A program made the translations under genes and the position numbers. Positions 1-64,000 of a stretch of 64,000 bases of DNA are shown in pieces (position 1 is the first letter of the stretch; the number at the start of each line of letters is the position of its first letter). The notes beneath the pieces were generated by a model. It was given only the letters and a program-made list of their open reading frames with translations. It made no database searches and had not been told where the DNA came from. This DNA comes from Nocardioides sp. (GTDB lineage: Bacteria; Actinomycetota; Actinomycetes; Propionibacteriales; Nocardioidaceae): NCBI GenBank assembly GCA_002729525.1, contig PBYI01000069.1:1-64000 (forward strand), written 5' to 3'.

Positions 1-47
1 ATCGCCCGCTCCCGAAGCTCCTCCGGGTACTTCCTCGGTGCTGCCAT
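1..47 (-). CDS. IS3-family transposase OrfA, N-terminus only
   Basis: Only the first 15 codons are present, reading MAAPRKYPEELRERA, before the gene leaves the window. This N-terminus is typical of the helix-turn-helix OrfA of IS3-type elements in actinobacteria, where OrfA binds the IS ends and a downstream OrfB frame supplies the DDE integrase. A purine-rich AAGGAT lies about 8 nt before the ATG. Too little is visible to name the IS group. Confidence 0.6.
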   Translation of the reverse strand, partial: MAAPRKYPEELRERA

Positions 48-99
48 GACTCTCATCCTTCCGTGGAATGAGAGCCTCCATCAGACCCGGCACGCGACA
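1..99 (-). mobile_element. Left end of an IS3-family insertion sequence, cut by window edge
   Basis: The minus strand from about position 99 leftwards looks like the beginning of an insertion sequence: a GC-rich end, a short leader, then an OrfA start codon at 47. It lies exactly where the neighbouring integrase reading frame loses family similarity, so the element probably inserted into that gene. The exact terminal base (near 99, minus-strand TGTCGCGTG) is inferred; the partner inverted repeat and the target duplication lie outside the window. Confidence 0.5.
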
Positions 100-314
100 G
101 ACTTCTTCTTCCGCAACGCCTCCGCGAGCGCTCGCTGGGCCTCGTCCAGGCTCTTGAACCCACCGCGGGTGAGTCGGGTGTCGCCGAGCTCGGGCAGCTC
201 GGGGTCCTTGGCAACGTAGATCTGGAACTTCCAGCGCTGGCCGCTCTGGGTCGCGTAAGACGTGATCGAGCCGGCATGCCGGGACCGCGAGCGGCGGACG
301 GGCTTCTCGGTCAC
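81..314 (-). pseudogene. Tyrosine integrase, N-terminal fragment disrupted by the IS
   Basis: About 77 residues remain. The GTG start at 314 follows directly after the stop codon of the upstream XRE gene, suggesting a regulator-integrase operon. The protein reads as the beta-rich arm-site DNA-binding domain of phage/ICE tyrosine recombinases (SGQRWKFQIYV, then LTRGGFKSLDEAQRALAEAL). After the KKK at about residue 71 it changes to VACRV and stops, and the SAM-like core-binding and catalytic domains are missing. The break coincides with the IS end. In such elements the integrase recombines attP with a tRNA attB; this copy should be inactive, so excision would need an enzyme supplied from elsewhere. 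Confidence 0.72.
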
Positions 315-315
315 G

Positions 316-903
316 TCACGTCCATCCGTCGGCGGCGTCGTCGCGTGGCGCGGGGAGCGCGTCGGGGTCAAGGGCGAGCAGCCTCAGGCGTGCCTCGTCC
401 CGTCGGGCAGCGGCGGCTGCGAGTCGCTGCTCGTAGGTGGCACGGTGCATGGTGTTGCCCTCGCGGCCGTCGGCGTACTGCATGATCAGGTTCTCGTAGT
501 AGCGGATAGAGCTGACGGCGTTGAAGTACTCGTCCTTCCAGTAGCGCGCGAGGTCCTCGGTCGTGAGCTTCGCTTGCCCGCGGGCCCAGGCCCGGAGCTC
601 CTCGCTGCTGTACTGGCCTTCGGGCACGCCCGTCGGCGGCGGGGCGTCTTCGGGCGGGGTGAGGAGCGCGGCCGGGGTAGTGCCGAGGATGAAGGCCAAG
701 ACGGTCAGGTCGTCGACGTCCACGCGCCTGTCGCCGTTCTCGATCTTGCTCAACGCAGACGGTGACATCGCCCGTCCGGTGTCTTTGATGCGGTCAGCGA
801 ACGTGCGCAGGTCCATGCCGATCGCCTGGCGCGCAGCGCGCAGGTTGGCGCTTACGTGCGCGTTGGTGTTCCCCGACGGGTTACCTCGCTGCCGTGAGTC
901 CAT
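316..903 (-). CDS. XRE-family helix-turn-helix repressor of the island
   Basis: A 195-residue protein starting at ATG 903; an in-frame TTG at 918 is possible but less likely. Residues about 12-75 form an XRE/Cro-type helix-turn-helix (NLRAARQAIGMDLRTFADRI, then SALSKIENGDRRV). The rest is a helical tail rich in Arg, Ala and Glu that probably mediates dimerisation. It sits just upstream of the integrase remnant and diverges from an excisionase gene. The gap between them holds a palindrome overlapping the excisionase promoter. By analogy with ICE and prophage control regions it probably represses excision and its own synthesis. That role is inferred; the fold is clear. Confidence 0.75.
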   Translation of the reverse strand: MDSRQRGNPSGNTNAHVSANLRAARQAIGMDLRTFADRIKDTGRAMSPSALSKIENGDRRVDVDDLTVLAFILGTTPAALLTPPEDAPPPTGVPEGQYSSEELRAWARGQAKLTTEDLARYWKDEYFNAVSSIRYYENLIMQYADGREGNTMHRATYEQRLAAAAARRDEARLRLLALDPDALPAPRDDAADGWT

Positions 904-925
904 AGAAGAAACGTACAACGCCGCT

Positions 926-955
926 CTTGATACATCAAGCGCGAACGTCTACACT
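926..955 (+). promoter_or_regulatory. Operator palindrome overlapping the excisionase promoter
   Basis: CTTGAT-AC-ATCAAG (926-939) is an inverted repeat with 6-bp arms. It contains TTGATA (927-932), which is separated by exactly 17 bp from TACACT (950-955), giving a good -35/-10 pair reading towards the gene at 1000. A dimeric repressor bound to the palindrome would cover the -35 box. The divergent XRE gene is the obvious candidate repressor. Confidence 0.6.
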
Positions 956-999
956 CGAGGAACTCCGTCCGGCGTCGGAGACACGCAAGGAGACGCGAC

Positions 1000-1206
1000 A
1001 TGAGAGCAGCGACCATGACCATTGAGACGCTCCGCAGTTCGCGCAGCCTGGTCATCACCCGCACCGACGCCGCAGCCGCCTTGGGTGTCGACCCCAGAAC
1101 CGTCACCGCCGGCATCGAGAACGGCACCATCCCCTCGGTCAAGCTCGGCCGCCGCGTGCTGATCCCGCGCGAGAAGTTCCTCAAGCTGTTCGACCCGGGC
1201 AACTGA
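1000..1206 (+). CDS. Excisionase / MerR-type DNA-binding protein
   Basis: A 68-residue protein consisting of one winged helix-turn-helix of the excisionase (HTH_17) type: ITRTDAAAALGVDPRTVTAGI followed by the wing KLGRRVLIPREKFLKLF. AAGGAGA at 987-993 lies 6 nt before ATG 1000; a second in-frame ATG at 1015 is the alternative start. Proteins like this bend attachment-site DNA and steer tyrosine integrases towards excision. Its place next to the XRE repressor and broken integrase supports that role, although the integrase partner is now destroyed. Confidence 0.72.
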   Translation: MRAATMTIETLRSSRSLVITRTDAAAALGVDPRTVTAGIENGTIPSVKLGRRVLIPREKFLKLFDPGN

Positions 1207-1292
1207 CCTCGACGTACAAGTGCCGTCAGCCGGCGTTCGGCCTGCGCGCACGCAGCGGCTATGAGCGGACGGGGCTCCAAGCTGTCGCTACG

Positions 1293-1628
1293 TTGGTCAA
1301 CGTGTGGATCGACGAGACCGGGCGCGGACACACAGTTGCGTTGCCGGATCCCACCGAGGTCATGTCTGACCGTTTCCGATCCAGCTTCGACGGGGTGATC
1401 GGCACACGTGGTGAAGCGGTGGTGGAGCTGCTCGAAGTCCTCCAGGAAGAGATCTTCGATCAGATGTTGTCGCTACCTGTCGATGCGGAGTTCGAGCAAG
1501 TCGCGCCCCCTCTGGGACTCCTCGATCAGGATGTCTGGAGCGTGGAGGAGTTGGGGCAGTATCTGCGATCCGTCGATCTTCGGTGGCGCCTGGACGCGGT
1601 CTTGGCCCTCGACGACTACCTGGACTGA
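1293..1628 (+). CDS. Hypothetical acidic protein of the island
   Basis: A 111-residue frame opening with TTG at 1293 and no clear ribosome-binding site. The third-codon-position pattern is that of a coding region. The protein is acidic (many Asp and Glu, ending ALDDYLD) with no visible signal peptide, membrane segment or metal motif. I do not recognise the family. It sits between the excisionase and a convergent TPR gene, so it is probably accessory cargo of the element. The start codon is the weakest part of this call. Confidence 0.45.
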   Translation: MVNVWIDETGRGHTVALPDPTEVMSDRFRSSFDGVIGTRGEAVVELLEVLQEEIFDQMLSLPVDAEFEQVAPPLGLLDQDVWSVEELGQYLRSVDLRWRLDAVLALDDYLD

Positions 1629-1707
1629 CCTCCACCCACTCGCGGCTAGATCAGCACGGGCCGCGGCTCACGCTACGCGTCAGATCCGTGGGGTTCAGCC
1701 GACGGCA

Positions 1708-2337
1708 CTACTTCGCCAGTTTCCGTAGCCGTTTCATGGTCTGACGGTCTGCGTGAACTACGCCAACGTCCTTGTGACGCGGGAACACTGGGCCGCGAGC
1801 GGCCAAGTCCAGCGCGGTGCGAGCGGCACGCTGCACGGTCTCCTTTTCGCCTGTCGCCTGAGCGATGTCGATGAGCACCAGATGCCAGCGAAAGAGCACG
1901 TTGGGGAACTGGGACGTGCCGCGTTCGAGGAACGAGTTCAGGAGCGCGAGGGCCTCCTCGGTGTCGGCCCGTCGCCCCTTCGCCATCTCCAACTCTGCCA
2001 GAGCGATTTCGACCGTAGCGGTGGTGCCGTTCAGTGTTGGGTGCTCGTTGAGCAGCCGCCTGTAGTACTGCGTCGCTCGCTCAGGCTCGGTGTCGCGGTA
2101 TGAGTCTCCGAGGTGTTCGAGAGTGCCCGCCTTCTCGAAGTCGTGGCCAAGGTCTTGGTCAAGGATGCGCTCCCACAAGTGGCGGGCAGGTTGGAGCAAC
2201 CCCGCCTCCCTGAGCGCCAGGCCCTTAATGCGGATGTACTGAGCATGGTTCCAGTCACGTGAACGTTTGAGCCGCGCCTCGAATTCGGCCTGAGCCGTCG
2301 GCGACCAATCAGGGGAGCGGAACCAGTCGTCTGTCAC
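1708..2337 (-). CDS. TPR-like helical repeat protein
   Basis: About 209 residues from GTG 2337 (VTDDWFRSPDW); an upstream in-frame TTG at 2370 would add 11 residues. The N-terminal DDWFRSPDWS stretch followed by AEFEARLKRSR is a recurring opening in actinobacterial tetratricopeptide proteins. Degenerate TPR helices follow (GLALREAGLLQPARHLWERIL, then HLGDSYRDTEPERATQYYRRLL, then IALAELEMAKGR). Such proteins act as protein-protein scaffolds. The gene lies downstream of the relaxase gene on the same strand, about 140 bp away, so it may be carried as cargo or serve mobilization. No specific partner can be named. Confidence 0.6.
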   Translation of the reverse strand: MTDDWFRSPDWSPTAQAEFEARLKRSRDWNHAQYIRIKGLALREAGLLQPARHLWERILDQDLGHDFEKAGTLEHLGDSYRDTEPERATQYYRRLLNEHPTLNGTTATVEIALAELEMAKGRRADTEEALALLNSFLERGTSQFPNVLFRWHLVLIDIAQATGEKETVQRAARTALDLAARGPVFPRHKDVGVVHADRQTMKRLRKLAK

Positions 2338-2474
2338 TTTGGAAGCATCGCACCGTGACGGCTCGCCCAAGCGTCCGCTCAGGCAGTATCGGACGCTTCA
2401 ACACCTGTTCGGACTCGGATCCTGATGTCACCGTGGGCGGGCAGCGATCGCTTCCTCGGCGGGGGGTCCCGGCG

Positions 2475-5400
2475 CTACATGCCGTGGCCAAGCCCGGGAT
2501 CCTCTCGGTGGGTCGGGCGTTCCAGCATCGGGTCAAGCGTGTGACGGTGCGCGACGGCTGCTCGCTCGACCTCGACCTGGAGGGCTTGAGTACGGCGCAT
2601 CTCGATGAGCTGCACGGCTCGTCCGATCGGAAGAGACTCGATGCGGGTGAGGTACGAGCGGAGCTCGTCGGCGTGCTTCTGCCAGCGTTGCGCGCGGTCC
2701 GCAGCGCTCCTCGGCCCGCTGAACCCTCGGTGAGAAGAGGCAGCGAGCTGTCTGTTGACGCCGATCGTGAGATCCCCGGCTTCGCGCCGATGACGCGATC
2801 GGGTGTGCCGGAGTGCCTCTTCGGCTCGCTGAGCTTGCTGCCGTGCCGTGATGACCGTCGGCTCGGCGTCGGCGCGCTCCGCTGCAACGCGTTCGGCCCA
2901 GGGTTCCAGGCTGTCACGGGTCTTGATTCCCCACCGGCCGGGGTCGGGCACGCTGCCCCAGCGATCGAGTACGGCAGCCTTCGCATCGCTGGTGCCGGCT
3001 CGTGTGGCGGCAAGCCTTCGCTCGGCTCCTCGTTTGCCGAGGCGGCCGGCCGATCGGGTGGCCTTCCAGGCTTCGTGCTCGCGCGCATCGGCGTCGATGT
3101 AGGTCTGGCCGTCGGCGGTGGCTTGAGTGAGCAGCGGCGTCAGGGCCTCGTTGCGGACGGTCGCCAAGTGCGCCCTGGCTTTCATGGCGGCGCTGCTCGC
3201 CTCTGCTTCCTCGTGCGCATGAGTCTGTGATTGGTGGCGGAGGAGAACAGAGACGCGGTCCCAGTGCGCGGCCTCCTTATCGGCCCGCGCGACGAGTTCG
3301 GCGAGACGTGCGCGCTCGTCGTTGACGACCTTGACCGGACCGTCGGACGCGAGCCCGCTGACGGCCGTGCGTGCGTCGGAGGTGGCGATCTGGAGGCCGC
3401 GGTCGGCGCGGTCACGTTCGAGGGCGTCGATGAACAGTTCGCGCGCCTCGTTGAGGGTGTCGGCGACGATGTGCAACACGTTGGCGTTGCGGCCGCGGGT
3501 CATGCCGACGTAGACGCCCCCTGCGTCGAGCGACTCAGATAGCAGGGTGTGGGCACCCCGAGTGGTGACGCCTTGGACGCCATAGCCGGTGTTGGCGTAG
3601 GCGAGGTGGACGTGCTGGGCGACGTACGACGAGGGAAGCGTCGCTGACTGCTGATGCTTGCGGGCGTTGGCAGCCTCGACGACGGTCAGGCTGCCGTCGG
3701 TACCTACGTGTTGGACAGTCCAGGTTTGGCGGTTGGCGACGCCGAGGGTGCTGTCGTTGTTGCGGGTCGCGATCACGTCCCCGACACCGATGGGCAGTCC
3801 GTCGCGACCTGTGCTGGTGGTCGTGTCGTCGACCGCCCCTGATGCGATCCGCTGCCTGCGGACCCGCTCGCTGAGGTCACGGGCCTCGTCGTTGGTCGCC
3901 ACCGTCGCGGCAACCGACTTACCCCCGGCGAGTGCACTGGCGGTCGCGTTGGCGATCTGCTCGTGCGCTTGCTCCGCGGTGGCGTGCAACTGGATGAGGC
4001 CGAAGGCGTCGAGCTGGTCGAACAGGTCGGTGGGGTCGTGGCCAGCGCGCATCTGCAGAGTGAGGTTGGCGTAGGCGGGATCAGCGAAGCGGTGCACGGT
4101 GTCGAGGTCGTGGACAGTGCCTCCGCTCCCGGTGGTGATGGTTGCGGCGATGTCGAGCACGCCGCCACGTCCGACCGCCGGGAGTTGGGCGCGGTCGCCG
4201 ACAAGGGCGATCGTGGCGCCCGCTTCGGCCGCGATGGTGAGGAGGGCGATGGCGCTGTCCTGGTCGAGCATGCCTGCCTCATCGACCACGATTCGCGCGC
4301 GGCGACTGAGCTTCGCCCAGGCCGGGGGCTCGCCTGCGTCGACGCGGGCCCAGACGCCGTCGGCGTTCCAGCGCCAGCCGTGGGCGTGCAGCAGCTTGGC
4401 CACCGACTCGGCGGGTACACCGAGCTCGCGAGCGGCGACGTCGGCCGCCTTCTTGGTCGGCGTCACGACTCGTGTCGTGCGACCTTCGGCTGCTGCTGCG
4501 GTGATCGCGGCGCTAAGCATCGTCGTCTTGCCTGCGCCGGCGGCTCCCTCCACGATCACGAGCTGGTCGGTGGAAGCGATCGCGGCCGCTGCCACGGCCT
4601 GCGTCTCATCGAGTCCGCTGCCCGCGGCGAGCGTCGTGACGTCGGGGTGGCTGGCCCTGCCGTTGGCCTCAGTTGTTGCGGTGAGCAGGTCACGCAGTCT
4701 CGTCTCCGCGGCGATGACCTGGAGGTTGGTGAGGTGGGCGACGTGCTCGGGGTGCGCGGCGCCGGGAGGGAGGACGGAGAGGCAATCACTCACGGCGAGG
4801 TCGGTGGTCAGGTCGACGCGTTCGCGCAGCTCGATCGGAGTGACGCGGACGCCGTATTCGGTGACGATCCGAGTGACCTGCTCCTGCACGGTGTGGCGGG
4901 TCCAGGTCGACGCGCCTGCGGCGCAACGGTCAAGTGCGCGGGCGGCGATGGTCTGGATCTCCAGGTCGTCTACGCCGAGCGGAGTGTGCGCGGGCAACTG
5001 ACGCTCCAGGAGCTTGGCCGGGTTGTAGCCGGCGTCGGCGAGCTCGGTCCGCCACCCGTCCTCGTGGGCGAGGGTGCCGGGCCGCTTCTGTGGCCGGTCC
5101 TTGGCCCACGCCGTAGCGATCATCCGTGTGTGGACGACGGGACCGGGTTCCTGGCTGGGGTGTGCCTCTTCCCAGGCGGTTTCCAGCTCCACGAGGTTCT
5201 TCTCGACCTGGGCGCCGCGCTTCGACATCACGGTGTTGAAGGCCTCGAGTTCGGTGACCTCTCCGGTCACCGGGTCGAGGGTGAGGCCGTGCCCGTCGAG
5301 CACGTCCGCGAGCTCGGGGTGGGCCGCGAGGACGGCGGTCCCGAGCGCTCGGATCGCGCCCTGCTGCTTGAACAGCGCGGCAGTGTCCAAGCCACGCCAC

Positions 5401-5963
5401 TTTCCTGCAGCCCAGACGCGCGTGCCGATCTGGAAGTGGACGTGCCGGTGCGGGTCACCCGCGCGACTGGTCTTGTGGACCACGACAACCGTCTGCAGCC
5501 GCTCGGCGGGTACCACCTCCTGCCTGCCGCGCGGCCCCACTCGGGTGACCGAGTGCAATGCCAGGAACTGGCGGATCTCGTTGACCGCGTCTGCTTGGGC
5601 CGCGTCCAAGGCGTCGGACACGTCGGGGTGCAGCGCGGCGGCTACCGAGAGTGACTTCGGGGCGTTGACGACCATCTCTGCGAACCGCGGCGATCCGTGC
5701 TTCGCCGAGCGCTCCTCGCCGGCGAGGCGTGGTTTGCCCATCGAGGTTCCGCTCAGGGGGTCGATCCAGTCGACCCAGCCGGCGTATGACTCGGCGCCCA
5801 GCTCAGCTGTCGCCCGGACCCCGCCGTTTCCGTCGGAGATGGTGAAGGTTGCGAGGGTGGTGCCGTGCTCCAGGTAGTAGTCGTCAGCGCGCGAGCGATC
5901 CGACTCCAGGTACCGGCACGCGGCAGAGCCATTCCCCCGGAACAGGATCACTCCACCCTTCAT
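2475..5963 (-). CDS. MobF/TraA-type conjugative relaxase-helicase
   Basis: A 1162-residue protein. ATG 5963 is chosen because GAGGAGTGGG directly precedes it. Residues 1 to about 300 form a TrwC relaxase domain with candidate catalytic tyrosines (DDYYLEHG, residues 29-30) and the metal-binding HRHVH at 172-176. The middle is a RecD-like superfamily 1 helicase, with Walker A (GAAGAGKTT, near residue 475), Walker B (VVDEAGM, near 560) and a GDRAQLPAVGRGG motif. The C-terminus has a long charged coiled-coil-like stretch. MobF relaxases nick oriT, stay covalently bound to the 5' end and unwind the strand for transfer. No coupling protein or type IV secretion gene is visible here, so the island looks mobilizable rather than self-transmissible, within the limits of the window. 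Confidence 0.9.
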   Translation of the reverse strand: MKGGVILFRGNGSAACRYLESDRSRADDYYLEHGTTLATFTISDGNGGVRATAELGAESYAGWVDWIDPLSGTSMGKPRLAGEERSAKHGSPRFAEMVVNAPKSLSVAAALHPDVSDALDAAQADAVNEIRQFLALHSVTRVGPRGRQEVVPAERLQTVVVVHKTSRAGDPHRHVHFQIGTRVWAAGKWRGLDTAALFKQQGAIRALGTAVLAAHPELADVLDGHGLTLDPVTGEVTELEAFNTVMSKRGAQVEKNLVELETAWEEAHPSQEPGPVVHTRMIATAWAKDRPQKRPGTLAHEDGWRTELADAGYNPAKLLERQLPAHTPLGVDDLEIQTIAARALDRCAAGASTWTRHTVQEQVTRIVTEYGVRVTPIELRERVDLTTDLAVSDCLSVLPPGAAHPEHVAHLTNLQVIAAETRLRDLLTATTEANGRASHPDVTTLAAGSGLDETQAVAAAAIASTDQLVIVEGAAGAGKTTMLSAAITAAAAEGRTTRVVTPTKKAADVAARELGVPAESVAKLLHAHGWRWNADGVWARVDAGEPPAWAKLSRRARIVVDEAGMLDQDSAIALLTIAAEAGATIALVGDRAQLPAVGRGGVLDIAATITTGSGGTVHDLDTVHRFADPAYANLTLQMRAGHDPTDLFDQLDAFGLIQLHATAEQAHEQIANATASALAGGKSVAATVATNDEARDLSERVRRQRIASGAVDDTTTSTGRDGLPIGVGDVIATRNNDSTLGVANRQTWTVQHVGTDGSLTVVEAANARKHQQSATLPSSYVAQHVHLAYANTGYGVQGVTTRGAHTLLSESLDAGGVYVGMTRGRNANVLHIVADTLNEARELFIDALERDRADRGLQIATSDARTAVSGLASDGPVKVVNDERARLAELVARADKEAAHWDRVSVLLRHQSQTHAHEEAEASSAAMKARAHLATVRNEALTPLLTQATADGQTYIDADAREHEAWKATRSAGRLGKRGAERRLAATRAGTSDAKAAVLDRWGSVPDPGRWGIKTRDSLEPWAERVAAERADAEPTVITARQQAQRAEEALRHTRSRHRREAGDLTIGVNRQLAASSHRGFSGPRSAADRAQRWQKHADELRSYLTRIESLPIGRAVQLIEMRRTQALQVEVERAAVAHRHTLDPMLERPTHREDPGLGHGM

Positions 5964-6196
5964 CCCACTCCTCGCGACGTTTCTAATATCGCGTACTGCG
6001 TATCTACCACGGTAGCATACGTCCATTCAAGTGAGTAGGTGGAGTGGAGGAAGCGAAGTGATGGTGAGGTCGGGGAGAGGTGAGCAGAAGGGCTGGGATT
6101 AGTGGAGGAAGGTGCGGCAGGGTGAGGGGAATGGGTGCGAGGCGGGGGATAGGCGTCAAGGGTGCGAATGAATCGCCTTGCCGGTAGGATCGACCT
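5964..6196. other. Intergenic control region, candidate oriT
   Basis: This 233-bp gap lies between the relaxase and VapB starts. It holds CTACC-AC-GGTAG (6004-6015), a small palindrome 40 bp upstream of the relaxase start. From about 6030 to 6160 the plus strand is strikingly purine-rich, with the direct repeat AGTGGAGGAAG at 6043-6053 and 6101-6111. Strand-asymmetric, repeat-bearing DNA beside a MobF gene is a reasonable oriT candidate, but I see no recognised nic sequence. Confidence 0.35.
6185..6190 (+). promoter_or_regulatory. -10 box TAGGAT of vapBC, leaderless type
   Basis: TAGGAT ends 6 nt before the ATG at 6197, so the transcript should begin at or next to the start codon. There is no Shine-Dalgarno sequence. 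Confidence 0.45.
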
Positions 6197-6424
6197 ATGA
6201 CGAGCCAGCAGACCTTTGAGAAGGTCAGTCTCACCATCGAGGCTGACGTCCTTCATCGCGTCCGGGACCGGGTGGAGCCCGGCAAGGTCTCGGCGTACGC
6301 CACTCTGGCCCTGCGAAGGCAACTGGAACGAGACGGGCTCGATGACCTAATCGGCGAGTTGGTGGAGATCAACGGACCCCTGGACGCCGAAGCAGTCGCT
6401 CGGTACGTCGACGAGTGGCGCTGA
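6197..6424 (+). CDS. VapB-like antitoxin (ribbon-helix-helix)
   Basis: A 75-residue protein with a short N-terminal strand (EKVSLTIEADVLHRVRDRV) and following helices typical of ribbon-helix-helix antitoxins. The C-terminal half (IGELVEINGPLDAEAVARYV) would wrap the toxin. It precedes the PIN-domain gene by 4 nt, the standard antitoxin-toxin order. VapB proteins neutralise VapC and repress their own operon as a complex. On this island the pair probably stabilises inheritance of the element. Confidence 0.78.
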   Translation: MTSQQTFEKVSLTIEADVLHRVRDRVEPGKVSAYATLALRRQLERDGLDDLIGELVEINGPLDAEAVARYVDEWR

Positions 6425-6428
6425 GACG

Positions 6429-6830
6429 GTGGCCCGGGTTCTGATCCTGGACTCAGAAGCCGTTTCGGCTCTGGCCGAGCAGCGCAACGGGATGGCCGAG
6501 CGACTTGCCGCGGCGCAGCAAGCCGACCATCGAGTCCTCATCCCCGCGGTTGTTCTCGCCGAGGTTGCGACTGGCGCCGCGAGCGATGCCGCGATCTGGC
6601 ACGTCCTCGGGAAGGTCCCAACTCTCGATCTGCCCCAGGGAGTCGCCATGCGTGCCGGCGCTTTGCGGACACGGGCTGAACGCGTGAGACGCAAGAAGCG
6701 CGATCTGACGGTGGATGCGATCGTCGCGGCGACTGCAGTCGAGCTGGCGCCGTCGGTGGTACTCACCGCCGACAAGCCGGACCTTGAGCTCCTGGTCGAG
6801 GGGTTCGACGTGAAGATCTCGGCTGTTTGA
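6429..6830 (+). CDS. VapC-like PIN-domain ribonuclease toxin
   Basis: A 133-residue protein from GTG 6429. It has the PIN fold acidic set: LILDSEAV near the N-terminus (Asp), PAVVLAEVATG (Glu), LTVDAIVAATAV (Asp) and LTADKPDLELL (Asp). These residues hold Mg2+ in VapC endoribonucleases that cleave tRNA or rRNA. It is translationally linked to the antitoxin upstream. A short basic stretch (RAERVRRKKRDLT) precedes the third acidic residue. The gene is intact and of family-typical length. Confidence 0.82.
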   Translation: MARVLILDSEAVSALAEQRNGMAERLAAAQQADHRVLIPAVVLAEVATGAASDAAIWHVLGKVPTLDLPQGVAMRAGALRTRAERVRRKKRDLTVDAIVAATAVELAPSVVLTADKPDLELLVEGFDVKISAV

Positions 6831-6883
6831 TTCGAGTGGCTCAGTGTGCGGCCGACCCGCACCGACTTGGCCCGTGAGGACGG

Positions 6884-7426
6884 CTATGAGTCGCGGTACG
6901 GCCACTCAGATTCGGGCGGCTCCCATCCGTCGGGAGGCTGACGGTAGTCGCTCTTGGCCAGGCAGGTGCCGCACGCCCAGGAAGACTCGCTGTCGAGCCC
7001 AAGCCGCTCGGAGGCTGCGATCGACTCCGATGTGAGCGGGCCCATGCACCAATCGCAGTACGTCTGGCCGCAGCGTCGGTCAAGGACCTGAAGATCGACC
7101 CCCTCAACGACGAGTTGGGCTTCATCGCTGCACGCCACGACCCTACGGACCTCGCCCATCACCCCCGCCCGGAGAAGGACAGAGTCCAGCTCGTGAATCA
7201 CGGCTCGAGCAGCCATGGAGAGATCCTCGCCCTCGACGTCGACGCACGCTTTTAGGACATTCGGCGCGTCGCCCGACCAGACACAGGCTCCCTCGTCTTC
7301 GGGGCGCAGGAGCCGACCTACACGAACAAGATCCTCCGTTGAGAGTCGCTGGATGGCCTGGAAGTCCAGGTACACGACGAGGGGCTCCACGCCGACAGTG
7401 TCCCTCACCCTTGTGCGAATGGGCAC
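6884..7426 (-). CDS. Hypothetical protein with C-terminal Cys pairs
   Basis: A 180-residue protein starting at ATG 7426. The N-terminal half is an alpha/beta sequence without recognised motif. The C-terminal third has two Cys pairs (CDWC and, about 30 residues later, CGTC) that could bind zinc, followed by an acidic tail (PPDGWEPPESEWPYRDS). It is the last gene of a row of small minus-strand genes, 15 nt after a MafI-like gene, and is convergent with vapC. Function is unknown. The neighbourhood of immunity-type proteins makes a toxin-immunity context possible, but that is inference. Confidence 0.55.
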   Translation of the reverse strand: MPIRTRVRDTVGVEPLVVYLDFQAIQRLSTEDLVRVGRLLRPEDEGACVWSGDAPNVLKACVDVEGEDLSMAARAVIHELDSVLLRAGVMGEVRRVVACSDEAQLVVEGVDLQVLDRRCGQTYCDWCMGPLTSESIAASERLGLDSESSWACGTCLAKSDYRQPPDGWEPPESEWPYRDS

Positions 7427-7441
7427 GGACTGCCGCGAGCA

Positions 7442-7711
7442 CTACCCCCGGCCGCGGAACTGCGCTGGTAGTTCGTCTTCCGCGATCCAGCCCTCAGTGA
7501 GTTCTCTGATGGTTGCCCCTACGTGCGGTGGCATCTCCCGCTCAGCGGACGCCAGCGCCCACGCAAGATTAGAGATGCCTTCCACAGGTTCGCCATGGTT
7601 GAGGAGCGACTCGGCGTCGCGCACGTCGAGCTTCGGCACCAATCCGCGAACTTCGTCGAAGAAGTCGAGGCACCGCCGGAGATAGGCCTCCATTGCCGCT
7701 CGGTCCGTCAT
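7442..7711 (-). CDS. Small MafI-like immunity protein (tentative)
   Basis: An 89-residue all-helical protein (AYLRRCLDFFDEV, then AESLLNHGEPVEGISNLAWAL) ending near FRGRG. The pattern of a helix, then HGE, then a helix ending in a small hydrophobic patch is that of MafI-family immunity proteins and related helical bundles that protect against secreted polymorphic toxins. The assignment rests on pattern similarity only. It is in a minus-strand row with the clearer MafI-like gene at 7785-8225 and is followed 15 nt later by the Cys-pair protein. No cognate toxin is visible in the window. Confidence 0.5.
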   Translation of the reverse strand: MTDRAAMEAYLRRCLDFFDEVRGLVPKLDVRDAESLLNHGEPVEGISNLAWALASAEREMPPHVGATIRELTEGWIAEDELPAQFRGRG

Positions 7712-7784
7712 GCACCCATCTTCCTCCCCAAGCGCGCGTACATCAGCGTGCGAGCGGTCGTCCCGACGAGCAGGTAGGCGGCCT

Positions 7785-8225
7785 TCAGTTGTCTGGGCAA
7801 GACTCGAGGGCTCTCGGAACGCGGTCGCCCATCTGCATCCGATCGACGAGGCTGAGCATGTCTGCCCGCTCTTCGGCGTTCAGCGGCTGCTCGTCCTCAC
7901 TCAACACGTCGGCCATCTGTTCGAGGGCGAGGCCGAGTTCGTTAGCGTCGATGAACTCGGCAATAAGTGCGACGCCTTTGCTGGGGAGCCGATCATCCAG
8001 ACGGATGAGGAGTCCGCGGAGCTGCCCGGCAATCTCCTCATAGTGGCCACGATCGACGAGTGTCCCGTCCTTCGTGTGAATGATGGCGCCGCACGAGGAG
8101 CATCTATAGTACGGACCCCGCCAGCCCGAGCCCCTGGCAACTCTCACTCTGAGCGTATGCACCCGGCCCCCGCAACGAGGGCATTCAGGTCGCCGTCGTA
8201 GCCATGACCGCAGCCGGGATATCAC
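7785..8225 (-). CDS. Zinc-ribbon protein with MafI-like immunity domain
   Basis: A 146-residue protein. Residues about 10-50 form a zinc ribbon (CPRCGG, then CSSCGA). The C-terminal half (LIAEFIDANELGLALEQMADVL, then ERADMLSLVDRMQM) matches the helical pattern of MafI-family immunity proteins. A zinc ribbon joined to an immunity-like bundle is less common than the stand-alone form. It lies in a cluster of small genes near the island's right end, a typical site for orphan immunity genes acquired without their toxins. The domain names are from recognition by eye. Confidence 0.58.
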   Translation of the reverse strand: MISRLRSWLRRRPECPRCGGRVHTLRVRVARGSGWRGPYYRCSSCGAIIHTKDGTLVDRGHYEEIAGQLRGLLIRLDDRLPSKGVALIAEFIDANELGLALEQMADVLSEDEQPLNAEERADMLSLVDRMQMGDRVPRALESCPDN

Positions 8226-8311
8226 TCCGCCATCTTGACCGACGACCTCGGTAGCCGCGCGGCTCCGCCGGTCATGCGCAGCTTTGCCGATGAGTGCTGG
8301 TCAGGCTCCAA

Positions 8312-8566
8312 CTAGCGGTCCCACTCCCAGTCCTCGACCCTGCGATGCACTGGAACGAGGTTGATCTGCAGCTCGGTGAAGAACCCCTCGGCCTGCAAGC
8401 GCAGGAGCAGTTTCTCGGCTTCAGCTTCGGTGGTGAAAGCCCCGACCTGGTGCGAACCCACATCCGGCTCGCGAGGGTCTACGTATTCGACGCACCATGC
8501 GGTGATGGGTTCGATATAGCCCTGAGGTGGGCCGTCTTCCGTGGTCACCGCGTCAGTCTCGTGCAA
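8312..8566 (-). CDS. Conserved hypothetical small protein
   Basis: An 84-residue protein from ATG 8566. It has an alpha/beta pattern (VGAFTTEAEAEKLLLRLQAEG, then LQINLVPVHRRVEDWEWDR); the ending VHRRVEDWEWDR is one I associate with short actinobacterial hypothetical proteins. There are no membrane, signal or catalytic motifs. It belongs to the minus-strand row of small genes in the island. Function unknown; an immunity or toxin-neutralising role is only suggested by the neighbours. Confidence 0.55.
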   Translation of the reverse strand: MHETDAVTTEDGPPQGYIEPITAWCVEYVDPREPDVGSHQVGAFTTEAEAEKLLLRLQAEGFFTELQINLVPVHRRVEDWEWDR

Positions 8567-8638
8567 GCTGCGAGCGTGTGCACGATCATGCGGCGGAGCT
8601 GCTTGCGGATCTGCGGCGAGGCCGGCGTTCGGACCCGC

Positions 8639-8700
8639 TGATGGCGCTCAGCTGAATCTCCCCACTCTTGCTCACTGGGGAATTTCGGCGAGCGCCATCA
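8639..8700. repeat. 62-nt inverted-repeat element
   Basis: Perfect 11-bp terminal inverted repeats TGATGGCGCTC (8639-8649) and GAGCGCCATCA (8690-8700) enclose 40 nt that contain a second stem, CCCCA (8660-8664) with TGGGG (8676-8680). It lies 9 nt after the stop of the gene at 8710-8907 and could end its transcript. The near-palindromic build would also fit a miniature mobile element, but no flanking target duplication is seen. Confidence 0.55.
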
Positions 8701-8709
8701 CCGCCGCCT

Positions 8710-8907
8710 TCAACTCGTGATCTGGTCGCGCAGCCACTCCCAGTCTGATTCGTCGTAAAGGGTCCAGTTGTCCTGGGCGCCGCGGACAACCTCTACAGCG
8801 AAGTAGTCGCCGTCGCCGACCACTCGCACCTCGTGTCGAGCTCTCGAACGCACGACACTGGCGAGGCGGTCAGCTCGCTCGCGGTCCATGCCCGTGTCCA
8901 TCGCCAT
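8710..8907 (-). CDS. Hypothetical small protein
   Basis: A 65-residue frame with ATG codons at 8907, 8901 and 8889 as possible starts. The sequence alternates charged and hydrophobic residues (RLASVVRSRARHEVRVVGDG, then WTLYDESDWEWLRDQITS), consistent with a small alpha/beta protein. No family recognised. It is the outermost gene of the island's minus-strand row, about 220 bp from the attachment-site fragment. Confidence 0.45.
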   Translation of the reverse strand: MAMDTGMDRERADRLASVVRSRARHEVRVVGDGDYFAVEVVRGAQDNWTLYDESDWEWLRDQITS

Positions 8908-9062
8908 AGGGTGTCAGAACGCCCACCGCATGCCGCGCCCGTTCGGGAGCGACCCCCTACCTGCGGCGCCGGCTTCCGCCCGTTCTCATGTGCTAACTCA
9001 TGTGCTACCGGCCGTGTTGGTCGGTGTGTCTCAACGATGTCGTTTGCTGCACCAGCATGGAT

Positions 9063-9085
9063 TTCACGCTCACTTCGAGCGTGAA
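9063..9085. terminator. Hairpin near the island end
   Basis: TTCACGCTC (9063-9071) pairs perfectly with GAGCGTGAA (9077-9085) across a 5-nt loop. There is no gene between 8907 and 9214, and no U-tract follows. It may terminate transcripts leaving the island or be a recombination-site arm. Confidence 0.4.
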
Positions 9086-9126
9086 TCGGGGTCTCGGGGG
9101 TCCGGGGCGTCGAGTCAACCTCGGCA

Positions 9127-9149
9127 GTTCAACTCCCCCCTCGCGCACA
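9127..9149 (+). other. Attachment-site scar: 3' end of a tRNA-Leu gene
   Basis: The sequence reads as a tRNA 3' end: T-loop TTCAACT (9128-9134), T-stem 3' strand CCCCC (9135-9139), acceptor 3' strand CTCGCGC (9140-9146) and discriminator A (9147). The acceptor would pair with GCGCGAG, the 5' end common in actinobacterial tRNA-Leu genes. Upstream bases (GGCAG) do not complete the T-stem, so the gene is not intact here. This is what remains distal to an element that inserted into the tRNA; the full gene should lie off the left edge. Confidence 0.68.
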
Positions 9150-9153
9150 GGAG

Positions 9154-9182
9154 AAGCCCCGGTCCGGATCGGACCGGGGCTT
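9154..9182 (+). terminator. Strong intrinsic terminator after the tRNA fragment
   Basis: AAGCCCCGGTCC (9154-9165) pairs perfectly with GGACCGGGGCTT (9171-9182) around a 5-nt loop. It was probably the native terminator of the interrupted tRNA-Leu gene, and also ends the convergent DUF805 transcript. Confidence 0.82.
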
Positions 9183-9213
9183 CGTCGTTCGTGGGCGCGG
9201 TGCGTCCCCCTCC

Positions 9214-9573
9214 TCAGACCATCGCCTTCGGCGACGGTCCGTACTTGTTGGGGCCGGGCGTGCCGTCGAGGACGTAGAAGACCAGCAGCACCAGCCCGCC
9301 GAACGGCACGAGGCCGATCAGCAGCCACCAGCCGGTGCGGTCGGTGTCGTGCAGCCGACGGATGCTCAGCGCCAGCGTCGGCACGATGATCGCCAGCACC
9401 AGGACGACGTACAGGACGATGCCGAGGGTGTCGGACACGGCGTAGACGATGCCGATGACGATCTCGGCGAGGATGACGGCGAGGAAGAAGTACCAGTACT
9501 CCGAGCGGCGGGCCCGCCCGGGGAAGTTGGTCGCGTTCTTGAGCACGGACGAGACGGCGTCGGTGAAGGACAT
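9214..9573 (-). CDS. DUF805 family membrane protein
   Basis: A 119-residue inner-membrane protein. The N-terminal FPGRARRSEYWYFFL is the family's hallmark (R-x-R-R-SEYW). Three or four transmembrane helices follow, with the conserved RRLHDTDRTGWWLL between the second and third. It ends in a short cytoplasmic tail. DUF805 proteins are widespread in bacteria and their function is unknown. It is the first chromosomal gene beyond the island, read towards the tRNA-Leu terminator. Confidence 0.88.
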   Translation of the reverse strand: MSFTDAVSSVLKNATNFPGRARRSEYWYFFLAVILAEIVIGIVYAVSDTLGIVLYVVLVLAIIVPTLALSIRRLHDTDRTGWWLLIGLVPFGGLVLLVFYVLDGTPGPNKYGPSPKAMV

Positions 9574-9834
9574 GGGCGTGACCTCTCTGGTGTGAGCCGC
9601 TCGACGCTAGCAGCGGCATGGCCTGGCTGTCTGCGGTCGAGCGTCACCGTCGGCGTCCTCCTCTACTCTCCTCGTGTGCGACACCACCTCCCGCGCGCCC
9701 CGGAAAAACCGCCGCGGTAGCGACCTCCCCGCGACCGGCGGGATGGCGCTGCCGCTCGATCTCCGGAGCGCCATCCGCCGTCGGCCTGTGGAGAGTCGAT
9801 TGAGCTCGCCGCGCCGTGGTGCCACGATGGCACC

Positions 9835-10065
9835 ATGAAGCGGATGAACCTCCGGGACGTGCCGGACGACGTGTACGAGTCGCTCGTCGCCGCAGCCGCG
9901 GACCGGCGGCAGTCGCTCTCGGCGTACGTCGTCGAGCGCCTCGAGGAGCTCGCGCGGGCGAGCCGGCTCGAGGAGCACCTCGCGTCGTACCCGGCGCCCG
10001 TGGGCACGCACGTCGACGTGGAGGCCGCGGTCGCTGCCGTCCACGACGGGCGAGAGGCGTCGTGA
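9835..10065 (+). CDS. FitA/VapB-type antitoxin
   Basis: A 76-residue protein opening MKRMNLRDVPDDVYESLVAAA, an Arc/MetJ-type ribbon-helix-helix of the FitA group (the strand NLRDV binds the DNA major groove). The C-terminal half is the toxin-binding tail. Its stop overlaps the toxin's start (GTGA), so the two are coupled. This second toxin-antitoxin pair lies in chromosomal context outside the tRNA-Leu island and differs clearly in sequence from the 6.2-kb pair. Confidence 0.8.
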   Translation: MKRMNLRDVPDDVYESLVAAAADRRQSLSAYVVERLEELARASRLEEHLASYPAPVGTHVDVEAAVAAVHDGREAS

Positions 10066-10463
10066 GCCTGGCGGTCGTCGACGCCTCCGTGCTGACCGTG
10101 TTCTACGCGACGGACGATCCGCGACGCGGTGCCGTGGTCGACCGGCTCGCGAGCGGCGACCTCCTCCTCGCGCCGGCGCACCTGGACGTCGAGGTCGCGT
10201 CCGCCCTGCGAGGACTCGCGCGGGCGGACGCGAGCGTCGAGCGCGTCGCCGCGTCGGCTCTGGACCACCTGGCGGGCCTCGCCGTACGGCGCTCCGCCGT
10301 GGCGCCGCTGCTCTCGCGGGTGTGGGAGCTCAGGCACAACGTCACGCCGTACGACGCCGCCTACGTCGCGCTGGCCGAGCGCGCCGACGCCCCGTTGCTC
10401 ACCTGCGACGTGCGGCTCGTATCCGCCAGCGGTCCACGGTGCCGCTTCGAGCTCCTCGCCTGA
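10062..10463 (+). CDS. VapC-like PIN-domain toxin
   Basis: A 133-residue protein from GTG 10062. PIN-domain acidic residues are visible in VVDASVLTVFY (Asp), PAHLDVEVASALRG (Glu), TPYDAAYVALAER (Asp) and LLTCDVRL (Asp). As in other VapC proteins it should be an Mg2+-dependent ribonuclease held inactive by the overlapping upstream antitoxin. It converges with the next gene, leaving only 16 nt between stops. Confidence 0.85.
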   Translation: MSLAVVDASVLTVFYATDDPRRGAVVDRLASGDLLLAPAHLDVEVASALRGLARADASVERVAASALDHLAGLAVRRSAVAPLLSRVWELRHNVTPYDAAYVALAERADAPLLTCDVRLVSASGPRCRFELLA

Positions 10464-10479
10464 CTTCTCGCGTGACCCG

Positions 10480-12153
10480 TCAGCCCTGGCGGACCGCGCG
10501 CAGGACGACGTCGTCCACGTGGTGCGTGCTGATCGCACCCGGCGGTCGGGGGCGGGTCTCGTGCACCTGGACGTCCCACGCCTCCGGCTCGGCGAGGACC
10601 GCCGCGGCGACCTCCTCGACGCCCACGAACGCATCCGGGTCGTACATCCGGGTCTGGGTGGCGGGGTCGACCGGCTCGCGCATCGGCGCCATGTCGTGGT
10701 GCACCACCAGCAGCGTGCCGCCCGGGGCGACGGCGCCGAGCAGGCCGCGCAGGCCGCGCTGGTCGGGAGTGCGCTTGAACGAGCCGTACTGCAGCGAGAC
10801 CAGGTCGTACGTCGCCCCGCCGTACGGCGCGGGGTCGTTGGCGTCCTCGCGCAGCAGCGTGACGACGAGCCCGCGGCGGCCGGCCTCCTCGGCGACCCGG
10901 GCGAGGGCGTTGCCGGAGATGTCGGTCGCGGTGACGGTCCAGCCGTGCTCGGCCAGCCACAGCGCGTCGGCGCCCTCGCCGGTGCCGACGTCGAGCGCCG
11001 ACCCGGGGGTCAGCGGGGACGCCTCGTGCACCAGCGTGCCGTTGGGGTTGCCGCTCCAGGCGCGGTCGGTGCCGCCGTACCGTCGCTCCCAGTCGGCCTG
11101 CTCGCCGGACGGGCGGGCCGCGTCGCGCAGGTCCTCCTCGGCCAGGCTGAACGCGACCATCGCGCCGACCCGGCTGCCGTGGGCGGCGGCCGGCAGCACC
11201 TGGAGCGAGGGGTCGGTGACGTTGCCGGCGGCGTACACGCCCTCGACCTCGGTCATGCCGGTCATCGGGTCGACGACGAGCGCGTCGCCGGCACCGCTCG
11301 GGTGCGGGGTGGCGGTGAGGCCGAGCGGGGCGAGCGCGTCGACCCGGGCGCGGAAGGTCGAGCCGAGCACGACGGTGTCGGCGTCGAGCACCGTGCCGTC
11401 GCCGAGCTCGACGCCGGTCAGGGTGCCGTCGGCGTCCTCGCGGAGGCGCGTCACGGTCGCCCGCTCGACGGGTACGCCGGAGGCGACCAGCGCGTCGACG
11501 GCGTCCTGGTCGATGCCCGTCGCGTCGTGCAGCACGACCGTCAGCCGGTCGGTGAGGTGGCGGAACAGCGGCGTCGGGTGCAGACCCATCGGGCTCGCGA
11601 CGACCTGCACGACCCGCTGGTCGCGCACCTCGAAGCCGTGGCAGAACGGGCAGTGCACGACGCCGCGTCCCCACTGCCCGGCCGCGCTCTCGATCGGGGG
11701 CAGCTCGTCGACCAGCCCCGTGGCGGCCAGCACCCGACGCGCGACCAGCGTGTGCCCGCCGGAGAGGTCGAGCCGGAACAGCCCGTCGTCGCGGCGGTGC
11801 ACCCCGAGCACCCGGCCGGCGAGCACCTCGCCGCCGTACGACCGGACCTCCTCGCGGCCGACCGCCATCAGGTCGCCGGGGGCGGCGCCCTCGTGGCCGA
11901 GGTAGCCGTGCATGTGCGCGGCCGGGGCGTTGCGCGGGGAGCCGTCGTCGACCACGACGACGCTGCGGCGCTGCCGGGAGAGCTGGAGGGCCGCGGCCAG
12001 TCCCGCCGCCGAGCCGCCGATGACCGCGACGTCGCAGTGCCGCTCCATCGTCGGTGGCTGCCCGTGGCCGTGCCCGTGGCCGTGCCCGTGGCCGTGGCTG
12101 TCGCCGTGGCTGTCGCCGTGGCTGTCGCTGTGCTGGTGGGAGTGCTCGCTCAT
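10480..12153 (-). CDS. Thioredoxin-reductase-like / methyltransferase fusion
   Basis: A 557-residue two-domain protein; ATG 12153 (MSEHSHQHSD) is chosen over upstream starts. Residues about 4-35 are a histidine-rich leader of HGD and HG repeats that could bind metal. Next is an NAD(P)/FAD oxidoreductase of the thioredoxin reductase type, with a VIGGSAAGLAAAL FAD motif and a CPFC redox pair. The last 200 residues form a class I SAM methyltransferase (ALDVGTGEGADALWLAEHG). This bifunctional architecture recurs in actinobacteria without an established substrate. The gene diverges from an XRE-cupin regulator, which probably controls it. A redox- or metal-linked detoxification role is inference. 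Confidence 0.85.
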   Translation of the reverse strand: MSEHSHQHSDSHGDSHGDSHGHGHGHGHGHGQPPTMERHCDVAVIGGSAAGLAAALQLSRQRRSVVVVDDGSPRNAPAAHMHGYLGHEGAAPGDLMAVGREEVRSYGGEVLAGRVLGVHRRDDGLFRLDLSGGHTLVARRVLAATGLVDELPPIESAAGQWGRGVVHCPFCHGFEVRDQRVVQVVASPMGLHPTPLFRHLTDRLTVVLHDATGIDQDAVDALVASGVPVERATVTRLREDADGTLTGVELGDGTVLDADTVVLGSTFRARVDALAPLGLTATPHPSGAGDALVVDPMTGMTEVEGVYAAGNVTDPSLQVLPAAAHGSRVGAMVAFSLAEEDLRDAARPSGEQADWERRYGGTDRAWSGNPNGTLVHEASPLTPGSALDVGTGEGADALWLAEHGWTVTATDISGNALARVAEEAGRRGLVVTLLREDANDPAPYGGATYDLVSLQYGSFKRTPDQRGLRGLLGAVAPGGTLLVVHHDMAPMREPVDPATQTRMYDPDAFVGVEEVAAAVLAEPEAWDVQVHETRPRPPGAISTHHVDDVVLRAVRQG

Positions 12154-12178
12154 GTCCTCGACGGTACGGACTCCGGCG

Positions 12179-12210
12179 CTTGCAGCAAAGCAACTTGCAG
12201 TATCAGCAAG
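12179..12210. promoter_or_regulatory. Divergent operator between oxidoreductase and XRE-cupin genes
   Basis: CTTGC (12194-12198) and GCAAG (12206-12210) form an inverted repeat with a 7-bp spacer. A further CTTGC lies at 12179-12183, so half-sites repeat with 15-bp periodicity. The only AT-rich patch in the 68-bp divergent gap is here. It is a likely site for the adjacent XRE-cupin regulator. Confidence 0.45.
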
Positions 12211-12221
12211 AACCACCCACG

Positions 12222-12788
12222 ATGGTCACCATGAGTCCGAGCGCCGACGTCGAGCTGCTGGCCCGCACCCGCCTGCGCAGCCTCCGCACCACCCTGGGCT
12301 ACTCCCTCGACGAGCTGGCCGAGCGCACCAACCTCAGCCCGTCGGTCATCAGCCGGGTCGAGACCGGCAAGCGCACGCTGAGCCTCGACGTGCTCGTGCC
12401 GCTCGCCCAGGCGCTCGGCGTCTCGCTCGACGTGCTGCTCGAGGCCGACTCCGACGAGGACGTCGTCATCCGACCGGTCGCGCACAGCCACGGCGCCCGC
12501 ACCACCTGGCCGCTGAGCCGCCCCGACGGGCGCACAGTCGCGATGAAGATGCGTCTCGAGCCGACCGGTGCGAAGCCCGAGCAGCGCGTGCACGAGGGGC
12601 ACGACTGGTTCCTCGTGCTGGAGGGCCGGGTGCGCCTGCACCTCGGCGAGCGCGAGATCGACGTCGACACCGGGGAGGCGGCGGAGTTCGCCACGATGGT
12701 GCCGCACGCGGTCACCGCGCTCGGGGCGCCGGCCGAGCTGGTGATGATCTTCGACCGCGAGGGTCAGCGCGCGCACGTGCACCAGTGA
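12222..12788 (+). CDS. XRE-cupin transcriptional regulator
   Basis: A 188-residue protein from ATG 12222 (ATG 12231 is also possible). Residues about 10-70 are a helix-turn-helix (LRTTLGYSLDELAERTNLSP, then VISRVETGKRTLSLDVLVPL). The C-terminal half is a small cupin barrel (EGHDWFLVLEGRVRLHLGER, then TMVPHAVTAL) likely to sense a ligand. This is the standard XRE-cupin architecture that controls neighbouring catabolic or detoxification genes. It diverges from the oxidoreductase-methyltransferase fusion and shares its operator region. Confidence 0.86.
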   Translation: MVTMSPSADVELLARTRLRSLRTTLGYSLDELAERTNLSPSVISRVETGKRTLSLDVLVPLAQALGVSLDVLLEADSDEDVVIRPVAHSHGARTTWPLSRPDGRTVAMKMRLEPTGAKPEQRVHEGHDWFLVLEGRVRLHLGEREIDVDTGEAAEFATMVPHAVTALGAPAELVMIFDREGQRAHVHQ

Positions 12789-12804
12789 CGGCCCCGCGCG
12801 CCGA

Positions 12805-13920
12805 TCAGCGGACGGTCACGGTGCGGGTGCGCCTGGCCCCCTGCGCCGTGAGCACGACCTTCGCCTTGACCGACCGCTTGCCCTTCGTCGCCTTCTTGCC
12901 GGCTCCGGTGAGCCGTAGCGTCACCGTGCCCTTGCCGCCCGTGCGCAGGGAGAAGCGCTTCGTCCTTGCCAGCGTGCCCTTGCCCTTCGCCCGCTTCAGC
13001 TGGACGGTGCCCTGGCAGGAGCCGTGGCAGCGGACGGGCAGCCGGACCTTGCCCTGGCGGGCGGTGACCTTCTTGGTGGTGACGGTGCCGCCGCAGGCGC
13101 CGCCGCTCCCGGCGCGGGCGAGCGCGCGAGCGGCCTGACGCCCGGCGGAGCCGGACCCGCTCGAGCAGAACGTGAAGTCCATCGTGAGCAGGAACGACGG
13201 CACCTGGCGTGGGTCGGTGCGCACCTGGTCCGGCGTGACCTGCGGGAAGAACGACATGACCGACGGGTTGCCCGGGTCGAGGGTCTGGCTGGTGTTGGGC
13301 GGGTCCTGGGTGACCCGGATCGGCAGTGTGCCGACGTTGGAGTCGGCGCTGAAGCCGACGTAGTCGGTGATCGACACCTGCTCGGTGACGCGCTTGCGGT
13401 TCTCCATCGGCAGGTTGAGCGGGATGGTCGTCACGGCGTTCGGACGCAGGCGGAACGTGCGGGTCATCTGGTCGCCGAAGCAGCACTGGGTCGAGCCCTG
13501 GATCGGCTGGCCGTCGGGGGTGAGCCCGGTGCGGCCCTGCACGACGGTGATCCGGATCGGTGCGGGGTTGGCGCCCGACCGGACCCGGGCGAGGGTCACC
13601 CGTCCCAGCGGCACCGGCGCCGCGCCGGACGTCTCGTCGAACGGTGCGGTCTGGAAGTAGGAGCACGTCGGGTACGAGTGCGACACCGGGCCGTAGTCGC
13701 CGTTGCCGTTGACGATGCTCGGCGCGACCTCGCACCCGTAGCTGTAGTTGGGCGGTGCGGACGTGTCGCCGCCGAACGCCGCGGACGGCACGCCGGTGCC
13801 GAGCGTCGCGGACGCCGCGAGCGCGAGGGCGGTGCCGGCGGCGGCCAGCAGGCGGAGGGCGCGGCGGGTGCTACCGGCGCGGTGCGTGCTGGCTCGCGTC
13901 GTACGGGGTCGGATGCTCAC
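12805..13920 (-). CDS. Secreted hypothetical protein
   Basis: A 371-residue protein from GTG 13920. The N-terminus has two Arg-rich patches and a hydrophobic core (RRALRLLAAAGTALALAASA), followed by small residues suitable for signal peptidase. The mature part contains at least six cysteines (YGCEVA, PTCSYF, STQCCFGD, CSSGSG) that may form disulfides. The C-terminal 100 residues are basic (GKVRLPVRCHGSCQGTV, then TVTLRLTGAGKKATKGKRS), like the bacterial Ig-like tails of actinobacterial exoproteins. No enzyme motif is seen. Convergent with the XRE-cupin gene. Confidence 0.65.
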   Translation of the reverse strand: MSIRPRTTRASTHRAGSTRRALRLLAAAGTALALAASATLGTGVPSAAFGGDTSAPPNYSYGCEVAPSIVNGNGDYGPVSHSYPTCSYFQTAPFDETSGAAPVPLGRVTLARVRSGANPAPIRITVVQGRTGLTPDGQPIQGSTQCCFGDQMTRTFRLRPNAVTTIPLNLPMENRKRVTEQVSITDYVGFSADSNVGTLPIRVTQDPPNTSQTLDPGNPSVMSFFPQVTPDQVRTDPRQVPSFLLTMDFTFCSSGSGSAGRQAARALARAGSGGACGGTVTTKKVTARQGKVRLPVRCHGSCQGTVQLKRAKGKGTLARTKRFSLRTGGKGTVTLRLTGAGKKATKGKRSVKAKVVLTAQGARRTRTVTVR

Positions 13921-14033
13921 GGTGCCTCCCGGATCGGCTCGGTGCGTCGGACGGCGGCAGCCTAGGGAGCACCTGTGCCGCGTCGGGTGGCTTCGGGCCA
14001 GTCTTTACCCGGTGGGACGGACGTCCCGGCTCA

Positions 14034-14693
14034 CTGCGCGGCGATGCGGGACGAACCGCCGCCCAGCCCTACGATTCCCGCCGTCACCACCAGCAGCGGT
14101 ACGACGCCGAGGCACGGCAGCGGGCGACTCGCGGTGACGCCGGTGGCCTCTCGCTGCCCGCCCTGCTGGCCGGATCGGTCAACTACGTCGCCTGGGACGT
14201 CTACCTCTGGCACGCCGGTACGCCGGTCCTCCTCGTCAACAACGTCCTCGCCACCGGTGTCTGGGTCGCGATCACGGCGCTCGCCGCGCGTCGTCTGCCG
14301 CTGACCGCGGGCTGTGCCGTGCCGCTGGCGTGGCTGCTCGTGCTCGTCGCGGTCGCCGTCGGCTGGGGCGAGCTGCTCGGCCCGCTTCTCGGCGTCGGCT
14401 CGCTGCTGACCCACGTCCCGCAGGCCGTGTCGGCGTGGACCTCTCCGTCGCTGCGCGGTCTGTCGCCGACGACGTGGGTGCTCAACGCGGTGCAGGGCGC
14501 GATCTGGCTCCACGAGAGCCTCCACCACGTGCTCCTCGGCGGCCTCGTGTACGGCGTCGTCGCCACGACCGCGTCCGCCTGCGTGCTCACCGCGATCGCC
14601 GTACGTCGCGAGGCCGTGCGGGCGCTGGCGCCCGCGGTCGACCTGTCCGACCTGACCCCGCCGACGACCCAGGAGCTCGAGCTCGGAGCCTGA
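14034..14693 (+). CDS. PQ-loop (SWEET-like) membrane protein, start unclear
   Basis: The frame is clearly coding from about 14,100 on. It encodes hydrophobic segments (VNYVAWDVYLWHAG, VWVAITALAARRLPL, LAWLLVLVAVAVGWGELLG) and a PQ-loop-like repeat, LLTHVPQAVSAWTSPSLRGL followed by SPTTWVLNAVQGAIWL. PQ-loop proteins include SemiSWEET sugar carriers and lysosomal-type transporters. No ATG, GTG or TTG lies in frame between the antisense start at 13920 and the membrane region; CTG 14034 is used here only as a placeholder. An ATG at 14044 is in another frame. Either a rare start or a frameshift near the 5' end is possible. Confidence 0.5.
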   Translation: MRGDAGRTAAQPYDSRRHHQQRYDAEARQRATRGDAGGLSLPALLAGSVNYVAWDVYLWHAGTPVLLVNNVLATGVWVAITALAARRLPLTAGCAVPLAWLLVLVAVAVGWGELLGPLLGVGSLLTHVPQAVSAWTSPSLRGLSPTTWVLNAVQGAIWLHESLHHVLLGGLVYGVVATTASACVLTAIAVRREAVRALAPAVDLSDLTPPTTQELELGA

Positions 14694-14778
14694 GCGGTCC
14701 CCAGTGCCTTCCTTCGGGGGAGCGGGCCGGGCATACCGTCGGGGGGTACGTGGATCCCGGATGTCCAGGAGGCACACC

Positions 14779-15396
14779 ATGAGCGTCGCGCACGAGGAGC
14801 ACCAGCAGCACGAGGGTCACGGCGGCCACGAGAACCACGAGGGGCACGGCGGCAACAAGATGGCTGCCAGTGCCACCCTGCACTGCCTGACCGGGTGCGC
14901 CATCGGCGAGATCACCGGCATGGTCATCGGGGCGGGGGTCGGCCTGGGCAACGCCGCGACCGTGCCGCTCTCGTTCGGGCTGGCGTTCGTCTTCGGCTAC
15001 TCGCTGTCCACGCTGCCGGTGGTGCGGGCCGGGGTGGCGTTCCTCGCCGCGCTGACGACCGTGCTGGCGGCCGACACCCTGTCGATCCTCACCATGGAGG
15101 TCGTCGACAACGGCGTCGTCCTGGCGATCCCCGGGGCGCTGGAGGCCGGTCTGGGGAACCCGCTCTTCTGGGTCAGCATGGCGATCTCGCTCACCGCGGC
15201 GTTCGCGGCGGCGTTCCCGGTGAACAAGTGGCTGATGGCGCGCGGCAAGGGTCACGCGAAGACCCACGAGTACATGCACGGCGGCCACGAGCCCGAGGGC
15301 TGGCGCCGGTGGGTGCCGGACCCGGCGCCGACGACCCTCGCCGCGGTGATCGCGGCGTTCCTGGTGGGTGGCCTGCTGGCCTCCCTGGCGGGCTGA
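14779..15396 (+). CDS. DUF4396 membrane protein with His-rich N-terminus
   Basis: A 205-residue protein. AGGAGG at 14767-14772, 6 nt before ATG 14779, fixes the start. Residues 4-25 are His-rich (EEHQQHEGHGGHENHEGHGG), a likely metal-binding patch. The rest matches DUF4396: a conserved TLHCLTGCAIGEITGM motif with Cys and Glu in the first membrane helix, three further helices, and a second His-rich stretch (HEYMHGGHEPEG) before the last helix. The family is associated with metal or copper-handling membrane proteins, but no function is established. Confidence 0.85.
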   Translation: MSVAHEEHQQHEGHGGHENHEGHGGNKMAASATLHCLTGCAIGEITGMVIGAGVGLGNAATVPLSFGLAFVFGYSLSTLPVVRAGVAFLAALTTVLAADTLSILTMEVVDNGVVLAIPGALEAGLGNPLFWVSMAISLTAAFAAAFPVNKWLMARGKGHAKTHEYMHGGHEPEGWRRWVPDPAPTTLAAVIAAFLVGGLLASLAG

Positions 15397-15425
15397 GGCG
15401 TCCGGCTACTGCGGACGCCGCAGGG

Positions 15426-15545
15426 TCAGCCGTGACCCTGGCAGCGGTCCTCCTGGGCGAAGGGGGCGAGGGCCTGCTCGACGTGCTCGCCGCACCCCTC
15501 CCACGTCGCCTTGCCACAGACAGGACAGCTCACCGCACGACACAT
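15426..15545 (-). CDS. 39-residue zinc-ribbon-like protein
   Basis: A very short gene, MCRAVSCPVCGKATWEGCGE followed by HVEQALAPFAQEDRCQGHG. The pattern CPVCGK-x-TW-x-GCG-x-HV-x(5)-L is one I recognise in many tiny actinobacterial proteins and would bind one zinc through Cys and His. ATG 15545 is the only suitable start. Role unknown. It converges with the DUF4396 gene (29-nt gap) and diverges from the structured-RNA region. Confidence 0.65.
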   Translation of the reverse strand: MCRAVSCPVCGKATWEGCGEHVEQALAPFAQEDRCQGHG

Positions 15546-15638
15546 GCCGGCCAGTCTGCCACCGGGCGGGGACGCGTTCCAGATCCCCCGCCGGGGTCGG
15601 TTGGCGAGTTCTGTCGCTCCGGAAGCAAATGGGGGAAA

Positions 15639-15720
15639 ACCGCTCTCGCGGGCAGGCGACTGACTAACGTGCCCGCAGCGGTGTCCCCTGCTCGACCGTG
15701 GGGGGAGAGCAGGGGACACC
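15639..15720 (+). ncRNA. Candidate structured small RNA with terminator hairpin
   Basis: Two strong hairpins lie back to back in an otherwise empty 234-bp gap. The first is built from ACCGCT/AGCGGT (15639-15644, 15677-15682) enclosing GCGGGCA/TGCCCGC (15648-15654, 15670-15676). The second is a perfect 14-bp stem (15680-15693 with 15707-15720) with a 13-nt loop holding six G. The two share GGT at 15680-15682. TTGGCG (15601-15606) and GCAAAT (15625-15630), 18 bp apart, could start a plus-strand RNA near 15636. On the minus strand the first hairpin is followed by TTTT, so strand is uncertain. Confidence 0.45.
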
Positions 15721-15767
15721 ACTCCTTCTCCTTCGTTGGGGTGTCCGGTGGTGTCGTCCGACCTGCC

Positions 15768-15773
15768 TAGCGT
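15768..15773 (+). promoter_or_regulatory. -10 box TAGCGT before the SDR gene
   Basis: TAGCGT ends 6 nt before ATG 15780, predicting a leaderless mRNA. The same 12-nt context (ACCTGCCTAGCG) recurs before the cupin gene, at 54321-54332. Confidence 0.45.
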
Positions 15774-15779
15774 CGAGGC

Positions 15780-16811
15780 ATGACCTCCTCCAGCGCCGTC
15801 CGCGGTCTGACGCGCGTGCTCGACGCCGCGCTCGACCGCTCCGTGCTCCTCGGCTACAGCCGGGTCGGACCGGCGCTGCGCCGTCGCTGGTGGCCCGCCG
15901 ATCCCAAGCCCGGCTCGATGAGCGGGCAGCGGGTGGTGGTCACCGGCGCGACGTCCGGCATCGGCGAGGCGATGGTCGCCTCCTTCGTCGAGCTCGGCGC
16001 CACCGTGCACGTGCTGGGTCGCAACCCCGACAAGGTCCGCACGGTCGTCGCCGACGTACGACGCACGCACCCGACCGCCGACCTGGTCGAGGAGGTCTGC
16101 GACGTCGGCGACCTCGCCGCCGTCCGCGCCTGGACCGACGACCTCTCCTCCCGCGTCGACGCGCTGCACGGGATCGTGCACAACGCCGGCGTGCTCGCCG
16201 AGGAGCGCCAGGAGTCGCCGCAGGGTCACGAGCAGGGTCTCGCGGTGCACGTCCTCGGCCCGCACCTGATGACCGAGCGACTGCTCCCGCTGCTGGGCGC
16301 CGGGCCGGGCACGGTGGTCTGGATGAGCAGCGGCGGCATGTACACCTCGGGGCTGCGGACGACCGAGGACGAGGTCGAGTACCGCGAGGTTCCTGCCGAG
16401 GAGTACGACGGCGTGCGGGCCTACGCGCGCACCAAGCGGATGCAGGTGGTGCTGGCCGAGGCGTGGAGCACCCGGCTGCGCGGTGGCGAGGTGCTCGTGG
16501 AGAGCTGCCACCCCGGCTGGGCGGCCACCCCGGGCGTGACCGACGCGCTGCCCGGCTTCGACAAGGTCATGGGACCGCTGCTGCGCGACGCCCGCTCGGG
16601 AGCCGACACGGCGGTGTGGCTCGTCGCCACCCGACCCCACTCCGCGGGCACGAGCCACTTCTGGCACGACCGGGCGCCGCGCCCCACGACGTACCCCGTC
16701 CAGCGACGGGCCGACGCCACCGCCGTGCACGCCTTCCTGACGCAGGTATCGGCCATGACGGACACGGTCTGGCCCGCCCCCGTGATGGCCGTACCGAGCC
16801 CGCGCGGGTGA
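15780..16811 (+). CDS. Short-chain dehydrogenase/reductase (DHRS12-like)
   Basis: A 343-residue classical SDR with an N-terminal extension of about 45 residues. It has the NAD(P)-binding TGATSGIGEA motif, HNAG in the fourth strand (IVHNAGVLAEE), a Ser in WMSSGGMY and the catalytic YARTKRM (YxxxK). The C-terminal TSHFWHDRAPRPTTY stretch is typical of the SDR subgroup related to human DHRS12. The substrate is unknown; such enzymes usually reduce carbonyls or oxidise alcohols on hydrophobic molecules. It is followed by the glutathione peroxidase gene after a 35-nt gap. Confidence 0.85.
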   Translation: MTSSSAVRGLTRVLDAALDRSVLLGYSRVGPALRRRWWPADPKPGSMSGQRVVVTGATSGIGEAMVASFVELGATVHVLGRNPDKVRTVVADVRRTHPTADLVEEVCDVGDLAAVRAWTDDLSSRVDALHGIVHNAGVLAEERQESPQGHEQGLAVHVLGPHLMTERLLPLLGAGPGTVVWMSSGGMYTSGLRTTEDEVEYREVPAEEYDGVRAYARTKRMQVVLAEAWSTRLRGGEVLVESCHPGWAATPGVTDALPGFDKVMGPLLRDARSGADTAVWLVATRPHSAGTSHFWHDRAPRPTTYPVQRRADATAVHAFLTQVSAMTDTVWPAPVMAVPSPRG

Positions 16812-16846
16812 GCGGTGCCACACCACCGACCTGCCAGACTCGGGCC

Positions 16847-17329
16847 ATGACGACGCTCAGCGACTTCTCCGCCACCGCCATCGACGGCCGCGAGGTCGAC
16901 CTCTCCGCGTACGCCGGCCAGGTCGTCCTCGTGGTCAACACGGCCTCGCAGTGCGGCTTCACGCCGCAGTACGAGGGCCTCCAGAAGTTGTACGCCGACT
17001 ACGCCGACCAGGGCTTCACCGTCCTGGGGTTCCCCTGCAACCAGTTCCAGCAGCAGGAGCCGGGCGACGACGCCAGCATCGCGTCGTTCTGCGACCGCAG
17101 CTTCGGCGTCACCTTCCCGATGTTCTCCAAGATCGACGTCAACGGCGACGGGACGCACCCGCTGTACCGCTGGCTGAAGTCGGAGAAGGGCGGCGTGCTG
17201 GGCGAGAAGATCAAGTGGAACTTCACCAAGTTCCTCGTCGGCAAGGTCGGCACCGTCGTCGGCCGCTATGCGCCCACCACCAAGCCCGAGAAGATCGCCG
17301 GCGACATCGCGAAGGCCCTCAAGGCCTGA
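16847..17329 (+). CDS. Glutathione peroxidase family thiol peroxidase
   Basis: A 160-residue thioredoxin-fold peroxidase. The peroxidatic Cys is C36 in NTASQCGFTPQYEGL; FPCNQFQQQEPG supplies the Cys/Gln region, and KWNFTKFLV the conserved Trp-Asn. It has cysteine instead of selenocysteine and the length of bacterial GPx (BsaA/BtuE type). Actinobacteria lack much glutathione, so thioredoxin or mycothiol-linked reductants are more likely. The protein reduces H2O2 or lipid peroxides in the cytoplasm. Confidence 0.92.
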   Translation: MTTLSDFSATAIDGREVDLSAYAGQVVLVVNTASQCGFTPQYEGLQKLYADYADQGFTVLGFPCNQFQQQEPGDDASIASFCDRSFGVTFPMFSKIDVNGDGTHPLYRWLKSEKGGVLGEKIKWNFTKFLVGKVGTVVGRYAPTTKPEKIAGDIAKALKA

Positions 17330-17365
17330 CGCCGGCGTGCCCACGCCACCCACCCGGGAGACCCG

Positions 17366-17842
17366 ATGAGCACCTTCAACGCGTCCACCACCGCCGAGGC
17401 GGTCGTGCGCACCGATCGCGAGCGGGTCTGGGAGGTGCTCGTCGACCCCGACCTGGTCGCGCGGTTCACGCCGTTCGTGCGCTCGATCGAGGAGCAGGGC
17501 GAGCACTGGATCTGGAGCATGTCCGGCATCCAGGTGGCCGGGCGGGGGTTCTCCGCGACGTTCACCGAGCGAATGGAGCTCGAGCACCTCAAGCGCATCG
17601 AGTTCTCCCACGACCCGCCGCAGGGGGAGAAGGAGCGGGCCGGCGTGCACGGCTGGTACGCCCTGTCCGAGCACCCGGAGGGCGTCCGGCTGGAGACCAG
17701 CCTGGAGATCTGCGTCGACCTGCCGCTGCCGCGGATGTCCGGTCCGGCGGTGCGGGCGACGATGAAGGGCGTCATGGCGCAGATGGGCGACCGGTTCAGC
17801 AAGAACCTGCTCGACCACCTCGGGGTGGCCCAGGAGGGCTAG
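17366..17842 (+). CDS. SRPBCC / CoxG-like lipid-binding domain protein
   Basis: A 158-residue START/Bet v 1-fold protein. The opening ASTTAEAVVRTDRERVWEVL with DPDLVARFTPFV is the first strand and helix of SRPBCC domains, and the long C-terminal helix (MKGVMAQMGDRFSKNLLDHL) closes the cavity. GGGAGA lies 7 nt before ATG 17366. These proteins bind hydrophobic ligands; the CoxG subgroup works with CO dehydrogenase, but no such genes are nearby, so only the fold is safe. Confidence 0.8.
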   Translation: MSTFNASTTAEAVVRTDRERVWEVLVDPDLVARFTPFVRSIEEQGEHWIWSMSGIQVAGRGFSATFTERMELEHLKRIEFSHDPPQGEKERAGVHGWYALSEHPEGVRLETSLEICVDLPLPRMSGPAVRATMKGVMAQMGDRFSKNLLDHLGVAQEG

Positions 17843-17980
17843 ACACTTCCGGGCAGAAGGGACAAAGGGCCGGGGTTCGTGCGGCCGAAAGGCCACTTCT
17901 CGGCAATTTCGTCACCTATTTCCTGAGAGCACGTTGAGGGTGTCGGCCACCCCCTCCGTACTCCTGGAAACGGAACAACT

Positions 17981-20900
17981 GTGCTGCGACGCGCCTTCGC
18001 ACCTGCTCTCACCCTTGCCCTCGCCGTCTCCGGCGCCGCCGCGACCGCCTCGGTCGCGACCGCTGCGCCACCCGCTGTCGTGCAGGCGCCGACCGGACCG
18101 CAGGGCGCGGCCGCGGTCGGCTCCTTCCTGCTGTACATGCTCCCGACGGGCGACCCTGACGGCACCGGTGCCCTGTGCACCGGCATCGGCCTGAACACCA
18201 GCGACGACCCGTACGTCGCGGGCAACGACTGCGGCTTCCTGCAGATGAGCGCCAGCGGGGTGACCGGCGCTCTCGTGGCGACGTTCGAGGGCGAGGACGG
18301 TACGGTCTTCCTCACCGACGACGCCGACGAGGACGCCCAGACGGCCGGTGACTACCAGGTCACCGTCGACCCGGACGACACCTGGCCGGCTGGCGCGATC
18401 ACCGTGCGCTTCAGCGACGGCGACGGTGCGGCCGCCGGCACCTACCGGTTCTTCCACAACGCGCTCGTCGCCGACGTCGAGGCGGGAGACCCGACCGCGC
18501 CGGGTGAGGCATTCGACGTGACCGGCTCGATCGTCGGTCACGACGGCGCGGGCGCCGACGCGGGCGACCTCGAGGCCGACGGCGCGACGTTCTCCGTGCG
18601 GGTCTCCACCGCCGACGGCACCGAGCTGTGGACCTCCGACGAGCAGACCGCAGACGGCACGGGCGGCTTCAGCACCACCGTCCCCGACACCGTGACCGCC
18701 GGTCTCGCTCCGGGGGCGGCCGAGAACTTCCAGACCCAGCTGTCGGTGGACGTGGTCGACGCGACCTGGGAGGACGGCACGGTCGTCGGCGGTACCGGCA
18801 CCTGGGGTGCCGCCGACGCCGGCAGCGACAGCCACCTGGTGCAGGGCGACGCCCCCGCTGCCGAGGCCATCACCGTCGAGAACTCCTTCGTCTCCTCCGT
18901 CGGCTGGGTGAAGCCCGGCGACGAGTACCCGTCCCGCGTGGTCGTCACGAACGTCGGCGACGCCGCCTCCGACGTCACCGTGGCCATCCCGGCCCCCGAC
19001 GGCGCGAACTACACCGAGGCGCGCGCGCCGCAGGGCACCAACGCCTCCGTCGTCGACGGCTCGATCACCTGGACCATCCCGACGCTGGCCGCCGGCACGC
19101 CCGACGCGCCCACCACCGTCGCGATGGTGATGCTCTCCGAGGCCGACACCCTGGCCGAGGACGAGAAGGTCGTGTGGAAGAACCTCTCCACCACCGCCAC
19201 GCTCACCGCCCGCACCGTCGAGGACACCTCGACCACCCACGGCCCCAAGGTCATCCCGCCGAACGAGACCTACGAGTCCGCGCGGTACGGCGACCGCCCG
19301 TTCCCCGTCATCCCGGTCGCCTACCGCGACCGTGCGCCGTACCCGACCAGCTCCGGTGAGGCGCTCGCGGAGAAGATCAACAGCCCCGACGTCGTGGGCT
19401 CGACCTTCAACCTCTTCCAGGAGATGTCGCTCGGCCAGCTCTTCCCCGACGGCACGGTGCCGTCGGCCGGCATCGCCAGCGCCGACTTCGACTACGACGA
19501 CGGCTTCCCGTTCACCTCGCTCGAGCCCGCCGGCACCTGCTCCGGCACGACCGTCGCCGACAGCCCGCTGCCGGTGCAGGGCACGCCGCTGTACCCCGAG
19601 CGGATCACCGACGGCTTCTACAACCTGCCCGGTGACACCGGCTACTACGGCTCCGACCCCTACGGCTCGGCCATCGTGGGCTCGGCGACCGGCCTGCTCT
19701 TCGACATCGACTCCGGCTGCGGCCCGACCGGCAAGCTGGTGCTCGACGCCGCAGCGGTCACCGACCCCGAGATCGACTACAACGACTACGACACCGACAA
19801 GGACGGCGTCGTCGACTTCTTCATGGTCGTCTACACCGGCTGCGGCGGCAACGGTGCCAGCCAGCTCGGCGTCTGCACCGACAACACCAGCGACACGCTG
19901 CCCTACGACAACGTGTGGCCGCACTCCTCGTCCCTGGAGTTCTACTACAACGACCCGGTCACCGGCCTGCCCGGCTTCGCGACCGACGACCAGTTGAAGA
20001 ACCTCGAGGGGCAGTCGCTGTTCTGGGTCGACGACAGCTACTCCCAGCAGACCACCGACGACACCGGTCTCCCGGTCTACGTCCGCGTCGGCCCGTACAA
20101 CGTGAACCCCGAGACCGCCATCGAGAAGGCCTCGGTCATCAGCCACGAGTACGGCCACTCGCTCGGCCTGCCGGACTTCTACTCCCTGGGCGGCAGCCGC
20201 GAGACCTACGGCGACTGGACGCTGATGGCGACCGACAAGTCGCAGAACATCGACGCCTACGGCCGCCAGGAGCTCGGCTGGGTCGTCCCGACCGTGCTCC
20301 AGGCGGGCCAGACCGTCGTCGAGGGGATGACGGACTCCAAGGAGGACACCAACTCCATCACCTGGCAGACGCCGGACGGCACGCCGTACACGCTCACCGG
20401 CGACGACGTGCACAACTCCGAGATGTACGTCGCCAAGCTGCCGGGTCGCCAGCTGCTCAGCGGTGACATCTTCGCCAACGGCGGGTCGGCCACCCACGCG
20501 TGGTGGTCGGGCTCGGGCAACGACTTCGCCTGCCCGAACAACGCCAAGACCCGCTCGCTGGACATCGCCATCCCCGGCATCGAGGACCTGCCCGCGGGCA
20601 GCACCGTCGACCTGACGTTCGACTCCTACTTCGACATCGAGTGGAACTACGACTACGGCTTCGTCATGACCACCACCGACGGTGGCCAGACCTACACCTC
20701 GCACGCCTCCGAGGCCGGCACCACCACCGACAGCAACCCCAACGGCGTCGGCTGCCTGACGACGTACGGCAACGGCATCCACGGCTCGTCCGGCTCCTAC
20801 GCCGCCGGGTCGGAGCAGCTCGACGCGCTGACCGACACCTACCCCGACCCGGAGTGGATCGAGGACTCCTTCGACATCTCCGACCTGGTCGGTGCCGACG

Positions 20901-23900
20901 CCCCCGCGCTGCGCCTGGCCTACGTCACCGACGGCGGTCTCGCCCGGCCCGGCTGGTTCATGGACGACATCACCGTCACGGCCACCACGCCCAGCGGCGA
21001 GCAGGTGCTGCTGCAGACCGATCTCGAGTCCGGCGGCGGTCCCGAGGACCCCCGCTTCTTCCCGGGCGGCTGCAAGGAGGGCCTGAGCATCGCCAGCGTC
21101 TGCGGTGTCGGGTGGAAGTACGTCGACGGGGACGCGGTCGACGCCGCCGACCACGCCTACTACATGGAGATGCGTGACCGGTCGGGCTTCGACCTCGACA
21201 GCCACGACGAGAACGACCGGGCCGACATCGACTTCGGTGCCGGCTTCTACGTGGGCTACACCGACGAGAACCACGGCTACGGCAACGTCGGCACCGACAA
21301 CGAGCCGGCGCAGTCGCCGCTGGACTCCCAGCCGGTGCAGGGTGACGAGGCCCCGAACCTCGCCGACGCGGCGTGGACCGCGGCGGTCGGCGACAACACC
21401 TTCTCCGACGCCAGCGCCGACCCGTGGATCGACAACTACGACGACGGCTCGGGCGCCTGGACGTTCGACTACGACTGCCTGTCGTTCGAGGTGACGTCGA
21501 TGAGCGGTGAGGGCAACGGTCCGGCCACCTCGGACGGCGACCTCACCGGTGACGTGACGTTCGACCTGGCCGGCAAGTGCGGCGAGTTCGACTACGGCTA
21601 CTCCGACGTCGAGGTCCCCGACAACACCGCTCCGAGCGCCGCCGCGACCGCGACGCCGGACACGGTCGCGGTGGGTGAGCAGGTCGCCCTCGACGGCTCC
21701 GGCTCGTCCGACGCCGAGACGCCGGACGACCTGTCCTACAGCTGGGACTTCGCCGACGGCGGCGCCACCAAGGACGCGACGACCGAGACCACGACGGTCA
21801 CCTACGACGAGCCCGGCGTGTACGACGTCCGGCTCACCGTCACCGACCCGCTCGGCGAGTCGGACCAGGCGACGGTCCGGGTGGTCGTCGAGGGTGCCAC
21901 CGGCGCCCCGGTGGCCGGCCTGACCGCCAGCCCGACGATCGCGGCGACCGGCGAGACGGTGTCGTTCGACGCCTCGAGCACGGTCGACTCCGACACCCCG
22001 GCCGAGGACCTCACCTTCAACTGGGCGTTCGGTGACGGCGATACCCTCGCCGACGCCGGGCCGATGGTCGACCACGCGTACGCCGCCGCCGGCAGCTACG
22101 ACGCGGTCGTGCAGGTCCTCGACCCCGAGGGCAACGGCGACGTGGCGACCGTGACCATCACGGTGACCGCGAACGAGGCGCCGGAGGCCGCGATCACGGC
22201 CGACCCGGTCGTGGCGGGCGTGGGCCAGGCGGTGTCGTTCGACGCGTCGGGCACCACCGACGACAGCACCGCGATCGACGACCTCGTCTTCGACTACGAC
22301 TTCGGTGACGGCAGCTCCGTCCCCGACGCCGGGCCGACGGTGTCGCACGCCTTCACCACCGCCGGTCAGAAGACCATCACGGTGACGGTGACCGACGCCG
22401 ACGGGGCGTCGGACACCGCCGACGTCGCCATCACGGTGCAGTCGGCGCCGGGCAACACGGCCCCGACGGCCGCGGTCACCGCCGACCCGACCACGGTGGA
22501 GGCCGGCAACCCCGTGGCCTTCGACGCCAGCGGGTCGACCGACGCGGAGACCCCGGACGACCTCACCTACACGTGGGCGTTCGGCGACGGCGGCCAGGGC
22601 GCCGGTGAGCCCACCAGCCACACCTACACCGATGCCGGCACCTACCAGGCGGTCGTCACGGTCACCGATCCCGGCGGCCTCACCGACTCCGCTGCCGTGG
22701 AGATCACGGTCACGGGCGGCGGCACCGGCGGCGGCGACAACACCGCACCGACGGCGGCCGTCACGGCCGACCCGACCAGCACCACCGTGGGCCGGGTCGT
22801 CCAGCTCGACGCGACCGGCTCGACCGACGCGGAGACGCCGAACGGCCTCACCTACGACTGGGACTACGGCGACGGCGAGACCGCCGTCGACGCGGGTGCG
22901 ACCCCGCGCCACTCGTGGGTCGAGACCGGCACGTTCACCGTCACGGTGACCGTGACCGATCCCGACGGTCTGTCGGACACCGCCACGGTGGACGTGGTCG
23001 TCGACGAGGCGACCAACACCCCGCCCACCGCGGAGCTGTCGGCCACCCCGGCGACGGTCGACGCCGGCGAGGACGTCACCTTCGACGCCTCGGCGAGCAC
23101 CGACGCCGAGACGCCGGACGACCTGGTCTACGACTGGAACTTCGGCGACGGCACCACGATGCGCGACGCCGGACCGGTCGTGACCCACGCCTACACCCGC
23201 ACCGGTGAGCGGACGGCGTACGTGCTGGTCACCGATACCGACGGCCAGAGCGACGTCGCCGCGGCGACCGTGACGGTCAACGCGGTCGGCACCGCTCCGA
23301 CCGCCGTGCTCAAGGTCGTGCCGAAGGTGGCGGTCACCGGTCAGACGATCACCCTGTCGGCCGGGGCCAGCCGGGACGAGGAGACCCCGCGCGGTCAGCT
23401 GACCTACCGCTGGGCGTTCGGCCCGGGCGCCAAGGTCGTCGACGGCGAGGGGGCGCGCACCTCGGTCCGCTACCTGCGGCCCGGCACGCGCACCATCACC
23501 GTCGCGGTGATCGACGAGGACGGCATGCGGTCGCAGGCAGAGGTGAAGGTCCGTGTCGACCAGTACGTCGCCTGCCCGAGCCGCACGGTCAAGCGCGCCG
23601 GCCGGTGGGAGACCGCACGGTCGAACGGCGCCGAGGGCGGCACCTACTGCGCCAGCGTGGGACCGAAGAAGCACGTCGTACGGGTCGCCTTCACCGGCCC
23701 GTCGGTGCGCCTCGACCTCGGTCGGGCCAAGGACGGCGGTCAGGCGGTCGTGAAGGTCGACGGCCAGCGGGTGCGCAAGCTGTCGTTCCGCGGCGGCTCG
23801 AAGCGGGTCCGGTTCGGCACCACCAAGACCGTCAAGGGTCTCGGCGGCGGGAAGCACGTCCTCACGGTCGTGGTCCCGAAGGGTCAGGGCCGCGCCTACC

Positions 23901-23932
23901 TCGACGGCTTCGTCGTCAGGAGCCTGCGCTGA
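17981..23932 (+). CDS. Secreted M6 metalloprotease with seven PKD domains
   Basis: A 1983-residue exoprotein from GTG 17981. Residues 1 to about 30 are a signal peptide (RRAFAPALTLALAVSGAAAT). A DUF11-like beta domain spans about 305-400. The immune-inhibitor-A-type M6 catalytic domain follows, with the zinc motif HEYGH at 722-726 (SHEYGHSLGLPDF), then a MAM/VEG-like beta region (about 860-1190). Seven PKD domains span about 1215-1860. The C-terminal 120 residues resemble a galactose-binding jelly roll ending YLDGFVV. M6 enzymes cleave host or environmental proteins outside the cell; PKD and jelly-roll modules usually bind surfaces or glycans. No sortase motif is seen. Confidence 0.9.
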   Translation: MLRRAFAPALTLALAVSGAAATASVATAAPPAVVQAPTGPQGAAAVGSFLLYMLPTGDPDGTGALCTGIGLNTSDDPYVAGNDCGFLQMSASGVTGALVATFEGEDGTVFLTDDADEDAQTAGDYQVTVDPDDTWPAGAITVRFSDGDGAAAGTYRFFHNALVADVEAGDPTAPGEAFDVTGSIVGHDGAGADAGDLEADGATFSVRVSTADGTELWTSDEQTADGTGGFSTTVPDTVTAGLAPGAAENFQTQLSVDVVDATWEDGTVVGGTGTWGAADAGSDSHLVQGDAPAAEAITVENSFVSSVGWVKPGDEYPSRVVVTNVGDAASDVTVAIPAPDGANYTEARAPQGTNASVVDGSITWTIPTLAAGTPDAPTTVAMVMLSEADTLAEDEKVVWKNLSTTATLTARTVEDTSTTHGPKVIPPNETYESARYGDRPFPVIPVAYRDRAPYPTSSGEALAEKINSPDVVGSTFNLFQEMSLGQLFPDGTVPSAGIASADFDYDDGFPFTSLEPAGTCSGTTVADSPLPVQGTPLYPERITDGFYNLPGDTGYYGSDPYGSAIVGSATGLLFDIDSGCGPTGKLVLDAAAVTDPEIDYNDYDTDKDGVVDFFMVVYTGCGGNGASQLGVCTDNTSDTLPYDNVWPHSSSLEFYYNDPVTGLPGFATDDQLKNLEGQSLFWVDDSYSQQTTDDTGLPVYVRVGPYNVNPETAIEKASVISHEYGHSLGLPDFYSLGGSRETYGDWTLMATDKSQNIDAYGRQELGWVVPTVLQAGQTVVEGMTDSKEDTNSITWQTPDGTPYTLTGDDVHNSEMYVAKLPGRQLLSGDIFANGGSATHAWWSGSGNDFACPNNAKTRSLDIAIPGIEDLPAGSTVDLTFDSYFDIEWNYDYGFVMTTTDGGQTYTSHASEAGTTTDSNPNGVGCLTTYGNGIHGSSGSYAAGSEQLDALTDTYPDPEWIEDSFDISDLVGADAPALRLAYVTDGGLARPGWFMDDITVTATTPSGEQVLLQTDLESGGGPEDPRFFPGGCKEGLSIASVCGVGWKYVDGDAVDAADHAYYMEMRDRSGFDLDSHDENDRADIDFGAGFYVGYTDENHGYGNVGTDNEPAQSPLDSQPVQGDEAPNLADAAWTAAVGDNTFSDASADPWIDNYDDGSGAWTFDYDCLSFEVTSMSGEGNGPATSDGDLTGDVTFDLAGKCGEFDYGYSDVEVPDNTAPSAAATATPDTVAVGEQVALDGSGSSDAETPDDLSYSWDFADGGATKDATTETTTVTYDEPGVYDVRLTVTDPLGESDQATVRVVVEGATGAPVAGLTASPTIAATGETVSFDASSTVDSDTPAEDLTFNWAFGDGDTLADAGPMVDHAYAAAGSYDAVVQVLDPEGNGDVATVTITVTANEAPEAAITADPVVAGVGQAVSFDASGTTDDSTAIDDLVFDYDFGDGSSVPDAGPTVSHAFTTAGQKTITVTVTDADGASDTADVAITVQSAPGNTAPTAAVTADPTTVEAGNPVAFDASGSTDAETPDDLTYTWAFGDGGQGAGEPTSHTYTDAGTYQAVVTVTDPGGLTDSAAVEITVTGGGTGGGDNTAPTAAVTADPTSTTVGRVVQLDATGSTDAETPNGLTYDWDYGDGETAVDAGATPRHSWVETGTFTVTVTVTDPDGLSDTATVDVVVDEATNTPPTAELSATPATVDAGEDVTFDASASTDAETPDDLVYDWNFGDGTTMRDAGPVVTHAYTRTGERTAYVLVTDTDGQSDVAAATVTVNAVGTAPTAVLKVVPKVAVTGQTITLSAGASRDEETPRGQLTYRWAFGPGAKVVDGEGARTSVRYLRPGTRTITVAVIDEDGMRSQAEVKVRVDQYVACPSRTVKRAGRWETARSNGAEGGTYCASVGPKKHVVRVAFTGPSVRLDLGRAKDGGQAVVKVDGQRVRKLSFRGGSKRVRFGTTKTVKGLGGGKHVLTVVVPKGQGRAYLDGFVVRSLR
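21623..23563 (+). repeat. Seven tandem PKD-domain repeats
   Basis: Each unit is about 90 residues and contains a start near N-T-A-P-T-A-x-x-T-A-D-P, a core FDASGSTDAETPDDL, the PKD signature W-x-F-G-D-G and a closing VTVTDP-x-G. Units 4-6 are the most alike at DNA level, suggesting recent duplication; unit 7 is the most divergent (GPGAKV in place of GDG). Confidence 0.85.
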
Positions 23933-23971
23933 CCGCGTGACCACCCGACCCCGCTGAGGGGCCCCTGTACC

Positions 23972-24004
23972 TCGACCCGGCGCACCCTGCGTGCGCCGGG
24001 TCGA
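23972..24004 (+). terminator. Strong terminator after the M6 protease gene
   Basis: TCGACCCGGCGCAC (23972-23985) pairs perfectly with GTGCGCCGGGTCGA (23991-24004), a 14-bp stem with a CCTGC loop, 40 nt after the stop. No U-tract, as is usual in this GC range. Confidence 0.82.
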
Positions 24005-24093
24005 CGTGCGTCCGGGGCCCGTGGCGGACGCGTGCCGGGCGTCACGGGTGTGCGACTTGCCGGTAACCGAGCGGTGGGCGGAAGGTGGCCCTC

Positions 24094-25503
24094 GTGACCG
24101 ACGACCCGAAGCCCTCCACCCGCACAGCCCCCACGGCGACCACGTCGTCGTACTCGATCACGATGCGGCTGCACACCCGGCCCGACAACGCAGTCGTCGG
24201 CGCCGTCGCGACCGCGATCTCGGCGGCAGGTGGCATGGTCACGGCGGTCGACGTGGCGGAGTCCCACGCGCACGAGCTGGTGCTGGACGTGACCTGCTCC
24301 GCCGGGGACGCCGAGCACGCGCAGGAGCTGCGCGCCGCGGTCAGCGAGCTCGAGGGCGTCCGGGTGCACAAGGTCAGCGACCGCACCTTCCTGCTGCACA
24401 TCGGCGGCAAGATCGAGGTCTCGTCGAAGGTCCCGCTGCGCAACCGTGACGACCTGGCGATGGCCTACACGCCCGGCGTCGCCCGGGTCAGCCAGGCGCT
24501 GGCCGACGACCCCGAGGACGTGCCGCGCCTGACGGTGAAGGGCAACTCCGTCGCGGTCGTCACCGACGGCACCGCCGTGCTCGGTCTCGGCGACATCGGC
24601 CCCGGCGCCGCGCTGCCGGTGATGGAGGGCAAGGCGGCGCTCTTCAAGCGCTTCGCGGGCATCGACGCCTGGCCGATCTGCCTGGACACCAAGGACACCG
24701 ACGAGATCGTGCGCGCGGTCGAGCTGATCGCCCCCGGGTTCGGCGGGATCAACCTCGAGGACATCGCCGCGCCCCGGTGCTTCGAGATCGAGCGGCGGTT
24801 GCGCGAGAGCCTCGACATCCCGGTCTTCCACGACGACCAGCACGGCACCGCGACCGTCGTGCTCGCTGCCCTGCGCAACGCCCTGCGGGTCGTCGGAAAG
24901 CAGATCGACGAGGCCAAGGTCGTGGTGTCCGGTGCGGGTGCCGCCGGGTCGGCGATCGTGACGCTGCTGCTCGCCGCGGGCGTGCCCGACGTCATCGTCT
25001 TCGACCGCGAGGGCTGCCTGGTGCCCGACATCGAGGACCTCTCGCCGGCCAAGAAGGAGCTCGCCGAGCGCACGAACCCGCGCAAGGTGACCGGCTCGCT
25101 CCGGGACGGTCTGCGCGGGGCGGACGTCTTCGTCGGCGTCAGTGCCGGCGGGCTGCTCGAGGCCGAGTGGATCCAGGAGATGGCCGACGACGCGGTCGTC
25201 TTCGCGCTGGCCAACCCCACGCCCGAGGTCGACCCGGGCGCCGCCGGCCGGTACGCCGCGGTGGTGGCGAGCGGACGCTCCGACTACCCCAACCAGATCA
25301 ACAACGTGCTGGTCTTCCCGGGCGTGTTCCGCGGTCTGCTCGACGCCCGCGCGAGCGACGTCACGACCGACATGCTGCTGCGCGCCTCGGACGCCCTGGC
25401 GGCCGTCGTGCGCGACGAGGAGCTGAACCCGACGTACATCGTGCCGAGCGTGTTCGACCCGGAGGTCGTCACCGCGGTGGCGTCGGCGATCTCGGGTCGC
25501 TGA
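24094..25503 (+). CDS. NAD-dependent malic enzyme with N-terminal ACT domain
   Basis: A 469-residue protein. GTG 24094 is preferred because GCGGAAGG lies 8 nt upstream; GTG 24085 is the alternative. Residues about 15-95 are an ACT regulatory domain (YSITMRLHTRPDNAVVGAVA). The malic enzyme core follows, with YTPGVARVSQAL, the metal and substrate site (PVFHDDQHGTATVVLAAL) and the nucleotide-binding GAGAAGSAIVTLLLAAGV. It oxidatively decarboxylates malate to pyruvate, linking the TCA cycle to pyruvate and NAD(P)H. The ACT domain suggests allosteric control. It stands alone between the protease terminator and a convergent gene. Confidence 0.93.
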   Translation: MTDDPKPSTRTAPTATTSSYSITMRLHTRPDNAVVGAVATAISAAGGMVTAVDVAESHAHELVLDVTCSAGDAEHAQELRAAVSELEGVRVHKVSDRTFLLHIGGKIEVSSKVPLRNRDDLAMAYTPGVARVSQALADDPEDVPRLTVKGNSVAVVTDGTAVLGLGDIGPGAALPVMEGKAALFKRFAGIDAWPICLDTKDTDEIVRAVELIAPGFGGINLEDIAAPRCFEIERRLRESLDIPVFHDDQHGTATVVLAALRNALRVVGKQIDEAKVVVSGAGAAGSAIVTLLLAAGVPDVIVFDREGCLVPDIEDLSPAKKELAERTNPRKVTGSLRDGLRGADVFVGVSAGGLLEAEWIQEMADDAVVFALANPTPEVDPGAAGRYAAVVASGRSDYPNQINNVLVFPGVFRGLLDARASDVTTDMLLRASDALAAVVRDEELNPTYIVPSVFDPEVVTAVASAISGR

Positions 25504-25547
25504 GCCTCAGGAGTCGTAGGGCACGGGAGGCGGCCGGCTCGCTCAGC

Positions 25548-26189
25548 TCAGCGGTTGCCGCGCTGGACCCGGATGTCCAGCGCCGCCGCGGGGCGGAAGG
25601 TCACGACCTGGTCGAGCGCGGCGTCGCGGCTGCGCTTGGTGGGCGCCAGCACCTCGACGGTGAACGGGTGGTCGGCGTACGCCACCGTCAGCCGGAACCG
25701 GCCGTTCTTCACCTTCTTGTCGCTGCGGTAGACCAGCCGGTCGCCGCCGGCGACGCGCTCGGGGTCGGTGCCGCGGTACTGCTTGGCGACGAACGCCAGG
25801 CCCCGCTGGAGGCTGCTGCGCTCGGTGTAGGTGATCCGCACGCGCTGGCCGTTGACCTCGCGGGTGCAGCGCCACTCGTAGGGGCGGGTGCCGTTGTCGC
25901 GGTCGTAGGTGACCTCGGAGCACAGCCGGCTCTTGGGTGTGAAGCTCGGGAAGACGTGCTTGAGCCCCACCTGGCCGGTGGGCTCGCCGCAGTCGGCGCG
26001 CACCTGCTCCGAGCCGTCCCAGCACACGACCGTCGGGGGCGGGGCCTCGCGGACGGGGCGCTCGGCCCACAGCATCGAGGCGCCGCGGGCACCGGCCCAC
26101 ACGAGCGCCGCGGCCAGCAGCGGCAGCACGACGAGGGTGCGGAGGATCCGGTTGCGTCGTGCGTGGGAGCGGCTGCTCGGGGAAGACAT
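25548..26189 (-). CDS. Membrane-anchored hypothetical protein
   Basis: A 213-residue protein from ATG 26189 (ATG 26201 would add four residues). A basic N-terminus (SRSHARRNRIL) precedes one transmembrane segment (TLVVLPLLAAALVWAGA), so most of the protein is outside. The exported part has four cysteines (VVCWDG, RADCGE, SRLCSE, WRCTRE) that could form two disulfides, followed by a basic beta-rich region. I do not recognise the family; similar single-span proteins are common in Nocardioidaceae. Confidence 0.65.
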   Translation of the reverse strand: MSSPSSRSHARRNRILRTLVVLPLLAAALVWAGARGASMLWAERPVREAPPPTVVCWDGSEQVRADCGEPTGQVGLKHVFPSFTPKSRLCSEVTYDRDNGTRPYEWRCTREVNGQRVRITYTERSSLQRGLAFVAKQYRGTDPERVAGGDRLVYRSDKKVKNGRFRLTVAYADHPFTVEVLAPTKRSRDAALDQVVTFRPAAALDIRVQRGNR

Positions 26190-26410
26190 GGTGGGCACCA
26201 TCTTGCCGCAACAACTCCCGAACCACTCGACGTGCCGCGGTTATCGGCGCATCCTGGGGAGGAACCACCCGCACAGGTGGGTCGCCGCCCGGTCACAGCC
26301 GGGTCCGAGGTCCGCCCGAGCCGTTGTTCACGGGGGACGTACAGCCTGAAATTTGTCCCAGATCCGCCGCCTGTACCCGGTCGTCTCGTGAGTATGCAGA
26401 AATTTTCGGT

Positions 26411-26416
26411 CATACT
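26411..26416 (+). promoter_or_regulatory. -10 box CATACT before the GRAM-like gene
   Basis: CATACT ends 6 nt before ATG 26423. The surrounding 80 bp are unusually AT-rich for this genome and carry GAAATTT twice (26348-26354 and 26399-26405). Confidence 0.45.
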
Positions 26417-26422
26417 GTGGGC

Positions 26423-26803
26423 ATGTCGTACGGAGTGATCGCATCGAAATCGGCGAACATGATGGTCGAGACCATCGCGGGCGCCGGCGGCAATGACAGT
26501 GACGGTGCCCTGGACCGGTTCCAGAGCATCTGGGGCGGGGCCTGGGTGCCCGGTCGGGTGACCCTGACCCGCCTCCACCTCAACTTCATCCCCAACCGCG
26601 CCGGCCGTGGTCTGGCGATGCTCGACCTGAACCTGCGCGACATCCACGTCGTGGAGCTCTCCGGCGGTCGGGTCTCCAAGGTGATGGGCCTGCGCACCGG
26701 CACGCACCTGGTCAACATCCGCGCCCTCGGCATCGGCAACCTCGCCCCCGAGATCGCCCAGCTCGCTGAGGCGGCGCGCAAGACGCCCCAGCGCCGGCGC
26801 TAG
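26423..26803 (+). CDS. GRAM/PH-like domain protein
   Basis: A 126-residue protein starting at ATG 26423. The central part has the order W-x(5)-G-RVTLTRLHLNFIP, then LDLNLRDIHVVELSGGRVSK and TGTHLVNIRAL, which matches the beta-sandwich of GRAM/PH-like domains (a strand with an aromatic turn, then a hydrophobic repeat). A C-terminal helix (EIAQLAEAARKTP) completes the fold. Bacterial GRAM-like proteins are poorly known; lipid or protein binding is only suggested by the fold. Confidence 0.68.
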   Translation: MSYGVIASKSANMMVETIAGAGGNDSDGALDRFQSIWGGAWVPGRVTLTRLHLNFIPNRAGRGLAMLDLNLRDIHVVELSGGRVSKVMGLRTGTHLVNIRALGIGNLAPEIAQLAEAARKTPQRRR

Positions 26804-26826
26804 TCGCCACCCCACTCCTGCGGCAC

Positions 26827-26861
26827 ACGACGCCGGGACCCCGACGGGGCCCCGGCGTCGT
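26827..26861 (+). terminator. Terminator between GRAM-like gene and alkB
   Basis: CGACGCCGGG (26828-26837) pairs with CCCGGCGTCG (26851-26860), with an inner CCCCG/CGGGG stem. It insulates the alkane operon from upstream transcription. Confidence 0.78.
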
Positions 26862-26891
26862 CGCATTTCAGGTCGCTCGCCTCGGACACCC

Positions 26892-26930
26892 TTGCCACGA
26901 CGGTTTACATATTCTATGGTCTTGTAAACC
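26892..26930 (+). promoter_or_regulatory. alkB promoter with TetR-type operator
   Basis: TTGCCA (26892-26897) and TATGGT (26915-26920) are 17 bp apart. The inverted repeat GGTTTAC (26902-26908) / GTAAACC (26924-26930), 29 bp in all, covers the -10 region and the expected start point. A TetR-family gene lies directly downstream of alkB, so repression through this palindrome is likely. Confidence 0.62.
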
Positions 26931-26969
26931 CCGTGGCGTGACGCGCGCCACTCCGGCAAGGAGGCCGCC

Positions 26970-28448
26970 ATGTCCGACCAGCTCCCGCAGGCGTCGGCCG
27001 AGCAGGTGCCGCACAGCACGGTGCCCCAGGGCTCGACCGACACCTGGAAGGACAAGAAGCGCTACCTGTGGCTCATCGGCCTGGTGGTCCCGTCGCTGGC
27101 GTTCGTCGCCTTCGGCATGTGGGCCGCGACCGGCTGGGGCGTCTGGTTCTGGATCGGCCCGATCGTCATCCTCGCGATCGTTCCGGCCATCGACCTGGTC
27201 GCCGGGCTCGACCGCTCCAACCCGCCCGACGACGCGATCGAGGCACTGGAGAAGGACAGGTACTACCGCTGGATCACCTACGCGTTCCTGCCGATCCAGT
27301 ACGTCGGCTTCGTGGCGGCGATGTACGTCATCGCCGAGGGCGCGCCCTTCGGTCCCGGCGAGCTGAGCGTCGTCGACAAGATCGGCCTGGCGCTCTCGAT
27401 CGGTTGCATCGGCGGCATCGGCATCAACACCGCGCACGAGCTCGGCCACAAGCGCGAGGCCAACGAGCGCTGGCTGAGCAAGATCGCCCTGGCGCAGTCG
27501 TTCTACGGGCACTTCTACATCGAGCACAACCGCGGTCACCACGTCCGCGTCGCGACCCCGGAGGACCCCGCGTCCAGCCGGCTCGGGGAGTCGTTCTACG
27601 CGTTCTGGCCGCGCACCGTCCTCGGCTCGCTGCGCAGTGCCTGGGGGCTGGAGAAGAAGCGGTACGCCCGCAAGGACACCCACCCGTTCCACCCCGGCAA
27701 CGACGTGCTCAACGCGTGGGTCATGTCGGCGGTCCTGTGGGGCGCGCTCATCGTGTGGCTGGGCCCGGTCGTCATCCCGTTCCTGCTCCTGCAGGCCGTC
27801 GTCGGCTTCTCGCTGCTCGAGGTCGTCAACTACATGGAGCACTACGGGATGCTGCGCCAGAAGGTCGGCACCGGCGACCGGCAGCGCTACGAGCGCGTCG
27901 ACCCGACGCACTCCTGGAACTCCAACAACATCGCGACCAACGTGCTGCTCTACCACCTGCAGCGGCACAGCGACCACCACGCCAACCCGACCCGTCGCTA
28001 CCAGACTCTGCGCGACTTCGAGGAGAGCCCCGTCCTCCCCACCGGGTACGCCGGCATGATCGTGCTCGCGCTCTTCCCGCCGGTCTGGCGACGCGTGATG
28101 GACCGCCGGGTGGTCGCCCACTTCGGTGGCGACGTCAACCGCGCCAACATCCACCCGCCGAAGCGCGAGAAGGTCCTGGCCCGGTACGCCGCCGCGGCGC
28201 CCGCCGCCACGACCACCCAGGAGACGGCCGCCACCACGGCGCCGGCCGGTGGCGCGCACGCGGCGGAGGTGCTCGCCGCCCGCTGCCCGGGATGCGGCTA
28301 CACCTACGAGGTCGCGGCCGGCAACGAGCTCGAGGGCTTCGCCGCCGGCACCGCCTGGGACGACGTGCCCGACGACTGGTGCTGCCCCGACTGCGGGGTC
28401 CGCGAGAAGGTCGACTTCGTCCCCGTCGAGCCGGCCTCCCTGGGCTGA
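26970..28448 (+). CDS. alkB: Alkane 1-monooxygenase fused to rubredoxin
   Basis: A 492-residue membrane enzyme. Four or more hydrophobic segments and the AlkB histidine boxes are present: HELGHK (156-161), HNRGHH (186-191), NYMEHYG and LQRHSDHH; these hold the di-iron centre. After an Ala/Thr-rich linker, the last 55 residues form a rubredoxin (CPGCGYTYE, then CCPDCGV) that passes electrons to AlkB. It hydroxylates the terminal carbon of n-alkanes, the first step of growth on hydrocarbons. Such fusions are known in several actinobacteria. AAGGAGG lies 6-7 nt before ATG 26970. No separate rubredoxin reductase gene is nearby. Confidence 0.94.
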   Translation: MSDQLPQASAEQVPHSTVPQGSTDTWKDKKRYLWLIGLVVPSLAFVAFGMWAATGWGVWFWIGPIVILAIVPAIDLVAGLDRSNPPDDAIEALEKDRYYRWITYAFLPIQYVGFVAAMYVIAEGAPFGPGELSVVDKIGLALSIGCIGGIGINTAHELGHKREANERWLSKIALAQSFYGHFYIEHNRGHHVRVATPEDPASSRLGESFYAFWPRTVLGSLRSAWGLEKKRYARKDTHPFHPGNDVLNAWVMSAVLWGALIVWLGPVVIPFLLLQAVVGFSLLEVVNYMEHYGMLRQKVGTGDRQRYERVDPTHSWNSNNIATNVLLYHLQRHSDHHANPTRRYQTLRDFEESPVLPTGYAGMIVLALFPPVWRRVMDRRVVAHFGGDVNRANIHPPKREKVLARYAAAAPAATTTQETAATTAPAGGAHAAEVLAARCPGCGYTYEVAAGNELEGFAAGTAWDDVPDDWCCPDCGVREKVDFVPVEPASLG

Positions 28449-28504
28449 CGCTGCGCCGTCGAGCCCGGGATTTCCCTCCCCCCGGGGTCATCGGTCCACC
28501 CCCC

Positions 28505-28510
28505 TAGAAT
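28505..28510 (+). promoter_or_regulatory. -10 box TAGAAT before the TetR gene
   Basis: TAGAAT ends 6 nt before GTG 28517, so the regulator can be transcribed on its own from a leaderless promoter in addition to read-through from alkB. Confidence 0.48.
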
Positions 28511-28516
28511 GGACCG

Positions 28517-29092
28517 GTGACCTCGGGGACCGTCAGCCGCACGATGCGGGACCGGGTGGTGGACGCCGCCATCCGCGTCACCACCGAGCGCGGTTGGGCG
28601 AAGGTCACGATGTCGCGGCTCGCCGACGACGTCGGCGTGAGCCGGCAGACCGTCTACAACGAGGTCGGCAGCAAGAACGACCTCGCCGAGGCGATGGTCG
28701 AGCGCGAGCTGGCCCGCTTCCTGTCGGTCGTCGTCGAGGCGTTCGACGCCCACCCCGACGACCTCGTCGCCGCGATCCGCACCTCCACCCGCGGGGTGCT
28801 CGAGCACGCGCACGACAACCGACTGCTGCACGCCGTCGTGTCGGCCACGCACGGTGCCGACACCGAGCTGCTCCCGCTGCTGACGACCAACTCCGAGGCG
28901 CTGCTCTCGACCGCCAAGGCGGTGCTCGTGGAGCGGGTGACGACGCACGACCTCGACCTGCCCGACGACCGCCGCGACGCCGTCGTCGACACCGTCGTGC
29001 GGGTGGTGCTCAGCCACGTGATGCAGCCCAGCGCCGACCCGGTCGCCACGGCCGACGACGTCGCCTGGATCGCGGCGCGCGTCCTGCGCTGA
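28517..29092 (+). CDS. TetR-family regulator of the alkane operon
   Basis: A 191-residue TetR/AcrR protein. Residues 10-60 are the helix-turn-helix (RVVDAAIRVTTERGWAKVTM, then SRLADDVGVSRQTVYNEVGS), and the rest is an all-helical ligand domain. It follows alkB by 68 bp, the position of AlkX/AlkU-type repressors in Dietzia and Rhodococcus alkane loci, which respond to fatty-acid products. The inverted repeat in the alkB promoter is its likely site. The ligand is not known from the sequence. Confidence 0.88.
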   Translation: MTSGTVSRTMRDRVVDAAIRVTTERGWAKVTMSRLADDVGVSRQTVYNEVGSKNDLAEAMVERELARFLSVVVEAFDAHPDDLVAAIRTSTRGVLEHAHDNRLLHAVVSATHGADTELLPLLTTNSEALLSTAKAVLVERVTTHDLDLPDDRRDAVVDTVVRVVLSHVMQPSADPVATADDVAWIAARVLR

Positions 29093-29113
29093 GCCGGTCG
29101 TCCCGCGGGCGCG

Positions 29114-30007
29114 TCAGGCGGCGCGCTCGTCGGCGAGCTCGACCGCCCGCCGGAAGGCGTCGACGACGTACGCCGGCACCGGCAGGCCGTCCTCGCGTGC
29201 CCACAGCAGCTCGCGCTCGACGCGGGTGACCTCGGCGGCGAACTCCTCGATGCCGTCCCGGAGACCGAGTGCGTCGACCACCTCGCCGAAGTCGGCGTGC
29301 TGCTCGTCGTTGTTCACCCCGACCGGGCCGTAGGAGATCGTGCGCATCCGACGCACCATCCACTGCTGCCACGGGGCGAGCTGGGCCCACAGGCCGCGCG
29401 CGGAGAGCTGGTAGAAGGCGAAGTGACCCGGCTCCTGGCGGCGGATCGGCGCCACCACCGTGCGGGCGACCGCGTCCTCGCCGAGGTCGAGCAGACCGGA
29501 GTGCAGCGCGTTGTAGGCCAGCACCGCGGAGCGCTCGGTCGACATGCCGGTGAGGTAGTAGAGCATCCGGCAGACGTCCTGGAACGACCCGAGATGCGCC
29601 AGCCCGCCCAGCACCTTCAGCTTGACCCCGACCGAGTCGGTGTCGGTGACCGCCGGCGCGCGTCCGATCTCGGTCTGCAGGGTGTCGAGGATGATCCCGT
29701 GCCGGATCTCCTGCGGCTGCCAGACGTCGGCGTAGAAGTGCCGGTCGACCTCGGGCGGGTCGGGCAGCAGGGTCAGCAGCTCCAGCACGTTGCGGTCGAC
29801 CTCGAGCTCGACGCGCGCCATGTAGTCGAGGACGCCGCCGAAGCGGGCGTCGAGTAGCGCTGCGTCCTGGACGGTGTAGTCGACGGAGTCGAGCTCGATC
29901 GGCGGGTGCTGCTCGCCGAGCCGGTCGACGTGCTCGCGCAGGCGTGCGTCGACGTCGGTCGGGGCGGCGCCGGCTCGGCGGCGCGGGGAGGTCGGTTCGA
30001 TCGTCAT
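29114..30007 (-). CDS. Ferritin-like diiron protein (desaturase-like)
   Basis: A 297-residue mostly helical protein from ATG 30007. Two motifs fit a diiron four-helix bundle: QPQEIRHGIILD (ExxRH) and RRQEPGHFAFYQL (ExxH). Helices ARVELEVDRNVLELL and EFAAEVTRVERELLWA may give the other ligands. Homologues in actinobacteria carry inconsistent names, including a misleading LepA label; a relation to acyl-ACP desaturases or R2-like oxidases is more plausible. It is convergent with the alkane regulator, so a role in fatty-acid modification would fit, but this is inference. Confidence 0.68.
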   Translation of the reverse strand: MTIEPTSPRRRAGAAPTDVDARLREHVDRLGEQHPPIELDSVDYTVQDAALLDARFGGVLDYMARVELEVDRNVLELLTLLPDPPEVDRHFYADVWQPQEIRHGIILDTLQTEIGRAPAVTDTDSVGVKLKVLGGLAHLGSFQDVCRMLYYLTGMSTERSAVLAYNALHSGLLDLGEDAVARTVVAPIRRQEPGHFAFYQLSARGLWAQLAPWQQWMVRRMRTISYGPVGVNNDEQHADFGEVVDALGLRDGIEEFAAEVTRVERELLWAREDGLPVPAYVVDAFRRAVELADERAA

Positions 30008-30120
30008 GGCTCACGTGGTTCGGAGTCGTGGCCCGGGCGGTTCGGGCCGGCCCCCACATCTTCCCGCACGCCCCTCCCGGTGAGGAGCGCCGGGTTACCC
30101 TGGTCACAGGGAGGGTGCGA

Positions 30121-31401
30121 GTGGACGCGACGAGGCGTGCGCGGGCCGCGCTCGGGCTGGCGGCTCTGCTGCTGCCCGCGGCGCTGCTGTCTGCCTGCGC
30201 CGACGACGCCGTCCCGAGCGCGGGCGACCCGGCTCCGTCGGACGCGACCTCCTCGACCGCCGACAAGCCCTCGGGATCCGCGACCACCGGCAGCGACACC
30301 GCCACCCCCGAGGACGCCGGCGAGGCGGAGCCCGACCTCAGCGACACCGTCGAGTACGCCGTCGACCCGCCCGGACCGCGCAGCGGCGCCCTGGTGCCGG
30401 CCGACCTGCTGGTGCAGGACGCCGACGAGGTGCCGCAGGCGACCGTCCGCGCGCTGCGCGACGTGGCCGGCGTACGCACCGTGTCGCGGCTGTCGCTCGG
30501 CCAGGTGTCGCTGGAGAACAAGGTCTACACGATCGCCGCGGTCGACCCCGGCGAGTACCGCCGCTTCACCGAGCTGGCCAGCGCCGAGCTCCAGGACCAG
30601 TGGGACCGCGTCGCCGGCGGCGAGCTCGCCGTCGACCCCGACGTCCGCAAGAAGCTCCCCGTCTCGAAGGCCGGCTGGCTCAAGCTCGGCGTCGACGAGA
30701 CCCGCACCCGCGTGCACGTCGGCGCCTACGCGCCGCAGGTCGAGGGCATCGACCTCGTCGTCAACGAGAAGGTCGGCGCGGCGCTCGGCCTCACGATGCA
30801 CAACGCCGTCATCGTCTCCGCCGGCCGCCGCGACCCGGCCTCGCTGCGCGAGCCGATCGAGTCCGTCATCGGCGACCGCCCCGCCGTGCAGGCGCTCGAC
30901 GCCGTCGCCCGCTACGGCCTCGACCCCGACGCCGTGCAGAACGTCGTGCTCGTCGGCTCGCGGGCCGAGGCGGTCGGGGTCTTCCGGTTCACGCCGATCG
31001 GGGGCGGCCGGGTGCAGCCGGAGGCCTCGTGGGTCTCGGCCCACATCGCCACCGAGACGATGCCGATCATCGGCCGGATGACCTGCAACAAGGCCGTCTT
31101 CCCTCAGCTGCGCGCCGCGCTGGAGGAGATCGTGCTCGCCGGGCTGTCGTCGAAGATCCACCCCGGCGAGTACGCCGGCTGCTACTACCCGCGCTTCATC
31201 GCCGGCACCACGACGCTCTCCAACCACTCCTTCGGCCTCGCCTTCGACATCAACGTGCCGGGCAACGGCCGCGGCACCGTCGGCGAGATCGACCGCAAGG
31301 TCGTGGCGATCTTCAAGAAGTGGGGCTTCGGCTGGGGCGGCGACTGGAGCTACACCGACCCGATGCACTTCGAGCTCGACACGATCGTCCGCCCGGGCTG
31401 A
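30121..31401 (+). CDS. Lipoprotein with M15 (VanY-like) peptidase domain
   Basis: A 426-residue lipoprotein. GTG 30121 has GGGAGGG 6 nt upstream. The signal ends in the lipobox LLSAC with Cys26 as lipid anchor, followed by a Ser/Thr/Asp-rich spacer. The C-terminal 120 residues match M15 D-Ala-D-Ala carboxypeptidases: NHSFGLAFDINVPGN (SxHxxGxAxD zinc ligands) and DPMHFEL. It would trim peptidoglycan stem peptides outside the membrane. The middle 250 residues are not recognised and may be a regulatory or binding domain. Confidence 0.82.
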   Translation: MDATRRARAALGLAALLLPAALLSACADDAVPSAGDPAPSDATSSTADKPSGSATTGSDTATPEDAGEAEPDLSDTVEYAVDPPGPRSGALVPADLLVQDADEVPQATVRALRDVAGVRTVSRLSLGQVSLENKVYTIAAVDPGEYRRFTELASAELQDQWDRVAGGELAVDPDVRKKLPVSKAGWLKLGVDETRTRVHVGAYAPQVEGIDLVVNEKVGAALGLTMHNAVIVSAGRRDPASLREPIESVIGDRPAVQALDAVARYGLDPDAVQNVVLVGSRAEAVGVFRFTPIGGGRVQPEASWVSAHIATETMPIIGRMTCNKAVFPQLRAALEEIVLAGLSSKIHPGEYAGCYYPRFIAGTTTLSNHSFGLAFDINVPGNGRGTVGEIDRKVVAIFKKWGFGWGGDWSYTDPMHFELDTIVRPG

Positions 31402-31428
31402 GTCCCTCGCCGACGGCAGCGCCGCGGC

Positions 31429-31806
31429 TCAGAGCCGGCAGGCGGCGGTCGATCCCGGCAACCGGTGCCGGTTGCGCGCGACGAGCGCGTAGACGAGGTC
31501 GGCCAGCGGCCGCAGCACCCGCAGCGAGCCGATCCTGGCCAACCACGACCACGGCGCCCCGCAGGTGGCCAGGGACGCGAGCACCGCGCCGGCGCCCTGC
31601 TCGGCGACCCGTCCGTCGGCGTCGAGCCAGTAGGCCCGCGCCCGCACGTCGTCCTCGGTGAGGCCGAGCGCCGCGAGGTCGCTGCGCTGCCAGGACACGA
31701 CGCCGGCGGTGCCGTGCCGGTCGAGCCAGTCGGCGCACACCGAGCAGAAGCCGCAGTCGCCGTCGTACACGACGGTGCCGGGGCTGGTGGCGCGCGCGGT
31801 GGCCAT
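31429..31806 (-). CDS. DCC-family thiol-disulfide oxidoreductase (DUF393)
   Basis: A 125-residue protein with the family motif YDGDCGFCSVCADWLDR near the N-terminus; the CGFC pair is the presumed redox site. The rest (SLATCGAPWSWLARIGSLRV, then LVYALVARNRHRLPG) follows the usual DCC pattern ending in a basic RNRHR stretch. Physiological role unknown; thioredoxin-like electron transfer is assumed from the motif. It lies 10 nt downstream of the alpha/beta hydrolase gene on the same strand, so they probably share a transcript. Confidence 0.9.
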   Translation of the reverse strand: MATARATSPGTVVYDGDCGFCSVCADWLDRHGTAGVVSWQRSDLAALGLTEDDVRARAYWLDADGRVAEQGAGAVLASLATCGAPWSWLARIGSLRVLRPLADLVYALVARNRHRLPGSTAACRL

Positions 31807-31816
31807 GGTGCCGACG

Positions 31817-32671
31817 CTACTGCGGGCCGCGCAGCGCGGCGGCCACCCGCCGGGCGACCTCGGCCATCGTCGTCCGCGCGCGCACCGGGTCCTCGGTGAG
31901 GAAGTAGTGGTCGGTACGGGGCGTGACGTCGTGCCAGACGTCGACCCCCGCCTCGCGCAGGCGGACGGCGTAGGCGTCGCCGTCGGCGCGCAGCGTGTCC
32001 CGCTCGGCCGTCATCACCAGCGCGGGCGGCAGCCCGGTCAGGTCGGGCGCGCGCAGCGGCGAGGCGTACGGCTCGGCCCGGGTCGCTGCGTCCGGGAAGT
32101 AGACGCGGCGCACCAGCCCGCGCAGGCCGGGCGAGATCATCCCGTTGCCGGCGGCGTCCTCCACCAGGTCCAGGGCCGGTACGCCGAGCACCTGCAGCCG
32201 CGGCGCGAAGGACCCCAGATCGCGGGCCTGCAGGCAGACCGCGGCCGCCATCCCGCCGCCGGAGGAGAACCCGCCGACGCTCACCGGACCCTCGTCGGCG
32301 ACGGCCGCCGCAACGTCGTGCGCCTGGTGCTGGGCGACCGGGTAGGCGACGTACGGGCCGGTCCGGAAGTCGACGTTGAGCACCCGCACGCCCGCCGTCG
32401 CGGCGAGGTAGCGGCACCACCAGTCGTCCATGCCCGGGTGCCGCATCAGCCAGGCGCCGCCGTGCAGGTGCACGTGGACCGGCCCCTCGCCGGCCGTCGC
32501 ACCCTCCGGCACGTACTCGTACGCCGCCACCCGTCCGTGGCGGGTGTCGAACCGGCGTCGACGCGGGTCGGGAAGGTCGGAGCCGGCGAACCGCAGCTCC
32601 TCGCCGTAGCGCACGGTCCAGCGCGCGGTGGCGTGCATCAGGGTGGCCGAGAGCCGGTCGGTGAGTCGCAT
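31817..32671 (-). CDS. Alpha/beta hydrolase of the HSL (esterase) group
   Basis: A 284-residue esterase/lipase. The oxyanion motif is HLHGGAWLM, the nucleophile elbow GGFSSGGGMAA (Ser), followed by MTAERDTLRADG (Asp) and RTDHYFLTED (His), completing the Ser-Asp-His triad. HGGAW-type enzymes hydrolyse short-chain esters of varied substrates. It is divergent from a quinone oxidoreductase gene with only 57 bp between the starts, in which the TAGTGT box serves the plus-strand gene. Confidence 0.86.
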   Translation of the reverse strand: MRLTDRLSATLMHATARWTVRYGEELRFAGSDLPDPRRRRFDTRHGRVAAYEYVPEGATAGEGPVHVHLHGGAWLMRHPGMDDWWCRYLAATAGVRVLNVDFRTGPYVAYPVAQHQAHDVAAAVADEGPVSVGGFSSGGGMAAAVCLQARDLGSFAPRLQVLGVPALDLVEDAAGNGMISPGLRGLVRRVYFPDAATRAEPYASPLRAPDLTGLPPALVMTAERDTLRADGDAYAVRLREAGVDVWHDVTPRTDHYFLTEDPVRARTTMAEVARRVAAALRGPQ

Positions 32672-32715
32672 GGTCGTTGTTCGGAGCAGCCGTTCCAGTC
32701 AGATGCCTTACTGCG

Positions 32716-32721
32716 TAGTGT
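32716..32721 (+). promoter_or_regulatory. -10 box TAGTGT before the quinone oxidoreductase gene
   Basis: TAGTGT ends 7 nt before ATG 32729; no ribosome-binding site is present. Confidence 0.45.
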
Positions 32722-32728
32722 CCGTCAC

Positions 32729-33691
32729 ATGCGAGCAGCCCAGGTCGTCACCCTCACCGGTCCCGCCGACGTCGTCGTCAACGACGTCCCCGCCCCCGAG
32801 CCCGAGGACGGCAAGGTGCTGATCCGGGTCGAGGCCGTGGGCGTCGCCTTCCCCGACCTGCTGCTCAGCCGCGGCGAGTACCAGATGAAGCCTGAGCCGC
32901 CCTTCACCGTCGGTGCCGGCCTCGCCGGCACCGTGATCAGCGGCGGCGGGTTCGAGCCTGGCACCCGGGTCTGCGGCTGCACCGGCTGGGGCGGCGCCCA
33001 GGAGCAGGTGCTGGCCGACCCGTCGTGCGTCTTCCCGATCCCCGACTCGATCACCTTCGAGCAGGCCGCGGCGATCCCGATGAACTACCTCACCGCCGAC
33101 TTCGCGCTGTTCGAGCGCGGCGGGCTCCAGCCCGGCGAGACCGTGCTCGTGCACGGTGCCGCGGGCGGCCTCGGCACGGCCGTCATCCAGGTCGCCAAGG
33201 GCATGGGCGCCACCGTGATCGGCGTCGCGAGCACCGAGGAGAAGCGCGCGCTGGTGCTGGAGTGCGGCGCCGACCACGCCATCGGTCTGGAGGGGTTCAA
33301 GGACGCCGCGCGCGAGCTCACCGGCGGCCGCGGCGTCGACGTCGTCGCCGACATCGTGGGCGGCGACATCTTCACCGACTCCCTGCGCTGCCTGGCACGC
33401 CAGGGCCGCCTCATCGTGCTCGGGTTCGCCGCCCAGCAGGGCATCCCGAGCGTGAAGGTCAACCGGCTCCTCTTCACCAACACCGACATCCGCGGCGCCG
33501 CGTGGGGCGAGTACTGGATGGCCAACCCCGGCTACATGCAGGAGCAGTGGAAGCGGCTTGAGCCGATGCTGGGCGTCGCCGTGCAGCCCCCGGTCGGCCG
33601 CACGTACTCCCTCGCCGAGACCGGCCAGGCGCTCGACGACATGGACCAGCGCCGCGCGCTCGGCAAGCTGGTCGTGCGGGTGCGTGACTGA
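32729..33691 (+). CDS. NADPH:quinone oxidoreductase (zinc-free MDR family)
   Basis: A 320-residue medium-chain reductase. It opens with a GroES-like domain (VLIRVEAVGVAFPDLLLSRG, with no catalytic zinc Cys) and has the NADPH-binding VLVHGAAGGLGTAVIQVAKG (AAGGLG). The ending YSLAETGQALDDMDQRRALG is typical of the family. Such enzymes reduce quinones or enones. Its stop overlaps the next start (GTGACTGA), coupling it to comB. Confidence 0.9.
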   Translation: MRAAQVVTLTGPADVVVNDVPAPEPEDGKVLIRVEAVGVAFPDLLLSRGEYQMKPEPPFTVGAGLAGTVISGGGFEPGTRVCGCTGWGGAQEQVLADPSCVFPIPDSITFEQAAAIPMNYLTADFALFERGGLQPGETVLVHGAAGGLGTAVIQVAKGMGATVIGVASTEEKRALVLECGADHAIGLEGFKDAARELTGGRGVDVVADIVGGDIFTDSLRCLARQGRLIVLGFAAQQGIPSVKVNRLLFTNTDIRGAAWGEYWMANPGYMQEQWKRLEPMLGVAVQPPVGRTYSLAETGQALDDMDQRRALGKLVVRVRD

Positions 33692-34502
33692 CGCCGACCG
33701 GTCGCGGGACGACCTCGCCGCGGCCCACCGCCGCGCGCACGGGCAGGCGTCGTACGACGTCCGGGTCGAGCACGGTCCGACCGGTGCGGCCGCCGCGGTG
33801 GCCGACCTCGGCGCCGGCGACGTGGCGGTCGTGGTCGACGTGCTGTCGTTCACCACGACACTGACGGTGGCGGTCGAGCGCGGCGTGGGCGTGCTGCCGT
33901 TCGCCTGGCGCGACGAGCGGGCGGCGGCGTACGCGGCGGAGCAGGGTGCGGTGCTGGCCGTCGGGCGGTTCGAGGCGCGCGAGCGGCCCGGGCTGCCGAG
34001 CCTGTCGCCCGCCGCGATGGCCGCGCTCGACGCGGCCGAGGTCGAACGGGTGGTGCTGCCCTCGCCCAACGGCTCGACGATCTGCACACTGCTGGCCGGC
34101 ACCGGGGTGGACGTGGTGGCGGCCTGCCTGCGCAACGCCTCGGCCACCGCGGCCGCCCTCGCCGAGCGCGTGCGGACCGGGTCCCGGGTGGTCGTCGTCG
34201 CGGCGGGGGAGCGCTGGCCGGACGGCTCGCTGCGCCCGGCCTGGGAGGACGTCGTCGGGGTGGGCGCGGTCGTGGCGGGGCTCCTGGCCGCGGTGCCGGG
34301 CGGGGCCGCCTCGCCCGAGGCGATGCTCGCCGCGGCCGCGTGGGCTGCCGTCGACGACCTCCCGTCCGCGCTCGCCGTCTGCGCCGGCGGCCGCGAGCTG
34401 GCCGCGTCCGGGTTCGCCGAGGACGTCGCGGTCGCGGCCGAGCACGACGTCAGCGACGTGGTGCCGGTGCTCGTCGACGGGGTGTTCTCTCCGAAAGGCT
34501 GA
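33684..34502 (+). CDS. comB: ComB-family 2-phosphosulfolactate phosphatase
   Basis: A 272-residue protein from GTG 33684. It shows the ComB pattern: VVVDVLSFTTTLTVAVERG, then LPSPNGSTICTLL and a hinge ACLRNASATAAALAE. ComB removes phosphate from 2-phosphosulfolactate in coenzyme M synthesis; in bacteria the family is broader and the substrate is often unknown. No other coenzyme M genes are visible. Translationally coupled to the upstream oxidoreductase, which suggests a shared small-molecule pathway. Confidence 0.8.
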   Translation: MTDADRSRDDLAAAHRRAHGQASYDVRVEHGPTGAAAAVADLGAGDVAVVVDVLSFTTTLTVAVERGVGVLPFAWRDERAAAYAAEQGAVLAVGRFEARERPGLPSLSPAAMAALDAAEVERVVLPSPNGSTICTLLAGTGVDVVAACLRNASATAAALAERVRTGSRVVVVAAGERWPDGSLRPAWEDVVGVGAVVAGLLAAVPGGAASPEAMLAAAAWAAVDDLPSALAVCAGGRELAASGFAEDVAVAAEHDVSDVVPVLVDGVFSPKG

Positions 34503-34581
34503 ACGACGTCCGTCCGAGCCGTCCGGCTGAGCGTGGACGAACCGCCGCGGAGGCACTTCGTTCATCCTTTCCGCGGATGAC

Positions 34582-34587
34582 TAGGGT
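34582..34587 (+). promoter_or_regulatory. -10 box TAGGGT before the M13 peptidase gene
   Basis: TAGGGT ends 7 nt before GTG 34595. This spacing supports GTG 34595 over the in-frame ATG at 34577, which would lie upstream of the box. Confidence 0.45.
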
Positions 34588-34594
34588 CGGCGGG

Positions 34595-36586
34595 GTGAGC
34601 ATCCTCGACGACGCACGCCCGGGCATGGACCACGACGTCCGGCCGCAGGACGACCTGTTCGGCCACGTCAACGGCACCTGGCTGACCGAGACCGAGATCC
34701 CCTCCGACCGTTCGAGCTGGGGCCCCTTCGTCGCCCTCTCCGACGCTGCGGAGGAGCACGTCCGCCAGATCATCACCGACATCGCCGACGCGACGGCCGC
34801 GGGCGACCCCACCGGCGCCGACGGTGTCGAGGACGCCGACGAGGCCCGCAAGATCGGTGACCTCTACGCCTCCTTCATGGACACCGACGCCATCGCCGCC
34901 CGCGGGCTCGACCCGGTCGCCCCGCTGCTGGCCGCGGTCGACGGCCTGCGCGACGTGCGCGACCTCGCCGCCCTGCTCGGCGAGCTGGAGCGGATCGGTG
35001 GCCACGGTCTCTTCGGGTCCTACGTCGACACCGACGCCAAGGACTCCGACCGCTACCTCTTCAACCTCACCCAGGGCGGGCTCGGGCTGCCCGACGAGTC
35101 CTACTACCGCGACGAGAAGTTCGCCGAGACCCGCACGGCGTACGTCGCCTACCTCGAGCGGCTGCTCGCCCTCGGCGGCGTCGACGACGCGGCCGGCGCT
35201 GCGGCGACCGTGATGGACCTCGACACCCGTCTGGCCGCCGGCCACTGGGAGCGTGCCGAGACGCGCAACGTGCAGAAGACCTACAACCTGCGCACCCTGG
35301 CCGAGCTCAAGGAGGTCTGCCCGGCCTTCGACTGGGACGCCTACGTGCAGAACCTCACCGGCACGTCGGTCGACCCGGCGCCCGTGCTCGCCGAGGTGTG
35401 CCTGCGCCAGCCGTCGTACTTCGAGCACCTCTCGGCCGTGCTCGGCGAGGTGCCCGTCGAGGCGTGGCGCACCTGGCTGACCAGCCGGGTGCTGCGCTCG
35501 GCGGCGCCGTACCTCACCGACGACCTGGTCGAGACCAACTTCGACTTCTACGGCCGCACCCTCAACGGCACGCCCGAGCTGCGGGCCCGCTGGAAGCGCG
35601 CGGTGACGTTCGTCGAGGGCTCGATGGGCGAGGCCGTCGGCAAGGTGTACGTCGCCCGGCACTTCCCGCCGGCCGCGAAGGCCGCGATGGACGACCTGGT
35701 CGCCAACCTGCTCGCCGCCTACCGGGAGTCGATCGGCGCGCTGGACTGGATGACCGAGGAGACCAAGGAGCGGGCCTACGAGAAGCTCGCGACCTTCCGG
35801 CCGAAGATCGGCTACCCCGAGCGGTTCCGCGACTACGCAGCCCTCGAGGTGGTGCGTGACGACCTGGTCGCCAACGTGTGGGCGGCCGCGGCGTTCTCGA
35901 CCGACCGGGAGCTGCGCAAGATCGGCTCTCCGGTCGACCGCGACGAGTGGTTCATGCTCCCGCAGACCGTCAACGCCTACTACAACCCGGGCACCAACGA
36001 GATCTGCTTCCCGGCCGGCATCCTGCAGAAGCCGTTCTTCGACGTCGACGCCCTCGACGCCGAGAACTACGGCGGCATCGGCGCGGTGATCGGCCACGAG
36101 GTCGGCCACGGCTTCGACGACCAGGGCGCGCAGTACGACGGCGCCGGCAACCTCAACGACTGGTGGACCGCCGACGACAAGGCCGCCTTCGAGGAGCGCT
36201 CGACGAAGCTGGTCACCCAGTACGACGCCTTCGAGCCGCGCAACCTGCCCGGCGAGCACGTCAACGGCCAGCTGACCGTCGGTGAGAACATCGGCGACCT
36301 CGGCGGCCTGACCATCGCGCACAAGGCCTACGTCATCGCCGAGACGAAGGCCGGCCGCGAGGCGTCGGTGGACGATCGCCGCACCCTCTTCCTCAACTGG
36401 GCGCACGTGTGGCGCACCAAGCGCCGGGCCGAGCAGGAGCGGCAGTACCTCACCATCGACCCGCACAGCCCGCCGGAGTTCCGCGCCAACATCGCGCGCA
36501 ACCTCGACGAGTTCCACGAGGTCTTCGGCACCCAGCCGGGCGACGGCCTGTGGCTCGACCCGGAGGACCGCGTCCGCATCTGGTGA
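34595..36586 (+). CDS. M13 (neprilysin-like) zinc metallopeptidase
   Basis: A 663-residue peptidase from GTG 34595. The N-terminal MDHDVRPQDDLFGHVNGTWL and the long helical cap are characteristic of PepO-like M13 enzymes. The zinc motif is HEVGH at 501-505 (VIGHEVGHGFDDQG), and GENIGDLGGL supplies the third ligand (Glu) and the downstream Asp; NAYYNPGTNEICFPAGIL is the substrate-binding strand. It ends in W, as is family-typical. No signal peptide, so it should act on peptides in the cytoplasm. Stand-alone gene followed by recQ. Confidence 0.93.
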   Translation: MSILDDARPGMDHDVRPQDDLFGHVNGTWLTETEIPSDRSSWGPFVALSDAAEEHVRQIITDIADATAAGDPTGADGVEDADEARKIGDLYASFMDTDAIAARGLDPVAPLLAAVDGLRDVRDLAALLGELERIGGHGLFGSYVDTDAKDSDRYLFNLTQGGLGLPDESYYRDEKFAETRTAYVAYLERLLALGGVDDAAGAAATVMDLDTRLAAGHWERAETRNVQKTYNLRTLAELKEVCPAFDWDAYVQNLTGTSVDPAPVLAEVCLRQPSYFEHLSAVLGEVPVEAWRTWLTSRVLRSAAPYLTDDLVETNFDFYGRTLNGTPELRARWKRAVTFVEGSMGEAVGKVYVARHFPPAAKAAMDDLVANLLAAYRESIGALDWMTEETKERAYEKLATFRPKIGYPERFRDYAALEVVRDDLVANVWAAAAFSTDRELRKIGSPVDRDEWFMLPQTVNAYYNPGTNEICFPAGILQKPFFDVDALDAENYGGIGAVIGHEVGHGFDDQGAQYDGAGNLNDWWTADDKAAFEERSTKLVTQYDAFEPRNLPGEHVNGQLTVGENIGDLGGLTIAHKAYVIAETKAGREASVDDRRTLFLNWAHVWRTKRRAEQERQYLTIDPHSPPEFRANIARNLDEFHEVFGTQPGDGLWLDPEDRVRIW

Positions 36587-36653
36587 GCCGGTCGTCCACA
36601 GCCGGTCGCCCGCCGGCTCGTGGGCGTCGGCGCCCGCTGGTAGACACGACGCC

Positions 36654-38768
<2,115 letters not shown>

Positions 38769-38812
38769 GGCGCGTCACCCCGTCGTCGGGTCCGCAGCGG
38801 GCCCGCGTCGAC

Positions 38813-39718
38813 TCAGAGGCGCCAGGACGAGTCGACCTCGAAGTAGACGTCGAGGGCGTCGCGGGAGCGCTCGGGGTTGGCCCGCGCGAGGGCGAGGTAG
38901 AGCGCGTCGACCACGGCCAGGTGGGCCAGCCGCCCCGACAGTGACTCGAAGCGGAACGACAGCTCGCGGCCGCTGGCGACCAGGGCGTGGTCGACCCGCT
39001 CGGTCAGGCGGGTGCGCGGGAAGCTGGTGATCGCCACCGTCGGCACGTCGCGGGAGGTGAGCGCCTCGGCGCACCGGATGGTGTCGCGGGTCGCGCCGGT
39101 GTGGCTGATGATCAGCGCGGCAGCGGTCGGCGGAGCGGTGCGGCAGCGGAGGTACTTGAGGTTGGTCTCCTCCGGCGCGGTGGCCTTGAGCCCGATGGAG
39201 GAGAACTGGTCGCGGGCGCCGCGCGCGACGTTCAGCGAGGCGCCGAAGCCGATGATGATGATCTCCGAGGCCGCGTCGAGGAGCGTCACGGCCGCCTCGA
39301 AGGCCTCCGGGTCGATGCTGCTCGCGGCGTCCCGGATGATCTCGGCGGACAGCCCCATGACCTTCACCAGCACGTCACCCGGGGCGTCGGTGGGCTCGAT
39401 GTCGCCGCCGTAGGCGTACGTCGTGAGGCTCTTGGTCTCGCCCGCGAGCGAGATCTTCAGGTCCTGGAAGCCGCTGAAGCCGAGCGTGCGGCAGGTGCGG
39501 ACGGTGGTCGACTCCGCCGAGCCGGCCCTCTCGGCGACCTCGCCGACCGTCATGTGCACGACCTCGTCCGGGTGCGCGAGCACGAACTCCGCGACCCGTG
39601 CCTCGCTGGGCGCGAGCGTGGGGAGCCGAGCCCGGATGCGTCCGGTGACGGAGCGGCCGTCGGCGGTGCGGCCCTGCGGGCCGATGCCGGTCCCTCGTGG
39701 TCTTCCCACGTGCTTCAC
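38813..39718 (-). CDS. MurR/RpiR-family regulator (HTH plus SIS)
   Basis: A 301-residue regulator from GTG 39718, which overlaps the kinase stop (GTGA). Residues about 25-100 are the RpiR helix-turn-helix (LAPSEARVAEFVLAHPDEVV, then RAGSAESTTVRTCRTLGFSG). The C-terminal half is a SIS sugar-phosphate-binding domain (IIIIGFGASLNVARGARDQF, then ISHTGATRDTIRCAE). MurR/RpiR proteins respond to phospho-sugars and control sugar or nucleoside catabolism. As last gene of the importer-kinase operon it probably senses the kinase product. The N-terminal 20 residues are basic. Confidence 0.9.
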   Translation of the reverse strand: MKHVGRPRGTGIGPQGRTADGRSVTGRIRARLPTLAPSEARVAEFVLAHPDEVVHMTVGEVAERAGSAESTTVRTCRTLGFSGFQDLKISLAGETKSLTTYAYGGDIEPTDAPGDVLVKVMGLSAEIIRDAASSIDPEAFEAAVTLLDAASEIIIIGFGASLNVARGARDQFSSIGLKATAPEETNLKYLRCRTAPPTAAALIISHTGATRDTIRCAEALTSRDVPTVAITSFPRTRLTERVDHALVASGRELSFRFESLSGRLAHLAVVDALYLALARANPERSRDALDVYFEVDSSWRL

Positions 39719-40701
39719 CCGGCCGCGCGCGGCCGTTGCCTCTCGATCGGATCAGCCTCGCAACGACCGCAGCGGAACGCCGCGTCGTCGCGGATCCAGG
39801 CGGTGCCGCCGGAACGGGGCAGGAGCATATCGCCGCGGGCACCGAGGTGGAGGCAGGTCTTGGCAGCAGCACGACTGGCCGTGACCAGCGCGTCCTCGGG
39901 GGTGGCTCCGTCGACCAGCGCGGCGGCCGCCGCGGCGGTGAAGGCGTCGCCTGCGCCGATGGTGTCGACCGGGGGCTGGTCGAGCGCCGACGGCACCCGG
40001 GACCAGCCGCCCCGGCCGGCGTACCGGACGCCCTCGGCGCCCTCGGTCACGACCCGGAGGGCTCCCGCCGTCTCCGCGGAGTCCAGCGCCGGCGTGTAGT
40101 GGTCGAGGTCCTCGGAGGAGACCTTCACGACGTCCGATCGGGCGGCGAGGTCGCGCATCGCGGGCGGCAGGCACTCGCGCAGGGAGGCCTCGAACCAGAC
40201 GAGCGTCCCGCCGTCCTGCGCGACCCGCGCCAGCTCGACGGTCGTCGCGTCGGCGACGTCGACGACGAGCAGGTCCGCCTCGCGCACGGCACGTGCCACG
40301 TCCGGGCCCAGCTCGTCGGGTCGCGGCACCTCGAGCAGGTGGCCCCGCGGCCGGCCGCAGCGCGGGCACTCCAGCAGCAGCGACGGGGAGCCGCCGCCGT
40401 CCGCGGCGTCGGCGACCTGGAAGACCCGCGGGGTCAGGTAGCCGACGCGCCCCACGACGCCCGTGGTCCCGACGCCCCAGCGCTCGAGGTCGGCCCGCAG
40501 CAGGTCGGCGGCCGCGTCGTGGCCGACCAGGGCGACCATCTCCACGTCCCACCCGTCCGCCGCGAGTCGTACGGCGATGTTGGCGCCGGAGTTGCCCACG
40601 GCCGCCTGCGCGGTCGGTGCCGACACGTCGCCGGCGACGAGGTCGACCGAGACGGTGCCCACGACGACGGCCCGACGTCGGGCCGTCGCGGGCGCGGTCA
40701 C
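39715..40701 (-). CDS. PfkB-family kinase with two unusual CxxC pairs
   Basis: A 328-residue ribokinase-like kinase from GTG 40701. It shows the PfkB Gly-rich start (AVGNSGANIAVRLAADGWDV) and the catalytic GAGDAFTAAAAAALVDG signature with its Asp base. Two Cys pairs are unusual: C112/C115 (ECPRCGRPRGHL), in a loop after the lid strands, and C311/C314 (RCGRCEAD) near the C-terminus; together they could bind zinc. It overlaps the permease upstream and the RpiR gene downstream by 4 nt each. PfkB enzymes phosphorylate sugars, nucleosides or hydroxymethyl-pyrimidines; here the substrate likely arrives through the ABC importer. Confidence 0.85.
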   Translation of the reverse strand: MTAPATARRRAVVVGTVSVDLVAGDVSAPTAQAAVGNSGANIAVRLAADGWDVEMVALVGHDAAADLLRADLERWGVGTTGVVGRVGYLTPRVFQVADAADGGGSPSLLLECPRCGRPRGHLLEVPRPDELGPDVARAVREADLLVVDVADATTVELARVAQDGGTLVWFEASLRECLPPAMRDLAARSDVVKVSSEDLDHYTPALDSAETAGALRVVTEGAEGVRYAGRGGWSRVPSALDQPPVDTIGAGDAFTAAAAAALVDGATPEDALVTASRAAAKTCLHLGARGDMLLPRSGGTAWIRDDAAFRCGRCEADPIERQRPRAAG

Positions 40702-41576
40702 CGGCTGCTCCGGCGTACGACGTACCGGTCGCCGAGCCAGACCTCGAGGAACCCGAGCAGGCTGTAGGCCAGCACCGACAGCAGCACGACGACGAAGATG
40801 CCGCCCCACATGTCGACGTACCGGTAGTTGGCCCGGGCGAGGTTGATGAAGGTGCCGATGCCCTCGCCGGTGGCGATGTACTCGGTCAGGATCACGCCGC
40901 TCAGCGAGGCGGGCAGCGCCAGCTTGCTCGCCGAGATGAGTCCGGGCACCGAGCTGGGCAGCCGGACCGAGACCAGGCGACGCCAGCCACTGCCACCGAG
41001 CACGGCGGCGAGGTCGTCGATGCCGCGGGCAGCGGAGCGCATGCCCGAGACGATGCTGATGAAGCACGAGAAGAACGTGATCATCACGCACACGGTGATC
41101 GACGTCGCCGGCCCGCGGCCGACGAGCATGATCACGACCGGCGTGATCACGATGACCGGGACGACACCCAGCACCACGGCGAGCGGCATGATCGCGCGGG
41201 CCATCGCGGCCGACGCGGTCACGACCGACGCCAGGGTCAGCGCCACCAGGACCGCGATGAGGTAGCCGGCCAGCAGCATGGTGAACGTGCTCAGCAGGGC
41301 TGCGGCCAGCTCGCCGACGTTCTCGCCGCTGACGGCGAACTCCACCGCCTCCAGCGGACCGCGGAGGAACTGGTTCTCGGGAAGGGTCAGGTAGACGACC
41401 TGCCACAGCAGCATCAGCACCAGCAGCGGGCCGATGCCGGCCAGCAGCTCGGTGGCCAGCAGCCGCAGCGGCCGGTCGGACTGTGAGCGGGCGGTCCCGG
41501 TGGCACCGGCTCGCGAGCGGCGCACGCGGCCGGTAGTGGTGGTCCCGGCCGCACCGGTGGTGGTGGCCTGGCTCAT
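40698..41576 (-). CDS. ABC importer permease (NitT/TauT type), second copy
   Basis: A 292-residue membrane protein from ATG 41576. About six transmembrane helices; the ATPase-contacting EAA loop reads GSGWRRLVSVRLPSSVPGLI. The N-terminal 35 residues are Thr/Gly/Arg-rich and cytoplasmic. Its start overlaps the stop of the first permease (ATGA) and its stop overlaps the kinase start. With the partner permease, ATPase and lipoprotein it forms an importer of the class used for nitrate, taurine, thiamine precursors and aromatic N compounds. Confidence 0.88.
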   Translation of the reverse strand: MSQATTTGAAGTTTTGRVRRSRAGATGTARSQSDRPLRLLATELLAGIGPLLVLMLLWQVVYLTLPENQFLRGPLEAVEFAVSGENVGELAAALLSTFTMLLAGYLIAVLVALTLASVVTASAAMARAIMPLAVVLGVVPVIVITPVVIMLVGRGPATSITVCVMITFFSCFISIVSGMRSAARGIDDLAAVLGGSGWRRLVSVRLPSSVPGLISASKLALPASLSGVILTEYIATGEGIGTFINLARANYRYVDMWGGIFVVVLLSVLAYSLLGFLEVWLGDRYVVRRSSR

Positions 41577-42391
41577 CGGGTCAGCTCCTCGGTCCAGGGG
41601 AGGGCCCGGGCGACCAGCTCGACCAGGGCGAATGACAGGGCGCACACCAGGGTGATGACGATGCCGAGCGCGTAGGCGCGCGGGGCGTTGAGCTGGGCCA
41701 GGCTGTTGATCATCAGCACCCCGATGCCGCGGGCGCCGCCGAAGTACTCCGCGAGCGTCGTGCCGAGCACGGCCGTGGGGAGCGCGATCCGGGCCGCGAC
41801 GAGCAGCTCGCGGGTGGAGGCCGGGATCTGCACCGAGCAGAAGTAGCGGCCCCGGCCGCCGCCGGTGACGGCCCGGAGGTCCTCCCACTCCTCATGCCGG
41901 GCGGTGAGGCCCTGGGCCAGGGAGATGTAGATCGGGAAGACGACCGAGATCGCGGCGAGAGCGACGTGCGGGCCGGGCAGCTCGAGGACCAGGAAGAGCA
42001 GCGGCGCGATGGCGGCCAGGGGCAGGCAGAAGACGATGGTCAGCTGCCGGGCGATGGGTCGCCGCAGCGGCGGGACGGCCACGGCCAGCACCGCGAACGC
42101 CGCGGCGACCGCGGCGCCGTACGCGAGGCCGCGACCGGCGGAGCCCAGGGTGACCAGCAGGGCGGGCTGGATGATGTTCCAGTCGTCGCCGAGCGCGGTG
42201 ACGACCTGGGCGGGCGTGGGGAGCAGGCGCCCCTCGCCGGGCGCGACGCCGGCGTACCAGTTCCACAGCAGCACGAACGCCGCCAGCACCAGCGCCGCGG
42301 GACCGTAGCGGACGACCCACCAGCCCGCGCGGCGGCCGAGCCCGGCGAGCGGGAGCCCCGGACGGGCGGCGGTGACCTCAGACGCCGACAT
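41573..42391 (-). CDS. ABC importer permease (NitT/TauT type), first copy
   Basis: A 272-residue permease. Six hydrophobic segments and an EAA-type loop (GGGRGRYFCSVQIPASTRELL). The start overlaps the ATPase stop by 14 nt, and the stop overlaps the next permease by 4 nt. Two different permeases suggest a heterodimeric channel instead of the homodimer usual in TauC/SsuC systems. Confidence 0.88.
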   Translation of the reverse strand: MSASEVTAARPGLPLAGLGRRAGWWVVRYGPAALVLAAFVLLWNWYAGVAPGEGRLLPTPAQVVTALGDDWNIIQPALLVTLGSAGRGLAYGAAVAAAFAVLAVAVPPLRRPIARQLTIVFCLPLAAIAPLLFLVLELPGPHVALAAISVVFPIYISLAQGLTARHEEWEDLRAVTGGGRGRYFCSVQIPASTRELLVAARIALPTAVLGTTLAEYFGGARGIGVLMINSLAQLNAPRAYALGIVITLVCALSFALVELVARALPWTEELTR

Positions 42392-43187
42392 CGGCGCCCC
42401 CGCCCCCGGGTGCGGCGGACGCCTCGGCGGAGCGCAGCACGTCGCTCACCCGGGCGCAGAGCCGGAAGAACTCGTCGCTGCCCAGCAGCTCGGCGTCACG
42501 GGGCCGGGCGAACGGCACGTCCACGATCTCCACGACGCGTCCGGGGCGAGCGCTCATCACCACGATCGCGTCGCTCAGCAGCACCGCCTCGGCCACCGAG
42601 TGGGTCACCATCACCGTGGTGATGCCCTCGTGCATCCAGATCCGCTGGAGCTCGAGGTTGAGCTTCTCGCGGAGCATCTCGTCCAGGGCGCCGAACGGCT
42701 CGTCGAGCAGCAGCAGCTTGGGCCGGGTGACCAGCGCCCGGGCGATCGACACGCGCTGACGCATGCCGCCCGAGAGCTGGGCCGGTCGCGACTTCTCGAA
42801 GCCCCGGAGCCCGACCAGCTCGATGAGCTCGTCGACGTACTCCTTGTCCTTCGGCAGCCCCGCCATCTCCCGGGCGAAGGCGATGTTGCGCTGCACCGAG
42901 CGCCACGGGAGGAGGGCGGAGTCCTGGAAGGCCATCCCGAGCTCGTGGGCCCGGACCCGCTGACGCGGGGTGCTGCCGCCGAGCGAGATGGTCCCGGAGG
43001 TGGGGGTCTCGAGGGAGGCCAGCGACCTCAGCAGGGTGGACTTGCCCGACCCGCTAGGCCCCACCAGCGACACGAAGCCGCCGGCAGGCACGGTGAAGGA
43101 CACGTCGGTGAGGGCCTCGACGGGCCCCGCCGCGGTGGCGAACGTCTTGCAGACGTCCGCCACCGCGATGTCGAGAGAGTGGTCCAT
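42378..43187 (-). CDS. ABC importer ATP-binding protein (NitT/TauT type)
   Basis: A 269-residue ATPase with Walker A GPSGSGKSTLLRSLA, a Q-loop at MAFQDSALLPW, signature LSGGMRQRVSIARAL, Walker B LLLLDEPFGALD and the switch His in MVTHSVAEAVL. This is the SsuB/TauB group by sequence style. It couples ATP hydrolysis to import through the two permeases. It lies 20 nt after the binding-protein gene and overlaps the first permease. Confidence 0.93.
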   Translation of the reverse strand: MDHSLDIAVADVCKTFATAAGPVEALTDVSFTVPAGGFVSLVGPSGSGKSTLLRSLASLETPTSGTISLGGSTPRQRVRAHELGMAFQDSALLPWRSVQRNIAFAREMAGLPKDKEYVDELIELVGLRGFEKSRPAQLSGGMRQRVSIARALVTRPKLLLLDEPFGALDEMLREKLNLELQRIWMHEGITTVMVTHSVAEAVLLSDAIVVMSARPGRVVEIVDVPFARPRDAELLGSDEFFRLCARVSDVLRSAEASAAPGGGGADVGV

Positions 43188-43207
43188 GACGGATCGGGCG
43201 TCGGTGC

Positions 43208-44284
43208 TCAGCTGTCCTGCGGGGGCAGCTGGCCGAAGTCCGGGTCCTCCTCGTGAATCTCGTCCAGCAGGGACATGTCGATGAAGTCGCCGCCGTCCTC
43301 GGGCATCTCGGTGCCGAGGATGGTGCTGAGGGTGTCCATGGACAGGGCGAGCTCGTCGCCGGCCATGTAGCCGATGCCCTCCTCCTCGGACGTCGGCGAG
43401 TAGAACAGCTCGGCGGCCGACTCGGCGGTGTAGAGCTCGGTGTCGTACTCCAGGCCGAGCTCCTGGCCGTAGCGGTCGACGGTGAGCTGGGCAGCACCCT
43501 CGGGGTCGTTGATCATGTCGAGCTGGCCCTCGAGGTCGGCCTTCAGCAGCGCCTTGATCTGCTCGCGCTTCTCGTCGTCCTCGAGGTCCTCGCGGCGCAC
43601 GGTGTAGACGTCGACGTAGTAGCCGTAGCCGTAGTCCTGGAGCAGGAAAGCCTCCGGGTCCATGCCCTGCGCCTCGAGCAGCGCCGGGCCCTCGGTGATG
43701 AAGCCCATGTAGGCGTCCACGTCGCCGGCGGCCAGCGCCTCCGGGCCGGTGGTGATCGGGACGACCTCGACCTGGGAGGTGTCGATGCCCGCAGCGGTGG
43801 AGAACTGCTCCCACACCGACTGCGAGGTGGCGGAGATGCCGACCTTCTTGCCCTCGAGGTCCGACGGCTCGGTGATGCCGTCCTCGGCCTCGGAGATGAA
43901 GGACAGCGGGCTGCCCTGGTACATCGTGCCGATGACGACGTAGTCACCGCCGTCCTGGTTCAGCGTGGCGGGCTCGGTGAGACCGGAGAACGCCATCAGG
44001 GCCTGGCCGGAGCTCAGCGCGGCCATGAAGTCGACGTTCGGACCGCCGGTGGCGATGTCGACGTCGAGGCCGGCCTCCTCGTAGTAGCCGTTCTCCTGGG
44101 CGAGGTAGCTGCCTGCCCAGGTCGAGTTGGTGATCCAGTTGAGCTGGAGGGTGACCTCGTCGAGCCCGGAGGCGGACTCGGAGGAGTCGTCGGAGCCGCA
44201 GGCGGCCAGCGTGCCGGTCAGGAACGTGGCGGCTGCGATCGAAGCGACGGTGCGGCGCAGTCGGCGCCGGGAGGTGGAGTGCAT
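43208..44284 (-). CDS. NMT1/THI5-like substrate-binding lipoprotein
   Basis: A 358-residue binding protein. The signal peptide ends in the lipobox TLAAC with Cys29 lipidated. The mature protein opens VTLQLNWITNSTWAGSYLAQ, close to the NMT1/THI5 pattern (LNW-x(8)-G-x-Y-A), and continues with VDFMAALSSGQALMAF and KVGISATSQSVWEQF. This family binds hydroxymethylpyrimidine, riboflavin, nitrate, taurine and aromatic N-heterocycles. The ligand cannot be read from the sequence, but the LNW start favours pyrimidine-like ligands over sulfonates. Confidence 0.9.
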   Translation of the reverse strand: MHSTSRRRLRRTVASIAAATFLTGTLAACGSDDSSESASGLDEVTLQLNWITNSTWAGSYLAQENGYYEEAGLDVDIATGGPNVDFMAALSSGQALMAFSGLTEPATLNQDGGDYVVIGTMYQGSPLSFISEAEDGITEPSDLEGKKVGISATSQSVWEQFSTAAGIDTSQVEVVPITTGPEALAAGDVDAYMGFITEGPALLEAQGMDPEAFLLQDYGYGYYVDVYTVRREDLEDDEKREQIKALLKADLEGQLDMINDPEGAAQLTVDRYGQELGLEYDTELYTAESAAELFYSPTSEEEGIGYMAGDELALSMDTLSTILGTEMPEDGGDFIDMSLLDEIHEEDPDFGQLPPQDS

Positions 44285-44301
44285 GGTGTGGCCTTTCAGG
44301 A

Positions 44302-45405
44302 TCAGTGTGCCGTGGGGTTGATGAGGTCTGCGAGGTCGAGGTCGTAGAGGACGTCGCCGAAGGTGTGGCGACTCCCCCAGCCGACGTCGATCCCGCGCAC
44401 CCTGCCGATCGCGCCGACGAGAAGCAGCAGGAGAACGAGGGACCCGACCTGCTCCGCGGCCGGTGAGTCACCGGTCGCCGCGAGCCCCGCGTGCGGGACG
44501 TGGTCGGGGATCGCGTCCAGGGAGGTGCGCGCGTAGGGCTCCTCCCGGACGCCGTACAGGGCGACGACGCCGGCCTCGGCCAGGCGGGGCAGCATCATCT
44601 GGTAGCGCCCGTGGGCGAAGTTGCGGTACTCCGACATGCTCAGCTCGCCGAGCCCGGACTCGGCGAACTTGGAGTCCAGGTCGATGGCCGCCGTCTTGGT
44701 GTCCGGCCCGTGCAGGAACACCAGCAGCGGCTGCGCCAGCGCCTCGCCGAGGACGTCGACGACGTGGTCGAGGGCGGCGTCGACGTCGGTGACCTCCGGA
44801 CCACCGGGCAGCAGGTCGGCCAGGGAGGCGGGCACCGTGCCCAGCGTCGGGTGGGCCTGGGCGAACGCGCGGGCCAGGACGACGGCCTGGGCGAGCAGCA
44901 CGTTGACCGCGACCCAGCCGTGCACGTCCGGGAGCAGCTCGAAGGCGAAGACGTCGACGTCGGTGCCGGCGAGCAGCTGCTCACCTGGCGAGTCGACCTT
45001 GCCGCAGAAGACCGCAGCGTCGACGGGCACCTGCGGCAGCAGGCGGCAGCAGGCGAGGGAGTCGCTGTGGCCGCCGCTGGCCGTCACCAGGAGCACGGCG
45101 GTGTCGACGGCGTCGCCGAGGAGGTAGAGGTCCATCGGCTCCCGGCTGGCGCCCAGCCGACCGGTCGCGCGCTGGTGCAGCTGGGCGGCGAGCTGGGCCA
45201 CGGCCAGGGAGCCGCCGGCGCCCGCCGCGACGAGCGGACGGTCGCCGTGGTCGCGGAGCCAGGCGGCCAGGTCGGTGACGTCGACGGCCGCGGCCTCGGC
45301 GTACGTCTTCTCGAGCTGGCGGAGCTCGTCGACGTAGTCGATGACGACGAACCGCTCGAAGTCGGTCGCCCCTGGTGCGGCGGGGGCGTGAGGGTCGGCA
45401 GGCAT
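44302..45405 (-). CDS. SIS-domain protein (putative sugar isomerase/lyase)
   Basis: A 367-residue cytoplasmic protein. It has two SIS-like halves: the first with LVAAGAGGSLAVAQLAAQLH, a Ser/Gly pocket and VTASGGHSDSLACCRLLPQV; the second shows LLVFLHGPDTKTAAIDLDSK, then ESGLGELSMSEYRNFAHGRY. SIS domains bind phosphosugars and act in aldose-ketose isomerases, aminosugar deaminases and lyases. Placement at the head of the importer operon and the RpiR SIS regulator at its end imply a phosphosugar intermediate. Reaction unknown. Confidence 0.78.
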   Translation of the reverse strand: MPADPHAPAAPGATDFERFVVIDYVDELRQLEKTYAEAAAVDVTDLAAWLRDHGDRPLVAAGAGGSLAVAQLAAQLHQRATGRLGASREPMDLYLLGDAVDTAVLLVTASGGHSDSLACCRLLPQVPVDAAVFCGKVDSPGEQLLAGTDVDVFAFELLPDVHGWVAVNVLLAQAVVLARAFAQAHPTLGTVPASLADLLPGGPEVTDVDAALDHVVDVLGEALAQPLLVFLHGPDTKTAAIDLDSKFAESGLGELSMSEYRNFAHGRYQMMLPRLAEAGVVALYGVREEPYARTSLDAIPDHVPHAGLAATGDSPAAEQVGSLVLLLLLVGAIGRVRGIDVGWGSRHTFGDVLYDLDLADLINPTAH

Positions 45406-45489
45406 GGTCTCTTCTCTGTCGGTCGTGCGGGCAGGACGGGTCGGGCGGCCGGGGTCTCCGGGCGCCGAGGTGCGGTGGGTGGATGGGTG

Positions 45490-45509
45490 GCCCCGTGGCG
45501 GGACGGGGC
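45490..45509 (-). terminator. Hairpin after the methyltransferase gene
   Basis: GCCCCGT (45490-45496) pairs with ACGGGGC (45503-45509), 6 nt after the stop at 45515. It may partly separate the methyltransferase transcript from the SIS/ABC genes downstream. Confidence 0.4.
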
Positions 45510-45514
45510 GGGCG

Positions 45515-46675
45515 TCAGTCCGCCGGCGCGTCCCCCAGCCGGGCGAGGATCGTGTCGTTGTTGGGGTCGGATGGCGCGCGGTGCACGGTGACGTCGGTGA
45601 AGCCGGCGGCGCGCAGCGCGGCGACGTACGACGAGGTGCCCCACATGCCGCCGGGGGCGATCCCCTCGCGTCGCTTGGCGAGCGGGAGGCAGTGGTAGAG
45701 CCCGAAGCCGAGCACGCCGAGGGCGTGCGCGTCGCGGGTGTCGTGGTCGAGGTCCCCGGTGAAGCCGAGCTCGTGGAGGTAGAGGACGCCGCCGGGGGCC
45801 AGCAGGCGACGGGCGCGGGCGAGGAATCCTGCTGGGTCGGCCAGGTCGTGGACGAGGTTGGCGGCCATGACGAGGTCGAACGGGCCGTCCGCCGCGAGAG
45901 CGGCCAGCGGGTCGGTGCTGTCGGTTCCGTCGTGAGGCAGGTCCTCGACGTCCACCACGTGCGCCTCGACGTTGGTGAGACCCGCCTCGGCCACCCGCTG
46001 CCGCGTCGCCTCGACGGAACCGGCCGACTGGTCGACGCCGACGAGGTGGGCCTCGGGGAACCGGCCGGCCAGGAGGCCGAGGGCCTGCCCGGTGCCGCAG
46101 CCCACGTCGAGCACCCGCCCGCCCGCCTCCAGCGCCTCGGTCACGCCGAGCAGCGGGACGACCTCGTCGAGGAGCGCACGGGCGAAGATCGGACCGCTCT
46201 CGCCGGCGAGGACCTCCACGATCCGGCCCTCGTACGACGACGCGGGGATGCCGCCGCCGGTGCGTGCGGCCTCGACGAGCTGGTCCTCGAGGGTGGCGAG
46301 GGCGGTGATCTGGGTGGTGATGCGCGACCAGTGCGCCGGTCCACCGCGCGGGGTGAGCACGACCTCGTAGCCGGGGCGCAGGCCGAAGCGCGGCGCGTCG
46401 GCGTCGCCGACCTGTGCGGCCATGCCCCCGGCGACCAGGCCCCACACCCACTCCTGCACGTAACGGGCGTCCACGCCGGCCCGCTCGCCGATCTCCACGG
46501 TGCTCCGCGCGACGCCGTCGGCCATCGCCTCGTGCAGGCCGAGGCGCTCCCCGAAGGACAGGAGCAGGCCCAGCCAGGCGTCGTTCATGACCCGGACGAC
46601 GTGGTCGGTCGCCGCCTGGACGTCGGGGTGCTCGGGGTCCCGGTGCTGGGGACCGGGCTCGTCGGTGGACCGCAT
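45515..46675 (-). CDS. Winged-helix SAM-dependent methyltransferase
   Basis: A 386-residue protein. The N-terminal about 150 residues form a helical/winged-helix dimerisation domain (LHEAMADGVARSTVEIGERA). The class I methyltransferase follows, with motif I VLDVGCGTGQALGLLAGRFP, then LVGVDQSAGSVEATRQRVAE and LVMAANLVHDLADP. Family relatives (Rv2258c-like) methylate small molecules. It is divergent from the GntR regulator and sits at the head of the importer genes, so it may be co-controlled. The acceptor is not known. Confidence 0.83.
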   Translation of the reverse strand: MRSTDEPGPQHRDPEHPDVQAATDHVVRVMNDAWLGLLLSFGERLGLHEAMADGVARSTVEIGERAGVDARYVQEWVWGLVAGGMAAQVGDADAPRFGLRPGYEVVLTPRGGPAHWSRITTQITALATLEDQLVEAARTGGGIPASSYEGRIVEVLAGESGPIFARALLDEVVPLLGVTEALEAGGRVLDVGCGTGQALGLLAGRFPEAHLVGVDQSAGSVEATRQRVAEAGLTNVEAHVVDVEDLPHDGTDSTDPLAALAADGPFDLVMAANLVHDLADPAGFLARARRLLAPGGVLYLHELGFTGDLDHDTRDAHALGVLGFGLYHCLPLAKRREGIAPGGMWGTSSYVAALRAAGFTDVTVHRAPSDPNNDTILARLGDAPAD

Positions 46676-46697
46676 GCCGAGGACCTTAGGAGCCTGA

Positions 46698-46735
46698 ATT
46701 CCATGATTCGATAGTTGCGATGGAATTTCATTCCA
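46698..46735. promoter_or_regulatory. Divergent operator upstream of methyltransferase and GntR genes
   Basis: TGGAAT-TTC-ATTCCA (46721-46735) is a perfect inverted repeat with 6-bp arms, and ATTCCAT (46698-46704) with ATGGAAT (46720-46726) gives a second, wider one. The stretch is AT-rich compared with its surroundings. Half-sites of TGGAAT are plausible contacts for the adjacent GntR protein, controlling both operons. Confidence 0.55.
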
Positions 46736-46925
46736 CTGTTACACCTGCGAAACGGCTCCACCGAGACCATGGAAAGGGGAGAGAGGCGCACGCGTCCCGC
46801 GGCCCGCGCCGGGGCACCACCGCACGGGCGGTGTGGATCTCACCCACCAGGAAGGCCGCTGACCTGCAGGAACGACTGCCGGGTCCGCGTGCCGACGACG
46901 ATCGACCTCGAGGGAGCCCAGCACG

Positions 46926-47663
46926 ATGAGCCAGCCGGCCGATGCGTGGAACCAGATTCCAGACCTGATGGAGCGTGGTTCCGTACGGCAGCACGTGACC
47001 GCACGTCTGCGCGACGACATCGTCCACGGACGGCTCCGTCCGGGCGCCCGGCTGACCGAGGCCTCGCTGGGATCGCGCTACTTCGTCAGCCGCACCCCGG
47101 TGCGCGACGCGCTGCGCACCCTGGAGGAGGAGGGCCTGGTCGCCACCGCCGGTGCGCGCCGGTACGTCGCCCGCCTGGGCCGCCGCGGCACCGAGGAGCT
47201 CTTCGACCTGCGCGCCGCCCTCGAGCCGCGCGCCGCCGGGCGGGCGGCCGAGGCCCCCGACCTGACCGTGCTCCGCGACCTCGTCGCCGTCGTCTCGGCC
47301 GGCGAGCACGCGCTCGCCCGCGGCGACCTCGACGAGGTCGCGGTGCTCAACACCCGCTTCCACCACGGGCTCGTGCAGGCCTCCGGGTCGGTGGTCCTGC
47401 GCGACGCGCACGAGCCGCTCGCGCTCCGGCTGACCTGGGCGCACCCGCGCGAGGCGGGGGCCGGCCTGGCCGAGGCCTGGACCGAGCACCGACGGATCCT
47501 CGACGCCGTCGTCACCGGCGACGTCGCCACGGCCACCGCCCGTGCCGCCGCCCACGTGCGCGCCTGCCGCACGCGCTACGACGTACGCAGCGCCACGACG
47601 GCTCGCCTCGCCCGGCCGGCACCGCGCGGCCTGCGCCCGCTCGGACCGGTGGTCGGCCGATGA
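46926..47663 (+). CDS. GntR-family regulator (FCD-type)
   Basis: A 245-residue regulator. The winged helix is VRQHVTARLRDDIVHGRLRP, then LGSRYFVSRTPVRDALRTLE with EEGLVATAGARRYVARLG. The C-terminal all-helical FCD domain (EELFDLRAALEPRAAGRAAE, then NTRFHHGLVQASG and EHRRILDAV) binds a metal and a carboxylate ligand in related proteins. Its stop overlaps the amidohydrolase start (ATGA), so it is translated with the catabolic genes it presumably controls. Confidence 0.88.
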   Translation: MSQPADAWNQIPDLMERGSVRQHVTARLRDDIVHGRLRPGARLTEASLGSRYFVSRTPVRDALRTLEEEGLVATAGARRYVARLGRRGTEELFDLRAALEPRAAGRAAEAPDLTVLRDLVAVVSAGEHALARGDLDEVAVLNTRFHHGLVQASGSVVLRDAHEPLALRLTWAHPREAGAGLAEAWTEHRRILDAVVTGDVATATARAAAHVRACRTRYDVRSATTARLARPAPRGLRPLGPVVGR

Positions 47664-49030
47664 CCGACGCGCTCCCGCTGCTCCGGATCCGCAACGCCAC
47701 CCTGCTGCCGGTCGACGACTCCGGCGAGGACGTCCTGCACGACGCCTGGCTCGAGGTCGGCGCCGACGGTCGCGTGGCCGCGATCGGCACCGGCACACCC
47801 CCGTCCGGCCGGGTCGTCGAGGACCTCGACGTCGCCGGCGCTCTGGTCGCCCCGGGCTTCGTGTCGTCCCACAGCCACCTGTTCACCAGCGGCTCCCGCG
47901 GCCTCGGCTCCGACTGCACGCTCTACGGCTGGGCCGACGCGATGTACGCCCGCACCCGGGAGGCGACGCCGGAGGAGATCTACTGGTGCGTCCTGCACGG
48001 GTCGCTGGACTACCTCGACAACGGGGTGACGACCGCCTTCGACTTCGCCGACCCGCTGCTGCGCTGGGAGCCGATGGTCGACGGGAAGCGGAGCGAGGTC
48101 GGGCACCTGCGGCCGATCGAGTACGCCTACCGCCAGGTCGACGCGAAGGTCGACGCCGGGCTGCGGTTCGTGCACGCCATCCAGCTCGACGAGTCGGTCG
48201 GCACCGACGAGGAGATCCTCGAGCGGCTCGGTGCCGGGGTCGCCCACGCCCGGACCGCACCGGCCGACCAACTCCTGCGGGCGTCGGTGAGCGGCGGTGT
48301 GCAGTGGGCCCGTCGCCGCGACGCCGCGGACCTGGAGGCCGAGGCGATGGAGCGCTTCCGGCTGATGAACCAGGCTCACTTCCTGGAGACGCCGGAGGCC
48401 GTCGAGCACCAGCGCAGCAGGTTCGCCTGGCTGCGCGAGGCCGGTCTGCTCGGCTCGGACTTCGTCTTCGGCCACTTCGTGCAGACGACACCCGAGATCC
48501 TCGACGAGGCCGCGGCCAACGGCTGCGCGGTGTCCTGGCAGCCGGCCGCCAACGGGCGCCTCGGCTCCGGCGTGGCCGACGTGGTGGGCATGCGCGAGCG
48601 CGGGATGCGCGTCGGCATCGGTCTCGACGACCAGGCCTGCTCCGACCTCGCCGACCCCTGGCAGAGCATGCGGCTCGGCCTCTACACGCTGCGCGCGACC
48701 GGCACACCGCCGTCGTCGCTCCTCCCGCGCGACCTGCTGCGGATCCACACCCGCGGTGCGGCCGAGGCGCTCGGTGTCGACGACCGCGTCGGCAGCCTGG
48801 AGGTCGGCAAGCAGGCCGACCTCGTCGTGGTCGACCCGCGGCACCCCGACGTGGGACCGCTGTGGGACCCGGTCGCGAGCTACGTGCTGTCGATGAGCCT
48901 GCGCAACCTGCGACGGGTCGTCGTCGGCGGCCGCACGGTCAGCGTCGACGGCGTGTCGACCAACCCGGTCGCCGACGAGGCGCGGGCCAAGCTGCACGAG
49001 GTCATGCACGCGATCGCGGTGCGGTCGTGA
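47660..49030 (+). CDS. Amidohydrolase (deaminase-type, TrzN/SsnA-like)
   Basis: A 456-residue TIM-barrel hydrolase. Metal ligands are HSH (H71, H73 in GFVSSHSHLFTSGSRGLGS), a His in FVFGHFVQTTPEILDEAA, and Asp in GIGLDDQACSDLADPW. The C-terminal LGVDDRVGSLEVGKQADLVV and VSYVLS-like region complete the composite barrel. This subgroup includes cytosine/guanine-type and triazine deaminases or chlorohydrolases, so hydrolytic deamination of an N-heterocycle is likely. First enzyme gene of the GntR operon, with overlaps on both sides. Confidence 0.86.
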   Translation: MTDALPLLRIRNATLLPVDDSGEDVLHDAWLEVGADGRVAAIGTGTPPSGRVVEDLDVAGALVAPGFVSSHSHLFTSGSRGLGSDCTLYGWADAMYARTREATPEEIYWCVLHGSLDYLDNGVTTAFDFADPLLRWEPMVDGKRSEVGHLRPIEYAYRQVDAKVDAGLRFVHAIQLDESVGTDEEILERLGAGVAHARTAPADQLLRASVSGGVQWARRRDAADLEAEAMERFRLMNQAHFLETPEAVEHQRSRFAWLREAGLLGSDFVFGHFVQTTPEILDEAAANGCAVSWQPAANGRLGSGVADVVGMRERGMRVGIGLDDQACSDLADPWQSMRLGLYTLRATGTPPSSLLPRDLLRIHTRGAAEALGVDDRVGSLEVGKQADLVVVDPRHPDVGPLWDPVASYVLSMSLRNLRRVVVGGRTVSVDGVSTNPVADEARAKLHEVMHAIAVRS

Positions 49031-49857
49031 TGGCGCGCCCGGCTCTCGCGGTCCTGGTGCCCGGCCCCGCGGGCGACGGCTCCTGGGTCGACGCCGCGCT
49101 GGCGTCGTACGACGGTGTGGTCGCGGGCGAGGACGTCGTCGTGGTGCACGGGACGCCCGACCGGCTGCCTGACGCCGACGTGGTGCTCGCGCACGGCATC
49201 CAGTACGCCCCGCTGGTGCGCGCGGCTCCTGACCGGACGGTCGTGATGAGCGACGTGCCGGCCTCCGTCGAGGGGCTCGGGCACGCCACGCTCGTCGACT
49301 GGGCCTGGTACGAGGCGGCCCGGGTCGCCGGACGCGTCGCGGCGGTGGTCGCCGACGGCCTGCCCGTCGGCCTGGTCGCCGGCCCCGCCGTCCCCACCCA
49401 GCGCAAGGTGGCCGACGCCTTCTCGGCCGGCGTCGCCGACGCCGGGACCGGCTGCGCCACAGTGGCCGTGCACCTGCCGTCGTTCGACGACGTCGCCGGC
49501 GGTCGTGGGGCCGGCACCCGCCTCGTGGAGGCGATGGGGTGCCGGGTCCTGCTCGGCACGGCCGACGGCGCGGGCGACGCCGCAGCGGAGCAGGCCCGCG
49601 CGGCCGGTGCGCTGACACTCGGCTTCCTCCGGCCCCACCCCGACGACCTCGGGCACGTGCTCAGCGACGTGACCGGCGTGCTGCGCGGGCTCGTCACCGA
49701 CGCGCTCGCCACCGGGCGCACCGGCACCGCTGCCGGGCACGACCGTCCCGTCCACGCCGGCCTCGCCTCCGGCCACCTCGACCTCGTCCTGAGCGACCAC
49801 GTCGGCGCCGCCGCCGTACGCGCTCGGGCGGACGCCCTCGCGGCGTACGCGGGCTGA
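49030..49857 (+). CDS. BMP-like ligand-binding-fold protein without signal peptide
   Basis: A 275-residue protein whose ATG overlaps the amidohydrolase stop (TGATG). VADGLPVGLVAGPAVPTQRK followed by VADAFSAGVADAGTG resembles the fold of BMP/PnrA nucleoside-binding lipoproteins (GGM-x(2)-P-x(4)-F-x-x-GF-x-AG). There is no signal peptide or lipobox, so it is cytoplasmic, unlike BMP proteins of importers. It could be an enzyme or a binding protein for a nucleoside-like intermediate. Family assignment is tentative. Confidence 0.58.
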   Translation: MARPALAVLVPGPAGDGSWVDAALASYDGVVAGEDVVVVHGTPDRLPDADVVLAHGIQYAPLVRAAPDRTVVMSDVPASVEGLGHATLVDWAWYEAARVAGRVAAVVADGLPVGLVAGPAVPTQRKVADAFSAGVADAGTGCATVAVHLPSFDDVAGGRGAGTRLVEAMGCRVLLGTADGAGDAAAEQARAAGALTLGFLRPHPDDLGHVLSDVTGVLRGLVTDALATGRTGTAAGHDRPVHAGLASGHLDLVLSDHVGAAAVRARADALAAYAG

Positions 49858-49910
49858 CCCGCACCCAGACCTCCGGAGCACCGGACGCACCACCACATGG
49901 AGAACCACCG

Positions 49911-51059
49911 ATGACCACCCTCACCCTGCCCCTCGTGGAGGCCTGCCCGAAGAAGATGCGGCTCGGCCCCTGCGGCGGGGTCGGCCCCGACGGCGGCTGC
50001 GAGATCGACCCGTCGCACGCCTGCCTCTTCCTCGAGCCGGAGTGGGCGTCCGCCCAGGCTGCGTCCGCCCCGGTCACGCCGGCCACCCATCGCACCGCCC
50101 CGGGCACGAGCGCCTTCCAGGACCGGCTCGACTCCGGCGCCTTCGGCGTCGTCGCCGAGGTCAACGGACCCGACACCGTCGACGTCACCGAGTTCGTCAC
50201 CGCCGCCGAACGGATCGCCGAGGTCGCCGACGTCGTGTCGGTGACCGACCACTCCGGCGCGACCGTGCACATGGGCAACGTCGCGGCGACCGCGCACCTC
50301 CTGGCCCGCGGGCTGGAGGTGATGCCGACCTTCGGCTGCCGCGACCGCAACCGGATGGCGCTCCAGGGCGACCTGCTCGGCATCGCCAGCCTCGGCGCCC
50401 GCAACGCGCTGCTCGTGACCGGCAACCACCCGGAGGTCGGCGACAGCCCCGACGCCACGCCGGTGTTCGACCTCGACAGCCCCCGGCTGCTCCAGGTCGC
50501 GGCGCGGATGCGCGACGAGGGCCGCTACGCCAACGGCCGTCCGATCGAGGAGCGGCCGCGCCTGTACCTGGGCGCCACCGCGCACCCGTTCGCGCAGCCG
50601 TACGACGACCGCCCGGGGCAGGTGCTGCGCAAGGTGGTCGCCGGCGCCGACTTCGTGATCTCCCAGCACGTCTTCGACCTGCCGCTGTGGCGTCGCTTCG
50701 TCGACGGCGTCAACGCGCTGCGCGGCGACGCGCCGCCGTTCCACCTGCTCGGCGGCGTGGCGATCCTCCCCGACGAGCCGATCGCCCGCCGCGTCAACGC
50801 CGGCCTGCGCGGCTTCTCGATCCCCGAGGAGACCCTGACCCGGCTGCGGCAGGCCAGGGACCCGCAGGCCGAGGGCATCACCATCGCCGCCGAGATCGTC
50901 GCCGAGCTCGACGCCACCGACGGGGTGTCCGGCTGCCTGCTCGCGCCGGTCACCGGCCGCAGCAACGCGCTCACCGCGAGCGCCGAGCAGACCGAGCTGA
51001 TCGCCGAGGTCCGGCGCCAGGCCGGCGTGCCGGTGCCGGTGTCGGGGGCCGCTTCGTGA
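49911..51059 (+). CDS. MTHFR-like enzyme with N-terminal four-cysteine motif
   Basis: A 382-residue protein. Residues 10-40 hold C12, C21, C30 and C38 in ACPKKMRLGPCGGV and nearby, the Cys pattern of the MetV/MTHFR C-terminal zinc-binding family, here placed N-terminally. Residues about 65-370 are a MetF-type TIM barrel (FGVVAEVNGPDTVDVTEFVT, then ARNALLVTGNHPEVGD and FVISQHVFDLPLWRRFVDGV). Classical MetF reduces methylene-tetrahydrofolate. In a catabolic operon, folate-linked one-carbon removal is plausible. The 53-nt leader has GGAG 10 nt before ATG 49911. Confidence 0.76.
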   Translation: MTTLTLPLVEACPKKMRLGPCGGVGPDGGCEIDPSHACLFLEPEWASAQAASAPVTPATHRTAPGTSAFQDRLDSGAFGVVAEVNGPDTVDVTEFVTAAERIAEVADVVSVTDHSGATVHMGNVAATAHLLARGLEVMPTFGCRDRNRMALQGDLLGIASLGARNALLVTGNHPEVGDSPDATPVFDLDSPRLLQVAARMRDEGRYANGRPIEERPRLYLGATAHPFAQPYDDRPGQVLRKVVAGADFVISQHVFDLPLWRRFVDGVNALRGDAPPFHLLGGVAILPDEPIARRVNAGLRGFSIPEETLTRLRQARDPQAEGITIAAEIVAELDATDGVSGCLLAPVTGRSNALTASAEQTELIAEVRRQAGVPVPVSGAAS

Positions 51060-52141
51060 GCCCCCGCGCCGGCGGGGGCGGTGCCGGCGTGGAGGAGGGC
51101 TCCGTGATGACGGTGACCGGCCCGCTGGCCGCCGCCGACCTCGGCCTGGTCCTTCCGCACGAGCACCTCATCGCCAACGCCACCAGCCAGTGGCGGGTAC
51201 CGGAGTCCGACGAGGACCTCGCCGAGCAGACCCGGCCCTACCGGGCCGAGCTGCACGGCAAGGTGCAGACCCAGCCGTTCTCCTACCGGTCGGCCATGCA
51301 GCAGCTCGACCTCGACGTCGCCCTCACCGAGCTCCGGTCGTACGCCGCCGCGGGGGGTGGCACGGTCGTCGAGCTGGGGATCCCCGGCTATGGCCGGGAC
51401 GCCGCCGCCCTCCAGGTGCTGTCACGGCTCTCGGGGGTGCCCGTGGTGATGGGCTGCGGCGAGTACGTCGCGCACTCCCACTCGCCGTACGTCCGGCACG
51501 TGGGCGCCGAGGTCGTCCGCGACGTGCTCATCGACGAGATCACCGTCGGCGTCGGCGCCACCGGTGTGCGGGCCGGGATCATCGGCGAGATCGGCAGCGG
51601 CAACCCGGTCGACGAGCAGGAGCTCAAGGTGCTCGACGCGGCCGCGATGGCGCACCTGGAGACCGGCGTGCCGATCAACATCCACCGGTCGATCTTCCCC
51701 GACCCGATGGCCGGGCTGGTCGCGCTCGACCGGGTGCTCGACCACGGCGTCGACCCGGCGAAGGTCGTCGTCAGCCACTGCGACGAACGGCCCGAGCCGG
51801 AGTTCGCGCTCGCCGTCGCCGAGCGCGGCGCCTGGGCGGAGCTCGACACGTTCGGCATGGAGCAGTGGGCCTCCACGGCCCGCCAGGGCACGACGTACCC
51901 GGCGCGGTCCTACGACCACCACCGCATCGACATGCTGCTCCGGCTGCTGGACGCCGGGCACCTCGACCGGGTGCTGCTCAGCCACGACATCGCGATGAAG
52001 CCGCAGTTCAGCGCGTACGGCGGCTGGGGGCTCACCCACCTGCTCACCAACATCCGGCCACAGCTCGAGGCGCGCGGGGTCGCGCCGGCGGAGGTCGACC
52101 GGATCATGCGGGACAACCCGCGGCGGATGCTCGCGGGCTGA
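51056..52141 (+). CDS. Phosphotriesterase-like (PTE/PHP family) hydrolase
   Basis: A 361-residue TIM-barrel metalloenzyme from GTG 51056, which overlaps the MTHFR-like stop (GTGA). Metal ligands: HEH (H35, H37 in LVLPHEHLIA), His in GVPINIHRSIF and VVVSHCDERPE, and Asp in RVLLSHDIAMK. The bridging residue is Glu in IIGEIGSGN, in place of the carboxylated Lys of true phosphotriesterases, as in E. coli Php-type proteins. Homologues are often lactonases or amidases. Last gene of the GntR operon, followed by two strong hairpins. Confidence 0.87.
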   Translation: MSPRAGGGGAGVEEGSVMTVTGPLAAADLGLVLPHEHLIANATSQWRVPESDEDLAEQTRPYRAELHGKVQTQPFSYRSAMQQLDLDVALTELRSYAAAGGGTVVELGIPGYGRDAAALQVLSRLSGVPVVMGCGEYVAHSHSPYVRHVGAEVVRDVLIDEITVGVGATGVRAGIIGEIGSGNPVDEQELKVLDAAAMAHLETGVPINIHRSIFPDPMAGLVALDRVLDHGVDPAKVVVSHCDERPEPEFALAVAERGAWAELDTFGMEQWASTARQGTTYPARSYDHHRIDMLLRLLDAGHLDRVLLSHDIAMKPQFSAYGGWGLTHLLTNIRPQLEARGVAPAEVDRIMRDNPRRMLAG

Positions 52142-52145
52142 GCGG

Positions 52146-52177
52146 GGCCGGCCCAGCGGGGTCCGCGTGGGCCGGCC
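52146..52177 (+). terminator. First of two tandem hairpins
   Basis: GGCCGGCCCA (52146-52155) pairs perfectly with TGGGCCGGCC (52168-52177) over a 12-nt loop, 5 nt after the phosphotriesterase stop. Confidence 0.75.
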
Positions 52178-52181
52178 TGCG

Positions 52182-52240
52182 GGGGGCGGTGCACGGTCAA
52201 CCGTCCGGACGACCGGATCGGTTGACTGCTCACCGCCCCC
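52182..52240. terminator. Long composite hairpin between convergent operons
   Basis: Three nested stems: GGGGGCGGTG/CACCGCCCCC (52182-52191, 52231-52240), GTCAACC/GGTTGAC (52196-52202, 52220-52226) and TCCGG/CCGGA (52204-52208, 52213-52217) closed by ACGA. It can stop transcription in both directions. Confidence 0.75.
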
Positions 52241-52270
52241 GGGCACTCCCCGGAGGCGGCCGGGCCGGCC

Positions 52271-53218
52271 TCAGACCTGCGGCGCCCAGTACCGCGCGCC
52301 CGACTCCTCACGTGCGGCGTCCATCCGCTGCAGCCGGCGCAGCCCGTCCACGAGCGTGGTCGTGGCGTCCTCGATGCCCGCGCCGACGGCCAGGGTGCGC
52401 CCGGACGGGTAGGTGTCGGTGCAGCCGAGCACCACGCCGGTACGCCGCCCGAACAGCGACCCGAGCGTCACCACGGCCGACGCCTCCCGGTCGTTGCTGA
52501 GCACGCCCGCGCGCACCCAGTAGTCGACCACCTCTGCGTGCCGCGGTTGGAGGTAGCCGCCGATCGACGGGCGGCCGTTGCCGAGGATGTCGGAGTCGGT
52601 GGAGCGGGTGACGCCCGCGTGCACCGAGGCGCCGGCGTCCTGGGCGGCGCCGAGGAACGCCGCCACCACGTCGTACGACGTCGCGGCGGGGTAGTGCGAC
52701 TCGACGTACGCCCGGGTCATGCCCTCCTCGCGCACCACGCCGGTGGAGACGACGACGTCGCCGGGGTGCAGGAACGGGTGCAGGCCCGCCGCGGCGCCGA
52801 AGTAGACGAGCACCTCGGCGTCGGTGTGCTCGAGCAGCTCGACCAGGGCGAGCTCCAGGTCCGGGCTGCCACTGCCGGTCGCGACGACGGTGACCGACTC
52901 GCCGCCTCCGAGCGGGGCGGTGGCGGTCTGGAAGAGCCCGGTGGAGCCGACCTCCTCGGCCGGCCCGAAGCGCGACGCCAGCCGGTGCGCGTGACCGGGC
53001 CCCTCGTGCCCGCCGAGCGGGTCGCGGACGCTGAGCACGACGTACTTGCCGACCTTGGTGGGGTCGATGCCGGTCAGCGCCGGCCGTCCGTCGATGGACA
53101 GCCCACGCTCCGGCATCACGTCGCGGTAGCCGTAGTCGTCGAGCACCCGGCGACGCAGCCGGGTCACCGCCTCGCGGTCCTCGGCGGAGACCCAGGCGGG
53201 GTCGTGGAATCCGGTCAT
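52271..53218 (-). CDS. Nucleoside phosphorylase (PNP/UDP superfamily)
   Basis: A 315-residue protein. The fold marks are TVVATGSGSPDLELALVELL (phosphate-binding loop), VYFGAAAGLHPFLHPGDVVV and SDILGNGRPS. A long N-terminal extension (about 70 residues) carries GKYVVLSVRDPLGGHEGPGH, and the C-terminus has GVVLGCTDTYPSGRTLAVGA. Phosphorolysis would split a nucleoside into base and sugar 1-phosphate. Its ATG overlaps the stop of the PfkB gene (ATGA), so kinase and phosphorylase are made together. Substrate unknown; uridine phosphorylase-like by gross style. Confidence 0.8.
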   Translation of the reverse strand: MTGFHDPAWVSAEDREAVTRLRRRVLDDYGYRDVMPERGLSIDGRPALTGIDPTKVGKYVVLSVRDPLGGHEGPGHAHRLASRFGPAEEVGSTGLFQTATAPLGGGESVTVVATGSGSPDLELALVELLEHTDAEVLVYFGAAAGLHPFLHPGDVVVSTGVVREEGMTRAYVESHYPAATSYDVVAAFLGAAQDAGASVHAGVTRSTDSDILGNGRPSIGGYLQPRHAEVVDYWVRAGVLSNDREASAVVTLGSLFGRRTGVVLGCTDTYPSGRTLAVGAGIEDATTTLVDGLRRLQRMDAAREESGARYWAPQV

Positions 53219-54189
53219 CGCGTGTCTCCTGGTCGGGTGGTGCTCGGCTGGGGCTGGGACTGGGGCTGGGGCCCGGACGGCAGCGGGCGCACGGTCACGG
53301 TCGCGGCGAGGGCCGCCGCCCGTTGCCGCGCCGTACGTCGGTCCACCGGCGGGCCGGTGCGCTCGATCGCCGCGGCAGCCGCGCCGGTCGCGGCGACGGC
53401 GGCAGCGGGGACGTCGTGGTCGCGGACCCAGGCGGCGAGGAAGGCGCCGGACCAGGCGTTGCCGCCTCCGGTGGGATCGACGACCGTGACGTCGGCGGGG
53501 GAGACCTCCCAGGCGCCGGTGGCGTCGGCGACGACCGAGCCCGCACCGCCCCGGCGGAGCGCGACGACGTCGGGTCCGAGCGCGCGCAGGGCCGCGACGG
53601 TCTCGACGGGCGACAGCGGGCCGACGAGCGCGTCGGCCTCCTCGGCATTGATGGAGAGGACGTCGGTCGCGGCGAGCACGGTCAGGGTCTCCGACGACGG
53701 CTCGGGGACGCAGAGCCGCCCGGGGATCTCCCACATCAACGGTGTGCCGGTCACGCGGACGTGGTCGAGGACGGGCTGCCAGAAGCCGGGGTGGTGGTCG
53801 CGGAAGACGTAGTAGGCGCGCGCCGAGCGCGCCGGCTCGGGCCCCTCGGGGTGCATGGTGCGCATCGCGACGTGGCCGGCCCAGTCGGGCAGCCACTCCT
53901 CGTGCCGGTGCTCCCCGACGGGATAGGTGATGAGGGTGCGCGGGGTGGTCGGGCCGTCGACGAGCAGGGCGCCGGTGTCGATGCCGAGCCGCTCCATGGT
54001 GCGGCGGTGCGGCTCGAAGTCCTCGCCGACGCGACAGGTGAGCGCGACCCCGTCGGCGACGGTCGCGGCTCCGACGGCGGCCCAGAAGCCGGAGCCGCCG
54101 AGCACCTCGTGCGGCGGCGGGCCCTCGAACGAGTCGAGGACCACGCGCGAGATCACGAGCACGTCGGGCTCGGCGGGAGCGGTCACCAC
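53215..54189 (-). CDS. Second PfkB-family kinase
   Basis: A 324-residue kinase from GTG 54189 (GTG 54186 possible). GSGFWAAVGAATVADGVALT is the sugar-binding strand and loop, VLSINAEEADALVG the ATP-side region, and VVDPTGGGNAWSGAFLAAWV the signature, with the base changed from the usual D-T-x-GAGD-x-F to D-P-TGGGN-AW: the catalytic Asp is replaced by Asn. The C-terminal tail is Pro/Gln-rich (PSGPQPQSQPQPSTTRPGD). Kinase activity is therefore uncertain. Coupled to the phosphorylase downstream. Confidence 0.78.
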   Translation of the reverse strand: MVTAPAEPDVLVISRVVLDSFEGPPPHEVLGGSGFWAAVGAATVADGVALTCRVGEDFEPHRRTMERLGIDTGALLVDGPTTPRTLITYPVGEHRHEEWLPDWAGHVAMRTMHPEGPEPARSARAYYVFRDHHPGFWQPVLDHVRVTGTPLMWEIPGRLCVPEPSSETLTVLAATDVLSINAEEADALVGPLSPVETVAALRALGPDVVALRRGGAGSVVADATGAWEVSPADVTVVDPTGGGNAWSGAFLAAWVRDHDVPAAAVAATGAAAAAIERTGPPVDRRTARQRAAALAATVTVRPLPSGPQPQSQPQPSTTRPGDTR

Positions 54190-54401
54190 TCCACCCTGGC
54201 AGCGGTCCGGGCCCCGCGGGGGCTGTGCGCGGTGCCCCTCGCAGCACCGTGTTTCGGCGCTGTTTCGGGTCGGTACCGAGGTCGGAGCACCGGCCCGCCG
54301 GACGCCCGCTCGGGCCCGTCACCTGCCTAGCGTGGCCGGAGCCCGTCGGCACCCCGACGGCCAGACCCGGCGCACCGTGAGGCGCCACTGAGGGAGACAC
54401 C

Positions 54402-54845
54402 ATGAGCGGAGACGCACCCGTCGTCCGTCGGCTCACCGAGCTGCCGGCCTTCCTGATCAGCGCCGACGACACCGTCCGGCTCGTCGAGCTCGCCGGACCG
54501 ACCCAGGGGACGAACGCCAGCATCTTCCTCGAGATCTGGGAGCCCGGCGGCGCCCAGCCGGTCAACTCCCACAAGGACTCCGCGGAGACCTTCGTCGTGC
54601 TCTCCGGTCAGGCCGAGGCGCACTCCGACGACACGGTCGTGGCCCTCGGCCCCGGCGACGTCCTGACCCTGCAGCCGGGGTCGGAGCACCGCATCTTCAA
54701 CACCAGCGAGACCGACCGGCTCTACACGATCACCGTGATGGCCAACGACGGCGGCTTCGCCAAGCTCGTCACCGACGGCACGCAGGTGCCGCTGGAGGAC
54801 ACTGACGTCGCGGTGCTCGCACCCGGCGCGCTCGATGCGGACTGA
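54402..54845 (+). CDS. Cupin-domain protein
   Basis: A 147-residue single cupin. The two motifs are NSHKDSAETFVVLSGQAEAH (motif 1, with His and Glu) and GDVLTLQPGSEHRIFN (motif 2, His). AGGGAG lies 5 nt before ATG 54402; a TAGCGT -10 is at 54328-54333, preceded by the tandem TGTTTCGG at 54250 and 54261. Small cupins act as isomerases, epimerases or dioxygenases. It overlaps the amidase gene by 11 nt, so it is part of that operon. Confidence 0.82.
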   Translation: MSGDAPVVRRLTELPAFLISADDTVRLVELAGPTQGTNASIFLEIWEPGGAQPVNSHKDSAETFVVLSGQAEAHSDDTVVALGPGDVLTLQPGSEHRIFNTSETDRLYTITVMANDGGFAKLVTDGTQVPLEDTDVAVLAPGALDAD

Positions 54846-56463
54846 GCCGACCGAGCGCACCGACCGCGCGACGGACCTGCTCGCCGACCCCGACCTCCCG
54901 GCGCTCCTCGACGTCCTGCGCCGGTACGAGACCGCCCTGGCGCACCACGACCGGGAGGTGCTCGACGCCGCCTTCGTCCCCGGCGGTGCGGGTGCGCCGG
55001 TCCGGGCAGCCGGTGGCGCGGCTGCCGTCGGCGCGACGCAGATCGCGGCCGGTCGTGCGCACGGTGGTCCACCCCCGCCGCGCCGACCGGTCCGCCTGCA
55101 CCTGCGTCGCGTCGACGGCGCCTGGACCGCGACGCTCGAGGGGCTGCGCTCCGATGGCACGCCCACCCAGCAGACCCAGGTCTGGGACGGCCGGGACGGC
55201 TGGCGGGTCGTGGCGGCGCACGTCTCCCACGGCGCACCGCCGGCGCCGCGGCCGCCCCACGACGACCAGGACGACCGGGACCACCAGGACGACCGGGACG
55301 ACCTGAACGCCTGGCGGGTCCACGAGCCCGCCGGCCTGGAGCCGTCCGGCGAGGGGCCCCTCGCCGGTGTGCGCGTCGCGGTCAAGGACCTGTACGACGT
55401 CGCCGGTCACGCGCGCGGCGCCGGCACCCCCACGGTGCTGGCGTCGGCGCCGCCCGCCGCCGCCCACGCCACGGCGCTGCAGCGACTGGTCGACGCCGGG
55501 GCCGGGGTCGCGGGCATCGCTCGCACCGACGAGCTCGCCTTCGGGCTCTCCGGCGTCAACGCCCACGAGGGTGTCGTCGCCAACCCCGTACGCCCGGGCC
55601 GGCTCGCCGGTGGGTCGACGTCCGGACCGGCCGCCGCGGTCGCCGCGGGTGAGGCCGACCTCGGTCTCGGCACCGACCCCGCCGGGTCGATCCGGGTCCC
55701 GGCCTCCTACTGCGGACTGCTCGGCCTGCGCCTGACCCACGGTGCCGTGCCTCTCACCGGCGCCCAGCCGCTCGCCCCGTCCTTCGACGCCGTGGGTCTG
55801 CTCGCGCGCGAGCTCGACGTCCTCCGCGCGGGAGCGTCGGTGCTCGTGGGCGGCGTAGGCCCGGACGTCCCCGTCGAGCGACTGCTGGTCCCGCCCACCC
55901 TGCTCGACCTGGCCGACCCGACCAGCCGCGACGCCGTCGTCGCCGGCGTGCTGGCGCTCGCCCTGCGCGCCGGCTGCTCCCCGGAGGCGGTCGACGTCGT
56001 CGGCGCCGTCGAGCTGGAGGAGTGGTTCGCGGCGTTCCGCGCGGTCCAGGCTGCCGAGGCGTACGCCGAGCACGCCGCGCTGCTGCGCGACCACCCCGAC
56101 GCGGTCTCGCCCGACGTGCGCGACCGGCTGCTCGCCGGCGACCTCCCCGCCGCCGAGGTCGACCGGCACCGCACCGTCCTCGCCCGGGCGACCGGCACGA
56201 TCGCCGACCTGCTGCCCACCGGCACCGCCCTCGCGATCCCGAGCGCGGCCGGCCCGGCCCCGCTCGCGACCACCCGCGGCGCCGCGCTGGACGACGTACG
56301 GGCGCGGACGCTGCGGCTGGGCTGCCTGGCCTCGCTCGCCGGACTGCCCGCCCTGTCGCTCCCCACGCCGCTCGCCGACGGCGACCCCGTCGGGCTGTGC
56401 CTGGTGGCCGGGCGCGGCCACGACCTGTCCCTGATCTCCCTCGCCGAGAGGACCCTGTGGTGA
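54835..56463 (+). CDS. AtzH-like domain fused to amidase-signature hydrolase
   Basis: A 542-residue fusion. Residues about 15-132 are an AtzH/DUF3225-type SnoaL-fold domain (LPALLDVLRRYETALAHHDR, then VWDGRDGWRVVAAHVSHG). An Asp-rich linker (DDQDDRDHQDDRDD) leads to an amidase: catalytic Lys184 in AVKDLYDVAG, cis-Ser in GGSTSGPAAAVA (259-268) and nucleophile Ser285 in DPAGSIRVPAS. AtzE/AtzH hydrolyse 1-carboxybiuret in s-triazine degradation; here both are on one chain. Start overlaps the cupin gene and stop overlaps the next gene. Confidence 0.84.
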   Translation: MRTEPTERTDRATDLLADPDLPALLDVLRRYETALAHHDREVLDAAFVPGGAGAPVRAAGGAAAVGATQIAAGRAHGGPPPPRRPVRLHLRRVDGAWTATLEGLRSDGTPTQQTQVWDGRDGWRVVAAHVSHGAPPAPRPPHDDQDDRDHQDDRDDLNAWRVHEPAGLEPSGEGPLAGVRVAVKDLYDVAGHARGAGTPTVLASAPPAAAHATALQRLVDAGAGVAGIARTDELAFGLSGVNAHEGVVANPVRPGRLAGGSTSGPAAAVAAGEADLGLGTDPAGSIRVPASYCGLLGLRLTHGAVPLTGAQPLAPSFDAVGLLARELDVLRAGASVLVGGVGPDVPVERLLVPPTLLDLADPTSRDAVVAGVLALALRAGCSPEAVDVVGAVELEEWFAAFRAVQAAEAYAEHAALLRDHPDAVSPDVRDRLLAGDLPAAEVDRHRTVLARATGTIADLLPTGTALAIPSAAGPAPLATTRGAALDDVRARTLRLGCLASLAGLPALSLPTPLADGDPVGLCLVAGRGHDLSLISLAERTLW

Positions 56464-57239
56464 CCGACCCGACGCCCACCCCGACCGCGCTTCCGGCGTA
56501 CCGCCGCAACGACTGGACCCTGGACGCCGACTCCGCCGACCTGCGCCGGGCAGCGCCCGAGCCGCGGACGGTGACCTTCGACGCGCTGCCGCAGCGGCTC
56601 ACGGTCGACCTCGCGCGCACCGCGGTGCTCGTGGTCGACATGCAGAACGACTTCTGCCACCCCGACGGCTGGCTGGCCGGCATCGGCGTGGACGTCTCCG
56701 GCGGCGCCGGCGCCGTCGACGCGCTCGCCGGACTGCTGCCGCGGCTGCGGTCGGCGGGTGTGCCGGTGGTCTGGGTGAGCTGGGGCAACCGGCCCGACCA
56801 GGTCAACCTGCCGCCCAACGTGCGCCACGTCTACGACCCCGAGGGCCGGGGTCTCGGGATCGGGTCGGGCAACAGCCCGGCGGGTGCGCCGGTGCTCGAG
56901 GCGGGATCCTGGGGTGCCGCGCTCGTCGACGGCCTCGCCGTGGAGCGCGGCGACCTGAGCGTCGACAAGTACCGGATGAGCGGCTTCGTCGACACGCCCC
57001 TCGACTCGGTGCTGCGCCAGCTGCGGGTCGACACCCTCCTGCTCACCGGGGTCAACACCGACCAGTGCGTCTACGCCACGCTGGTCGACGCCGCCAACCT
57101 CGGCTACGACACGGTGCTGCTGGAGGAGGCCTGCGCGACGACCTCGCCCGACTTCTGCCGCGAGGCGACGCTCTACAACGTGCGCCAGTGCTTCGGCTTC
57201 ACCGCGCACGTGGCCGACCTGGAGGCCGCGCTGGGCTGA
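56460..57239 (+). CDS. Isochorismatase-family cysteine hydrolase (RutB/biuret hydrolase-like)
   Basis: A 259-residue hydrolase from GTG 56460, overlapping the amidase stop (GTGA). The triad is Asp60 (VLVVDMQNDF), Lys170 (SVDKYRMSGF) and Cys203 (TGVNTDQCVYATLVDAANLG). This branch includes RutB (ureidoacrylate hydrolase) and biuret hydrolases, which cleave ureido or carbamoyl bonds. Together with the AtzH-amidase fusion it suggests stepwise cleavage of a urea- or biuret-like chain, releasing ammonia and CO2. Exact substrate unknown. Confidence 0.86.
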   Translation: MTDPTPTPTALPAYRRNDWTLDADSADLRRAAPEPRTVTFDALPQRLTVDLARTAVLVVDMQNDFCHPDGWLAGIGVDVSGGAGAVDALAGLLPRLRSAGVPVVWVSWGNRPDQVNLPPNVRHVYDPEGRGLGIGSGNSPAGAPVLEAGSWGAALVDGLAVERGDLSVDKYRMSGFVDTPLDSVLRQLRVDTLLLTGVNTDQCVYATLVDAANLGYDTVLLEEACATTSPDFCREATLYNVRQCFGFTAHVADLEAALG

Positions 57240-57269
57240 CGCGTGGCCTGACGCGTCGGCGGCCCGGCC

Positions 57270-57275
57270 TAGGCT
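57270..57275 (+). promoter_or_regulatory. -10 box TAGGCT before the LLM gene
   Basis: TAGGCT ends 7 nt before ATG 57283, so this gene likely has its own leaderless promoter besides read-through from the amidase operon. Confidence 0.42.
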
Positions 57276-57282
57276 CGCGCCC

Positions 57283-58164
57283 ATGCGTGTGGGAGTGACT
57301 CTGCTGACCGACGTCTCGTGGGCCGAGGCCCGGCCCCGGTGGCAGGCCGTGGAGGAGATGGGCTTCGCCCACGCCTGGACCTACGACCACCTGGTCTGGG
57401 GAGGTCTGCCCGACTCCCCGTGGCGCTCGGGGATCCCGGTGCTCGCGGCCGCCGCGGCGGTGACCGGGCGGATCGGCCTCGGCACCCTGGTCGCCTCGCC
57501 CAACCTGCGCCACCCCTACTTGCTCTTCCGCGACGCCCAGGCGCTGGAGGACGTCTCCGACGGCCGCTTCCTGCTCGGCGTCGGCACCGGCGGTGACCTC
57601 GACTCCCGGGTGCTCGCCGGCGAGGACCTCGCGGTGCGCGAGCGGGTCGACCGTTTCTGCGAGAACGTCACCGTCCTCGACGCCCTGCGCCGCGGCGACC
57701 ACGTCGACCACGACGGTCGGTGGTTCTCCACCGCCGACGCCCGCACCCTCCCGGGTCTGGGCCGTACGCCGCTGCTGGTCGCGGCCAACGGTCCCCGCTC
57801 GGTGCGTCTCGCCGCCAGCACCGGCGACGGGTGGGTGACGACCGGCCCGTGGGGCGCCGACGACGACGCCTGGTTCGCCGCGCTCGGGTCGTCCGCCGGC
57901 GTGCTCGACGAGGCGCTCGTCGGGGCCGGGCGCGACCCCGCGACCTTCCCGCGCTACCTGCTGCTCGACTCCGCCGGCTCCCTGACCGGAAAGCCCGACC
58001 GCACCTCGCTGAGCAGCGTCGGCTACTTCACCGACCTGGTCGGCCGGGCCGGCGAGCTCGGGTTCACCGACGTGGTGACGCACTGGCCGCGGTCGACTGC
58101 GCCGTACGCCGCCGACGAGGCCGTGCTGGAGACCGTCGCGGCCGAGGTGCTCCCGACGCTCTGA
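57283..58164 (+). CDS. LLM-class flavin-dependent oxidoreductase
   Basis: A 293-residue TIM-barrel enzyme of the luciferase-like family. VEEMGFAHAWTYDHLVWGG and IGLGTLVASPNLRHPYLLFR are barrel strands, LEDVSDGRFLLGVGTGGDLD is the family signature and LLVAANGPRSVRLAASTGDG lines the flavin site. Members use FMN or F420 to oxidise or monooxygenate small molecules; in actinobacteria F420 is common. It lies 43 nt after the cysteine hydrolase and may act in the same pathway, perhaps on ring opening. That is inferred from position only. Confidence 0.86.
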   Translation: MRVGVTLLTDVSWAEARPRWQAVEEMGFAHAWTYDHLVWGGLPDSPWRSGIPVLAAAAAVTGRIGLGTLVASPNLRHPYLLFRDAQALEDVSDGRFLLGVGTGGDLDSRVLAGEDLAVRERVDRFCENVTVLDALRRGDHVDHDGRWFSTADARTLPGLGRTPLLVAANGPRSVRLAASTGDGWVTTGPWGADDDAWFAALGSSAGVLDEALVGAGRDPATFPRYLLLDSAGSLTGKPDRTSLSSVGYFTDLVGRAGELGFTDVVTHWPRSTAPYAADEAVLETVAAEVLPTL

Positions 58165-58251
58165 CGTCGCCGGGGGCGGGTCGGTGTCGAGGCGCGATGG
58201 ACCGGCCTCGGACCAGCCGCCCCGCGACCGCCGTCCCTCACCGCGGTCTGC

Positions 58252-58257
58252 CAGGAT
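58252..58257 (+). promoter_or_regulatory. -10 box CAGGAT before the sulfotransferase remnant
   Basis: CAGGAT ends 7 nt before ATG 58265; the promoter appears intact although the gene is not. Confidence 0.35.
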
Positions 58258-58264
58258 CGCCCGC

Positions 58265-58950
58265 ATGACCCGCCGCCGGGTCGTGCTCCATGTGGGCATG
58301 CCGAAGTCGGGTACCACCTACCTCCAGGGCCGGCTCCGCCGCAACGCGGGCGCCCTGGCCGAGCACGGCGTGACCGTGCGGCGTCGCCCCGAGCGGCCCG
58401 GCGGCCGCGGCGGCTGGGACGTGGTGTTCCGGGGCGCGCTCGACCTCGCCGGCGTCGGCCCGGGCCGCGGCAAGGACTTCACCGAGGGCCGCTGGGACCT
58501 TCTGCTCGCCCACCTCGCGGACCTCGAGGGCACGGTGGTGGCGAGCGATGAGGCGTTCAGTCGCGCCGACGACGAGGCGGTGGCCCGTGCGGTCGAGGAT
58601 CTACGGGCCGGCGGCGACGCCGACGTCGAGGTCGTCGTCACCGTCCGGGACCTCGCCCGCACCCACGTGGTGACCGTCCCCGCAGTGGGCGCCGACCCGG
58701 GGCTGCTGTGGCGCAGGTTCTGCAGGGTCGCCGGGGTCGCCGGGGTCGACCCGGAGGTCGCGCCCGAGCCGCCGCCGCGCGGCAACGAGTCGGTCGGCCC
58801 GGTCGAGGCGCAGGTGCTGCGGCTGCTCCAGGCCCGGCTCGCCGGCAGCGGGGTCCGGGTCGTGGGCGACGCCGCCGAGCTCGTGCCCACCGTGTCCGAC
58901 GCGCTGTCGTGGCGCGATCCGGACGTCGTGGGCGCTGGCCCGCGAACGCC
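58265..58950 (+). pseudogene. Sulfotransferase-like gene with internal deletions
   Basis: The first 110 residues look normal: VLHVGMPKSGTTYLQGRLRR is the PAPS-binding start of actinobacterial sulfotransferases. After EVVVTVRDLAR the sequence jumps directly to THVVTVPAVGADPGLLWRRF, which in relatives lies some 90 residues later; a second gap seems to precede RVVGDAAELVP near the end. The frame then runs past the expected end into unrelated DNA without a stop until 59471-59473. The catalytic core is therefore missing and the gene is very likely dead. End coordinate is approximate. Confidence 0.62.
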
Positions 58951-58960
58951 CCGCGACGGG

Positions 58961-59340
58961 CTAGGGCTGCTCGGCCGAGAACGTCGGGCGCAGCACCGTG
59001 CTCACGGTGGCGTCGCACTCGGGGGAGTCGACCCCCGTGACGAGCGCGCTCGAGATGCCGAGGATCGCGGTGTGTCACCCGCCTCGACGGGGAACGTGCC
59101 GACGACCGAGGTGTCGTCGTACAGGGTGCCGGGCGCGGAGGCGTGCGGGAAGAAGAGCCGTCCGACGCCAGCCGCGTCAGCGGTCGTTCCGGCGAGCACG
59201 GCCCGAACCTCCCACAGCGTGTCGGACGGGGCGCCCGCGGCCGCGCAGCTCAGGTCGATCCGGACCTCGAGGTCCCCGTCGACCGGCACCTCGACTTGCG
59301 CCGCGGTGACCAGCCGGAGCAGGGTCCCGTCGACGACCGT
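58961..59340 (-). pseudogene. Frameshifted paralogue of the 59.5-kb secreted protein
   Basis: On the minus strand, TLLRLVTAAQVEVPVDGDLE followed by LFFPHASAPGTLYDDTSVVG parallels EAPVDGFLTVEARLTC and FPHASLTGTPYDTVSIPARF of the neighbour at 59464-60246. At about 59070 (FPVEAGD) the frame changes by one base; the other frame continues HTAILGISSALVTGVD to a stop at 58961-58963. The N-terminal signal region is absent. It looks like a decayed duplicate. The 5' limit is approximate; 59341-59463 shows no clear gene. Confidence 0.58.
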
Positions 59341-59463
59341 GGTCGTGGCCCGCCGGGGGTCGGCCGGGTCAGGTACGCCACGACCCGGGCTGGAAGGACG
59401 ACGACGCCCCCGCCCCAGCGGGCGGAGGCGTCGCGCAGGCGTCGGTGAAACCGTGGGCGTGGG

Positions 59464-60246
59464 TCAGCGGTAGAGACCGCCCGACGGAGCGCCCCGGGCG
59501 GCCCGCGGGGTCAGGTCGGGGCCGTCACCGTTCTCGTCGTACGGCGAGAACGCCGTCGTCGCCGACACGTTGCAGTCCAGGGAGCCGTCGCCCTCGAAGA
59601 GCAGCGCCTCCAGGTCGAAGTCGTACGAGCCGGCCGCCACGGGGAACCGGGCGGGGATGCTCACCGTGTCGTACGGCGTGCCGGTCAGGGAGGCGTGCGG
59701 GAAGCCCAGCACGGCGCCCGCATAGTCGCCGCTCTCGTTGCCGTCGAGGACGACGTCGACGTAGTAGAGCGTCTCCTCGGTGCCGCCGAAGCTAGCGCAG
59801 GTGAGGCGCGCCTCGACGGTGAGGAAGCCGTCCACGGGAGCCTCGGCGGTGACGAGGTCGATGACCTGGTCACCACTGGTGTTGACGGGGAACGTCGTGA
59901 ACCCGGCCCGGGTCAGGTCGTTCGCGGCGAGGCCCTGCAGAGCGTCCGCCGTCGCAGCGCTGTCGGCGGAGTCGGCCGACAGGGCCCGGTTGGCAACCTT
60001 GGCGCGCGTGGCCAGGTCGGCGCGTCGGGCGGAGCGGGCCTTCTGCTTCGTGCCGAGCACCTGTCCCTTCTTGATGTCCTTGAGCAGCAGCGAGCCGTTC
60101 TTGACCTGCTGGGTGGTGACCGAGTTGCGGGGCAGCTTCGCGGCGGCCCAGCCGGCCCCGGCCGAGGCGACGACCAGCGCGAGCAGGGCGACGACGAGGG
60201 CCAGGCGGCCGCTGGACACCCGCGGGAGCGGAATGCGTGGGGACAT
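59464..60246 (-). CDS. Exported or membrane-anchored hypothetical protein
   Basis: A 260-residue protein; GGAGG about 8 nt before ATG 60246 fixes the start. One hydrophobic segment (RLALVVALLALVVASAGAGW) near the N-terminus, then a conserved-looking LPRNSVTTQQVKNGSLLLKD-IKKG stretch found in many actinobacterial exported proteins, an Ala-rich coiled region, and a C-terminal beta domain with two Cys (RLTCASFGGTEETLYYVDVV, DGSLDCNVSATTAFS). Function unknown; surface-associated by inference. A decayed copy lies immediately downstream. Confidence 0.68.
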   Translation of the reverse strand: MSPRIPLPRVSSGRLALVVALLALVVASAGAGWAAAKLPRNSVTTQQVKNGSLLLKDIKKGQVLGTKQKARSARRADLATRAKVANRALSADSADSAATADALQGLAANDLTRAGFTTFPVNTSGDQVIDLVTAEAPVDGFLTVEARLTCASFGGTEETLYYVDVVLDGNESGDYAGAVLGFPHASLTGTPYDTVSIPARFPVAAGSYDFDLEALLFEGDGSLDCNVSATTAFSPYDENGDGPDLTPRAARGAPSGGLYR

Positions 60247-60402
60247 GGGGTCTACCTCCGAGTGTGGGTTCGACCCGACAGGCTGCCGGTCCACGGCGCC
60301 GCGGGTGGGCGATCGACGGAACCTTTACCTGCCGCCACCTGCCGTGCCCGTCCGCCGGCGCATGTCCTGCGTGCCCGCGGTGGCCCTGTCGGCCCCCACG
60401 GC

Positions 60403-60408
60403 TACCGT
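60403..60408 (+). promoter_or_regulatory. -10 box TACCGT before the SNF2 helicase gene
   Basis: TACCGT ends 7 nt before GTG 60416, which supports that start over any codon further upstream. Confidence 0.45.
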
Positions 60409-60415
60409 CGTCGTC

Positions 60416-63429
<3,014 letters not shown>

Positions 63430-63433
<4 letters not shown>

Positions 63434-64000
63434 GCGCCGCACCCGAGCCCGCCCCGGAGGTGGTGACGCCCCCGCCGTTCGCCGCACGCCGTACGGGTGC
63501 CTGGGCGCGGTCGTGGTGGGGCAAGGCGTGGGTCCGCGCGCTGGAGGAGGCGGCGTACGACGACGGTGACCTGCGCGTCGCGCGGACCATCGCCCGCTCG
63601 GGCCGCATCGGCGGGCTCTCGCTCACCGCCGGCCGGGTGGTGGCCGCCGTCGGCGACGACCGCGGGTTGTGGACCGTCGACCTGGGCGTGCCCGTGCTCG
63701 ACGCGGCGTCGGTCGAGGCGCTCGTCGAGGTGGTGGTCGCGCAGGCCGGGCGACTGCCGATGCTGCTCGCCGGCGACCTCCCGCACGACCTGGTGGAGGA
63801 GGCCGAGGAGCACGGCGTCGAGCTGCTGCCGTACGGCGGCGAGCTCGCCGCCACCTGCACCTGCGACGCCTGGGCCGACCCGTGCCCGCACGCGCTGGCC
63901 GTCGGTCTCCAGGTCACCTGGCTCGTCGACGACGACCCGCTGGCGCTGGTGCACCTGCGCGGGCTCGGCCGCGAGGACCTCGTCGCCCGTACCCACCGCA
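63430..64000 (+). CDS. SWIM zinc-finger protein, 3' end beyond the window
   Basis: The first 190 codons are visible, from GTG 63430, whose GTGA overlaps the helicase stop. Residues about 20-35 read GAWARSWWGKAWVRALEE, a typical opening. The SWIM motif is CTCDAWADPCPHALAV (CxC-x(n)-CxH), binding zinc and DNA or protein. SWIM proteins adjacent to SNF2 helicases are widespread in actinobacteria. The gene continues off the right edge. Confidence 0.9.

Follow-up and report, generated by a model that had tools for sequence, protein, structure and literature searches.

Uracil is broken down reductively by a flavin reductase, a cyclic amidase and a ureide hydrolase, and in E. coli the Rut pathway follows an oxidative RutA-RutB route. 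In cyanuric acid catabolism (atzDGEHF) and in the HpxXZ oxalurate system, an AtzH/HpxZ-like protein accompanies an AtzE-type amidase. The Tyr/Arg pair of AtzH is reported as Tyr22 and Arg46 (PMC6219798). Triuret and biuret clusters (trtA, biuH, bmpA-nupABC) of Herbaspirillum and nitrifiers are described as having an isochorismatase-like hydrolase for ureides, with amidases and BMP-type proteins in its vicinity (PMC12625717, PMC7948467), and NMT1-type transporters and guanine/8-hydroxyguanine-deaminase-like amidohydrolases are reported to accompany the xanthine/urate riboswitch (PMC7373994). Here we analyse an 18-gene block in a 64,000-nucleotide stretch of Nocardioides sp. DNA (contig PBYI01000069.1; hereafter the window). 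It probably serves the import and dismantling of a nitrogen-ring compound, with an enzyme set that is apparently absent from other versions of the pathway; a search of open-licence PubMed Central papers returned no description of this gene set.

Gene content and insertion site

Our own gene calling, together with the ORF list, places exactly 18 genes at 38813-57239 (Table 1), as the original prediction had it. Its assertion that nearly all neighbours overlap did not hold up, with overlaps at only 8 of the 17 internal junctions, a count that depends on the chosen starts. A Pfam/NCBIfam scan covering 16 of the 18 proteins (all but permease 2 and the ABC ATPase) agreed with the families proposed for the RpiR and GntR-FCD regulators, permease, NMT1 binding protein, ATZ/TRZ-type amidohydrolase, Bmp, MTHFR, PTE, PNP_UDP_1, cupin, AtzH-like plus amidase and isochorismatase proteins. 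It also found the PfkB fold in both predicted PfkB kinases, but PfkB2 reads VDPTGGGN where PfkB1 and the other PfkB proteins examined have GAGD or GSGD. The predicted SIS protein resembles SIS proteins weakly at profile level (56% probability in hhalign), but has no Pfam or NCBIfam match up to 1e-3, that to Pfam SIS included. The gene at 45515-46675, left unnamed in the prediction, encodes a SAM methyltransferase that carries an HTH of the Rv2258c-like type.

In three genomes of the same genus, the RecQ gene directly adjoins the LLM gene, and the 18-gene block that the two flank in the window is missing. The extra segment measures ~18.5 kb, and its ends match the predicted block limits almost exactly. 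Because RecQ and LLM adjoin each other in these relatives, the block looks like one gained unit, whose sub-operons interleave on both strands within the segment that the three relatives lack as a whole. Given this empty site and the adjacency of the MTHFR-like, PTE and BMP-like genes in 4 of 4 loci carrying such an MTHFR-like protein, the composition of the block is not due to chance. The LLM gene at 57283-58164 was considered as a pathway member and rejected, since as the neighbour of RecQ in the three relatives it belongs to the old neighbourhood; it scores only 22.3 bits against the RutA model.

No pair of terminal repeats was seen by eye in the junction sequences (each end was also searched within itself), and promoter and terminator consensus scans found none. 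A riboswitch scan of window positions 36000-60500 gave a single match (E 0.6), far under its gathering score, and that of 8 related loci only one tRNA and one ALIL pseudoknot; neither returned an NMT1-motif RNA. By homology, the block appears to split into three layers, a common back end, a rare front end and sugar genes unmatched in relatives.

Table 1. The 18 genes of the block, with window positions, strand and supporting matches
Product	Position	Strand	Evidence
RpiR-family regulator (HTH_6 + SIS sensor domain)	38813..39718	-	Pfam HTH_6 4.3e-20, SIS 3.5e-12
PfkB1, PfkB kinase, usual VDTIGAGD motif	39715..40662	-	PfkB 4.6e-25; under every equivalog cut-off listed
ABC permease 1	40698..41576	-	BPD_transp_1 8.9e-17
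ABC permease 2	41573..42391	-	ORF and coding score; tblastn match to Nocardia permease
ABC ATPase	42378..43187	-	39-49% identity to ATPases of related loci
NMT1/THI5-type substrate-binding protein	43208..44284	-	NMT1 1.4e-37; PDB 3ix1 3.6e-15
SIS-like protein, weak assignment	44302..45405	-	hhalign 56% to SIS proteins; 27-34% to island proteins
SAM-dependent methyltransferase, Rv2258c-like HTH	45515..46675	-	Methyltransf_31 9.2e-22, HTH_65 5.8e-9
GntR/FCD regulator	46926..47663	+	FCD 4.9e-22, GntR 1.7e-16
ATZ/TRZ-type amidohydrolase, probable deaminase	47660..49030	+	Amidohydro_1 1.6e-35
BMP/PnrA-fold protein	49030..49857	+	Bmp 2.4e-8; model pLDDT 60
MTHFR-like, N-terminal Cys-rich DUF5981 (MetV-type) domain	49911..51059	+	MTHFR 6.7e-18, DUF5981 6e-7
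PTE-family metallohydrolase (lactonase/cyclic amidase type)	51107..52141	+	PTE 6.1e-60
Uridine-phosphorylase-like nucleoside phosphorylase (NP)	52271..53218	-	PNP_UDP_1 1.2e-21
PfkB2, non-canonical PfkB protein	53215..54189	-	PfkB 1.9e-21; GGGN for GAGD
Small cupin, conserved back end	54402..54845	+	Cupin_2 9.6e-14
AtzH/HpxZ-like domain fused to AtzE/HpxX-type amidase	54835..56463	+	Amidase 2.6e-45, AtzH-like 8.9e-9
RutB/BiuH-like isochorismatase-family hydrolase	56457..57239	+	Isochorismatase 9.2e-39

A common back end

The RutB-like hydrolase, the cupin and the AtzH-amidase recur together in many actinobacteria. At E<=1e-70, RutB-like proteins are found in 20 of 394 genomes of the class, including the window's own. 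The surroundings of the other 19 loci contain a cupin (17), an amidase (16), an MBL gene (17), a 400-aa LLM (15), creatininase (10) and FmdA (10), and in none of the 19 did we find MTHFR, PTE, BMP, NP, PfkB1, PfkB2 or SIS. Instead of BMP-MTHFR-PTE, most of these loci have a luciferase-like monooxygenase or a set of the CodA type. If these are alternative front ends, the LLM should be absent from MTHFR-type and CodA-type loci, and the 400-aa LLM indeed occurs in 0/4 of the former and 0/4 of the latter (L083, L096, L098, L112); the regions compared span no more than about 20 kb at each locus, and contig ends truncate some of them. The 400-aa LLMs gave no RutA match at 1e-10.

The isochorismatase-type triad is present in the RutB-like protein as D61, K171 and C204, invariant in 6/6 sequences and aligned with solved RutB and with two variant chains changed at Asp and Cys. 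Its match to the RutB model (8.1e-39; 133.6 bits) lies below the TIGR03614 cut-off of 377.95, as does that to BiuH NF050097 (116.4 bits, cut-off 370). The locus shares this Asp, Lys and Cys with the Rut pathway, and other RutB-like loci have a luciferase-like protein nearby; the scanned block proteins, however, yielded no match to RutA or RutC-G, and the block has the MTHFR-like and PTE proteins instead.

The AtzH-like domain scores 35.6 bits (cut-off 27), and Y31 and R57 are invariant in 7/7 sequences of an alignment made without AtzH itself. Against PRK08310 (cut-off 391 bits), the amidase reaches 350.3 bits, compared to 432.8 for its relative in L099. The block has in common with the cyanuric acid and oxalurate systems an AtzE-type amidase and an AtzH/HpxZ-like domain in which Tyr and Arg are invariant, but here the two are fused, the AtzE and allophanate hydrolase cut-offs are missed, and AtzD had no match among the 16 of 18 proteins scanned. 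Similarly, an isochorismatase-like hydrolase near an amidase and a BMP-type protein recalls the triuret and biuret clusters as described, but the BMP-like protein of the block has no visible signal peptide and is tied to MTHFR, and no protein exceeds the allophanate hydrolase cut-off.

In the cupin tree, the nearest relative of the window is the MTHFR-type Cellulomonas (92/79), and one CodA-type row falls inside the MTHFR-type group; in the RutB-like tree, the window sits among CodA-type genomes (100/99), with Nocardia elsewhere. Front and back ends may therefore differ in history and in substrate.

A rare front end

In the scans made, the BMP-MTHFR-PTE front end was found only in the window genome, two Nocardia and one Cellulomonas. 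Both Nocardia have the cupin, RutB-like, AtzH-amidase, amidohydrolase and ABC importer genes in the same stretch as the MTHFR-like and PTE genes. A search of the fragmented Cellulomonas assembly at E<=1e-5 gave no RutB-like gene, and the amidohydrolase there lies on a separate contig beside a formamidase-family gene. The importer adjoins the core genes in Nocardia and Cellulomonas, whereas the sole ABC importer of the block lies in the RpiR operon; the best solved relative of its binding protein is ThiY, which binds formylaminopyrimidine (PDB 3ix1, 3.6e-15).

The amidohydrolase has H71, H73, H240, E243, H272 and D323 invariant in an alignment of 5/5 sequences, and its best models, PRK08204 and 8-oxoguanine deaminase, both stay under cut-off. 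In the PTE protein, H18, H20, E161, H193, H224 and D294 are invariant in 4/4; its 194 plasmid-borne relatives all have <60% identity. Foldseek comparison of the BMP-like model (pLDDT 60) ranked PnrA (1.6e-7) best and also returned AtzT (1.3e-5), with a TM of about 0.4, matches that support only a periplasmic-binding-protein/PnrA class.

The MTHFR-like protein exceeds the Pfam MTHFR cut-off (65.5 bits versus 24) but not that of the MetF equivalog TIGR00676 (35.8 bits versus 293.7). Asn172, present in 4/4 orthologues, replaces the MetF catalytic Asp, which we take to be Asp120 in E. coli, in an alignment that includes an approximate E. coli MetF row; four aligned plasmid relatives keep the Asp. 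In a whole-phylum profile search, 124 of 396 genomes matched at 1e-40, none beyond the window above 241 bits (self 748), so that no further close orthologue is apparent; the same profile found nothing in the PDB at 1e-5. The window's genome contains a second MTHFR-family gene (305 bits), likely the housekeeping MetF.

Sugar genes of the window strain

In 32 stretches taken from related loci, tblastn at 1e-4 matched neither RpiR nor PfkB1, the SIS-like protein, NP or PfkB2. A single conserved pathway comprising all 18 genes is thereby not supported, and a 'nucleoside-like or glycosylated' substrate becomes a matter of this genome alone. Uptake and hydrolytic breakdown of an N-rich heterocycle remain a sensible function to expect of the cluster. 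The core genes recur together in two Nocardia and pass the proposed co-occurrence check in other genomes; the sugar part fails it.

Besides the window, three genomes of the same order have NP paired with PfkB2. These Kribbella-like nucleoside-type clusters (NP, GGGN-PfkB, SIS, second PfkB) have the same NP-PfkB2 order as the block, an NP of 47-49% identity, and GGGN in 3/3 PfkB partners of NP, but differ in having another ABC importer, YjbQ and ADP-ribosylglycohydrolase genes, and no heterocycle core alongside. Aligned to solved uridine phosphorylases, NP has GNGR where these have GQER, and it scores 108.9 bits against TIGR01718 (cut-off 280.3). PfkB1 reaches 35 bits with the FrlD-type kinase NF007321 (cut-off 247), and against ribose-1-phosphate kinase NF053626 (cut-off 330) PfkB1 and PfkB2 reach 47.2 and 34.8 bits. 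The SIS-like protein resembles the N-terminal part of longer mobile-island proteins (27-34%); its single-sequence structure prediction (pLDDT 37) was unusable. RuBisCO had no match in the genome, which does not decide on a non-carboxylating pentose bisphosphate pathway.

Discussion

We consider it about as likely as not that this is an acquired catabolic island, assembled from interchangeable modules, which breaks down an aminated N-heterocycle. The view draws on the gene content, the retained catalytic residues, the recurring back end, the rare and linked BMP-MTHFR-PTE genes and the empty site. Speaking against it are the sugar genes, which accompany the core in this genome only, the Cellulomonas locus with no RutB-like match, and the differing placements in the RutB-like and cupin trees. 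From family membership we infer the following steps. The ABC importer would take up an aminated N-heterocycle of the pyrimidine, purine or pteridine type. In the window strain, where the substrate is perhaps a glycoside, the nucleoside phosphorylase may first release the heterocycle from its sugar, and the SIS-like protein and PfkB1 would handle the sugar phosphate under RpiR control. The amidohydrolase would strip the exocyclic amino group, the MTHFR-like protein oxidise or reduce a C-N bond of the ring in a flavin-dependent step, and the metal-dependent PTE enzyme open the ring by cyclic amide or lactone hydrolysis. The RutB-like hydrolase would then take a carbamoyl group off the resulting ureide, and the AtzH-amidase complete the remaining amide or N-carboxylate to ammonia, CO2 and a carbon skeleton. 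The redox step is a guess; with Asn for Asp, the MTHFR-like protein could also have a lost or different activity. Such a pathway would resemble the reductive uracil route, whereas relatives in which a luciferase-like protein lies close to the same RutB-like gene would resemble the oxidative RutA-RutB route.

More tentatively, and less likely than not in our view, BMP-MTHFR-PTE may constitute a third, redox-assisted kind of opening for an aminated N-heterocycle. In it the MTHFR-fold protein (presumably with FAD, perhaps with Fe-S), which lacks the aspartate that activates folate, would act on the ring and not on folate; an oxidative front end of the luciferase-like kind or a hydrolytic one of the CodA/creatininase kind would take the place of the triad in other loci, while the ureide-processing back end stays the same.

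It is also conceivable, with a chance we put at less than even, that the block juxtaposes two or three catabolic units with no relation to one another: an operon of the sugar/Amadori type made up of RpiR, PfkB1, importer and SIS-like protein (operating in the manner of fructoselysine-type uptake, kinase and deglycase), the NP-PfkB2 nucleoside pair, and the heterocycle core. Separate regulators and strands fit this, as do the sugar genes matching 0/32 related stretches and the NP-PfkB2 pair of three Kribbella-like genomes with no core genes nearby. Against it stand the interleaving of sub-operons on both strands in one segment missing whole from three relatives, and the position of the only ABC importer in the RpiR operon, when that of Nocardia and Cellulomonas adjoins the core.

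We regard as unlikely a role in purine oxidation, in which the block would be an NMT1/amidohydrolase-type cluster for compounds resembling xanthine, urate or pterin. The reported company of an NMT1-type transporter and a deaminase-like amidohydrolase with the xanthine/urate riboswitch (PMC7373994) and the PnrA/AtzT fold similarity of the BMP-like protein would suit it, but neither window positions 36000-60500 nor the 8 loci contain an NMT1-motif RNA or other riboswitch, and the scanned block proteins include neither a dioxygenase nor a xanthine dehydrogenase or an enzyme of urate metabolism. More improbable still is a core for one-carbon release, with the MTHFR-like protein acting on C1 units that are freed from N-methyl or N-CH compounds and bound to tetrahydrofolate, a role that MetF may have beside corrinoid methyltransferases. 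The MTHFR fold and DUF5981/MetV-type domain are indeed shared with the MetV-MetF systems on Paracoccus, Sinorhizobium and Azoarcus plasmids, and three distant plasmid relatives lie beside genes for an MTHFR C-terminal domain, a corrinoid/cobalamin-binding protein and methyltransferase-type proteins. The block protein, however, is one fused chain, its four orthologues all have Asn for the Asp of the four aligned plasmid relatives, and no corrinoid protein, corrinoid-type methyltransferase or GcvT-like gene was seen among the scanned block proteins.

If the idea of interchangeable modules is true, the back end would mark a family of actinobacterial nitrogen-scavenging pathways, undescribed in the open-licence literature searched, and a comparison of their front ends could guide the search for substrates; an MTHFR-fold enzyme would have gained a non-folate job.

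Results

Gene calling with a coding-score caller and the ORF list places 18 genes within 38813-57239, matching the number and both ends given by the original prediction, and domain scans, which covered 16 of the 18 proteins, bore out nearly every family it had named. Its statement that nearly all neighbours overlap was too strong: 8 of the 17 internal junctions do. The SIS label is weak. This protein has no Pfam or NCBIfam match in the domain scans, and fold prediction gave no usable model; in favour of the label stands an hhalign probability of 56% against SIS proteins of Kribbella-like genomes (three rows, one of them confirmed as SIS by Pfam).

Features of the window and of compared loci
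Feature	Position	Remark
RecQ	36654-38768	flanks block
PfkB1	39715-40662
SIS-like	44302-45405
SAM methyltransferase	45515-46675	Rv2258c-like HTH; absent from the original prediction
Amidohydrolase	47660-49030
MTHFR-like	49911-51059
PTE	51107-52141
NP (nucleoside phosphorylase)	52271-53218
PfkB2	53215-54189
LLM (luciferase-like)	57283-58164	downstream of block
Sulfotransferase-like ORF	58184-59473
SNF2 helicase	60362-63433	flanks block
Five-gene mobile island	L062:4734-12138
Five-gene mobile island	L093:9989-17162
Five-gene mobile island	L094:3203-10352
Five-gene mobile island	L095:7398-14516
Ureidoglycolate-lyase family	L113:1944-2453	adjoins LLM gene

The flanks were compared by a joined query against 40 same-genus genomes, the window's own included, with distances counted by hand. 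Among the matches listed, RecQ and SNF2 lie at most 17 kb apart in 34 of the 39 other genomes and at most 6 kb apart in 28; the window's two genes are separated by about 23 kb. The remaining five have them on separate contigs (two), about 43 and 97 kb apart (one each), or are without an SNF2 match among those listed (one). LLM occurs in at least six of the 39, again among the matches listed. It starts 21, 26 and 87 bp past RecQ in genomes G220, G218 and G238, and 18.5 kb past the RecQ stop in the window; CCTAGGCTCG directly precedes the LLM start in the window, G220 and G218. Genome G118 shows the window's order of LLM, a relative of the 58184 ORF, and SNF2, which makes LLM part of the host neighbourhood. 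The most economical explanation is acquisition of the entire block at the RecQ/LLM point; it may instead have been gained stepwise, or lost from relatives. The SAM methyltransferase, which lies inside this apparently gained block, has no match among the genes of the related loci compared. The ORF beyond LLM starts like a sulfotransferase (GMPKSGTTYLQ) and ends in a long, unusual C-terminal region; its 354-aa relative in locus L118 matches residues 35-230 only, so the window's ORF may be frameshifted or have a wrongly called end.

The front end of the island (BMP-like, MTHFR-like and PTE) is rare. At 1e-30, the MTHFR-like protein was found in one of 245 genomes of the order, the window's own, and no close orthologue appeared among 396 phylum genomes searched. 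A peptide-pattern scan of genome contigs, which detects close relatives only, recovered relatives of 62-68% identity in 3 of 40 candidate stretches: Nocardia miyunensis (L006), N. jiangxiensis (L007) and Cellulomonas bogoriensis (L008). In all three, as in the window, MTHFR-like adjoins PTE and BMP-like adjoins MTHFR-like. On the same stretch, both Nocardia carry the amidohydrolase (52-53% identity to the window's), RutB-like hydrolase (59-60%), cupin (51%) and AtzH-amidase (43-46%), together with a GntR-type regulator and an ABC importer. The Cellulomonas contigs are short: one holds the BMP-like start, MTHFR-like, PTE, GntR and the start of the AtzH domain, a second the cupin, ABC importer and later part of BMP-like (the pieces fit, covering residues 6-127 and 154-255), and on a third the amidohydrolase adjoins a formamidase-family gene; RutB-like gave no match there at 1e-5. 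A second joined query found no match to SIS, NP or PfkB2 at 1e-5 in these three genomes, and tblastn, run without a positive control, none to RpiR, PfkB1, SIS, NP or PfkB2 at 1e-4 in 32 stretches of related loci.

The RutB-like profile at 1e-70 hits 20 of 394 class genomes, the window's own included. The other 19 loci were compared with reference proteins by blastp over stretches of at most 20 kb, several of which stop at contig ends, and the counts are lower bounds: cupin and MBL hydrolase 17 each, amidase 16, a 400-aa luciferase-like protein 15 (one only 40% identical and on the opposite strand), XRE-cupin regulator 14, creatininase and formamidase families 10 each, GlcD-like 5 and CodA-like 3. 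MTHFR, PTE, BMP, NP, PfkB1, PfkB2 and SIS were found at none of the 19. Kribbella-like G024 has a cupin, amidase and RutB-like protein 71, 50 and 67% identical to the window's, accompanied by creatininase, GlcD-like, CodA-like and MBL genes, and in N. jiangxiensis a module of this type adjoins the MTHFR-type module. A Roseomonas plasmid combines RutB-like, cupin, creatininase, amidase and HpxZ, a Pantoea plasmid a BMP importer, cupin, RutB-like and amidohydrolase. From these loci in actinobacteria and on proteobacterial plasmids, we conclude that the back end is widespread and that front ends vary. The AtzH-amidase fusion is not universal: in locus L102 the AtzH-like domain belongs to the neighbouring MBL protein, and HpxZ is a separate gene in Roseomonas.

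The actinobacterial loci L096-L114, in which the RutB-like hydrolase is paired with luciferase-like, creatininase, formamidase-family and MBL proteins, apparently form a pathway family in their own right. Beside one such back-end locus, the ureidoglycolate-lyase-family gene of L113 hints at an allantoin-like or ureide product.

In the RutB-like tree (25 rows, Cellulomonas without a row), the window and three rows with a CodA-like front end form a four-row set (100/99), with Nocardia outside it; branches are long. In the cupin tree (24 rows), the four MTHFR-type rows and a single CodA-type row form one group (92/90), in which Cellulomonas is the window's neighbour (92/79).

Three Kribbella-like genomes (L059, L060, L061) repeat the NP-PfkB2 gene order. 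Adenosine deaminase, ADP-ribosylglycohydrolase, SIS protein, YjbQ and a second PfkB lie nearby in L060, the locus scanned for neighbour domains (L059 and L061 look alike). A further gene of these clusters reads from its sequence as a nucleoside hydrolase. PfkB2, which we take to resemble Mak32-like proteins, has GGGN for GAGD in all four genomes. Kinase scores give no support to a pentose bisphosphate pathway, and RuBisCO was not found in the window's genome; the haloarchaeal pathway, according to PMC9700705, works without RuBisCO.

Distant relatives of the SIS-like protein and PfkB1 occur as a pair in a mobile island. Its five genes encode PRTase-CE, ORC-CDC6-like, a SIS-like protein of about 570-650 aa, an uncharacterised protein and a PfkB kinase (Pfam matches: the first two in L062, ORC-CDC6-like also in L094). 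Some relatives of its SIS-like protein are annotated as HAD hydrolases. Integrase genes lie near the island in L093 and L095, and the island resembles a conflict or defence system.

Discussion

Alignments and motifs show conservation of the residues needed for catalysis in five parts: amidohydrolase, PTE, RutB-like, amidase and AtzH-like. The MTHFR-like protein retains equivalents of Glu28, Lys172 and Gln183 of E. coli MetF, while Asn replaces Asp120 in all four orthologues; all four aligned plasmid relatives have Asp there. The genome has two further MTHFR matches, a 305-bit one on contig C70 that is likely the housekeeping MetF and a weak 24-bit one. Because of the Asn and the separate MetF, we read the MTHFR-like protein as an enzyme whose target would be a C-N bond in the substrate, on the model of reductive uracil catabolism.

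The nearest published relatives of the back end that we found are, in PMC12625717, triuret/biuret clusters with isochorismatase-like hydrolases and BMP transporters, joined in ammonia-oxidizer contigs by creatininase and GatA-like amidase. Other papers link NMT1-type transporters with purine oxidation (PMC7373994) and treat AtzH (PMC6219798) and TrtA (PMC7948467). Neither the MTHFR-PTE set nor the whole cluster turned up in the literature searched.

The RutB-like and cupin trees point in different directions. Front ends may have joined back ends repeatedly, and this speaks against a single inherited pathway. The catabolic cluster originally proposed is a real, rare catabolic island at one site, more modular than first thought. 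Its chemical logic is plausible, with an N-heterocycle as the putative substrate class, and its sugar/nucleoside part is the least certain. We regard the block as a new version of ureide-forming N-heterocycle catabolism.
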